From Xiphophorus maculatus (lineage: Eukaryota > Chordata > Actinopteri > Cyprinodontiformes > Poeciliidae), in the NCBI RefSeq assembly GCF_002775205.1, contig NC_036445.1:1198802-1262801 (forward strand): 64,000 nucleotides of DNA, in the 5' to 3' direction. The translations under genes and the position numbers were made by a program. A model generated the notes under the pieces. The model made no database searches. It had not been told where the DNA came from and worked only from the letters and a program-made list of their open reading frames with translations. Positions 1 through 64,000 of this stretch are shown one piece after another (position 1 is the first letter of the stretch; every line of letters begins with the position of its first letter).

Positions 1-800
1 AAAATCTATAAAAGAAGATGCACCTTTTAATGCATCACAAAATTATCTTATCCAGACTAAGTAACATAACATGTAACATTTTACATTTTAGACGTATAGT
101 TAATTCAGACTGAGACATTTTCCTCATTTGTCCTGTCCATTAGTCTTTGCTGTACATCCAAAAGAAAATACTCCATATCTGATTTGCAGACATACCATCT
201 CCTGGTTTGACTGCTGGAGGAAAGGCTTCTACATAGACATCCTCTGACGGACTTTGCAGGCTTTCGTAACGAACTGGTTCTGCTTCCTCTAAAGACAAAA
301 ATACAAACACATCTGGAGCTCACTTTCAGATTTACACACAATTAATTTAAACACCTGAGCACTATCTCCTGTGCTAATCCACTAAATATCTTCCTCACCT
401 TGAGTTATCACCTCCAGCTCACCTGTTCCCTCCTCTTCATTGCTTTGTGGGCTCTCTGTGGGGATCTCCTGCATCTCCATGGCTGCCTTTTGGTTTAATT
501 CCCTAAATTCTTATTCACCCAGAGAGTTTAAGGTCTCTAACAATGAAGGTTATGTAACTTTTTTAATGTTTAAACACAAATGAAGAATGATGCTAAGTAG
601 CAAATATGTACAGGTCAAATTGGTTATAAAGAAAAAGAACAGCTCCTTATGTCCAGTCAACGTTTGACTCATTTCAAAGAAGACTCATCACTTCCCCTTA
701 GACATTTCTTTTTCTTTTATTTAATTCCGCCCTTCCCCTAAACCACATGTATAAAATGGACAAATAGCTTTTGGGGTTTGAACTTGCCTCACCTTTTAGC
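1..800. repeat. Left copy of a tandem segmental duplication (partner 7810-8620)
   Basis: The 5' exons, intron and upstream sequence of the left lectin gene align with 7810-8620. Shared anchors are 'tgcatcacaaa' near 33 and 7848, the 93-bp exon, the first exon, 'gaaggttatgtaact' near 545 and 8348, and 'ggggtttgaacttgcctca' near 772 and 8584. Noncoding sequence is recognisable but clearly diverged, so the duplication is not very recent. Confidence 0.8.
196..480 (-). CDS. C-type lectin receptor paralogue, 5' coding exons only (ITIM-type tail)
   Basis: Two exons of a minus-strand gene that runs off the left edge. Exon 1 (480 down to 399) starts MEMQEIPTESPQSNEEEG and ends at a GT donor. Exon 2 (288 to 196, 93 bp) encodes EEAEPVRYESLQSPSEDVY and ends at a GT donor at 195. 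Both exons match those of the complete lectin gene at 3463-8284: the same 93-bp second exon, and a first exon shorter by two codons. The encoded part is the cytoplasmic N-terminus of a type II receptor. VRYESL fits the ITIM consensus (I/V/L/S-x-Y-x-x-L/V), so an inhibitory role is plausible. The membrane and lectin exons are outside the window, so the lectin assignment rests on similarity to the neighbour. Confident as a coding paralogue, less so on function. Confidence 0.75.
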
Positions 801-2094
801 TCACTTGTAAGCAGTGCAATGTGTGATAATAATCTAGGTTTTTTTATTCAGAGGAAAGACTTGGAGAAGAGAAACCTTTTAAAATGCTATAAAATCATTT
901 ACCTCCTTGGGTTTTATTTTTAATTTTTACCACATAAAAAACTCAAGTTCCGGGAGATATTTTGTTATACATAATGAAGAACTGTGAAATGGAAGGCATT
1001 GTTTTTGAAATGTATTGCAATTAAATATCTGCAAAGTATTATGTGTGTCTGTTCAGCTCTTTTCTGTCCAATACCTTGAAGTAAATGTTTTTTTTTTTTT
1101 ATAACATGCAAAGCAATATAAAGAAAACTGCAAATCAAGAGCCCATCTGACAATATGACATCATGACACAGAGTAAAAAATCTTTAAAAGAAATACGGTA
1201 TGTCCTTCTCGTTAGGAGCAAAGTTATTAACATATTTTAACATATTAAGATGATCTAAAAGGCAATGCATATCAGCTGCTCCAGATGCACATCACAACAA
1301 TCAATGCAATATAAATAATTAGTTTTGTTTAATAAAGTATCAATCCTGCAACAATTAGTGGCACCCCTTAAACATTTATATACAATAAATGTAAGGAAGC
1401 ACTGCTTTTTCAATTTAAACTTTACACTGATCTGGTCTAATATTCTCAACATTGAATTTTTGTTTCTCATTAACCATAATCATCCATATTAACAGAAATA
1501 AACCCATTAAATGCATCAATTCATGTAATAAATTTACGGTATGTAACGGTTCCATTTTAAATTAAAATTTTATTTATTGGTATTACTTAATCGTTCAATG
1601 AATTTATTGTGATGCACATGTATTAGTTTTGTTCTTCCTCTAAATATTTATAGACAAGTTCATTCCTTAGGAAGCTGACTCAGAATATGTAGATGAAGTT
1701 ATATGAAGCCATCATTTGCTATAATTTTCCCTTTTTTTCATTTGCTTATCTTCAAATTATTCACTGTTTTCAGTGGGGGTTTTCCGCAACTTGCATGTAA
1801 ACAAACTGAGCACTGATGCTCACTGTATTTTTTTTCCCATCACTGATGCAAAAGCAAAAAATATATATATATTTTCTGCTGTTGTTTGTAATGTTTTCCC
1901 CAGAATAAACGATGGGTCCTTGGTGCTGCTACTGTGTGTGTTCAGAGCTTGCGAGATGCTAGAAGGAAGTTGAGTTGATGGCGCCATGTCTGGTTTTGGC
2001 CGGTGCAATGTCATGTTCTTCGCTTGCAGAAACCAAAACCCTCAGCTATTTGTGGTGTCTGACATTTATAAGAAGTCAAGTTTAAGAGTCGGGC

Positions 2095-2210
2095 CTTGAT
2101 GAGAAACCCTACATGTGGCAAAAAATAAACACCCTGAACACACCATCCCAAGACTGAAACATGGTAGTGGCAGCATCGTCCTGTGGGAACATGGTAGAGA
2201 TGTATTGAAG
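2095..2210 (+). mobile_element. Tc1/mariner-like transposase remnant
   Basis: The stretch 'acatgtggcaaaaaataaac' followed by 'ctgaacacaccatc' and 'gaaacatggtagtggcagca' corresponds to the part of Tc1-like transposase that normally reads HT-PTVKHGGGS-LWG. Only about 110 bp are recognisable and no intact frame is left, so this is an old fragment without ends. Confidence 0.6.
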
Positions 2211-2689
2211 TTGAAGGTGGATTGAACAAATCTACTCACAAGTGTTGTTTTGACTTTTTTCTTTCATTTCCTCCTCGATTATATTTGGAGACCCGACAAA
2301 GTTTATGTGGCTGAGTTTCATTGTTCTCATTGGTTTTTTCCACCTGTAAGTATTTATTCTTTGCATCTTGACAGGTTATTAAAAGATTGTCTTCTTTTCA
2401 CTTATTGGTTTCCTCTTTAGCCCTTTGGACAGTCTATATGACCAGGTCCCATTCCTGCATTGCAGGCCCTGCTTACATCTTGTAAAGTAAGAGGTCAGAT
2501 TTGCCTATGCATAACAACTGGTAAAGAAATCTAAGTTAGTCATTTAGAACAAATTTACATAGTTGGGGAACCAGTAATGTGGCATAAACCAGCCCCTTGT
2601 TCTACACTTCACTTCATCCAACTTATTGCACATGAACATACAGAACCAGGGTTAGATACCATGTCATCTACTGAACTTTGTGTCATGTT

Positions 2690-3140
2690 GTAGGTTGGTT
2701 GATGAAGGACACAAATGCCGGGAGGCAGAGGCAGCTTGTTGGTGAAGAATATTTTAATAAAAAAATTATGAAAAATAATTATTAAAAACACTGGGAGCCA
2801 GAGCCAAAACAAAAACAGGAATCCAAATGGAGGAACCAGCAAGGAGTGTGAGCAGGAGAAAGGTTTAAATAGTATGATGGTGAATGCAGGAACAAAAGAC
2901 CTGCGCTGATTAGCTAACGGGTTGATATGAGACTGGAGAGACCAGGAAATTAATCTAACTAAATATCACAAAGAATAAAACTAAGAGCAAACTAAGAGTT
3001 TGCAAAGCTGATCAGATGAAAATAACTGAACTAACAGAAGAAACAAGTATGGATGAAGGAAAATAAGAAATCAATACAGGAAAACAACAGAAGCAAAGAG
3101 TGCAAATAATACAGAATCTGATATTTTGTTGGAAAATAAG
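2690..3140 (-). mobile_element. LTR-like fossil, probably solo LTR of a Ty3/gypsy-type element
   Basis: The composition resembles teleost gypsy-type LTRs read on the minus strand: a TATA-like 'tttaaatagt' core, purine-rich flanks with repeated 'aacaaaaacagga' style tracts, and no coding frame. No internal region is seen, so a solo LTR or LTR fragment is the best reading. It looks old and degraded. Family assignment is from memory of similar sequences and needs a repeat-library comparison. Confidence 0.4.
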
Positions 3141-3462
3141 TTTTCCTAGGCTTCTACAGGAGCAGATCAAGCTCTATTCAGTTTCACTTTAATATGTTCA
3201 AGATTAACGATTTCATGAGGCTTCACAGCAGTCTGTATTTTTTTAATTTTTTTTCTAGAGGTAAACCCAGCAAATACAATTTTTAAAAGCTAAACCACTG
3301 AAGAACTACTCATATATTACACAATGCAGTAGTAACATTGAATTCAGTCCACAAATTTAACATATTTTTTATCTAAGAAGCGTGGATATGATTGGAGTGT
3401 GGCGTGAGAACGAGCTGCTGGTTGTGTTGCTATGGAGACGATTGTTGATGAGACAGTTTCCA

Positions 3463-6400
3463 TCAGAACTGAAGCTGACAGATGAAGTAGGTGGTGGATT
3501 GACAGGAAGCTCTGTCCCAGTTCTTCTCAACTGGGCCGTCACTGTTCAGATAGGCACAGTCTCCGTTGTGTACAGCTTCAGTCCAATAGCTGCAAACATA
3601 AAAACAATTAATGTTAACGATTCAAGAAAATATAAAAAATACAAAGATTATTTTTAGAAAAGTGAAGTAATCTCTTTTGTTGCTCTTTTTACAGAGATTA
3701 AAAATAAAAGCCAAAGTTGAGTTGAGTTTTTTTTTCTATGGCGTTAAAGCTTATGTTTACTGTTTATTTATGTTGCAATTTTTATAAAAACTTTATAAAA
3801 ATAAAGAAATTTTCTGCTCTTTGTGAACAAAAAAAAAACAAGTCCTGCCCTCTATTAGCAGAGAAGTGTGTGTGTTGGGATGAATGGTGCAAAAATTACA
3901 TTGAGATACTTTGTCAGGGTGGAGATTATGACTTTTGCCGTGGTCTCTTTTTTTTTTTAAATTTTTTTTAACCTTAATAATTAACTGATCAGTTGGTACT
4001 GAATATAAATTTCTCTATAAACAGTGAATGCGTTCCCCCACCTGGTCAAATAATAATGAGCTAAATTGATTAATATCTGACTCCTAATATCAGCCATAGT
4101 AAAAACAGAAATCAACAAAAAGTGAGCAGAAATAACATAACAAAATTAAAATAATATTTAGCGATCGGTTGTTTAATAAATCATCTGAGTTGGTTATTTC
4201 TCAAGAATCACCTCTGCTGCAGCTTACTGCTGTTGACCCAGTTCCATGTGGAGTCTTCATGTTTCAGCCCAATCCAATATTTCAGTTCCCCTTTCTTTGT
4301 CAGAAAGTTCTAGAGGAAAATGTGTAGTAAGTGCTCAGATTTGCACAAAATGCACTGTGCAAAAATAATTATAACGTAACAAACTGCTAACGGTAATAAT
4401 GACCATCGTCACAAAGCAAACCTGAACATTCTGGCTGGAAACAATAGCCAGAGATCCTCCACTGGAGCTGCAGTTCTTCTGACTCTCGGACCAGGTCAGT
4501 CTGGTGGTGGACAGGAAAAAACAGGATTTGCCAAAGGTGAGCCAGCCGCTAGCGCACTGCCGGCAGGGAAGCTCTAAAAAATGAGACAGATGAGTTCAAG
4601 CAAAAAACATAAAAAAGAAAACTGTTTACTAAGACAAATGTGTAAATAGGTATATAGGTTTGAAAATGTATTTGTGATTACATGATGTAAATTGGCACAT
4701 ATAGTACTTATATTTATTGATGTTATTAATATACTTTTAATTTGTGGTATGTGTAGGTATCGTCCAAAATATTGGAGTTGTTCGACATTTCTTAAACTCT
4801 TAAAGTTTTGATCACAGTTTGGGTCAGCTCACTCTATTGAAATGTGACAGATTATAATCCTTGATCAAGACAAAATAACTCTGAGCATACGCTTAGTAGA
4901 CAGGATGAATTGGAGACAAATAACAAGAGACTGCAAGAAGATTACAGAAAATTACTTTAAGTCAGATTGTCAAAACAGGTTTGAAATGGCCCATAGCTAC
5001 AAAACGTCGCATAGCAGACGGTTCCCACAAGACTGCAAACTACAAAACATAGTGAAACAACTAGTGCGCAAACAAAAAAAATCTTCAACAGCTTTGTTCC
5101 CAAATTACCAGTTGAATAAAAACTTTAAATGACATCTGAATGTTGTTCATCTGCTATGGATAATGTTCAAGGTTTGAAACTTTGTCACACTTGTCTCCTT
5201 TTTTTATTTGTCAAGCACATGCTTTGATCTTCTGAACAAGACCTCTTTAGATAAAGGTAAGGCAATATATATCAATACATCAAATAAAATAACTGGCAAA
5301 GTATCAGATGTTTTTATTTGCTTATAGAAGGTTTTATTTATTCAGTATTTAGCATCTTTACACTTACTGTTGAACTGACTCTTTGGGAAGCGGTTCTGAC
5401 AGTCCTCAAAGCTGCATGTTGGATTTTGTTGGTCCCCGAATCTGCTGTTCCCTGAGCAGACTGTGGATCCAGTTTGGACTACAAAACAGAGGACAGTGGG
5501 AGGAGTTATGAGGGCAAGAACAGCACCCTCAGGCTGCAGCTCTGCAGCTAACAGCAGTCTGCTACAATCTGTTGTTACAAAACACTGGATCATCCTAAAG
5601 CATGTTAGGTTATCACTGTCTGCATAAATATAATGCCCTACATTACATCTAAGTCATCCTGAGGTGTGTGTTTTAGTTGCAGTAACGCATGGCGGTGCGT
5701 ACTCACGTTTCACACCGAGGACAAAAACCAGAATGAGAAGAATGAGGCAGATTATTGTGAGGATTAAACACAGCATCCGATAGAGTCCTGTTTTTCCTTC
5801 ATCCTGTTTGCCTGAAGAGGAAAACCAAATGTCAGTGAGCACTACAAAGACCACCATCAGAGTGGAAAAAAACACTTCACCCATTACCTTCCTCTCCCTC
5901 CAGCTCCACGGACAATTCTGCCTCATCTGGTTTCTCTTTTTTATCCTCAACATAGCTGCGAAAAAATTTGATGTACATGGAGAAAACTGTCCTTCTACTA
6001 AATATCAGGCACCTTGTTTAGTCTTTTCTGCTCTGGTTTCCTGCTCTGCTGACGCAAGCGTGCCCTCTGCTGAAGTTTAAAGAGACCCCCTCCCACTGCA
6101 GCACCATGACAACTCCCAGTAATTCCTTAATTATTCACATTGCACAGAGGTTGTCCTTGAATGCCCCCAAGCTTTAATCTTTATGTGTCTTCCTCTTTAA
6201 GAATGAGAATGTGCTTGTGTGTGTAAGAGAGACAGACAGTGAGAAAGTACAAAACCCAAACATGTCTCAACAAAGACGTTCTTCTCCAAAACAAGAGATA
6301 GGATTTCATTACAGGTCATATTAGATCTGTGTTCGGGTCACACTTATCATAATGAGTATATATCAATGACTTCTGTGAAGGAAAGTGATAAGAACAAGTT

Positions 6401-8284
6401 TGTGTTCAAAGTTTTGTATGCAGAAATTGGAAAACAGCTCAGGATGCTTTTGTTTTAGTTCTCCATTGCTTATTATGCCACTCTGCAGCCAAAAGCACTG
6501 GCTCACCCATCCAAATCCCTGAATACAAGCATTTCAATCACTTCCAAGGCCACTGGTGTATTAAACCCAGCACTTAGGTGTGCAGATTGCTTCTACAAAG
6601 AGTTGTGACAGAATGGGTCGCTCTCTGGAGCTCAGTGTATTCCAATGTGGTGCCATGATAAAATGCCACTTGTGGAATAAGTCCAGTCCTGAAATTTCCT
6701 CATCACTTCCACTGCATTATTACCACAAAGAGTCAACTGTTAGTAGTATTATAACAACACACAATAACAGTAACTCAGCTAGGAAGAGGTGGGGAATGGG
6801 TTCAGAGATACATTGACTCTGATCTTCTAAAGGTTTGTGCACAAAATCAGGTGCAAACTTGATCAAATGTGCAAAGCTGATCCAGAAACAATACGCATAA
6901 AGGATTGCGTCAGCAAAATGTGGACAGTAAATTAACGAGTTGTCTTCATGAATATGCAAAACAAATGCTGATCATCGGAAACTGCAAGGTATTGGGAGGA
7001 GGATATTAAAATGTACTGACTTACCGCCTTATTTATTAAACCAGAACCAGATTGCGGGTGCTGCTTTTGTGTCTATATTTAGTACATATAAAAAGCAGGT
7101 GTAAACGGCAGGCAAAAATCACTAACTGTACCAAGGAGGCAGCATAGTTGCAATGACAGAAGGCCTTATGGTGTTTATTTATTTTGTTATTTTTATTCAT
7201 ATAGTTGATTACAAAGGTAAATGGTAAGTCTTAAGAACATAACTATTATGCAACTTTTAATGTCTTAAGTGAAATCTGAAGTCATAAAATGTGAAGTCTG
7301 GGGAATTTCCTTTCTTCCTCATTTTGACAGCATTTATGCAAAGGTGTTACTCATCAGACTAAACCAAATACCTTACATTTAAAGTGCAAAGAATCCAAGT
7401 TGTCACTAATACTGCTGATTTTGCAAAAAAAAAAAAAATGCAATACCCTAGTCTTCAAGAAAACTTCCTTTTTAGCTTCTGACTGCCCACCAAGTAATTT
7501 TTGACACACTAAACAGATCTCTGATTAATCTAGATTCTTAAAAATAAAGTAATTTGATTATTATGAGAATTTTTATAATTTTTTGTGGTGCTTAGAGCAC
7601 ATTAGCATTGATTTAAGGCAAAGATGCAAATCTAACAGTTCAGTTTCATTAGACAAATACAACATGTGGATAAATAAAATGGCTTTATGCAGCAGTGTGA
7701 AACCACACGCTAGACACAAATGAACAAATTGTGGAGGACTACCTGGGGCTAGTACTACATTCTACAATGTATATTATTAAATAACATATATACATATATA
7801 TATTAAATAACAAAAGTTAAAGTGTTAAAGAAAATGCACCTATTGATGCATCACAAAGGGTGATCTAGACTGAATAACATGCTGAAACATGAGGAGTTGT
7901 GTTGCTTCGGCAGACATTTAGCTCAAAGGATAAACTCATTTGTCCTGTTAGTCAGTTTTATCTGTGCATTTTTTTATATAAATGCATACCTGTTCTTGAT
8001 TTGACTGTCGGATGTAAGGCTTCTACATAGACATTCTCCGATGGACTTTGCAGTTCTTCGTAATGGTCTGGTTCTGCTTCCTCTAAAGACAAAAATACAG
8101 ACAAATCTGGAGCTTGTGGAAATTCTTGCCATACAATTAATGTAAACACTGGAGCACAAAAATGCTCTCAAAGTAATGAATTCATCCCTTGCTCACCTTG
8201 AGTTATCACCTTCAGCATCGGCTCACCTGCTCCCTCCTCTCTGCTGCTTTTTGGGCTCTCTCTGGGGATCTCCTGCATCTCCAT
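3463..8284 (-). CDS. Type II transmembrane C-type lectin receptor, NK-receptor-like
   Basis: Exons (high to low): 8284-8197, 8082-7990, 5811-5707, 5478-5368, 4573-4422, 4309-4212, 3589-3463. Phases join to 774 nt, 257 aa. The cytoplasmic tail starts MEMQEIPRESPKSS and carries DHYEEL and VYVEAL. A hydrophobic segment at about residues 70-92 (MLCLILTIICLILLILVFVL) has no charged residue inside the membrane. A cysteine-containing neck follows, then a C-type lectin domain from about residue 133: CRQCASGWLTFGKSCFF, WSESQKNC, YWIGLKHEDSTWNWV, and a final C-x7-C pair ending YFICQLQF. The EPN/QPD calcium-sugar motif is absent and WND is replaced by NWD, so this is a non-classical domain of the kind found in NK receptors, likely binding protein or an atypical ligand. 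Acidic-x-Tyr-x-x-Leu (DHYEEL) resembles a hemITAM. An optional exon at 5888-5955 is listed separately. Could be annotated as CD209-like or CLEC4-like by automatic pipelines. Confidence 0.88.
5888..5955 (-). other. Possible optional exon of the lectin gene
   Basis: A minus-strand frame reads YVEDKKEKPDEAELSVELEG. It is bounded by a plausible acceptor (ttttcgcag at 5956) and a GT donor at 5887, directly before the membrane exon. With this acceptor the 68-bp length does not fit the phases on both sides, while skipping it gives a clean frame. An internal AG would restore phase but has a poor pyrimidine tract. It may be an alternative exon, the remnant of one, or part of another isoform. Confidence 0.4.
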
Positions 8285-8620
8285 GGCTGCCTCAGGTCTG
8301 ATCCCCTAACTTTCGATTTACTCAGAACGTCTATGGTCAGTTCACAATGAAGGTTATGTAACTTTCTCAGGATGCAGAAACAAACAGCTGACACCAAGTT
8401 GCGAATATCTAGATGTCAAAATCAGTATAAAGAGAAAGAAAGAAATAGTTCCTTATGTCCAGTCAATGTGTGACTCATTTGAGTGAAGCCCCATCACTTC
8501 CCCTTCAAAGATTTCTTTCTTTTTATTTATTTTTTATTGTGCCCTTCCCCTAAATCACATGTACAAAAAGTGACAAATAGCTTTGGGGTTTGAACTTGCC
8601 TCATCTCTAAGGTCCTTTGA
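7810..8620. repeat. Right copy of the tandem duplication (partner 1-800)
   Basis: Partner of the 1-800 block. It holds exons 1 and 2 of the complete lectin gene plus promoter-side sequence. Homology fades after about 8620, which suggests each paralogue kept roughly 300 bp of shared upstream sequence. Confidence 0.8.
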
Positions 8621-8659
8621 AACCAGTGTAACCTCAAGTGTCACTCAAAGAGTAGACTG

Positions 8660-8880
8660 TAAAATGTCTACTATTTTATAAATCACTGAACAGCTTAGCA
8701 CCAAAATACATTAAAGACCTGCTGTTGTTGTAGCAACCATAGAAACCACTCAGGTTTTCTGGTTCTGGTCTGCTCCGCATCCCCAGAATCAAACATGGAG
8801 AAGCAACTTCCAGAAAACTGAAAAACAGCTGAAACACAGAGCTCCTTTAAATAAAGGCTAAAAGAAAAAACAATCTTTCC
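8660..8880 (+). mobile_element. Fragment of a non-LTR retrotransposon 3' coding end (LINE)
   Basis: The plus strand resembles the conserved C-terminal tail of teleost L2/CR1/Rex-type reverse transcriptases: a region with 'tctgctccgcatccccaga', then 'gaaacacagagctcctttaa' and 'taaaggctaaaagaaaa' (usually S-FK--LK). It is short, interrupted and without recognisable ends. Assignment is by resemblance only. Confidence 0.45.
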
Positions 8881-9175
8881 ATTTCCTAAATGAAAACATT
8901 CTACAGAATCTAGAGCTCTGAATACATTCCTCTATGTATGGAGGGCTATGTGTGCAAACGTGGTCCTTCACATATTGTTTACTGCTTTACCTGATCAGAC
9001 AGGGATTCACAAAGCATTTAACAAGACAAAAAACTATTTGGCTATTACTTCTTGAGAATCAGGTGGTGCCTCAGCATGGTAATTTTAATATAAATTGCTC
9101 ATTTTGTTAATTGTCTTTGGCACTTATTCATAGCCAAACCATACCTATTGCTGGACAACAAAGCCAACAGAAAGA

Positions 9176-9220
9176 CAACCAGTTGGAGGCTGCCAAAGAT
9201 TTGCAGCCTCCAACTGGTTG
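9176..9220. repeat. Perfect 18-bp inverted repeat with 9-bp loop
   Basis: CAACCAGTTGGAGGCTGC at 9176-9193 is followed after nine bases by its exact reverse complement at 9203-9220. The arms are too perfect for chance. It has no TIR-like flanks and is not followed by a T tract. Confidence 0.9.
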
Positions 9221-9777
9221 AGACTAGAGACTAGTGAGGATAAGGTTCACCTTAAACCCTATAGATACAGAAAGAGCTACAATAAAAGGGTTAAGGTCGA
9301 AGTATGTTCATCTCTTAAACTTTTGGCCCAAAGTCCAGGATTTGTGAATCTATTGCAAGATTTTAAAATATTTGAGATTGAGCTATTTTGCAAAAAATCT
9401 GCAAAGATTCTTTATAGTGTACAAATATACAAATACAAATATGTTTGCGACGTTCCCCAAAAGTCATTTAGCTGCACTTGCAAAAATAATAAATAAAGCT
9501 CCTGAAGAGAAAAGGATTATACTCAGAAACAAATGCATGACACTGATATTTTTATACAAATAGTTAAACTCGTATGTCTCTTCCTTCCACTTCATTATCC
9601 ATTATTTTGAGTTTCTATATTATATATAATCCAGAGAAAATCCACTGAAATTTATGAGTAATGACCAACAATGACAATGAGATAAAATGTGAAAAGATAG
9701 CAGCTGCATGAGTGGTTCCACAAGGCACTGCACCACATTTGATAAAGACACAAAGCGATATGAAGTTTTGAATTTTC

Positions 9778-9783
9778 TTTATT
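9778..9783 (-). other. Polyadenylation signal of the GABARAP-like gene
   Basis: TTTATT on the plus strand is AATAAA on the minus strand, about 410 bp downstream of the GABARAP-like stop codon. It is the likeliest 3' end signal, though others exist nearby. Confidence 0.5.
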
Positions 9784-10193
9784 TTACGCAAAGGAAATTC
9801 TGATAATTTACAAAAAACAAAAACAATGCTATTTGCATTAAATACAGGTGACTGAGAAAGATAATGAGAGTTGTCTCAACACATTATTACATTCCCTTCA
9901 AAATGCTTTCACTCTTCTAAAACCCTCCCATCCTACCATGAAATAAATCCACATAACTAAAGTGTTTTTAAATGCATCATGCTCAGCTTGAAATACTGTC
10001 AAAAGGTAAAACCAAATCCAGAGACCCTTTCTTGTCCTTTATAAAGTCCTTCTTCCACCTTTAATTGCAGTTACTTGTCAAAGCGAATACAAAGAAGGGG
10101 TGCAAAGCTCAAACATTTGTCAACGTTTGCTCCAGTCCCAGTTTGTCTACTCTCATTCTCCCTCTGAGTCCTTTTCCAGTCTTTTGTTTTGCT

Positions 10194-11825
10194 TCAGGCA
10201 CCGTACACGCTCTCGTTGCTGTATGTCATGTAAAGAAACAGGTCCTCCTCGTGGTGCTCCTGCAAAACAAGCACAGAATGATGCATTACTAGCATGAAAA
10301 TTGGTCAAATGGGAATTCTGCAGTCAAACAAGTTGAAACAGGAACAAAGCCAAAGGAGAGCCCATTTCTAGTTAGATTAAAAGATATAAAACAATGAGAA
10401 AACATTTTAACCTTCCAGACTTCTTTGTCTGTCACATTTAAATGTGTCAGATCACCAAAACTAATTTTGAAAGCATAATTTCGTTTAGAAAGGGAAAAAA
10501 AATTTTTATTAAAACCCCGGCCTGAAACATAGTCACCTTAAATCATGAATTAACTGAATAAAATGAATTTCATAACTTTGAATAATCACTTATTTTGAAA
10601 TGCTGGGTTCAGTTTTATTAATCCCAGCAGGCCTGTTGAATAAAGAACAGTCTTGACAACATGAAGGAGGCTAAAAGATCTCAAATAGCCACATGTCACG
10701 TCCCAAACCAAAGAAATGTTGGAACAGATTAGAAACGAATTCAAAAAAATCTGTCAGTTTAGAAAATGTAAAAATGTCGTTTACAAAAGGTGTAAGAATG
10801 GAGTCAACATAACACGTCTCTTATTTTCTACGAAACAACAAAAACTTGCAGCGTCTGATGCTGAAAGGCAGTGATCCATGTCAAACGTATTTTGTTCATG
10901 AGTGTCAAAGTTACTACATCCCATAGCTGCTGTTCCTCTACGCTGCTTCAGTTCACCTTCTATTGTTGTATTTTAGTGCCGTTTGTGGTCAAAGGCAGAT
11001 ATTTTAAAGTTGTGTAAAAGATGAACATAGTGAGCATTTTATGCTATTTGTTTTGGTTTAGAAACTAATTTATTCCTCCTTGTGGGAAAAGCCAGACATT
11101 TTTAGTGTTTTGAACTGAGGCATTGTGTGTGCAATCAACATCAGTTAAGATTCGGAAAAAGTAGAAGCAGAAATGGCTTTGGATGCATGTCACAAGGAGA
11201 ACGATCACATGAAACCTAGTTTCAGTCTGAGTTACCTCGTATACAGTTGAGAGCGGACAGCTGGATGGAGGGAGAGAGTTGTTGACAAAGAAGAAGAGCG
11301 CATCTTCTGGTCTCAAAGACAAACGCTGACGAATCAGAAAGCACAACTGGCCCACTAAAGAGAAAAAAAAAAAGAGGAAGGAGACGAAGAAGACGGTCAG
11401 CGAGGGTCGCAAACGTTTGTTTCGTTTAAAGTGAGAGGAAGTGAAAGAAAAATAACGTCAAAGTCAGCAATGTGGTTTTATTCATGTAGTTTGTGATTTA
11501 TGTTCTGCTCTCACCTGTTAAATCCGACGGCACCAGGTACTTCTTCTTGTCGAGCTCGGGAGCGCGTGACCTCGACGCCCTCTCCACAATGATCTGAAAA
11601 TTAATGGACACAAATTAGAAAAGCAACTCGCTGTGTTTACTTTTCAATAATAATGAAAATGATACTCCTAACAACTGACATCATCCGTTCGATCAAGATT
11701 GAACGGATGCAAAGGTGATTATCAGTTTTACTCACCGGTATCTTGTCAGGATGTTTGGCTCGAACTCTCTCTCCTTCTGCTCTCCTCACCTCCAGCGGTA
11801 CAGAGCGCTGATATTGACTTCCCAT
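10194..11825 (-). CDS. GABARAP-family Atg8-like ubiquitin-fold protein
   Basis: Four coding exons: 11825-11736, 11593-11515, 11354-11236, 10259-10194. They join to 354 nt, 117 aa, the same length as vertebrate GABARAP. Landmarks: basic N-terminal helix region ([20 protein letters not shown]), [42 protein letters not shown], and C-terminal YSNESVYGA. In the family the C-terminal glycine is exposed by ATG4 cleavage and conjugated to phosphatidylethanolamine during autophagosome formation; here one alanine follows the glycine. The start ATG lies directly after a splice acceptor at the end of a run of about 24 T's on the minus strand, and a noncoding first exon ends at a donor near 14170. The protein is divergent from GABARAP and GABARAPL1 at the N-terminus and around [14 protein letters not shown]. 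In humans GABARAPL1 sits beside the KLR/OLR1 lectins, which matches the neighbouring lectin genes. Subfamily identity is not settled. Confidence 0.92.
10590..10760 (+). mobile_element. Tc1-like DNA transposon fragment, family A
   Basis: The 'cctgttgaat' / 'cttgacaacatgaaggaggc' / 'taaaagatctca' / 'ccaaagaaat' series is shared in order with 16170-16510 and 51750-51990. It corresponds to the 5' leader and first codons of a teleost Tc1-like transposase gene. It lies in the last intron of the GABARAP-like gene and is degraded. Confidence 0.5.
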
Positions 11826-12610
11826 CTAAAAAAAAAAAAAAAAAAAAAAAGCACAGGAAAAAAAGAAGTTCACAACAATGGCTTCAGTTACTGAGCAGAC
11901 AAGGGAGAAACAGCGTCGTCTGACTTCGGTGAGCTCTGACCGTGAGCGATGCTGCCAAAGTCATTATGAAAGCAGGCAAGCTTTCTGCAGAGGTCACAGC
12001 AGATGCAACATTATACAAACTACTGCAAATTACTATATTGCAATTACTCATTTTAGCATGAATTAAATTCATAACTTTATTGGATAGCTGTGGCTTGATC
12101 GCTGCTGTGTAATAGTAACAGTTTTATAATACATATTTCCATAACAGACTCGGTTCAGTTCATGGTTGCATCCATCGTATGTAGCTTTTTATTCAAACTG
12201 CTTTTTTTTTTTTTTAAATGAGACTTTAAAATTTTGTAATAGAGCATATCTCATATTTCTCATCAAGGAAATGTGATGCTAAAATTAAAACGATATTAGA
12301 CATTTAGATCTTTTAAGCTGAATTGAAAATACACAGATTAAAGAAATGTTAATGTTAATAAAGGTTAACCAATGTTAGCGCCTATTTGACGAGCCATATT
12401 AACATTTTTAATAACTTCACAATGCACTGCAGCACAACAGTGCAAATTATTATGGAAACAGTTATTTAATTAATGCTCTTATTAACAGGCATATTTACAT
12501 TTATTTTAAAAAAAATGTTAGGCTAGTATTTTCTGTACTAGATACTTTCAAAGGTGTATTTTATCAAATTTCTAACTTAATTACAGTTAAGAGCAACACC
12601 AATAATAACC

Positions 12611-12643
12611 GTCGTTAAATTAAATGTACTTTAATTTAACGAC
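12611..12643. repeat. Perfect 14-bp inverted repeat, 5-bp loop
   Basis: GTCGTTAAATTAAA at 12611-12624 and its exact reverse complement at 12630-12643, inside the long first intron of the GABARAP-like gene. Confidence 0.85.
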
Positions 12644-12964
12644 AGGATCAAATTTGCTGTTTTGCTCAGTAAATTTTAAAGGCCACAAACTGCTCCCAGC
12701 TTCTCAAATGAGGATTTGTAGCTTATATATTCATTGTTGGTTAAAAAAAAAAGAAGAAAAATATACTTGCAAAATAAAAATGATTGCGATTTAATCAAAT
12801 ATAGTATTTAGAACCATTTATTCCAAACTATGTCTTTAATGGCTGCCTCAAAGCCTTTTTGAAATAAACAGCAGCGCTATCTTTCTTTTAGGTTTTACTC
12901 CACAGCCGCGCATTTAAAAAGGGGTCAGTTTAAAATGTTGACTCTGCAGTGGGGCGCTTCGTAC

Positions 12965-12979
12965 CCACAAGGGGGCACT
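12965..12979 (+). promoter_or_regulatory. CTCF-like motif
   Basis: CCACAAGGGGGCACT fits the vertebrate CTCF core CCASNAGRKGGCRS. It lies in intron 1 of the GABARAP-like gene. Motif match only. Confidence 0.35.
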
Positions 12980-14170
12980 CCGTACCTATTTGACAACTAA
13001 AGCAATTTTCTATTACATCATTAATTCAAAGAATACCTCCCAGAAGGTTTTTTTTTATTCTTGTTAAAATCAAGGTTACAAAATCTGTTAAAAGTTCTCA
13101 GATAATATAAAACAGTCAAATTAAGCTGCATGTGAAATCATCAACATTTTTATGACAACTTATGTCCATTATTCAAGTAAGCAAATAAAAAATATACTGA
13201 GATGCTATGGTCAATTTCAACCATTAAACCTCTATGTTGTCATTTGATCCCTTCTCATTTCCATTTCGTACCCATTTAGACCGTTGTTTTGTCACTTTAT
13301 ATATAGTTGTAAAGAAGCTGAGATAAATAGTCATGGAAATGCTTAAATTGTATATAGAACTTACTTACAATTTATATTATTTTTTGAAAACTTTGTATAA
13401 GACCCTAGTTCGATTTATTTTGGTTCTAAAAATCCAATTTTGACAAGCTGTCTTATAAAAAAAAAAACTGATTTTGAGCACTAAGAACTCTAAGCAAACC
13501 TACTGTGCGTAAATATCACTTACTGGAATCACCCAGCATCGTCTTACATCAGACTGCAAGAAGACTATATACATTTAAACGGTTTGTTGTCGAAACGGGA
13601 ACGAAACGAACTGATGCACGGTCAAAACGAAATGAGCAAAACTGCAAACGTACGTGACCAACACTACATTTACACATGAATATTTAAAGATCCAAATTTG
13701 CAGGAGGGATGGACAAAATGCCAATGCAATATGCAGGAAACAGCGGTAAGTGGTGGTAAAAGGGCGAAGTGACCCAGAGACGAATAACAAATTAAAGCAA
13801 GGCACAGTTTCCAGTATTTACGCAGATTAGGGACATAAACGTGTATATGTGCCCAGCTGTTAGTCACTTCATAAGTGGGTTCTTATAATGTTGTGGAGAA
13901 GATGAAACTAGATTGTGTTTCTGATATGATCGTGAAGTGACGCCACGTCACTCTTAATAACAACAATGAGATCAGATAGCTCGCTTTCTTCATAAAGCTG
14001 GCCTACAACACAACCCCAGGCAAACAAATTACAGTATATGATTATCCATCACCAAATATCAGACAGTTGGAGGTTAAATCTTAGGGACAAAGTTAGTAAA
14101 TTATGAAGTTTAAGTTGCTAGCTAGTAACAACCGTGGCTAATAATTTCACAAACATTACTGCTTACGTAC

Positions 14171-14345
14171 CTTTAGGAAACGACCAAAAAAACAAGAATC
14201 GCTCAAATCAGTTGAAACACAGGTATTCTCCAGAGGTATTCTGGGTCGTAAAGTCCCTCAAAACAAGCACTGTGATGACTTAAAGCCACAAAGCTGTCAT
14301 TGCGTACAAGTCGGAACCTGCCTTCAAAGATGTCGACTGCTCTAC
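14171..14345 (-). other. Noncoding first exon and promoter side of the GABARAP-like gene
   Basis: On the minus strand the sequence ends 'ggtcgtttcctaaag' followed by a strong donor gtacgtaag at 14170, in the right place to splice to the acceptor before the start codon at 11825. CpG dinucleotides are more frequent here and up to about 14620 than in surrounding DNA, in keeping with a promoter. The upstream limit is an estimate. Confidence 0.55.
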
Positions 14346-14699
14346 TTATTCTGCTGAACATAAACAACAAATACGTCAGTGCCCGCCCCTTAAAATAAAA
14401 TCACCCAATCACAGATGAGATATTTGATTGACACCAATAGATCTCCAGTAGAAGGAAAGATGGAGGCGGCTTGCTCTGCATTGATTGGTTGAATCTGGTT
14501 GCTGGTCTGGAGCGGCTACAGCCCGTTTTCCGTAAGTGGCAGGACGCAGATCCAGTAGGAAATCCTGGAAAGCGAGCCAAGCCGAGCGAGGAACCAAGTT
14601 CACAGTCACGCCTAAGGCAGACTACGTGCCTGGCGTGTACCATTTTTTTTTCATTGTGTGAACTGTTCACAATTTGTTCTGACACAGCTCCTGCAGAGC

Positions 14700-15345
14700 T
14701 CATCCAGTTACACTGGAATTCAAAAATTACTCTTTTTCACATTTGGTAAATTTCCATATGTTTTGTTGGGATTTTATAATATAAAAAAGGCCTAATGTAA
14801 AAGGAAAATGGCATATTATTTACTATTGTACACCAAACTCCCTAAAAAAGTGTTTATCTGGATTCAGCCACTTTTACTATGTCACTCCTCTATAAAATGT
14901 TATGCAATCAACTACTTAATTTGTCCCTTTTTCTGAACAGAGTCCACCTCTGCATAATTTAAAGTCTGTATAACTGCAGTCAAATCTTATGTGAAGGCCT
15001 CAGAGGTTTGTTAGAGATACTCTTGAGCATGTTCAAGTGTTCGAATGGCCCAGTCAAAGTCCAGACCAAAATTCATTTTAGTTTGACGTAAGACTTGCTG
15101 TTCACAGTCATCCAGCTTTAGCTTATTTGCAAAAAATAAAATAAAAAATTGGACGCAGTCTTTAGACGTGCAAATATAAATCCTCTAATATCTGGTATTT
15201 CACACCGCAGCCTGTGGTTCCACAAAAAGTTGACTTGGACAGAAAAATACAAATACTAAAAAAGGTTTTCTAATCTCTGTTGAAAAAATTGAAAACCTTT
15301 CAGGTGGTATGAATAGTTTTGGAAAGCACTGTCTCTCAGTCAATA
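14700..15345 (+). mobile_element. Internally deleted Tc1-like DNA transposon, family B
   Basis: The left part carries 'ttttgttgggattttat' and a leader 'gaaggcctcagaggtttgtt'. The right part has 'cgaatggcccagtcaaagtc' and 'cttgctgttcacag', which in intact relatives encode the DDE-region end of transposase (EWPSQSPD). The right end contains 'ggtatgaatagttttg'. The middle of the transposase gene is missing. The element sits between the GABARAP-like promoter and the arhgef5 3' end. Confidence 0.7.
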
Positions 15346-15937
15346 AAAAATAGTGAAAATATTTTATAAATGGTGAAGGCACACAACTCCAAATCAATGC
15401 ACATCCAGGGATCAGAAGTTTCTTTATTTCATGAATTTATTTAAATGTTTTGTTCAAGCTCTGTACATAGTTGAAGTGTTATTAAGAATGCATACCTGTC
15501 TGCTCCCATGCATACATGGATTTTTTTTTTTTTTACAAAAAACACTTTTATTTCTTTGGTCATCATATACAAACAATTAGTACCTTACCAAAATATTTCT
15601 CAAAGAAAGGAAATAAAAAAAATTAAGATATCTGTGTACACTGAAATCCTCAGTGTTAGCAAGGCACTTTGTAATTCAGGTAATCATTGAGAGCATGAAT
15701 GGGGAATGACTCTCAGGCCTGTTTTTTATCATTATCCCACATAGTGAAACAAGTGGGACCTAATTCTGCACTTAGCTGAATTTTTCCAACTGTTTCTTTA
15801 GCCAATGCACTGTCATGAACAGCTAACAAAGAGAAATGTCAAAATAGTTATGGTCCATTTTCAGTAGTAAAATGCACACAGCAGAGAAACTTCCATTCAG
15901 CACATCCCTCAACTCATTGCCATTCTTAATTTTGTAC

Positions 15938-18900
15938 TCAGACAGCAGCTTTAGCCTTTGTCAGCGTGAGAGCATCCAACAGGTTGCGCTTCTTGACTTT
16001 GTCGTTGCTTATGACTTGCAAATGGGAATTGGGCACCCATCCAAAATGCTGGTCCGACAGTCTAATCCCCTCTATCCAATCTGCAGAGAAAAACAATCTA
16101 GTGTGAACAAACTAGCAAAATAATCTCACGTTACAGTTCTGTGAAGAAGCATTTGCTTGTTTATGAAACTCTTCGATTGGGATTAAACACAATGTTTGAG
16201 AAGTTGACAAGGCCTCATTACTCATTACCAACCTGTGGCATCAAGAAGTCGCTTAAGTAAAACCTGTCTGACAACTCTAAGTAGGCTAAAAGATCTCCAA
16301 AAGCAGATCGAGCCTGATCTTGAGATACAAAACAACTTACACCTGAAGAGGAAATAGAAATGTCCAGAAAGATATTTCCTACATTTTTGACTAAGATCCA
16401 AAGTAATTTTCTTAAATTAAATTTGTTTGAATTTCTGAGAAATTAAAACGTGGAAAAAACAGAAGAAATCTGAAGTTGACCAAATACTTTTTCACAGCAC
16501 CGTATGCACATATCTTTTCAATCCTAAGAAATGCAATTCATCAACATGGGGAAAGAAAGCAATTGTCTTACTGTCTCCGCTGTCTTTGTGAACCAGAATA
16601 ATGTCTGCTTTTTCTACAGACATCTCATCCGGCTGCTGAGCAATGTAAGCTCTGATACACTGCATCTGTGCTAAATCTGGAGGAAGAGCAAATAAATAAT
16701 GTTAAATAACTTAATAATTGGGGACAAGATTACAATGAATATCCATGTTTAATTAAAATTGGTCTGTTTTTTTTTTTCTTGTTTTTGTATTTACGTTTTA
16801 TGACCTCATACTATTGCATAATGAGAAAGCAGCAGAATCTACACCTTAACACATCCAGTTTTACTCAACTAACAGACTACTTTAATTATCTTACACAAAA
16901 GATCCAGGGCTCTCATAGTTTATTTCACTGTGATACCTAACAGGTAAAAAGATAAATGGAAATCTCCATTTGGGACACAAATACTATGTTTCACAGTATT
17001 ATTAGCATCTGCACAATTTTAGAATTGCTCCATTGATTTATTTAATTGTTTTGCTTCCGTCTTTTTATTTTCTTTACTTAGTTTAACTCTACCCACAGTA
17101 TATTACACAACCTGGGCAAAAGTGAATCCCAGTTATCCCTCTGTATTTTTGCTACACTACATACAACATACGGTTGGTTACTAATGAACTCCCTTTGGGC
17201 AACGTGCAAATTACTGACACCAACACTCATGAAAAATGGGTGTACCACATACAATGAGTAACTGTTTATCCACTAGAGGGCAGCAAAATGCAATGTCAGT
17301 TATACTGACTGAAGCAAAAGTTTGAATTTTCAATGGCATAATCCATGTTATTAAATAAGCACTATTAGTTATTATTATTCTCAATTAAAGTCATGCACAA
17401 TCTAAGAGGCTTAATTAGTTGAATGTAAATATTTTTAGTTGATGAAGATACCAGTGGGTCCTTTTGTGTTTGTCAGTAGATTTTATGCCTCTTTTACAAT
17501 TGGTATCAGCCTGAAAAGGGGGAAGGGACGGGGTTCTTTACATCACACGTTTCTATATTAATTCATTGTATTTACATTATGATTCATATCGAATATTCTG
17601 AAATCACATTTGAAAATCCAAAATGTTTATTCAATTCTCATAAAAATGTACTACTTCATACATCTCATTAAATTGGAATATGTGATCCAGTGAGGCTTGT
17701 TTGTCTAATTAAAAGTACCTTTTGGAAATAACATCCTTCCTGATATTAAACGAACAAATCTCTACTAAAAATGTTTTATATATTGATCTAATCCCCTAAG
17801 AAATCAGTTACTGTGTTTTCATTAGCTGTCAGAAAACAAAATCATTCAAATTAGCAGAATAAAAGGCTTGAAAGTATTAATCTGCATGTAATCAATCTAT
17901 AAAATCTGCTACAGTTAGTGGACTGAGTTTCTGAAATACATAAACTTTTCAAATCTATTGAGATGTACCTGTAATTGAGGAATGAATGCAGTTGTGGATA
18001 AAACTTACTTTCTGCAGTAGAAAAATCAACTACAGGACAACTCCTGGAGAGGGCAGATATCCAGCGTAGCTTATCACTCCTGATTGGGAAAATGTAGTGA
18101 ATAATGCATAAATTATCAAACTTTAATGGTGTGGAAACCAAACAGATATCCTCTGTGCAATCTTTTACTTTGTCTCAGTTCTTAGCAGCAGGGAATTCTG
18201 TGATAAGTGTAAGCGGAAGCTGTTCTTCTGCAGAGTCAGGATTTTGACACGGAAGTCTTCTGTACGCAGTTCCTCCACAGGACAGTGATCGATGACGGTA
18301 AACTTTCCCCCTCTGCGAAAGGCACACAGCAAAAATCACATAAGTAAGGCAGTGGAAGAGAAACGACGTGAACAACTAAACACATGATGAACACAAGCAT
18401 CAGATATGAGGATAACAGGCTACAGTAGATGGTGATGGTGATCAAATTTGATGACAACACAAAATTATCTGTTTGCTGACTCACTCTTTTTGTATTGATA
18501 CTAGCAGGTAGTCATTGAAGAGATGTAAGTAAATGGTTCTCTCTGCTTGCTTTAGAGAGTCCATCAGTTGAGTGATGGAACCTTCTTTCACCAGCCGGCG
18601 TTTTTGACTGATGAGAGGAAGAGTCTGAAACATAACCAGGAATTAAAGACAATTAGTTTGCCACTAATAGGGTCCTAATTTAAGTTAGTCAGATGTTATG
18701 TGAATTTGCAAAGTATTCATAATGCGTGGCTCGATGCTTCAAAATAAAACCTTTTTATGACAAACTGGACCAAGCAAGAAAAACATGTTCAACAACAACT
18801 GAGGAATTTGTCTAGCAGACGTAAGTGCGGTAATCTTTTCTCATGTTAAGTTGCTAACTAGCAAATAAAGTTGAACTCCCAGAAAGAGTAATGTAGTTTT

Positions 18901-21900
18901 CAACGAATTTGCTACAAATGCATCCTGTACTCTATAAAAAGACATTTTGCAGGGTAAACATAAATAATAAAAAATGTATTCACTACTATTTGTTTGTATA
19001 TATTATTAACTATTCATCCAGGGTTAAATTCCAATAACATTTGCTAGTTTATTTTTGTAACAAATGCTATCTAAATATCTTGATTCAAATTTAACCACCA
19101 TTATCATTTGTCGTCCCACCTGTCCAGCAGAGAATGGCAAGGTTAATTAGTTTTTTGTTTGTTTGTGTTATGAAGGAATAAATCAAATTTGCAAAAAAAA
19201 AAGAGGTGTTGAAAGACTTTTGATTAATATGTAGTTAATAAAAAGTAAACTGGTTGGAATTTAATACATTTAACTGAACATATTTTAGCTGTTTAACATG
19301 CGTATTTTCAATCAGAAATACTACAATATAAAAATAGGCACCAAAACTCATGTGAAGACACTTCACCTTAAGCTTCTCATAGATCTGTCTATGGGTTTAT
19401 GAATGTAAAAGCTGAGTAAATGGTTGCTCACCTTGCAATCCACAAATTCCACTTTTCCACTTAGCGATACCAAAGACTCGATGGTTTTCATTTCAGCGAT
19501 GCTGTCGTTGCTCTCTTGAATGATCTAAAACAGAAAGAAAAAACAAGGACGTTTGCACTTTTACTTCCTAAAGTTAAATGCAGCAACTATTAACTGTGTA
19601 AAGATACTGTGAAGGCAGGGAGGTTTTGTACCCTTTCCAAAAGTTTTAAAGCTTTGATGGTGTTTTCTGCTTCCACTGTTCCAGGGGTTGTTCTTTTTAC
19701 AATATTCTACACAGAAAAGACATGTGGATCAGGTAAAAAAAAAAAGGTAAAATATTTTGATTAAATGTGCCAAATAATCACTGGTGTTTGTTTACCTGGA
19801 CCAGCAGCTTAATTCTGGTGATCCTTTGGAACGGAAGCACCAAGAAGGAACGGAGAGGAAGCCTCTGACAAACATGACTCTTCTCCAAGTTGTCCACAAT
19901 CCGCTTGAAGTGAGGATTGTCATTCCTAAACGCAGCACAGAAAAAATATCATTAGTTAGATTTTATGGGATATCTATCTCGAAAAGAAGAAATTAAAATC
20001 CAAACTTTTTACATGAGTCTTTGGTATGTGGCATCCTGATATGACTGGTTGGTGAGGTAGGGCACATAAACCTTTCTGAAGCGTCGACATTGCTGAGCAA
20101 TAATGTCACACACTGTAAAGTGCAAAACATCAGATTCCACACGCTCTTCCAGCTTTGCTAAAAATCTGAAAAGGACATTATAAAGAAACAACCTTTACCT
20201 TTATGCTCTCATAATATTTTTTCTCATCAACAAGCGGGGGTTACACAATCAATATTATGCACACCTCATCAGTGAATGCACCATTTAACAAGAATAGATG
20301 GATGGAAAATTTGATTGACAACATTGTTCAAAAAGTCCAACCTGTGGCTGATGGCCCGAACTTCAGTCAGACGGGAGAACAGCCAGTTCTTGTCCTGAGT
20401 TGTCAGCAGCTTCTCTAGCTCTTTATTCTTGACAAAATTTCCAACAACAATGTCCAAACTTCTGCAGTATGAGGCCTCTGAGGTCAAAACTTCAAATCTC
20501 ACCTTGTATGCAAAAATAAAATAAAACAGGGGAAAACATGGAACTGATTACAAGAAGTAAATGATTGCTTGTATTTATATAGCTAAAATGACTAATCAAC
20601 CTTCTTTTTTTTAAATATGTACTGGTAAAAGCTGATGCAATCAAAGAAATGCAACTCCAAGTAATGCAGTGAAATTTTCTAGCACAGCTAATAAAACAGT
20701 GGATCAGTTGAGGGGTTATTCTGCAATGTGGCAAGCCAGTATGATTTGTGTGAAATCAGGAGTTTGAGGTGTGGTGCAACAAGTATGAACAAGCACAAGG
20801 AAATTAATCCTAAAAAGAAAAGAAGCAGAGTCTCCAATTACTGCCAGAGCACAAAAGTATATTAGAGTGGGAAAAATAGATAAATAAACAGCAGGGAGTA
20901 AAACAAATCAATCATATTACTATTAATACATTACGTTTTCCCAAGAACAATGTTCTTTTTGAAAACATAATGTTACTTTCCTCTAAATGACGTGTAGATC
21001 TGGTTGAAAAGGTTAAGTTTGGATAGGACATACAGAGGCATCTAAAGAAATGACAGTTTTGCAGATGTTTCTTATTTTATTTCAGTAATTTGATTCCAAA
21101 GTTGAAATATAAATATTAAATTGGCTTTCTGCAACACCAGTTAATTTGCAGTATTCCCTGTGACTGTGTAAGATACAACATGTAATATATTTCTATGTAT
21201 ACATGTGATATGGATACTTATGTGTCTGGATTAGAAAACTGTTATTTTCATTGACTTTTTGTAATATTCTGTTACATTTCTTCATTAGCGATGATGCACA
21301 GTCATTAATCAGACAAAAATATACAGTTGAAATATTTAACTGTGTGTATTGATAAATTAGTGACTATTTTAATAGAATTACAAAAAATAGTCCCCATAGT
21401 ATTTTTATAAACAAAACCGAACATGAATTATTTGAATTGCGAGAAAATAAAAATTTTGAGAAATCAGCTTACTATTTTGAAAGAGGTCATTCTAATGTCA
21501 AAAATAAAGTTTAGTTTTTGTAATCATAAAATTTAGCTGACCAACTGAAGAGGGCAGGAGAGAAAAATAAGCTTTCTAAGTTAAAGTCCAATGATCAGAC
21601 GGTAATTTAATTGTTGAAAGGCAGCTGCTGTATGAGTTAGAAAACTCACATTTTAAACATTTGTCTGGTTTGAATAATGAACATGACTTGTGAGTCTCAA
21701 GAGTCTTTATGAAAAAATGAGAGAGGCTGTTTGGAGTTTCCAGTTTCTTGAGTCAGTGGTTTCCAGTAAATTTCCAGAGATTGAAGAGCAGATTATTGTT
21801 TGCTAATACAATTCTTGAACAAGTCCAGATAAAATGTTCACATGCTAAAGAGAATGAAGGGAAAATTAAAGATTATTAGAAACTATCTTCCTAAATGTTG

Positions 21901-24900
21901 TGAAACATTTAGGGAGACTCATTAGACTAAAACAACGTCAAACTCAAGAGAATCAGAATTAAGAACTATTATCTGCTCTACACAAACAGACATGAACCAT
22001 CAAATATGGACCATGTTCCTAATGTGTGGTTAGATATTTACCTCCTGTAGTCGCCTCTGATCTTCTGTGAGCTTCTCCAGCTCAGGGTTGTTACAGACGT
22101 TGGGCAGATCCCGCCAAAGTAAGGACGACTGCGTGAGTGAGAAGGACAGACTTGGAGAGGAGGCCCTGCGTTCGCTCTGCGATCGGTCCGGAAGAGACAA
22201 GGTTTGGGCATTGGCGTGACCACATATTGACTGGGACAGGGAATGAGGGTGTAGGCTAGCCGGTAAAGGAGGAAGCGGTCTGCGAGCGGGTGGAGGTGAA
22301 GGTAAGGGGGAGCGACTGTTTCCCTCGCCCACTATGAGGGTGTCGGAGCGAGACTGACGCAGAATCTCAATGTTCTGAGACTCCTCGTTGTACTGCTGAT
22401 AGAGTTGAGGACGATCTGAAGGAAAGAGGGGAGACGTTAGACTGACATAGACAGACACTGATATGCTGAAAGTTATTCAGTAATTTAGCAAATTTAACGT
22501 AACCTTTAAGTTAACCAACTTGATTCCTCTGACTTGAATTAGAAAACAGCAACAGTCCAAAAACAGTCCAATAGTGACAAATGTCCTACTTTCTTCTCCC
22601 CCACAATATACCTTTATACACATAATTTATCGAAGATATTGGAAAGAGATCATTTGCTTTAGACTAGTCTATACCCAGTTTTTCTATCTTGCCTGTCTAT
22701 ATCTAAAGTTTACCTAATTCCGAAAAAAATAATTGAAATTGACCTTTCCTGAGTTTTCACAACTATAATAAAGGTTTTTGAAATCTCAAGTTGTGTCTTG
22801 TATAAACAAAATGGAAGCATGTTTTTTGGTTTGTTTGTTTGTTTTTGACTCAAGGGGCAGCCCAGGGTAGAGAGACAAATAGCCAAAATAAAAATACACC
22901 ACAACAAATAATGCTTGCAAAGGTTGAACTAGACTCCTGAGAATCTATGGAGAGTGGACAAATGGACTGACCAACCTCAAAGACTTGTAATAAAAGCACT
23001 TTAATAAAAAGAAAAACCACAGGAGATATGCAAAAAGATTATGGGTTACTATGAGAAGTGCTATAATTCTAGGAAACGCTTCTGAGAAAGGTAGAAATCA
23101 TTTTCAACATGACTTTTAAAAGAAAAAAAAAAGAAACTCCTCAACATTATTTTTGTGTCTTTTGGGAGTTGTCTGTGTCATTCACACTTAGATACAAACT
23201 TATTGGTTGAATAAAAAATATTGAAAAATATAGAAATCTAAATCTATGAGATCTGGAAATACTTTAAGACCAAACTGTAAGCGTTACAAAGTCAGAGAAC
23301 TCTTTTACTCCTACATATTGGAATGCAAAGTCACAGCCACAGATGAACATTTGCAGAAACCTGCAGAGGCTTGCACAAACTCATTTATATACAGATCAAG
23401 CACAAACGCATTCTCGCATGAACCATGTGAGCCAGTAGACAGCAAACTGCTTCCATGTCAAATCGCTTACATCAGTTTATGAAGCTGTGTGACCTAAACA
23501 GTAAACTGACACACATTTGCCTTTGCTAGTGAAAATTTCACACTGACGTGAAGTGATTAAGTGATAAACACTCTGGGTTTGGATTTACACAGAAATGAGT
23601 CACACTGTCTGAGGGGAAATGCATAACTATGTCATGGTTTCCGTCCATGCAGCCAGATCTGATGTGATCTTCAGACCTGTCACGTCCCCTGCAATTTACT
23701 GTTATCCTAAATTTACTCTATGAATGCTTGACTGACAGAAAGTAAACTTTGAAAGTAATTACAGACCTAAGCGTTATTTTATATATTGTGCTAGACTTAT
23801 TTTAAAAGTGAATAATATGAGTAAACGCAATCAAAGCTAAAACTCAAATACTCACTGTAAAAACTTTTCCTATTCCGTCTTCCGACGGAGTTTAAAGCAT
23901 TCCTGTAAGTGAACGGAAGTAAAGGAAAACATGTTAATTCAGCGCATTTGTAAACCTCAGTTATAACAAAACAAACTCAAGGCTTCAGAGATAATTCATG
24001 CTAGACTAAAATGATGAATAACTAAAGTTGTTCAATGACTAGTACATTGCTTATATTTTTTGACACAAATATATTTTAAGAATCATTTAAATGTTGCTAA
24101 ACTCACCTTAGTTCTGCCTCTCCGCAGCTTTGGCTGTGAAAATCATTATCATCTAGAATAAAAAAGTATACATTTGTAGTGGGATTATAAAGTAACATTT
24201 TAAATAATTTAAGACTGTTTCTAAAATCAAAATGGATAAAACTTGTAATAAATATGAAAAAAGTGAAAATAAATTTGATTAAATATAGATTTAGTTGTTT
24301 CCAGAGCTCATGCTACTCTTGTCTCTGAAAGGATCGCTGATGATTGCTCCCTTTTAAATCACACCTGTGGTTTTCCCCCACCTCTTGTAATTTCAACTGA
24401 CTGTAATTACAACTATGTGACACAGTTTCCTATTCTGGTAAACACTCAAGCTCTACGTAGTTCTGGTCCTTTGACAATGACAAGATGCAGACAACAGCTT
24501 CGAGATTATGATTGCCATAAAAGAAAGTGAATGCCATTCAGACTAGAAAACAGAAGTAGCAATAAGAAGATTAGGAGATGACAATGTGCATAGTGTTCAT
24601 TTGAAATTTGGATTAGGGTTTGCGTTGCGCAAGCAATCATGCCTAAGAAATGACAAGAAATAGGAAGTGATTCTGGAGCTTTCTAAAATGATTAATGGAT
24701 CATTTCTAGTTTTCCCCAGTCGGTATTCTGGTTTACCTGAGAAAGAAAATATTCTCGTTCTGCGATCTCTTCCAACACCTTCTTCTCCGTCAACGTCAAC
24801 ATGCTCTCTGTTTCGTCTCTCTTTGGTCTTACGGATCCCCATTCTTCGTAAACGAATTTCAGGACCGGAATCTTGAAAACTGCAGGAGCTCTTCAAGGTC

Positions 24901-27900
24901 TCCTGTCTTATATCCACTATCTTGTCTCCTTGTCTTTCTTCTACTCTTTGCCCATTTTCATCTGGCACCTCCTGGCTCTCACCTTCTCCAGGAAGAGTCA
25001 GGAGGTCAGATTCAGATTTATAACTAAGAATGGAACAGCTTCTAGGCTTGTAAAGAAAGCCTAGAAGCTTACTCTACAAGTTCACACTTAGATACATATC
25101 CATCTCTGCCTGTTTCTTCAGCTGCTTCTTCTAACTCAGCTAAATCTGCATTCCCGGCTTCTGTACTTTGCTCCAAAATGTCATCTTCCTTCTCAATAGC
25201 GTTAAACAGTGTGTGTGTGGGTGTGTGTGTTACAACATGCATAACTGTAAACTGGTCAGCATGCTTGTTGCTTTGGGTCTGCCGCATACCTTTAAAATCA
25301 AAGTTGTCCTCATCCTCATCGTCTTCCTCCAGATCTGGCTCTGATTGTTGATCATCTGTTGTCAGAGTCACAACAGGCAAGTTCACACTCCTGCGCTCAG
25401 CCTCTTCCTGATGCTCATCATTCACAATCTGCTTGACATGCTGGTTTTCTTCTGCCCCCGAATTTGGTTCATCCTCTGTCTGTTCACCAGAGTGTCCCAG
25501 GATCTCACGAACTATACTTGTGGCCCATTTAAGGTGAGGGGCATCAGAACGCCGCTTGGTTCGCTCAGGATCCATTAATATCCCGCTCCTTCGGAGGCGA
25601 ATGACCTCCAACTCCTCTGGACTCATTGCTTCAGTGGCTATCTCATTCAGGAAAGGTTGAATTTGTTCTAAGGTGCTGCAATGAGGAAGATCACCACAAG
25701 ATGTTTGATCCTCTTTTCTGTTATTCTTGTCTCTCCATTGTTCTAGGAGCCTTTCGGTCTTTGAGTCTCTTTTCTTTATCCCCATATCAGTGGGCAGTGC
25801 CTCCTTTCTCATTATCTCTTCAACTTCTTTGTCTTGAAGGTCCACAGGTGCTGCATAGCCATCTCCACTGGGGTCTCCTGAAGCAAGGCTCTCTCCCCTT
25901 GGTGTGTTTAGTTGCTGATTCCTTCTGCTTGGTGTCGGGTGGTGCTGAGGTTTATGTGTATCCTCATCACTTCTCCATTGATGATCTTCTATATTTGTGT
26001 CATATATTTCCACCCCTCCCTCTTCATCTTGTGACAGTGACACCTCATGGGTTTCTGACCGGGAAACAGTTTGCCCAACTGCACAGAAGATCAACTTATT
26101 TTCTCTCCCTTGTTGCTCTGCATTAATCACTTCCTCATTCCCTGCTGACGAGTCCTCTTCTCTTTTGTTTGAGTTTCTAGGTTCACTAAATTTCTCCCTC
26201 CTCCTAAATCTCTGCTCCATCTCATGCCCATTATCTACCCCACTGGACAGAAACACTTTGCTGGACTCTAAAGACAGCATTCTGTCTCTGTTTGGATTGC
26301 AGCTGTTGACACTCCCTCCTCTACTCCCAGAACAGCTCCCACCTTCTTCCTCTGTGCCACTAGTGCTGTTTAACAAATTTTCTCCCTGAATATCCGTCCT
26401 CCAGCTTCCCTCAGTCACTCTACCACTGTTGGACAGCGGCTCCTTGTCTTCACTAAAACTGTCTCTCCAGACTTCCTCCTCCTCAAATCCATCTACACTC
26501 AACCCCTCAGAGTCCTCGTTGCGTCCTCTTATTTCTAAATGCCTTTCTCTACTCTGGGTCATGTTCCTCTCATCAGGATTCCCTTGTAATTGCCACACAT
26601 CTCTTTCCCCTTCTTCCTGTGACTTTATTTCCTTTTCGTCTATTCTCCTCCCCTCTTTTTGCCTTGGTTGTGATATGCCCCTTTGTGGTCCTAACCACAT
26701 CCGTGTCTTGTCTGAACCGCAAGATATGCTTTCATTTCTGTCAAACCTCTCGCCTCCTACAATTTGCCTTTGTCTTTTCTCACCCATTTGCCCTGGATCT
26801 ATTTGGGGTTCTTTTCCAACACTGCCTTCTCTTGTTTGTTCTCTCTCAGACTCTCTTATGTACCTCATGTCACTACCCCCCTGGCTTCTCCACTCTCCGC
26901 TGCTTTGGCCTCGTGGTGTTACTCGAGGAGAAGAATCACTCAAGGATCTGTTGCTTAAGCCTTCCCTTCCATCTTCCTGCCTTTTTCTTCTCTCTCTGTC
27001 TCGTCTCTCACTTCTATATTGATCATCCTCCCTACTGCCATCACTTCTGATCATTTGCCTTGTTTCCCACTCTCTGTCTGCTGGTCTCATTTCTGTTCTG
27101 ACATCTCTGTCCCTGTCCCAGTAATCCTTTTCTCTCCTCTTATGTCTTTCTTCATTATATCTCTCCTGGTTTCCACCTCGATCCTTTCCCCGCGCTCTTC
27201 TGCTCCTGTAGAACACCTCATTCCTGCTGAAAGGGGTCCTCTGCTCTATCTTTTTGTCCCTCATTTTTTCCCTTTTCTCCAACTCTCTCGCATCAATATC
27301 TCCTTCATTCCTGGCATCTTTCCTTGCTGTTTTCTCTATCCTTTCTGTGTACATCTTTCTTTCTGGTCTCATTTGTGGAGAACACCTTTCAGAATCCTTT
27401 GTATCCATGACAGCTCTGTACTGTTCTCTTTTTCTACCGGCATCCCTATCTCTCCTATCCCATGAATCATCCACTTCTACTTTCCTGTCTTGAAACTCAA
27501 CACCAGATACTTTATATCTTTCTCTTTTTTGTGTTCTGATATCTTCTGGTGGACTTCTTCCCTCTTCTATTACCCTTCTTTGGATCTCCACTCTTTCTCT
27601 GTCCTGGCGCATATATCGTTCCATTTCCCAGTCCTCCATCTGTTCTCTTCTGGGTCTATCCCTCTGCCTCATTTCTCCTTCTGCCATCTTTCTTGTGATA
27701 GGATCTCTGTCTCCTTTTCTCTCTCTGGGAAATGTATCACCTTTCTTTGTCCCTGTTTTTACATCTGGCTCAGTCTGAGTCCTCTCTACATTTGACAGCA
27801 CCCTGCATTGTTTGTCTCTGCCATCGGCTTGCCTTCGTTCTCCGTCTCTCCACTCTTTTTCTCCATCTCTGACATGGGGAGGTCTGTCTCTGTCCATCGA

Positions 27901-28062
27901 TCGCTCCAGGCCGACCATTTCTTTATCCCTCATTTTCTGAGTTTCGCTCTCCTTCCTCCTGTTTTGTTTTTGATTGTTGTTTCCTCGATGGAAGATGCCT
28001 CTCATTCCTGACAGAGGACTTGGATCCCGAGAGACCTTTCCACTAGGGAGAAGTTTGTCCAT
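15938..28062 (-). CDS. arhgef5: Rho guanine nucleotide exchange factor, ARHGEF5/TIM type
   Basis: Start ATG at 28062 (MDKLLPSGKVSRD) in a huge exon open to 25069; no earlier in-frame ATG, and a likely 5' UTR exon ends at a donor near 28618. Then about 25043-24737, 24152-24107, 23902-23856, 22415-22042, 20502-20342, 20165-20013, 19925-19796, 19706-19632, 19524-19432, 18624-18485, 18312-18169, 18079-18009, 16676-16572, 16080-15938. From 24152 on, every phase joins. The N-terminal ~980 residues are Arg/Glu/Asp-rich and of low complexity. A proline-rich stretch (PPARRPLPPLPASL) precedes the DH domain (FEVLTSEASYCRSLDIVV to LPFQRITRIKLLVQ), the PH domain (RLVKEG to LRWISALSRS) and a C-terminal SH3 (CIRAYIAQQPDEMS to GWVPNSHLQVI). 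In ARHGEF5-family proteins the SH3 and a segment before DH hold the enzyme inactive, and the family activates Rho-type GTPases. The total, about 1650 aa, is near human ARHGEF5. The junction near 25037-25100 is unresolved; see the finding. Confidence 0.87.
16150..16510 (+). mobile_element. Tc1-like DNA transposon fragment, family A
   Basis: It shares 'acctgtggcatcaagaagtc', 'cctgtctgacaa' and 'taggctaaaagatctc' with the copies near 10600 and 51750. The right end, 'caaatactttttcacagcac', resembles a terminal region. The transposase gene is mostly absent. It lies in the last intron of arhgef5. Confidence 0.55.
17270..17284 (+). promoter_or_regulatory. CTCF-like motif
   Basis: CCACTAGAGGGCAGC, a very close match to the CTCF core, in the arhgef5 intron between its two SH3 exons' upstream neighbours. 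Motif match only. Confidence 0.4.
25037..25069. repeat. Perfect 13-bp hairpin at the reading-frame break in arhgef5
   Basis: AGCTTCTAGGCTT at 25037-25049 and its exact reverse complement at 25057-25069, with a 7-bp loop. The frame of the big exon stops at 25069-25071, exactly at the hairpin edge, and the downstream frame becomes open just beyond it. Confidence 0.9.
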
Positions 28063-29559
28063 CGTTGTTAGGTTAGAAATTGTGTCACCGGTGTTAAAGA
28101 TGGCCGTTTTTGGTCTCCATTGCACCAAAATGTGAAGAGCCTAGAACAAGGTAGTAGTTGTCAGTTAAATTATTACAATTTGCATTACTACTGCAGATTA
28201 AATGCCTAAGTACAGGTCAAGTCAAGAACATACATAAGTACTTAAAATCCTTAGAAATTGCTTTTCAGTCCACTGAAATGTTGCTTTAATTTGGTTACTG
28301 TTTAAACAACATAAAATGCTGCATTCTTATTTTTCTTTAAATTTCTGCACTTCTACTTGAAGTTAAAAATCATTTGACAATCAACTTAAACGAGAACGTA
28401 AGAAGTGAGAGGGAGGACAGCCTTTAACAGTTCAGTAAGAATGCAGCACGGACCTGCAAAAAATGCAGCATACCACAAAAAGCCTTTCAGAGAGCAGAGG
28501 CCCATGACACACAGGCAAGGCATGTAGTCCTCAAACTAAAGGTGAATTAGGTCTCAAATCGGGCTTCAAATTAGAGACACTTTACAGAGGTAAAGAACTA
28601 CATTAGAGTTACTCACCTGAAGGTGTGCCTTAGGGAGATGTGGTCTATCCCCTCTACTCCAGTTCAGCTCAAAAGCACTGGATTGCACAACATATTAGTT
28701 CCTTGCGCTGACATTATCCGGGTGACAGAGCAAATGGCAAACTTGTTTTTCCAAATACGCCTGAACAACTTTTTAGTCTCCTTTTTGTTTCCTGCTCACT
28801 TGTTTTTACTCTTCTGAAAGGTTCATGTTTACGCCCGAATTCTCCTTGCTTTTTCCCTCTTGCTGCCTCTCTTTGTCTCTCCCCCCCACTTCTCCTCCTT
28901 CCTCAAATTCCCAAACAAGTCTCAACAGATTGACACTTATCTCTTCCCTCCTCTTTGCCTCTGTCCCGTCCTTACAGTTGCAGTGGCATTCTGCAAGTAG
29001 ATCTTTCACAAGCAAAAATCCCTCTCAGTGTGTCCACTACTACTGTCCCCTGTGTGTGTGGACCCCCACCTTCGGCAACAAAACAAAACAAGCCCAGAAA
29101 ACTCTTCTCTCTTCTGCTCCACTCTTCTTTCACAGAACACAGGAAGTACACCTCCTTGGCGTGTCTCAGTGATTGGTAGAAATGAAGTGGCCGGGTGTGT
29201 CTCCTCAACATGCATAGTCAAGGTAAGGGTTGTGATAACACAAGGAGGGTCAGGGGGAGGGGAGGAAGAAAGTGAAAAGTGAAAAAGTACACACTGCCGA
29301 AAAACCTGTGGAAGACTGAAAGAGAAAAAGAAAAAAATCCCTACTTTTTGTCCAGAGATTGAGCCTGTCGGAGAGAAAAGGAAACAAAACCATTTTTCAT
29401 TTTGCTTTGTAAAAAATAACAGATGAAGCAATCACAGAGGAAGAAGGGAGGGGTTGCGTGCAAGGGTGACAGTAAATGATTTGTGTAATAATGGCTGCTG
29501 TAATTATGCAGCCATGTAACTTAGATTTGAAGTGCCTAACTGCATTAATGACAATACGA

Positions 29560-29910
29560 CCAAAAAATTATTTGCTTTAATTTTGTTGCTGTCAGGTTTG
29601 GTTTTTCCACAAAGTTCATGCAAAAGCCGTTTGACCCCATTTTCTGCCTGCTTTTTCACATTTCTTGCCAATTCTTTGCCATATAAATGAAAAATTAACT
29701 GGAATGGATGGAAAACTGCAATTTTTGAGTTGAGTTCCTACTGGGAATTATCACTGGACTTTGACTTGGCCATTCAAAAACATGACAATGCCTTTATTTA
29801 CCCATTCCATTTTAGCTCCTGCTATATATTTAGGGTCACTGTCTTGCTGGAAAATGGGTTTCATGTGGACTTTTTTGAAAGTCCACATGAAGTCCATATA
29901 TTCCCAGCCA
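29560..29910 (+). mobile_element. Decayed Tc1-like DNA transposon fragment
   Basis: 'ggactttgacttggccattc' followed by 'gggtcactgtcttgctggaa' is a pair often seen in teleost Tc1-like transposase genes (region encoding the QDN-P catalytic surroundings, read on the opposite strand). No ends are recognised. It contains a 12-bp perfect inverted repeat at 29861-29890. Confidence 0.45.
29861..29890. repeat. Perfect 12-bp inverted repeat, 6-bp loop
   Basis: TCATGTGGACTT at 29861-29872 and its reverse complement at 29879-29890. The intact relative of the host transposon does not normally have such a hairpin here, so one arm is probably a later copy of the other. Confidence 0.8.
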
Positions 29911-30494
29911 CATAACCTTATTCATCCATTTCATAATTAAGCACTACTTTGTGTTGTGTCTAAAATCACAAACATGATTGGTTGTAAAGTCATTAAAAAG
30001 TTCAAAAATAACTGCAATAAATATTTTTGAGAGGAACAATATTTGCAATAAAAACTTTTTATGTCAAACTAAGTTCAAAGTCCAACGTAATCATTTACAT
30101 ACTATGAATTTCCACACTTCAGCGAGGTTATACAGTTCAACAGCTGATTCAATATTACGGTTTTCTGTGGACCAGTTTATGGCTCTGCTGAATTGCATTG
30201 TATTTCTCATAAGGGAATTTCTTAAGCTTTGTGCAGATTTACCTTTATTCCCATCAGCCAAATATGTTCAATTCCTTGCTCAATATTATAGGGTTTAAAA
30301 TTGACAAAATCAAATTAAATAAATGATTTCTAAAATATTTATATATCTGCTAAATTTAATAAAATTGTAATAGATGTATCAAAAATGTCTGCAGTAAATT
30401 AAATAATTCAAGATTGTAGTAAATGTATACTTTCCAATTGTTAGTTAATGTTTGAATTATGTAACTATTCTCATACTTAATTATATGTTTATTC

Positions 30495-30740
30495 CTAAAT
30501 CCATTATCTGTATCAACGTAACCTTGCAGGGTTGCGGGGGGCTGGTGCATATTTCTAGCAGGCTTTGGAGGAGATGCAGGTCACACCTTGGACAGGTCAG
30601 GGTTAGTCCATCACAGAGCAACACGGTGACACACAGGACAAGCAACTATCTACACACACACTCCCATACTTAAAGGCAATTTAAATAGTTCAATTAACCT
30701 CAATTAACAGTCATGTTTGTAGATTGTGGGAGGAAGTCGG
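30495..30740 (-). mobile_element. SINE/L2-tail type dispersed repeat, reverse orientation
   Basis: Read on the plus strand it contains 'cttgcagggttgcggggggc', 'cacaccttggacaggtcag', 'agtccatcacagagcaacac', 'cacactcccatactta' and 'gattgtgggaggaag'. These are the hallmark segments, in reverse, of the abundant teleost element also seen in forward orientation at 33464-33800. Confidence 0.65.
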
Positions 30741-31308
30741 CTATTTAAAGGCCACATATATTTATCCGACTTACAAATGAAATATGTTGCTTATATGTAT
30801 AAACTCTATTTTCTACATGAATGTGACACACTTCTGCAGAGTGAGCCAAAATAAAGTGTCTAGAAATTACTTACTGTCAACCTATTTACCCTTTTTTTTA
30901 ATTTAATCATACAAAGTTCAGTTTTATTTGGACAAAGGACAGTGAGAGGAGTATGGCACAATGCTATCAGTGGAAGGTCTGCGTCTCTCCTCTTTAATCT
31001 TGTCATTTCTGGGTGCATGACTGAATCAGAAATAGGCGGCCATTGTTTTCACCTGATTGAAAAACAAACAGGTTAAAAGGTGGGCCTTTGGCTGAGATTT
31101 ATGCTGATAAGTGGGAATCAGGAGGTACAGCTAACTAAAAAACAAGCTTTGTTTTTAACTTTGCTGATGCAATAAAAAAATGCTTAGGCAACTGGAAACA
31201 GTAAACTGGTCATACTGGTATCGGCTTTCAAAAGCTTAAAAGTAAATTCTCAAGTTGTTATTCACATAGATAGAGCCTTTCATAAGTATTCTAGACAAGG
31301 CCTGCCTG

Positions 31309-31923
31309 TTGTGTTCCTTGCTGTTTGTTAGTTTGTTCACTAATGTTCTCTAATAACCATCTGAGGCTGATAAGAGATATGTGTCACTTGGTTTTCTTCT
31401 GTGTTTCTGATTATTTCTTGATTTGTTATTGTTAGAAAAGGTTTTGATGTATTCTATTGCTGGTTATTGCCATTAGTGTTTGAAATATTTGTTCATTCTT
31501 TGTGTTTAATTTCTTGGTTTGTTCTCATGATTATTTCTTTTAGATCAGTGTTAGTCCCTTTCCCCTTGGTTAGCAGTTTATTTGTGTCTAGTTTGTCTTA
31601 TTATTTACCTTCCCTCAGTCTACCCACTGTTCCCACTCTTGTATATCTGTCACTAACTCCCAGTTTAAAACTCTGCATTCAGTGTAATTCCACTCTTGCC
31701 TCAGTACAACAACTCACTGGCTGTCATTGTTCTTTGCAGATCCACCTGCTCTAGCCTGCTTCTGGTTTGTTTTGAAAGATTTTTTTTTTAGTTTTATTAT
31801 CATCAGCTCACATTTTAGTATTTTTAAACCTTTGACTTTGTTTTTGTACGCTTGTTTTCTTCTTATTAAACATCTCTTTTTTGCTCCAGCTCTGTTTCCA
31901 TTTTTGTCTTCTCATTTGTGACA
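31309..31923 (+). mobile_element. LTR-like fossil, probably gypsy-type solo LTR
   Basis: A roughly 600-bp T/C-rich segment beginning tgttgtgttcc and ending tgtgaca. It shows the pattern of many fish gypsy LTRs: 'ttgttag' tracts, a 'tttaaaactctgcattc' core that could be a promoter region, 'tattaaacatctc' as polyadenylation region, and no coding frame. No internal domain is present. It looks old. The boundaries and family are tentative. Confidence 0.42.
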
Positions 31924-32559
31924 GAGGACTTCAGTTGGATTTACAATGAGAATAAAGTACATTTGAACTCTTTGCTGATTAGGTGATTTCTGAGAATTGC
32001 TTGACAGATTTTTTACAAGGATAAAGGAGGTTAACTGTAAATTTATGCCACACTTTTTAACTGTAAGAAGTTTGAAAATCCATCAATCAATTTCCTTATC
32101 TGTCACTATTATGTACCAGTTTGTGTCTGTTAATCATAATCATAAAAGAATCAAAACAATTTCCCAATACATATATATTTTGGATCGAAAAATGACAAAA
32201 ACGTGCTGCCTTTGTGCATAAATATTCTACCTAGAGTTGTTTTTAGTGCAGTTTTGTTCCAATTCATTTCCCAGTTAATATTGTTTGTTCATTGCATTTT
32301 GAAATCTTGATTGACGGATAGTGGGGTCAGTTTTAGGTAATGCATTTACCTAAAATACATTACAATATTGTAACCTGATATTGTAAGCCTACAATATCAG
32401 AACATATTTTAAAGAGATGATGGAATGATTGGAAAAACTATAGAAATGTGCTGAATTGTATATGTGAACATATTAAAATCCATATTCACAGTCTAGTGAC
32501 CACCCTCAGAAATGGCTGACGGTGGAGCGCAGGTGGTGCGGAAACACATTTTGCAGTAG

Positions 32560-33062
32560 GATTTGACTCGATACATTACCTGGTTTCGTAGGAGAAAAAG
32601 ACAACAAGCCAAATACGTTTTTTCTGAAGTTTTTTTTTTCACTTCCGCTCACCTGTAGCTCTCCCCTGTCAGCTGATGCGAGTGTAAGAGGACTCAGCCA
32701 ACGCTGATTGGTCGGCTTCTTTTTAGGTCACATGCGCGTGTTTGTGTGTTTAGTTTCATTTCCGCATTACGCTTCTGCCTGTAGCCTGTTAGCATCTTAA
32801 AAATCACACTTCAACACGACTTGAAAGAAAACCTATTAACTCTCCAGGGCAACAATAACAGCGTCAGCAGAGGTGTCCGAAATCCAATTTAACATTTAAT
32901 TTGCATTGTTTGCATGTTATAAATGCGGTTTGATGTTGGTTAAGTAAACCAGGAAGCGACGTTAGCGTGAGGAAGCTCATTGCAACTTATTCTGACTACA
33001 GTTTAAAGTATTAAGCATTAGTCAGACGGTTTTTCCTCCACTGATTTACAGCAAAGGAAGCC
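32560..33062 (+). promoter_or_regulatory. m6pr: Promoter and 5' UTR region of m6pr
   Basis: The ~500 bp before the m6pr start codon have more CpGs than neighbouring DNA and no TATA box in a clear position, as expected for a housekeeping-type promoter. The transcription start is not visible from sequence alone. Confidence 0.45.
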
Positions 33063-35986
33063 ATGGAGGTAAGTGGACGGCATTGACAAAAACCTAGGCT
33101 TTTGAAGTGGTAACTTCTGGCAAAAATAGATTTCTCATGTGGGGAAAAGAAAAATCACATGCTTAGGTATGATGACTTGACCTTATGAGCTAATTTGCAT
33201 TTACATCCAGACGATGGGGTGACATGGCTGCGTTAGTTTTATAGAAGTTTTCATCAATGTGGTACATATTAAGATTATTGTTTACTTCTTTACTTTTTTT
33301 TTTTTTGCACTTGTGGTTTGCTCTAATTTTGTGTATTCAGAATGGAGCCATATACTTCTGTTTTGGAGGATCAAAAACTGCGTAATTTGTGTCTATTTTA
33401 AGCATAATTTAACCAAATACAGGTGGATCTCGAAGAAAATCCTTTTAAAGTTAATTTTTGGGCTTTATGGTAGAACAGTTGGTAGTACTTCCTGCAAGAA
33501 GGTCCTGAGTTTGAATCTTGGCCTGGGGTCCTGCATGTTTTCTTCCTCGTGTGTGCATGCATGCATGGATTCTTTCCAGGGACTCTGGCTTCTCCCCACC
33601 GTCCAAAAACATGACTGTTTGGTCAACTGAATAGTCTAAATTGTCCAAGGGTATGCGTGTGTGTGTGTGTCTGTTGCCTTGTGGTGGACTGGCAATCCGT
33701 CCAGGGTGTACCTTGGGTTTCCCTTGAAGCCCATTGCTGTCAGGCACCATCCACCTTTTTCATCTATGAGTTGGTGTGGAGGATGGATGGGTGGATGAAG
33801 TTAACTTTGTGCAGACTGTCAGTGAACTGACCATCAGTGTGACGCAAAAGGTTCAGAAAAGGCATCAAGGTACTCTATGTGTCATAGAGCCGCAGTCTTT
33901 AACTGTGGTAACTTTAAGTATGATGAACGATTTTGGAATTTTAAAACCCTGACATCTGTAAAACCTCAGTATAATCTGTTATAAATTAATAACATGGCAT
34001 GTTGTTTCAGGCTTGTTGAGATGAAATTTAATCCACCGCTTTCCATTACTTTTTGGGCTTATCAAGACACTAAAAGTTGTATAATACAGTGATTCAGAAT
34101 ATACTTGAGAGTTGCTTTTTCTTTCTCTTCTAGCTGTTCAGAATTCCCATGCGAGGTTCTGTCTTGTTGTGGGCCATTTTGACTCAGCTGCTGCTGTGTA
34201 GAAACGGTGTGTTCGCCGGGAATGGCACCAAGGCCTGCAAACTACAAGACGAATCTGCATCACAAAGGAAAGTCCTTGAGCGACTGGAACCTCTGGCCGG
34301 CAAAAAGTAAGTTTGGCACCATCCTGCTCATTGAAGTAAAATCTTAGTAATATTCAAGGAATATATACTTAAACCCAAAGCGTTGCATCTGACTTTGTTG
34401 TTTTTAGTGTTCGGTATTACAGTAATGGTTAATGGCTCCCAACTTCATGTTCTCATGTTGGCAGCTTCTCAGTGACGGTCAAAGAAGAAAAGGAAAACTA
34501 CAGATATGTATTCCAGCTGTGTGGAGATGCAGGAGGGGTTCAAAAAGCGGGAGTTATTCAACAGACCGACTCACAAGCTAAACCCACAATCGTTGGCTCA
34601 TACACCTCGACCAAGGCCATTGGCGGCAGTAAGACTTTGCGATTTATTAAACCTGATTTTAGTTTCCTTCTGTGTGTATTTAACTATTTTTGAATAGTAT
34701 CGTATTAGGAGACAAACCATCAAAAATGTACATCTGAAGAATCTGAGACATTCGATTACCTTTTCTGTTTTAACTTTTTTTTTCTTACCTTTGAGGTGAC
34801 TGGGTGATGCTGATCTACCATAATGGTGATAACTATGATTCCCACTGCAACAACGAAGCCAGAAAGGCCATTATCATGATCTCTTGCAACAAAAACAAAG
34901 AGGTGGTAAAAGAAACACATGAGTTGTGCTTCATGTATTTACATTTTCATATCTTGTAATTCAAAAATTTATCAAATTTTGTGTGGTGGCATGTTGTTTC
35001 AGGCTTGTTGATTTGAAATTTAATCCACCAGTTTTCATTACTTTATAATACAGTGATTCATAATTGTATCAGAGTGGAAGGATAAGAAACGTGCACTAAC
35101 ATGCTTTACACACGTCAGTTTGTTTTCAGAGTAAATTTCAACACTGTTTTTTTTTATCCTGGAAGTGAAGACGCATGTTTGTTTCCAATAAACTCTAAAT
35201 TAAGGGTTGCATTCCAGTCACTGCCAGTGGACTTTTTCTGCCTGGAAATATTTTTTTCTGTAAATGTTTTCCAGGTGAGTGAAAGAAAACTCTAATTTAC
35301 CTTGTCCTCTTGTTTTAGGGTGACTTGGAAGTTATTCTTGAAGACAGAGATAGGCAGAGTGATTGCTTTTACCTCTTTGAGCTGGACTCCAGTGCAGTGT
35401 GCCCTCCTGTTCAATCCCAGCTTAGTGCTGGCTCCATAATACTCATCATGTATGTAAAGACATGTCACAAAGGCACATAGACTTCCCAGACTTCAATAAG
35501 AAATGCTGATTGGAAGATTTGTCTTCTTCCAGTGGTTTCTGCCTTGTGGCCGTTTACCTCATTGGCGGCTTCCTCTACCAGCGGCTGATCGTTGGAGCCA
35601 AAGGGATGGAGCAATTCCCAAATTATGCTTTCTGGGTGGAAGTTGGGAACCTTTCAGCGGTAAGATTTATCTAGGTTACAAAAAAAATTTTCTTTCTACT
35701 TCACAACTATGCAGTACCTTTTTTTGTTCTGTCGCATAAATTCCCAATAAAACACTTCGAAGTTTGTTGTGATGAGAAAACTATATAAAAAGTACTTTTG
35801 CAGTGTAAGTAAACATTTATTCTTTTTTTAAGACTTAATGTGAACTTGATTGTTTTGTTACAGGATGGCTGCGACTTTGTGTGCCGTTCGAAAAACCGAG
35901 AGGAAGCTCCAGCTTACCGAGGAGTGACCGCTGATGCTTTAGATGAAGAGCCAGAAGAGAGAGATGACCACTTACTACCTATGTGA
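33063..35986 (+). CDS. m6pr: Cation-dependent mannose-6-phosphate receptor
   Basis: Seven coding exons: 33063-33068 (ATG GAG), 34134-34306, 34465-34628, 34796-34905, 35319-35449, 35533-35659, 35864-35986; 834 nt, 277 aa, the same length as human M6PR. A signal peptide ([20 protein letters not shown]) precedes the lumenal domain with paired cysteines, including [29 protein letters not shown] and a C-terminal pair CFYLF / VCPP. One membrane segment lies at about residues 185-208. The tail ends ERDDHLLPM, the acidic dileucine signal recognised by GGA adaptors in this family. The protein carries mannose-6-phosphate-tagged lysosomal hydrolases from the trans-Golgi to endosomes. Only two codons sit in the first exon, before a 1.06-kb intron carrying a SINE. 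Polyadenylation signals lie at 36710 and 36801. The gene is head-to-tail with phc1, its human neighbour too. Confidence 0.97.
33464..33800 (+). mobile_element. SINE/L2-tail type repeat in m6pr intron 1
   Basis: Segments in order: 'agttggtagtacttcctgca', 'agaaggtcctgagtttgaat' (tRNA-like B-box style 'ggttcgaatc' region), 'gtccaaaaacatgactg', a short GT run, 'gtggactggcaatccgtcca' and a terminal 'ggatggatgggtggatg' tract. This is the common teleost family, here moderately diverged. Confidence 0.7.
33995..34097 (+). repeat. Direct repeat in m6pr intron 1 (partner 34987-35064)
   Basis: 'gcatgttgtttcaggcttg', 'gaaatttaatccacc' and 'tataatacagtgattca' recur in the same order at 34987-35064. About 25 bp present here are missing from the partner. 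Confidence 0.85.
34987..35064 (+). repeat. Direct repeat in m6pr intron 4 (partner 33995-34097)
   Basis: Second copy of the intronic segment, about 1 kb downstream and two exons later. The exons between the copies are not duplicated, so it is a dispersed local copy, not an exon duplication. Confidence 0.85.
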
Positions 35987-36709
35987 CCTTAGTATGTCAG
36001 AAATATGACATACATTTTCACTGTGTGACAGGTTACGCTTTTTGAGGTTTAGATAAAATTACTGGTGCACACAAGTGTGTTTTCTTTGCCTGGAATGAGT
36101 CAGTCCCCTGTTGAAACCTTGCTTGTATTTTAGACTTGTGGCTCTGAGAAGGTTCCTAAAAGGCAGAAGGCCATGTCTCCTTTTCTACTCAAAACATTTC
36201 AGTTTCAGTTGTAATTCATCCAAAGGAGTGACTCACACATTAGGAAGACAAATCATTGACTCTTCTGTGGAAATCAGATGGAAAAAGGAAAGGATTTAAT
36301 GAATTTGTAAAGCAAACTCACTGGTAATGTTTTTTGATGTTTCTACTTAACTGATGACAGTTGTTTTATGGTTGTGCAGGCAGCGCCACGCTGGTTTCTG
36401 CTTAGGTAATGCTTGCTGCAGGCTATACAAGATAACTATACTTGTGTAAAAGGTTAGTTTGACCGAATTATGAATGTAAATTTTCAGCTCTTAGCACAGT
36501 GACAGTACATACAGCCTTGCTGCACATCTAGAGAGCAGTGCAAAAACCAAAGCTTTTGCAAATCTATTACTCTGCTTTATTTTTTCCCCAGAAGTACAAA
36601 GAAAAGTTTCGACATTAGTTCAGATATTTTGTGTAGTAGTTAATGAAGGTGTCAGGTGAAAGTGTCGCATTTTTAATCTAAAAAGGTCAAAGAGGTGCAA
36701 TGCATCTTT

Positions 36710-36806
36710 AATAAAATTTAAAACATAATTGTTTTCCTATTTAGTACTGATGGACAATTTAAAACTGCTTATTCAGCACCAACCACAGTAATTGGCACCC
36801 AATAAA
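36710..36806 (+). other. m6pr: Polyadenylation signals of m6pr
   Basis: AATAAA at 36710-36715 and again at 36801-36806, about 725 and 815 bp after the stop codon. Confidence 0.5.
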
Positions 36807-39043
36807 GATTTGTAAAGAAACATTCAAAGAAATGTATCTTTTATTACAACAATATAATCCTAGAAATAATCAAACCTTTTTTTCTTTCAGTGCTTCTATT
36901 GACTTGAGAAATAAGTTTTCTTTAACTAAATCACCATTGGCACCATTAGAGGTAACCCAGGAAGTTTCTGTAAAACAAATGTAAACTGAAAATGAAGACT
37001 GAACCAACAGTATTCATTTACACTTTAGAAAATTGATAAGTTTCTTTGAAATATTATTTAGTAATCCTTTGCTTTTGTTTCTCTGGGTTATAAATATAAT
37101 TTTTTGAAAGGTTGTGCAAGGACCCCTATTATTTATATTCCAGGCACTGTAGTGGCAGCGTTACTGTTAGACCATTAAACACTGGCTTCACTCCAGCTGG
37201 TTGTTCCAGATTCATGTCAGAGAAAAAGCCTCGTTTGTCCTGCCATCACAAATGTAAACGGGGTTTTTTTTTTTGGCCGATCTCTACTCGGAACTTAAAT
37301 GGAATTGTGTCAGATTAGACCAGGATTAAACACTCCAGGTAGGTTTTTAAATGAAACAAAGGAGGACTGTGTGAAAAAAGCACCTCATACCCACTATTAA
37401 GTTAGGCAACCCTAGGCAAATTCTCATGCATTACGTTCTATATCAAAATCAGAAGAGTACTTTTCTATTGACTAGTTGTACAAAGTATTCACAGAGAGGG
37501 GACTTATAATTGTGTCACTGGTGATTTTGTTCAAAATAATCTATAATGTGAGAAATGGATGTTTAGATTATTCTAAATTTTCTTTTTCTCTTTTTTTTTA
37601 CTGATCTCCATCAAAGGTGGCAATAAATATTGGAGGCACTGTCTATGTTTTTGATGATTTCTGAAATGTGATATGCTGTATACTATTGTATTTTGATAAT
37701 ATGAACAAACATTAACAATGTCCAATATCCAGTGTTGAAACTTTCCTGACTGCTGACATTGTAATTGTTAACCTAAGCACCAGAAATAATCGTATGTTTA
37801 CCAACTTTTGCTTTCTCTTATGTTTGACCAAAACCTTCTAACTGCAGTTTTTGCTTCTATTTAAAATGTTAGAAGTGGCAGTGACATCACCTGCTGTACT
37901 CTCTATAAATATATTGAAAATGTTAGTTTTGAGGATATCATTCATAAGGTTTATAAATTTTTTACATAAATTATTGGTGAAAACAAAAGTAGAGTGTTTT
38001 GGAATTTCACTCTGTAGGTGGAAACAAATTTTCCTGCTTTGCTTTGTCACATTTTACTAATGTTGGCCTATTTTTCTTAGTTCAGTGAATTGTCTCCTGT
38101 GTTCTCTGGTAAAAATGGTATCACTTGTGTTTGAAATAAATAAAAATGCATCCAGTTTGATAACTGTTACAGTAGAGTGTGATTTAAAGGTTCAGTCTCT
38201 CATTTAGTGTTTTTCTTGAGTTGCACCACACTTTCTTGATTTTTTTTTTAAGGTGGTACTGAGAAATGCTTCAGCTTTAAAAACAACCTAAAATGAAGAC
38301 AGTATAGACAGAAACGATAAGTTTGCAAAGAAATAGTGTCTTACTGCAGATACTTCATCTCATCAGCTATTTTGACTTTATAATCATCACTACTCCCAAC
38401 ATACTCTGTAAGTGTTTACATCCTTACTGGTATTTTCAGACTTTTTCTTATTTCAAATAACTTTACTGCTATTACAGGCACATCCCTGTTACTGCAGTTT
38501 TTTTTCATTTCTTGCAAATAGTTTATTTTTTATGAGGAAATATGCATATTTTGTACATGTTTAAATTATTCTACACATTTGCATATTTTTCTGAATCAGA
38601 TAATCCTATGCTTTTTTTTTAAATAACAGCATTTTCTTTTCTTATGATACATATTTCCCCTTAGTCTGTTTATATATGTTTTTTATATATTTGTGTGGTT
38701 CTCCGTACTTCGACTTGCCTCTCACTTTGCTGCTCGTACACTTTTTCACTGAGAAACAATAAAGGTACTCTAGAATCTGTCTTTCCGTAATATGTTTGGC
38801 CAGCAGGGGCCACTGTTTATCATTTAAAGTCTCAAGAAATGATACACAGTCCAAAGTTTTCCCGCTTCTTCAGGTGGTTATTAGAAGTTTTTTCCGCCTA
38901 GTCTACAGTTTCAGGTAAAATAGGTCAACCGAGTGTCTTATGCTCTAAAAAAAACACTTTTTACTCTCGTCCACAACTTTACTTGATCCTGCCTATGATC
39001 TCTCGGTCCATGTCTAATGTCCATTCACAGGTCAGTTGAGCCA

Positions 39044-39059
39044 CAGCGCCCTCTAGAGG
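39044..39059 (-). promoter_or_regulatory. CTCF-like motif upstream of phc1
   Basis: The reverse complement reads CCTCTAGAGGGCGCTG, a close match, about 50 bp before the phc1 GC box. Motif match only. Confidence 0.4.
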
Positions 39060-39099
39060 CCCCCTAAAGTGTACAAACAGAAGAAAGAAGAAAAAGAGT

Positions 39100-39230
39100 G
39101 GCAGGGGGCGGGGCTTCACTGCAGGCAAAAATCCTCAAAGGCTCAGTCGTTGTTCCCAGTGTAAAAGACAAATCAGGTCCACTTTCATGTGTGTATGTTC
39201 TGTGAAAAGGACAGACAAGCTTCACGAAAG
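39100..39230 (+). promoter_or_regulatory. phc1: phc1 5' UTR exon and proximal promoter
   Basis: A donor at 39230/39231 (aaag, gtaagc) faces the acceptor at 40748 that precedes the phc1 start codon. A GC-rich 'gggggcggggctt' box at about 39104-39116 (Sp-type) and a CTCF-like site at 39044-39059 lie just upstream. Confidence 0.55.
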
Positions 39231-40124
39231 GTAAGCACTTGAATAAACTGAAAATTACAGACCAAAGGAACTGTTGTAAGAGCTACAGTTGTTGACTTTC
39301 TGCCTGTTGAAATCAGCTAATGTTGCTAACTGGTGTTAGCATATGAGTAACTACTAATTAACGCCAAATGTTTTCTTTCTTTGTCAGTGCTTTCCAATAT
39401 TTACACCCAAAGACATTGTTTCTAATATTCGGATGCTTTCACAACATGTATCCCAATAAAAACGTTATAATTTGACGTTATAACTGAGTGGAAGAATAAT
39501 AACTAAGTAGCAAGAGTTAGCCACCGATGGATGAAAAGCTTGGTTTTTCGTGATCTTATGAAGTTTCATTAAGTGCTCTTTTGCTCATATCCACCTAAAA
39601 TGTTTACATCTTATTTGCTAATGAAAACGCCACAATGCCAGTTGTTTTTTTACAATTGTTTTAGTTCTGATTGTGGCGGGGAAAACGCTGTTTATTGCCT
39701 TAGGAGTTGCAGTACACAATTACACACACCATCTCTGTTAAAGCTTTAATTTACTTAATTATAAAGACGCTAGAAGCGTTTGTTCTGTAATTTCAGCACT
39801 ACAATTACACTGATTGTAGCAGTTTGTGTCCGTGGTTTCTATCTACACAGTCTTGAAAGGATTGGAAAGTAAGGAGTTTGATTTATGTTTTTTTGCTAGG
39901 TCTTTATAAAAAATTGAAAACTAATAAATTACTAGGAAATATAATTGTTTATTGACTCTATTTTCTTTTACATTTTCAAAAATAGTTAGTTTTGTACACT
40001 GTTAAAACAAGCAGAGTACTTTATGGTTGTGTTTATGTGACAGTAATTATGCATCGGTTGATTACTGTTTGAGGTGTCTGCAGGTATTTTATTAGATTTG
40101 ATATTAGTATCAATTTAGTATACT

Positions 40125-40148
40125 AATCTTTCTTTTAAAAGAAAGATT
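40125..40148. repeat. 24-bp perfect palindrome
   Basis: AATCTTTCTTTT at 40125-40136 is followed with no loop by its reverse complement at 40137-40148, in phc1 intron 1. Confidence 0.9.
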
Positions 40149-40756
40149 GAAACTATGACAAATGTATGAAACATTTTATTTGATTTAATTTGTTTTTGGT
40201 TTTTAATCCACGGACCATTGCTCATTGATTTGTCAGAGAAAACCAGCTGTTTTCCCTCTGTCTAGTTCTCTAACCCTAAAATGAGTGTTGGAACCCCTGA
40301 ACCTTTTGGTTTGAAAACATGAATCAGAAACTATCAACTTTTTAAAACACTGATATCAGTAAACCACCTTGCCTATTTGCTATAGCGGTGTGCACAATAT
40401 ATTTGCTTCTGCAACTAGGCACTCCTTTAGACCCATGCAGCTGTTTTTCATTTTATTCAGGAAGTTTGAAAATACTTTTAGCTTTTTTATTGAAGTATAT
40501 ATGAAAGGATAACAGACCAAAATGTAAAGTACTTAAAATTAGAAAAAATAATCCTAACAATTTACTGTAAAAAGCTATATACATTTTAAGTAAAAGATGT
40601 TTAGGAACCATTTCTCAGTATTGATTGGGCCTTTCCAAACAAGGTGTCTTATTTATATTGTTACAGCTTTAAGTATACATGGGTAGAAAGAGTAAAAAAC
40701 TTTTGTAATCCTTTCCAATCATTGAATTTTTGTTGTTGTTGTTTTTAGTAGCAAAC

Positions 40757-43700
40757 ATGGAATCAGGCGAAGACCAAAACACAAGCAGCACAAACGGAAA
40801 CCCTCAGACGAGTGGGAACTCCCGGGCACCCCAGATTGCCCGCATGTCTTTGTATGAGAGACAAGCTGTACAGGTGAGGGATTGCTTATAAACTGTGAAA
40901 ATGTCCATTATTATTTAAATTAACCCTTTGAATTAATCTTGAAGATGTTTATGTCAATGTCTTGTTTTTTTTTTGTCTAGGCTCTCCAAGCTCTGCAGAG
41001 ACAGCCTAATGCAGCCCAGTACTTCCAGCAGCTCATGCTGCAGCAGCAGATCAATACGGCCCAGCTACAAAACTTTGCTGTGCAACAGGTGCAGTTATGG
41101 CAGAAATCATTGTATAAGAAAACTTCCCCATAAAAGTTTTTTATTATTATTATTTCTTCAGCTTATCTTGTTTTATGTGCTGATTATGGACGCTTTATAG
41201 CTTTTTCTTTGCACAGCATTTTGCTATTTATGTCTTTAAATTAGCTACATTACATTTAACCCGATTTTTACTTACTTAGCTTTACTTTCCCTTTTTAAAC
41301 CAGGCCACACTTGCAGCTAGTCGCCAGTCCAATACACCAAGTAACAGCATTTCGCCGGCTCCCACCACTGTAAGTTTATTCGTTGAAAATTTTAAGGATT
41401 AATCTTCTACCAGGTTTCAGGATTTTATAGAAACCTATATTTTTTATGCTTCCTGCAGGTTAATTTAAGCACTACATCTGCCGGTGGGACTATGAGCAGT
41501 CCCCGTCCACACGGTCCGGCTACGTCTGCAACAACAACAGCTCTCAACCAGTCAGTGCTGTTGGGTGGAAACTCTGCAGGACAGGGACAGATGTATCTTA
41601 GGGTGAGTTTAAAATGCACACACATGTTACCAATAACTAGATTTATGTGTTCTATGTTCAGTTCGTATCTAACGGGAGAGTTAAGCCTCACTCTGACGCA
41701 TAATTTTCTTCCTGCTGCTGTAAATTATGGACCTATCTTCCTGAAGACATGAGGGCAGCTGATAAAATGAAAAGTAAACAAAAAATGTTCTTGTTAAGTT
41801 TGGCTTTCAGTTTAAGTTGATAGTTTTTTTTGATACTGATAGTGATGCAACCCAGGATTGTGGGGTGTTTAACCGACGCAGAGAAACAATGTCAGCAATG
41901 TGGTCATTTTTCACAGTGTTAAAGCAGTAGGGATATTTATATATATACATATTGTATCATAATGATATGGGCAGGTGTTATTTCAATCTATGCTCTAAGC
42001 CAGAGAAAACTGGTTACTCCAGCACTTTCTATGGCATCCCATCCAAAGTAATCAGTAGGAACAGTGTGATGGAAAATTTCAGTGCTAAACTGTGAGTCCT
42101 ACAAGTTCTTCATCATGTGGTTAGAAGACAGTCTGATCATATCTTCTTGTCTTTGTGTAGGTGAACCGCTCTCTAAGGAATCCGCTTACCTCTCAGCTCA
42201 TCTTCATGCCTGGCGGGACGACCGCTGCCGTAGCGACGGTAGCTCAGACACAAACACAACCCCAGCAGCAGCATGACACTGCTTCCACCACTCCATGTGC
42301 CCAGGCTGACATCGACCAGGTCTGATCTATTTAAAGATAAGTTTCAAGCGCCACAGCTAAGGGAAAACGCTGTTTCACCATAACTGTCTGGTCTCTCTGC
42401 TTCTAAGGTGCAGAACCTGGCTCTACACTGTGCCTCTAACGCCAAAGCCGTCGCTGTAAAGGCTGAAACTGTAGAGAGGAAGGATGCCGGCAGTTTTCCT
42501 CTCGCTCAGCAGCAGCAGCAGACTTTCTCTCAGCAGCAGCAGATGGCTAAAGCCAGCTTTAATCAGCCGTCTGCCTCCAGCACTCTGACTGTGAAGACTG
42601 GGAACCAGGCTGCCATGACTGTGGCCCCTGCAGCCTCTGTGGCCCCGTCCTCCTCCTCCTCATCCCCAGCGCTCCCCCTCTCTCAGCTCCTCCTGGCCCC
42701 GTCTTCCCCCGTCATCCTGGTGCCCACTTCAAATGTCACTACCTCCACCCAGGGCTACCCAATCGGTTCTGTGGCCCCGAAGGCCACCATGAACCCACAG
42801 ACTCTGGTGGTGCAGCCCCTTCAGCAGGCCAACGCTAACATGGAAAAGGGTCCCGTCCCGATACAACCCAAGACGGCTCAGGGACACCGCTTACCCGTTC
42901 AGCTATCGCCTCGGCAGCCGCCTCCCATACTGCCAGCGCCACCAAGCAACAGTCAGGCTAACGTCGGGGGTCATAACCCACCACACATCCCGGTCCAGCT
43001 GGTGGGAGCCAGGCAGGGCTTGGCAGGAAATGCACAAGCTGTGGCTTTGGCTCAGGCGCGGAGCAACGCGGCTCTGGAGAGTCCATCTGGTGTGGCGGTT
43101 AGCTCAGTCCCCAGCAGTGCTGCCATGGTAGGATCAGAATGAACTGCTCTGTTCAAGCTTAAAAAAGCGATAACTGGTGTCTCATAATGTATTTTTTTAT
43201 TCACATGCTTTCAGACAAAGCCGTTGGTCGGCTCTCTGAAGAGAAAATCTGAGAGTGATGCGCCAAATGAGATGTTGGAAGCATCAGATTCTGCCCCCAT
43301 GAAGGACGCAGCTCCTCCTTTATCTCCGGCCCCCACAAAGGACTTGGGTAATACGAGTTCACCATCTATTAATTTGAATTTCTCTCAACTTTATATCGTC
43401 CATTTATGGCTGCAACTGACAATTATTTTTGCAACTGATCAATCTGTTGATTATTCAGACGATTAATTGATTAATTGCCACATTCTGCAATTTTTTCATT
43501 GAACTACTTAAGATTTTTCTATATAATGTTTGAAATACATTTACATATGGAAATAAACAGATTATTTATTTCATTTTTTAAAATGAGAAAATAAACATTT
43601 AATTGCCTAAAATGCAAAGGAATAGCATTCCTTTAGTGTATATAAAAAATGCCTCTTGAAGACTTTGGGGTAAACATTTTAACACATAAAGGTGTTATTA

Positions 43701-46642
43701 CCTTAAATCAAAGATAATAACAAAATTTGAAATATTTTGTTCAAATTTGGCTTAATTACTGCTCTGAATATGTTGTTTTTTTCATCAAGTGGTATTTTAT
43801 TGCGTTTGTACACTTCAGTTAAGAATTAGTCGTTTGTTAAATTAGTTGAAAAATTACTTCAATAATTGATTAATCATGATTCACTTATTAATTGTTTCAG
43901 TCTTGCTTCCATTTCTCCTCAGCTCCTGCTGTTGATGCCACGTTCTCCGCACCTCCGACGTTGTCCTTGCCTCTGCCCTTGTCCAGAGGCGGTCATGGGG
44001 ACAAAGTTCCTCAGGCGGTGGTCAAACCTCAAGTCCTCACTCATCTCATCGAGGGCTTTGTTATTCAAGAGGGAGCTGAGCCCTTCCCTGTAAGCGATCC
44101 CTGCCAGATCTGCATGTTAAAACTTTATGGTGAAAGGTGCAGGTTTCCGACTCAGTTCTGGAAATTATGTAAAAATCTGGAATTTGGCTTGAATGTGTTT
44201 GTATTTTCAGATTTTATTCCCTTCCTATATGTCTAAGTAGTGTGTCCTTCCTTCTATCCTCCATTTGTTTGTATTATTTTTTCATTTTTCTTATCCTTCC
44301 TATGTCCTAGCCTATTTCCTCCCTCCCTTATGTCATCTCTTTTTGTCCTTCGTTTCTACATCCCTCGTGTCTTTCCATTCTTTTTTCCTCTTGTCCCTCT
44401 TGTTTAATTCTTCATTGTGTCCTTTCTCCCTCTGTTTTTTTTCTCTTCCATACTGTTCTTTATAGTGCTCTTTCTTTTCCTTCCTCCCAATCTTCCCTGC
44501 ATCCTATCTCTATTCCTTGCTTGTCTTTATTTCCAATATTTTGTCATTCCTCCCATTTGTCCTCTCTTTGTTTCTTCTTTATTAATTGCTTCCATGTGTC
44601 ATCTTTCCTTGAACCTCCTCTCTCTTCTTCTACTATGTTTCCTTCTCCTTTTACCCTTGTGTCCTTGCTTTTTAATCTCCCTCCTTGTTGTTTTACCTTG
44701 ATTCTTAGCAATATTTCACTGCATATCAAATTTATAGTGAAAGTTTGTATATTTTAAAACAAATGTTAGTGAGTTTTTTTGTTTGTGTTTGGTCTTTATA
44801 AAACATATGTAGGAATACTAGAAGTAAGTTTCTTGCTAACTTCTCTGTTGTTTGGCAGGTTGCTGGACTCCTCAAAGACAGAGATTTTGCTCTGGTTGGC
44901 CGCACAGAGAACGGTCCTCCATGTAAGTAAAGATTTATTTATTTACTGTGGTTTACTTTCTCCTTTTTACGGGCCGGCGCTCTGAATATTTTCTTTTTAT
45001 CTCTCAGTGTTGAAATGTGAGTACTGTGGATGCTTTGCTCCTGCCAGCCAGTTCAGGGGATCAAAGAGGTTCTGTTCAAACACTTGTGCAAAGAGGTAGA
45101 CTTTCATTCCTCATAAAGATACTGTTACACTGCCTTGCAAAAGTGTTCATTCCCCAAAGCTCCAGTGTGATTTACTGGAGCTGCTGCAGACTGACCCTCT
45201 TGATCTTCAGGTATAATGTAAGCTGCAGCCAGCACTACAAGTCCAGCAGAGGGAGGAGTGGTGGGGGGCCGCCGCTACCTTCGAACCCCACAGAAAGCTC
45301 TGCTAAACGCAGAGGTCCATCCCGACGGGGGAGTTCAAATAGCACCTACAGTAAAGTATCAAGCAAGCATCTTTCTGTCAAGGTAAGATTGTTTTTTTTA
45401 CTACTTTTAAATAAAACAAAAGCAAAGTCATAGTTCACATTTTGAAGCACCAAATTATTTTAAAAAATCTATATATGATAGGAAAAACTTGCCATCTAGA
45501 TCTATTAGAAGCTCTTTCGGTTCACTCTGAGAACCTTGTGCTAAAGAAGATTTGAACCCTGGGATTTGGATTATTCCCATATATTTAGTTAAAGCCTTTA
45601 AATTTTCAGTCTTTACATTACATTTTTTTTCAATACATTTATATAAAGTTAGAAAAACTGACTGAAAAGTCTTTAAAATCTTGAAGTTCAAAGAGGTTTG
45701 AATACTTGATATGTGAAAAGTGTGAACATACACTCTCAAGAAACATTAATTAAGCCTGTCAGTGTAAGCAATTCATCAATTATTAGTAGAATAAATTAAA
45801 AGGGGAGTGATCATTTACATTCATAGACATCATAATTTCATTTATGGTTTTGGTTTTAACAAAACATTTCTGTTTTATGTAGTTTTTGGTTGTTGTGTTT
45901 TTTGGATGTTTTCCAGTTCCATTGTGAAGTTTTCTTTACAAAATTAAAGTTTGTTGGACGTTTAGAGGTTGAACTTGCATTATTACGCCGTTATCAAAGC
46001 AATACTTCAAAATAGTCTCAAAACAATATTATCGTTTATTGTAATACATTCTGGAACAATTTATCGTTCGGCAAAATTTGTTATCATGACAGCCCTAACA
46101 TTACTATTTTAATGTTTAGTTTATAGCTTTATGTTTTAACCTCTGCTGTCTCCCTCGTAGTGCCACTCAGAGTCCAGTCGCTCAGAAGACCTGTCAAGTG
46201 AGGGGGAGGAAGAGGAGGATGACTCTTCCTCGCTGTCCAGAAGCTCGTTACGCTCGTGCTCCAGAGCTGAGCACAGCGCTCCTCCCTCCGACAGCTCGGC
46301 ACCTGGAAGTCTCCTGATCGAAGGGGCCAACTTCCTGTCCGCGACTCCGGCTCAGTGGAGCGTGGAAGAAGTCTGCAAGTTCATCTCCTCGCTTCAAGGT
46401 TAGCAGCCAAATCGCGGTTTGCTTCCGATTGCTTAAATACATTCAGGTCATCTGTTCTCACTCGTCTCTTTGGCTTCCTGCTGGGTTTAGGTTGCGAGGA
46501 GCTGGCGACCCAGTTTCTGTCGCAGGAAATAGATGGACAGGCTCTGCTGCTGCTGAGAGAAGACCACCTAATCTCCACCATGAACATTAAACTGGGTCCG
46601 GCTCTGAAGATCTGTGCCTCAATCAACAGTCTGCGCGAGTGA
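40757..46642 (+). CDS. phc1: Polyhomeotic-like protein 1, PRC1 subunit
   Basis: Thirteen coding exons: 40757-40873, 40981-41088, 41304-41369, 41459-41602, 42161-42319, 42408-43127, 43215-43347, 43923-44089, 44859-44922, 45008-45095, 45211-45382, 46161-46398, 46491-46642. Phases join throughout; 2328 nt, 775 aa. The N-terminus (MESGEDQNTSSTNGNPQTSG, ARMSLYERQAVQALQALQRQ) and Gln-rich tracts match PHC1. The HD1 motif (VKPQVLTHLIEGFVIQEGAE) is at about residues 515-538. The FCS zinc finger (CEYCGCFAPASQF, FCSNTCAKRYNVSC) is at 560-593. An acidic Ser-rich linker precedes a C-terminal SAM domain (WSVEEVCKFISSLQ to INSLRE, about 710-775). In PRC1 the SAM polymerises and the zinc finger binds nucleic acid, together supporting chromatin compaction and Hox silencing. 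It is shorter than human PHC1 (about 1000 aa), mainly in the Gln/Pro/Ser middle. phc1 rather than phc2/3 is supported by adjacency to m6pr. Confidence 0.93.
43405..43880. mobile_element. Nonautonomous DNA transposon (hAT-like MITE) in phc1 intron
   Basis: The left edge 'ggctgcaactgacaattatt' with 'gattaattgattaattgcc' and the right edge 'ttgaaaaattacttcaataa' with 'ttgattaatcatgattc' match, in opposite senses, the ends of a common teleost MITE. There is no coding capacity. The exact ends and target duplication are not clear. Confidence 0.5.
44225..44705 (+). repeat. Polypyrimidine tract in phc1 intron
   Basis: Nearly 500 bp dominated by C and T on the plus strand, built from degenerate 'ccttcc/tcttcc/ctccct' words, within the intron between 44089 and 44859. 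It gives long spurious open frames rich in Ser, Leu and Phe on this strand. Confidence 0.7.
45975..46105. mobile_element. Short MITE-like repeat in phc1 intron
   Basis: 'attatcgtttattgtaatac', 'ggaacaatttatcgttcggc' and 'ttatcatgacagccctaac' are the characteristic end of a frequent teleost nonautonomous DNA element. Only this end is recognisable. Confidence 0.45.
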
Positions 46643-46959
46643 TGGCTGGGCCCTCATTTCTGATGCCTCACTTGGACTCGATTGTGTGGATGTTTTGATT
46701 TACAAACAGTTGATCCCTATCAATCTGAAGGTGCTTTTCAGACCACATGAACCTTTTAATCCAGTTCCTCGTCTTTGATGTTTCTCTTGCTTTAGGGCAG
46801 GAGCTTTCTTAACAACCCATGAGTGACATAAAGGGATGTGATTGATTCAGTTCAGAGGTTGCATTGATTAACTGAGCTACAGTCAGTTTGTTCTCAGTGC
46901 GTCCTAAAGCTCTTAGGGAACCTTGCTCGGTCCCAGAACGCCCACAGTTCTTTGCTGAA

Positions 46960-47305
46960 CTATTTCCCCCCCCTTGATTTTTTTCATATTTTGTCTCATT
47001 GCAACCACAAACTTTGAGTCTTTTTCTGGGATTTAACATCAACCAACACAAAGTCAAACAAAAGAGTGGCGTGGATTGGGATTCATGCTCCATACATCTA
47101 CCTTTTGGTTGTTGGAGTATGTCTCTACCTGCTTCATCCTCTGTAGAGGACGTTGCCATGGAGATCCATTTTTCTGCAGCTGCACAGTTCTGCTGTAATG
47201 TGTGTTGGTCTATCACCATAGATGGTTGTTGTCTTAACGTGACAAAATGGGGAAAAACTTTTAGGGGTGTAATTACTTTTTTTTTTCAAGGTGCTAGATA
47301 GACAG
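46960..47305. mobile_element. Tc1/mariner-type MITE inside the phc1 3' UTR
   Basis: The left end reads 'attttgtctcattgcaacca', and the reverse complement of the right end (about 47225-47251) reads 'attttgtcacgttaagacaa', so imperfect terminal inverted repeats are present. 'cggaatttaac'-style and 'ggagtatgtctctacctgct' segments match teleost Tc1 family B. It lies between the phc1 stop and its polyadenylation signals, so it is probably transcribed as part of the mRNA. Confidence 0.6.
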
Positions 47306-47778
47306 TATTTTTCTTTACTCTGAATGTGCAGACTTATACATACTGGTATGTGTAAGCCGTTGATATCATGAACTGAAGTGTTCCTTTCATAAGTGTTCGT
47401 CTTTTTCTTTGTCTGAAACTTGGTATATTGTATGTAGACTCCTTGAAAACTCCAACTCTCGCTGCCTGTCAGGTGTTCCTGCTTAAACATCTCACTTCAA
47501 ACAGTATTTTAAAAAGGTGCTTCAGTTTTCAGGTTATCTGCAATCCTATGTATATATATATATATGTTCAGTCTTTTGTTGTATTCTGCCTATGTTTTTT
47601 TGGTCATAGATGCCAAGCCCAGGCTTCAATCACATCACCGACAATGACACTCAACAAGCCTGGTGTTTTAGTAGTTTTCTTTTTTGAATAGTCATGAAGA
47701 GTTTAGTTTTGTATTTTCTCATTTTTATAGTACAATCAGAATTATTTTTTCATGGGACAATATAGTTGTAGAAGCTTT

Positions 47779-47869
47779 AATAAAGTACCTGGAAGTGGGT
47801 ACTCACGCTCTTCTCTTTCAAGGTCTAAATGGAAGAGCTCCTGTACATGTATGCAGTACTATCAATAAA
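47779..47869 (+). other. phc1: Polyadenylation signals of phc1
   Basis: AATAAA at 47779-47784 and 47864-47869, about 1.1-1.2 kb after the phc1 stop codon. Confidence 0.55.
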
Positions 47870-47884
47870 CATTACTGGAACTGA

Positions 47885-48555
47885 GTATGTTGCTTATTGG
47901 TCATAGGTTCATTTCAACCTCACGATAATTCATATTGTCATTAACATTTTGAGTTTATGTAAACAGTCTGAGTTTGGTTCTTGCAGACATCTGTATGACC
48001 CGTCCTGCTTGAGTAAACGTAGATACGGGTATTATTAGTTACACTAACAGATCCTTTACTTTGTAATTCCTTCTGTGGTAGTTTATATATTACATTTTTT
48101 AAAAGATATTGGTCCATTTTTTTTAAAAATTTAAAAAGTTGAAAACCATAATGTTTGGACAGCATCACCTGCAGGTTCATGTGGTAAGAAAGCTGCACAA
48201 ACTCATGTTTACATGTTCTCTGGTCTTATACCACAAAAACACAAGTTTTGTTTCCAACCTCAACCCCAAAAAGTTCCATAGATGAGAAACAGAAGACTTT
48301 TTGTATGATTGTTCTCCAACAATCATGAAATTTCCTCCCAAAATGAACTCACTAAGGAGTTCCCTGTTCAACCGAGTGAATCCTAAGAACAATAACTTAA
48401 TAAAGATCCCATTTTATCGCCAAAAGTGCTCAAACACAGTTTGTAACACTTCAATTGCATCTTAAAGTCACTTGTATAAGTGCTCCACTAGGCTTGGAGA
48501 TAGTAGTGCAAATGCACACATATATTTCTTCTTTGGCATTTGACATTGTAAATGA
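47885..48555. other. Convergent intergenic region between phc1 and styk1
   Basis: About 670 bp separating the phc1 3' end from the styk1 stop codon, which face each other. It must hold the styk1 3' UTR. I see no gene or clear repeat. Confidence 0.5.
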
Positions 48556-55058
<6,503 letters not shown>

Positions 55059-58000
55059 CCTGTCAGATTGGAAGAGATTGAAGAGACACTCAGGAACAGA
55101 ACCAGCAACACACATTCATCATTCCCAACCTCAATGAGTTATTAAATATGTTTCCATAAAGCTTGGTAATAACAAAAGACAAGATCATTTCACACAAATA
55201 ACAGAGATCTTTAAAGACTGGCTTGAGATAAAATGCAAAGAAGTGTTTCCATTTGAGACTGAAGGTGTAACCTCAGGTACTAAATAAAACATGAACATTG
55301 ACTTCTTCATAGAAGTGGAATTGAGTCATCTATGAGTCTAGAACAACAAAATAAGGCACTAGGTTTCCCTGAAAGACAGTTATGTTGTTTGTGGAGCAAA
55401 GTCTGTAACTTGACTCTCACACGTAAGCGCTAAGAAAGGCCTGAACTGTAACTGAGACCAGGAACCTCAGATGTTGTGTTAACGCTCAAAGTGTCAATGC
55501 TTTCTTCCTTCTCTCTTCTCAGTTTATTGTTTTTATCTTCTGGTTACACAACCATCATAATCTTACATATTAATTTTGCAGCAGTGGTCCAATATTTTTA
55601 TTAGTTATCACCATCAACACCATTGGTGTTTTGTAATCAACACCAAAGAAGCATATATAACCAAGCAATCTGTGTGCTGTGCGCTGGATTGTCTGTGGTT
55701 TAAAAAATACACTATAAGGCAGATAGGAGGTACGCAATAAAATCTCTTCAGTCTCATCATCATCCTTTCACGTCATATCCTAGAACTCCAAACCTGTTAA
55801 TCTGCATTTTTCTGTCACATTAAAGCTTGTGTTGCACCTCACACGTAGTGTTCAAACATAAAGAACGCCAGTTCTCAATACACCACCCTGAAAACAACTA
55901 AAAGTTGCATTTTCTAAGCTGTTTCTGAATCTATATAGTGGATAAATGAGCTCCTGTTGTAAAACAGATCACATTGTGTTTCAGAAACACTGTAAAGAAA
56001 GTCTTACCTCACTTGTTTGGGTGAATTTCTGAACGTCAAAGAAGATATATACTGTGTAGAATCGTATTATCGCAGGTGCATGGTTCCTTCCCTCATACTG
56101 TTTGGCACTTTGCTTGCATCCTGTCAGCTGTGCTCCTCAGCTCCTCCTTGTGTTCTTTGTCTCCGGGGATCAATTTGCTGCTCTGTTTGTCTACCTTCCC
56201 ACCTTCAGTGTTTCCTTTAACTCCACCCTCATCACTTGCACCACATCCTTCACTCTTGTTTTCTCCTTCCTCCTCCGTCACTCTCCTTCCCTGCTGGAGT
56301 GATGCTGCGGACTGAAATCAGCTGTCAGGTCCCCAAAACACTTGCCTGTAGCCTTTCTTCCTCTCTCTGACAGCCGATCTTTAGTTATTTTTTTTCTTTC
56401 TTGCCCTCCCTTTCTGCTCTGTGTTCACAGAAACAGGTCCAGCCACTCCTTGTCACTTTATAGTTTCCATCTCTTTGTTCACCATGCGTGATCTAAAACT
56501 TGCATAACTGGCTTTTCTGACTCAGGGGCATTTAGTCAGCAAAAAACAAACTGCTTTTTAATTACAATGAGCGCAACACAACCACGACCCTCACTGTGCA
56601 CCCCGGTTACTTAATTGCAAAGTGGAAAAAAGATGGACCAAAAAATATTTAGGATCTGACTACAAAGGCCAGATAAATATGTAGGCCAAACAAATCGAGC
56701 ACCATTTTACATTTCCCTTTCTCTTTATAATCATGCGCGACTTTGTTTTCAGTCTAGCAGATGAAACATTTGACTGTAAAGCAACAAAAGATGTGCTAAT
56801 ATTGATATGGTATATGGTTCTGTATCACCCTAGGTATATAAAATAGTATGAATTTGATGATTTTCAAAGCAAAACAATTGAATATTCATCATTTAACAAT
56901 TTTTTAAAATTATTTATTAGTACATTAATCACACATAAAGAAAACAGCTTAATATTAGGAGAATAAATCTTAAACACACCCATTGTTGTTGCATAAACAC
57001 CATTTACATTAAAATTTTATTGTGTTTTTCAGATTTAGGTATCAAATGACAATGTGACCATATAAACTGAGTCCAGTTCTGTTTCAGTGTCTGAATTTAA
57101 TCAAGTTGATTTGACAGCTCTTGGAGTGTGTTGACAAATCTTCTAACCACGACAGCAAATTGTGTTTTGAACAATAGTGACCACAAACCAATATCTCATG
57201 TCTCCACATTTCTACGGCTGACTGAACCAGAGAGTGGCATATCTGCTTTACTCAAATATTTCCGAACTGTTTTTACAGAAGTAATATAACGCTGCTGGGA
57301 CCAGTGAAGATCGGCCATTTGTGGTCATGACTCACAAACATCAACTGGTTCTCCTGCCCGTCAGGTAAACAGATGTCCGCATCCTCAGGCTATATAAGCA
57401 AACAAAGCTGCGATTGTATCAGAAGTTAAACTTCATATGAAGGGCGTGACAACCTACCAACTGTTACTGTTTTCCTTTAAAATAAAGGTACTTGTTGTTC
57501 TTGCAGGAAAAATTACCAGTGAATCAAAATTTTAATAAGGCTTTTTTACTCTTTTCATATACTGTATATATATATATTTTTAAATAAGATCACTTGTGTG
57601 GATTATTTTCTGCATTACTCACTCTTCATATTAGATTAGTAGAATAGATAACATCTGATATTTTCTTGGCTGAATTTTTAGCTCCACCACTTATAATACA
57701 AATTTTGAAGAGAAAGATTGAAACGTTAAAAGTCGCAGAGATTAAATCCTTGATGTTTCTGTGCTCTTATGCTATATTTACTCTTCTACTTTATCACATG
57801 TACTTTTACTTGTATGGTTAATTTTGCTCTGTCCATCTTTTTAATTAATCTACCGGTAATCTACCATAATGACTGTAATGGGGAAATAACTGTGTTCAGA
57901 TTTAGGGAGAGTATTTTCTAAAATCTTAAAGGTTCACAGACTTTCATCGGATCAAGAAAGGGTTTATTAAAGATTTATTTATTTATTAGAAACACAAACA

Positions 58001-58324
58001 TCAGCTTTGTTCTGGTCTTTGACAAAAAGCCATTCATTTATTTGATTCCATTAATCCCATCCCTCTGAATCAAACCAATGGACAGACTTAAACATAAGTC
58101 ACAGAGCCACATCAACAGCAGGGCTAACAATAAACATAACCTGTTAGCACCTAAATGTAGTGAAAGCTGCTGCAAGGAACATTATTTTCAGAAAAATTGT
58201 ATTTTTGATTTTCTGGCTCAAACAAAAATTATGTAGACTAAATTAAATTAAACAGATTAATTTCAGAAGGCACAGCTTAGAAAATCTGTGTTGGCTGGAA
58301 GAGGGAGTTAAATGAGCTCTGATC
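55059..58324. other. styk1 upstream region and gstk1 3' side
   Basis: It contains the styk1 5' UTR exon (donor at 56007, reading from about 56300 down) and a CT-rich stretch at 56090-56420. AATAAA signals on the minus strand (TTTATT at 57963-57989) probably serve gstk1. A short AT run is at 57560-57580. No coding exon is seen. Confidence 0.5.
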
Positions 58325-61300
58325 TCAAAGCTTGGAGGCAGAGCTGCCTGGGTTAGGCCCCAACCACTTTTCTCCTGCAACAAACAAAAACAAATTACCT
58401 TTTAGAATACAATGCATGTATCTGATTCTGTAGACATATGCAAAATCAGAAACAAATGAGACCATCTTTTCAGACTCTAAACAGCTGGAGTATGGAAACA
58501 CCTAATCATACAAAATCCCAAGATTTTAGTGAATGGCAAATTCATCCGGAATCTGCATTTTTTTAAATGAGTGCAATGTTAAAGTTCAGTTAATGTCCTA
58601 TGGCACATTAAGTCATACTGTGTAAGTAAAGGTACCTTATGCCTCATATTTTTTCTAAATAGTTACAGTCATCCTGGCCATCATAATTTTGTGTGTTTAT
58701 TAGCCGCTTTAAACCCTCCATTCTCCTGAAGTGATTACACCACAAACAATTACAGGGATTTTATGAACAAGAGTTATGTGCAAATATTGGAATTCCTTTT
58801 GGCATTGTGGGCCAAAATTAAACACACAGGCTCAACTATATACACTCCCTTTAATATATGTATATATCTGACTTAGCAAATTTTATCTCAACTACAAACA
58901 TCAGTTTTAATATATTTTAAAACTGTTCTGCACAAAAAAAGCAGAGTTTGTTTAAATTGGTTGGTTTCCAGGCTCAATCCTGTATTTTAAACATAATCCA
59001 TACATATTTAGCATACCGAGCTTTACAAAAAATAAATTAGCTTCGCAAAAAATTAATTTCAATGTGAAATTTATGCCTAAAAGTTGAATCCATGAATGGA
59101 AACCAAACAATTTAAAGGAGCTCCAAAATTTCTGATGAGAAATACTCAAGTAGGATTATGCCAGACGTTTGTTGTTGAATGTTAAGGGAAAGTTGCTCAG
59201 GGGCATTTAAGCAAACATTAGTGGGGTGTGTGTCTGTATATCTGATTTTATATTTATAATTTTGCACACAAACATCTCCAACCTAATACGCAATTATAGG
59301 TTCGATTTAAAAAAACGTGCTGAAGTTATGTTATCATTCCACCCTAAAAATGGTTCAAATAAATAATTCAAATCCAAAATTCCTACATTCAAGTCAATGA
59401 TGATTTGACATATATACAGTATTTTCTGTGTTTCTCACCAATGCAGTTGGCCATGAGCTCAAATCTGTCAGATCCAAAAAACATCTCGGGTTTTCCATCA
59501 ATATGACAAATCAGCATTGGGAAACCAAATGCCTGGGGGAAAAAAAATCACAAGTATTGTTTCTTTAAAATAAACTAATTTCTCTTCAAAATACAAAGAA
59601 AGCAAAAGCACCACCAACCCCATACTTGAGTGCCTCCTCTGTTGAGTGTTTAAGCTTATCTTTGATCTCCTGCGAGGTGCACAACTTTAGCGCTTTTTCA
59701 ATCTCACTGTCACTCAGTCCTGCTTTTTTGGCTGCCTGGGGGAAAGAAAAAAAACACAACAGATAGAAATGAATGCAACTCAAAATCTAATCAGAAATGG
59801 GACCAATGCGTGTGTTTTTAAGCAACAACCTCAGAGAAGGATTCGGGTTTAGTGGCGTCTTTGTCCTCACTCCAGATCCTCCTCCACAGCTCCCTGGAAA
59901 CCTGCTCCACCTGCTTGTCTCCACCTTGCTCCATATGCTGCACTGCTGTCACGAACCGCATCGCAGACAAAGTTCCTAAAAAGAAAAGAAATATTCTGTC
60001 TTATTTATCAAAAAATTCCTGATAAATCACAGATTGTTTTTACTGCACTGTTTAAATAACAGCTAGCAATTAAATCAAGTTGAGTTTTCTGGCTCTTTAT
60101 TTTATCATCTTTTAGCTCTTGAAATTGGTTTTACTGCATCTCCTCACATTGCTAATGCTAATTGCTAATTTTAGAAAATAACTTCTTTTAATTTTTTGTA
60201 CAACCTGGGAAAGAAATATTGACTTCATTTTGCAGCAACAGATACATTCACGTGATTGTATTTTTACTCCAATGGAACTTGGACAGGGTTTAGATACGAA
60301 TCAGACACTCCTCCATTTTTATTGCTTCGAAGGTCTTTGTCAACATCCCAATGCTGAGTAAGAAATGTTGGTTTCAAACTCTCTTATATCCACAACCAAT
60401 TAGGGGTCCTCATACTGGAGGACCCACTCCTTATCCTTTAAGTTTGCAGGGCTTCTGTCACACGTAGAACCATTTCATCCTCACCATTGGACTGCATAAA
60501 GCTTAAGTGATCCAGTGCTGCATTTCTTTTCCCCCACAATGATCAAAGGTATTAAAATAGGACACTGCATTTAGATAATGATAGACAGAATTAAAGTTGC
60601 CTTAAGTTACCCCTCTTGGTTACTTTGGTTTATGTTTTATTAGTTATTTATGTTTTTTACATGTGTAAAAATGGCATTTGAACATACAATGAAATTAATA
60701 AAAGTCTGAAAATGTAAATGTTTCCATCTTTTCCTTCCTTTTCCAAACCTGAAAACCAGGTTCTTCACATTCTTTACATTTGAGTGCAAAAGTAATAATC
60801 TTGACCTGAAATATGACATAATGCTGCACAATATATGGAACGGCAGTCATCACTGCAGTATTATGTGTGAATAATTGCAATCTTAAAGGAATGCTGGGAT
60901 GCAATCATTTCTAGGAAATAATATTTCAAGCTTTTTGTTGCTGCGTTGTGGCTTTTGCACTTTGCTGACCTGTCTGTGCAACTGTAACTTACTAAGTCCT
61001 ACTTATTTAGTTAGATACTATAACATTTGAGAGACTGACTAAATGTAAGTACCTCAGTAGCTACCTGTCTGATCAGAGCCCAACAGAGTACCCATGCTGA
61101 TAGTGTTTACCTTTTTTGAACATGACCTCAAATGGGTCAGTAGGTGGGTGTAAAGGGACGTCAAAGTACTTGGACGCGCGGTGAAGATCTTTAGTCATGT
61201 AGGAAAATTTGTTGGGAACTAAACCAGGAGGCTTGTTTCCTGTCATAAAAGACACAGGTTATTTTCCAGTTCATTCCACGAGGATATAAACATGCACATG

Positions 61301-61571
61301 GCCTTTAATTTACACTTTCTAGGTCCTTCATGCTCACTGACCTGCTCCATGCATGATGCCTCCGAGAAACGCAGGACGAAACTTCAGGTCGATGTTCCAC
61401 ACCTTTCTGTAGCGACAGATGACCTGGGAATACAATGCATAGTTTTAAACACCCCAAGATACGGACTGGACCTGCAGGACGAGTGAGAAGGAAGACACAA
61501 ACCTCAAACCCGAGCCAGGAGTAAGGTGAGACCACATCATAGAACAGCTCCACCACTTTCTTTGAGGTCAT
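58325..61571 (-). CDS. gstk1: Glutathione S-transferase kappa 1
   Basis: Seven coding exons: 61571-61503, 61423-61342, 61239-61111, 59975-59830, 59735-59619, 59532-59439, 58374-58325; 687 nt, 228 aa, phases all consistent (human is 226 aa). It begins MTSKKVVELFYDVVSPYSWL; the serine of SPYSW is the glutathione-activating residue in the kappa class. It continues with the DsbA-like thioredoxin fold and helical insert (KFRPAFLGGIMHGAGNKPPG, MTKDLHRASKYFDVPLH, LSDSEIEKALKLC) and closes with FGSDRFELMANCIGEKWLGP. The last residues are SKL, a canonical type 1 peroxisomal targeting signal, so peroxisomal import is expected. The enzyme conjugates or reduces small electrophiles and peroxides with glutathione. 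The gene lies in the 7q34 region in humans, as does ARHGEF5. Confidence 0.96.
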
Positions 61572-61933
61572 CTTCAGGTCTTTACCTTTGCAAATGCTAA
61601 CCCTTACGTTTAGATTTACACTAACTTACTCTGTGCAGGTTAAAGTTCTTGTGCTGCTCTCTCAAGCAACCTTGGCGAATCTCCAAGTGAGTCAAAGTTG
61701 AATTAACCTGACGCAGAGCAACCTAGCATGGCGTTTGTAGTTCGGTAGAAAAATGATAAACAAACACAGCGCAAGTCCGTTAGCAATTAGCCACAGCGCT
61801 GCAACTGGTTACTCAAACTGGCTCAACAATTAGCCCCAATCCAACCATCAGAAAAAAAAACTACTACTCTAAAGTAGCATCTCTCTTTTTCTGGTTCTTA
61901 ATGGCTGGCCAACAACGTTACTTTGCGATCCTG

Positions 61934-62055
61934 CCATCTACTGGTAGAGTGCTGCATAGGAAATATACATATATATATATACATACAGTCTATATGTATA
62001 GTTCAGAGATGTTAATGTTCGTTTATTTCCTATACAGAACTCTACCAGTAGATGG
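61934..62055. repeat. 31-bp inverted repeat (two mismatches) around a 60-bp AT-rich loop
   Basis: The arm beginning CCATCTACTGGTAGAG at 61934-61964 pairs with 62025-62055. Each arm contains the CCAGTAGATGG core. It could be a small MITE or a pair of oriented CTCF-like sites. Confidence 0.85.
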
Positions 62056-62488
62056 TATATAAAATAATAGAACAGAACAGATATGGATCTTTATACTAAA
62101 TAAATATTCTCAAATTAAAGACTGTATTTTTCCAACTGTGCTGAGTGTGAGTTTATGCTACAGTGAGAAATTTAAGTCATTGCAGGCTATTTTAAGCATA
62201 TTTAGCAGGGATCTCATTGTGCCACTATAATAGCCTCATCTCTTGTACAAAACTGTTAGATATATAGATTTCTTTTCTGTGCTTTTATAGTTGACTCTTT
62301 CCTGACTTTTTGTGCTACACATCATTCCAAATGGTAAAGACTTACTTCCTTGTTACTGTGTTAATGCTTTAATTTTATAGAGGCACTAGTGCACATTCAC
62401 CTGATATAGGTCCATCCTTCTCTTAATATATTTAGTCAATCAAACTTGATTCTTTCTTTCCCTCTCTCTTTCTTTATTATGAGCAAGG

Positions 62489-62503
62489 ACTGCCACCTAC
62501 TGG
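62489..62503 (-). promoter_or_regulatory. CTCF-like motif upstream of gstk1
   Basis: The reverse complement reads CCAGTAGGTGGCAGT, a close match to the CTCF core. Motif match only. Confidence 0.38.
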
Positions 62504-63227
62504 TAAAAATCCTTTTTTTTTAAAGCTAGGATTTTCTTTTGTGATATTTGTAAATGCTTATTTGCTGAAATGCTACATACTAATGTTACACACAAAAATA
62601 CAACATTACAAGCAAAATTATCAGTTAGTTTGGAGCGAGTTGAAATATCCAAATATCTTCAGTATTTGTAGCCATTGTCACTTTATTTAATGTAAAACTC
62701 AAACAGCTCTAAACCTTTATTCTGCTCTGCATGCCAAACAAAAACACCCAAACTCGCAAGTTTTTGCTTCATTTAAAACATGCTTTATGGGTCATTTCTG
62801 ATTTACATTTGTTCATATGTTGATACTAAATGTAATCTTTAAAGTAGTGTAATATGGGCATCATAAATAACTAAAGTGACAACTTCTCCAGATTAATGGA
62901 CAGTTTTATTTGTACTTTCAGATCAATCTCTAAAGCTCTATGTTATTAATTAATTACTCTCTATTGTATTAATATAAATGAATCACCAAAGTCAAACTAA
63001 ATGTTAGCTGTTAAAATAACCGTAATCTTTTTTGTGGCGTTCTCAATAATTTACATTTTAAATGTTCTCATTAATCTAAAATGTCCCTATGATTGTATAA
63101 TAAATATATTTTCTACAAAATCTACTTTTAAATTCTCTTTACAAACAGGTAATTCACAGGTATGACAAAGGTAAAAAGCTAGTCTAAATTGTTATGTGGA
63201 TCTAGAATCTCCAATTAAAGGTTTTCT

Positions 63228-64000
63228 TTATGTCTCCTCTTGAGGACTTGCTTGATCTTTGAGTTCAGCTGTTCCAGAGCTGTCACTGAAAAAAAGAAGC
63301 AGTTTCATGTTTTCATCTCAGGGCACAAAGTCAGAAAACCTCTCTGACTGTTTTGGCTTACTTCTCTGCATCTTTGTCCACCTGCAAAGGAAGAAAACGC
63401 TTCAATCTTTTTCTATTAAAAATTCTAATCATTCAGTCTAATTAAATGTTGTGTAATATTGTTACCTTTGGCTTTTGTGATGAATTTCCAGTGTTCTTCC
63501 TGGGAACACCCAGAGTCTCAAATGAATGGCTTCGCACTCTGATGGCTCGCTAATGAAACAATGATTTTGGAGAAGAAAATGATCAAATATTTACAGGTAG
63601 TTCAGGGCTTTCGAGATGAGGTTTGGGTAAATGAATAGTTGCAGTTAATATTTTAACTGCAGAACATAACTCACTTAGTATAAAAACAGATTAAGTTCCC
63701 CCATGGGGCGAAAACCAAAGTGGACTTTTACCTTCTTAAACATATTTGATATTTTATGAACCTTTAAACTGTTGTCACATTCGTCTGTGTCAGCTGTTAT
63801 TAAAAAAACGATGATTGTATACATGTGAAATGGAAGTAGGAGGTAGTGCATCCTAATCCTCCTGTGCAGAAGCATTTTAAGTGAGATTTACTGCTGTGGT
63901 GAACATGGAAGTATGAGATTGAACCTTTTACCTCCAAAAAATCTTTTTCCTCCAGACCCCTTCGAAATAAGCTCTGGACCTTCAGATTAATCCAAAAATA
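63228..64000 (-). CDS. 3' end of an unidentified gene, partial
   Basis: Four exons with consistent phases: 64000(edge)-63932, 63549-63466, 63381-63362, 63285-63228 with stop TAA at 63228-63230. Visible protein: WINLKVQSLFRRGLEEKDFLE, then RAIRVRSHSFETLGVPRKN, a short polar linker VDKDAEN, and a terminal SSGTAELKDQASPQEET. The last ~50 residues are polar and look disordered, with a basic RVRSHS stretch that could be a kinase site. I do not recognise the family. The rest of the gene lies to the right of the window, and no function is claimed. Confidence 0.6.

Follow-up and report, generated by a model that had tools for sequence, protein, structure and literature searches.

In the fish Xiphophorus maculatus, C-type lectin genes lie beside the same neighbours as the mammalian NK receptor cluster, which suggests that the neighbourhood is old and shared. 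The window, a stretch of 64,000 nucleotides (NC_036445.1, positions 1,198,802 to 1,262,801), holds within 62 kb the lectins and all four of the families GABARAPL1 (by position only), STYK1, M6PR and PHC1; the lectins directly adjoin the GABARAP-family gene, and the association spans at most 55 kb. We consider it most likely, with a probability of about 0.6, that the lectin array arose from ancestral lectins that stood beside GABARAPL1 before the split of ray-finned and lobe-finned fish. The presence of true NK-complex lectins in fish was called open in 2004 (PMC514892), NK-complex-like genes have already been claimed in teleosts by the work on cichlid cKLR (Sato 2003, Kikuno 2004; cited through PMC514892, PMC3322459 and PMC1193534), and a 2016 paper suggested that gar has the complex but that teleosts may have lost it (PMC5002281). 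Lectin-domain trees have so far failed to settle the question, for which the gene order gives a precise anchor, and the lectin-GABARAP adjacency found here speaks against the suggested loss.

Gene content and order of the window

From left to right, the minus strand carries the 5′ end of lectin B, lectin A, the GABARAP-family gene and a RhoGEF gene of the ARHGEF5 type; these are followed by M6PR and PHC1 on the plus strand and by STYK1 and GSTK1 on the minus strand. The Pfam scan covered 65 of the 161 ORFs lying outside clear exons, among 264 scored candidates, and additionally took in 10 proteins or ORFs; for the 65, the families were returned for the set as a whole. The m6pr, phc1, styk1 and gstk1 genes of the original prediction were all confirmed. 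M6PR (34149..35986, +) was recognised by the Man-6-P_recep domain, matched in four of the 65 scanned ORFs (best 1.1e-20), and by five exons that match human M6PR. PHC1 (40757..46642, +) has a SAM domain (1.9e-10) and several exons matching a partial human PHC1 query, PHC1 being the one member of the set PHC1, PHC2 and PHC3 that was compared. STYK1 (about 48589..54527, −, limits approximate) was identified by a kinase match and by five exons that match human STYK1. GSTK1 (58328..61559, −), identified by a DSBA-like match and by sequence matches, is matched at 61559-59431, with a putative last exon at 58393-58328 that matches weakly (E 0.24). As for the predicted arhgef5, a RhoGEF/SH3 gene is indeed present (about 16495..28140, −, limits and splice sites approximate; RhoGEF 2.3e-7), and its long N-terminal exon would make it ARHGEF5 rather than a sister gene. 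Among the ORFs scanned, which are part of all ORFs of a short window, Pfam gave no sign of A2M, TMEM52B or KLRG1, and Rfam and ARAGORN returned no matches.

The GABARAP-family gene was found as predicted (ATG8, 6.5e-45), with a product of 117 amino acids encoded on the minus strand by four exons (11825-11736, 11593-11515, 11354-11236 and 10259-10194). Its protein is identical to human GABARAP and to human GABARAPL1 at 72 of 117 positions each (62%). At the 16 positions that separate the two human proteins, it agrees with each at four and with neither at eight, and the PDB comparison of GABARAPL1 versus GABARAP gave 168 against 165 bits, with a query carrying one wrong residue. The gene is not assignable by sequence, and we regard it as GABARAPL1 by position only. 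That a gene of 62% identity might be a pseudogene was ruled out by the 117 intact codons across four spliced exons, by the retained Gly116 and by the 10 of 12 LIR-pocket residues that are kept.

Two lectin genes, one of them complete in the window

Lectin A is complete, with seven exons encoding 257 amino acids (3463..8284, −), and is supported by Lectin_C (3e-16) and by a PDB match. The spliced model has two tail exons (8284-8197 and 8082-7990), a TM exon (5811-5707), a stalk exon (5478-5368) and three CTLD exons (4573-4422, 4309-4212 and 3589-3463), and predicts a type II membrane protein with a single C-terminal CTLD and a TM hydropathy of 3.4. The tail exons at 8.3-8.0 kb were considered as a separate gene, which was ruled out by their in-phase GT-AG junctions to the TM exon. 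A candidate alternative first exon is predicted at 5888..5978 (−), also in phase with the TM exon, and leaves some doubt on the assignment of the tail exons to lectin A.

Lectin B is represented by its first two coding exons (480-399 and 288-196, that is 196..480, −), and what marks it as a second lectin gene is the alignment of 191-819 with 7985-8631 (76% over 657 bp). The 5′ ends of lectins A and B are a tandem duplication. The remainder of lectin B falls to the left of the window, so that of the two predicted NK-receptor-like lectin genes one was recovered in full and the other without its lectin domain, and only lectin A has such a domain inside the window.

The CTLD of lectin A has no EPN or QPD, and WDR occupies the WND position; the calcium and sugar motifs are thus absent. 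In the tail of lectin B, VRYESL meets the ITIM consensus (I/L/V/S/T)xYxx(I/L/V), whereas lectin A has the acidic DHYEEL in its place and no consensus ITIM. Both receptors would sit on the surface of leukocytes, probably as disulphide-linked dimers, recognise a protein or some other ligand with no classical calcium-dependent sugar site involved, and signal via the tail tyrosine. Lectin B would inhibit through SHP-1/SHP-2 by means of its ITIM, while lectin A may couple differently, in a hemITAM-like manner.

Relationships of the lectin domain

Four trees, each with between 17 and 19 CTLDs, were used to place the fish domain, that of lectin A; one of them was built without the calcium-loop columns. 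The domain joined CD69/CLEC2D and other group V rows in all four (88/90, 83/92, 53/86 and 45/89), but none of the joining branches reached the 95/80 mark. Its tree neighbours were CD69, CLEC2D, CLEC2L and CLEC5A, and the trees lean weakly to the CD69/CLEC2/CLEC5A side. In AU tests, grouping with group V was not rejected (p 0.41, 0.50, 0.39 and 0.30), nor was grouping with group II (p 0.12, 0.10, 0.20 and 0.23). By BLAST, lectin A matched the group II lectin CLEC4E best, with 70.5 bits, and the NK receptors proper, KLRG1 (42.4 bits, 23% identity) and KLRB1 (37.7 bits), came at the bottom of the list.

The CLEC4E match and the AU values fit a possible but less probable reading, in which the neighbourhood is conserved and the lectins are a fish-specific expansion of group II (DC-SIGN/Mincle-like) that lost the calcium site independently; they would then be neighbours of NK-complex receptors and not their orthologues. 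In its favour are also the unstable placement of cichlid cKLR, which one tree puts among fugu group II genes (Zelensky and Gready, PMC514892), and the candidate carp CTLDs, which fail to cluster with group V (PMC6400144). Against it stands the joining of group V in every tree, with or without the calcium-loop columns. The human APLEC genes, which belong to group II, also lie on 12p13, so that a Mincle-like match alone would not break positional homology; grouping of the fish domain with APLEC gave p 0.11.

Comparison with other vertebrate neighbourhoods

Published statements on gene order bear on the position of these lectins. In cattle, GABARAPL1 and STYK1 are named as genes flanking the KLR cluster (PMC5350243), and A2M, A2ML1, KLRG1, M6PR and PHC1 appear around shared markers, with BTA5 given as the location of four of these genes (PMC10300016). 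Between them, PMC8813856, PMC10247546, PMC8949112 and PMC7911577 contribute little more than background on the bird NK complex, an M6PR/KLRG1 eQTL close to PHC1, and a table that counts CLEC2L, CLEC5A and CD72 among the NK lectins. A styk1-phc1-atn1-mlf2-ptpn6 block is common to gibel carp and zebrafish chr16 (PMC8662705), and in spotted gar four KLRG1-like lectins lie between GABARAPL1 and APOBEC (PMC5002281). The positional claim, already partly in print, is therefore well supported. Later movement of the lectins into this place, which would make their closeness to GABARAP, STYK1, M6PR and PHC1 a coincidence, seems improbable: such receptor genes do sit on differing chromosomes among birds (PMC5002281), but lectins are reported beside GABARAPL1 in gar, and lectins also occur in the syntenic region of zebrafish chr16 (PMC6400144). 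A rough union bound on the chance that three of the six non-lectin genes fall in one human interval was 2.1e-3 or 8.4e-3, and for four of the six 1.3e-5 or 1.0e-4, with gene counts of 60 or 120 per interval, respectively.

In human, ARHGEF5 and GSTK1 are on 7q34-q35, and CLEC5A and CLEC2L, NK-type lectins outside the NK complex, are on 7q34. It is conceivable, if rather doubtful, that in the bony-vertebrate ancestor the 7q34 genes belonged to one neighbourhood with the NK complex, that CLEC5A and CLEC2L are relics of this union and that the fish lectins go back to the ancestor which both sets share. This would offer a testable reason for the 7q34 positions of the two human lectins and, if true, would mean that teleosts retained the NK complex thought possibly lost. 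The reading that GSTK1 marks a 7q34-type fusion private to this fish was dropped, since gstk1 is placed on CgA16 of gibel carp and takes part in the comparison with zebrafish chr16 (PMC8662705).

For descent from lectins beside GABARAPL1 count the adjacency, the KLR flanks, the gar lectins, the styk1-phc1 block, the absence of calcium/sugar motifs in lectin A, the group V placement and the ITIM of lectin B. Against it count the branches below 95/80, the unrejected group II placement (p 0.10-0.23), CLEC4E as best match with KLRG1 and KLRB1 low, the GABARAP tie, the missing ITIM of lectin A, the carp CTLDs, the PHC1/M6PR orientation and the report of zebrafish without obvious KLRB1 or CLEC2 genes (PMC5002281). 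The predicted antiquity of the association finds support in the cattle, carp/zebrafish and gar literature, while orthology of the lectins to NK-complex receptors, or a match to particular mammalian receptors, is not established by these comparisons.

As in the mammalian NK gene complex (human 12p13), type II C-type-lectin-like receptors here have STYK1 and a GABARAP gene close to them, and M6PR and PHC1 lie nearby, but the locus is far more compact, differs in order and orientation and has ARHGEF5-type and GSTK1 genes interleaved. Human PHC1 and M6PR are convergent but both are on the plus strand here, so the local order is not identical. With spotted gar it shares lectin genes directly adjoining a GABARAP gene, but the gar lectins are described as very KLRG1-like, which sets lectin A apart by its low KLRG1 score (PMC5002281). 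On zebrafish chr16, clec4c and sclra likewise occupy a region whose synteny with the NK receptor cluster of mammals is partial; the linkage there runs via pex5, clstn3, lpcat3 and others, and GABARAPL1, STYK1, M6PR and PHC1 are absent from the text (PMC6400144). By description, the lectins are also akin to cichlid cKLR, clustered type II CTLD receptors without the canonical calcium/sugar residues.

Gene content of the window

The window, 64 kb with a GC content of about 38%, was searched for genes by reading frames and codon bias. The genes were checked by Pfam and by tblastn with human proteins as queries, and the lectin and GABARAP proteins were also compared with PDB sequences; the Pfam and PDB checks do not depend on the tblastn queries. 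From left to right it holds the 5′ end of lectin gene B (− strand; reading frames and codon bias), the complete lectin gene A (8284-3463, −) and a GABARAP-family gene (11825-10194, −), both matched in Pfam and by PDB sequence search, an ARHGEF5-type RhoGEF gene (−; Pfam), and M6PR (+), PHC1 (+), STYK1 (−) and, rightmost, GSTK1 (−), each recognized by Pfam and tblastn. The original prediction of this content was largely right by Pfam, PDB and tblastn; its two lectin loci are there, but a single lectin domain lies in the window.

An open stretch of 1023 codons, rich in Arg, Glu and Asp (25069-28140, −), had no match in the Pfam scan and probably codes for the N-terminus of the RhoGEF protein. 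At what we take to be the HRD and DFG positions, the STYK1 kinase segment (51070-51297, −) has HGN where an active kinase has the HRD-type Asp and GLH in place of DFG, and its sequence therefore looks like that of a pseudokinase. Between matched STYK1 exons lie a tandem repeat of the 22-bp type (50084-50367), built of AGACCGAGACC units, and a stretch of (AT)45 (50718-50807).

The GABARAP-family gene encodes 117 aa in four exons (Pfam ATG8, E 6.5e-45). Its PDB matches scored 168 and 165 bits on the GABARAP/GABARAPL1 side and 110 for GABARAPL2, and of its 117 residues 72 are identical to human GABARAP, 72 likewise to GABARAPL1, but 51 to GABARAPL2; judged by these comparisons it is on the GABARAP/GABARAPL1 side, not that of GABARAPL2. 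Its assignment as GABARAPL1 is by position of the gene only: at 16 residues that differ between GABARAP and GABARAPL1, four are as in GABARAPL1, four as in GABARAP and eight as in neither. Vertebrate GABARAP orthologues usually share >90% identity. The gene is unusually divergent, yet intact; Gly116 is present, and 10 of 12 residues that presumably form the LIR pocket are kept (changes I21V and F60L). The divergence may reflect fast evolution within an immune-gene cluster.

Predicted anatomy of the lectin receptors

Lectin A has seven exons in a single frame, encoding 257 aa, and all six introns are GT-AG. Its sequence predicts a tail of ~73 residues, a transmembrane segment with no charges and a mean hydropathy of 3.4, and a stalk that contains three cysteines. 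The CTLD that follows (Pfam Lectin_C, E 3e-16) has all six long-form cysteines, and a further cysteine directly precedes the domain, pairing being inferred. No EPN/QPD motif was found in this CTLD, and WDR stands at the WND position; ligand binding would be predicted to proceed without the classical calcium/sugar site. A possible alternative first exon (5888-5978, −; MYIKFF...) would give a tail without the YxxL motif.

Of lectin B, the first two coding exons alone (480-196, −) fall inside the window, and 657 bp around its 5′ end are 76% identical to the corresponding stretch of lectin A. Lectin B carries one consensus ITIM, VRYESL, in whose place the tail of lectin A has DHYEEL; no consensus ITIM was found in lectin A. 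Lectin B may thus be an inhibitory receptor acting via SHP-1/SHP-2, and lectin A would signal by another coupling. We set the putative SHP-1/SHP-2 route beside ptpn6, the SHP-1 gene, which is part of the styk1-phc1 block in a published passage (PMC8662705).

Class of lectin A

Among the best 60 of 199 PDB matches of lectin A, multi-domain receptors came top; the leaders over a single stretch were an unnamed C-type-lectin protein (61.8 bits), Mincle (61.3), CD69 (60.9) and CLEC2D (59.7), and NKG2D scored 67 over a two-copy chain, or 36 per copy. By BLAST against 18 human domains, CLEC4E ranked first (70.5), followed by CD69 (65.5), CLEC2D (64.3) and CLEC5A/CLEC6A (60.1), with KLRG1 (42.4) and KLRB1 (37.7) lowest. 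Four trees of 17 to 19 CTLDs were built: one with all rows, one that left out CD72, one that left out both CD72 and KLRB1 as well as the calcium-loop columns, and one with CLEC2L replacing CD72. The fish domain grouped with CD69/CLEC2D, with or without further group V (NK-receptor-type) rows, in all four; support of the joining branch was 88/90, 83/92, 53/86 and 45/89, in no tree at the 95/80 mark, and the program flags long branches. Placement with group V gave AU p values of 0.41, 0.50, 0.39 and 0.30, and placement with group II (CLEC4E/DC-SIGN-like) 0.12, 0.10, 0.20 and 0.23. In the all-rows tree the values were 0.11 with APLEC, 0.44 with CD69/CLEC2D and 0.36 with CLEC5A, and in the CLEC2L tree 0.57 with CD69/CLEC2D/CLEC2L. 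Membership of lectin A in group V is favoured rather than shown.

The neighbourhood in published work

That the lectin-GABARAP-STYK1-M6PR-PHC1 association is older than the fish/tetrapod split is partly supported and was partly in print already. We consider it unlikely that the NK complex (human 12p13) and the 7q34 genes (ARHGEF5 and GSTK1) were once united ancestrally, a reading that draws on gene positions in human and on trees with weak support. CLEC5A and CLEC2L are located on human 7q34, and such a union, if true, would account for them there.

The exact gene order of the window was not met in the open-licence literature searched, of which the following passages bear on parts of it. GABARAPL1 and STYK1 flank the KLR cluster (PMC5350243), and A2M, A2ML1, KLRG1, M6PR and PHC1 are listed around shared cattle markers, with a BTA5 location stated for A2M, A2ML1, KLRG1 and PHC1 (PMC10300016). 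A comparison of gibel carp with zebrafish chromosome 16 gives the block styk1-phc1-atn1-mlf2-ptpn6; gibel carp CgA16 carries gstk1 and foxj2, and the region was also compared with gar LG26 (PMC8662705). Zebrafish chromosome 16 is described as partially syntenic with the mammalian NK receptor cluster, with two lectins in the region, and the carp lectin candidates in that passage did not cluster with group V (PMC6400144). In gar, four KLRG1-like lectins have GABARAPL1 on one side and APOBEC on the other; the same passage places zebrafish GABARAPL1 and A2M on different chromosomes and suggests that teleosts may have lost the NK complex (PMC5002281). The group V status of cichlid receptors is disputed, and the question was called open, in part of another source (PMC514892). 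NK-complex-like clusters are described in cichlids in passages of two papers (PMC1193534, PMC3322459), so that retention in teleosts had been claimed earlier, on other grounds.
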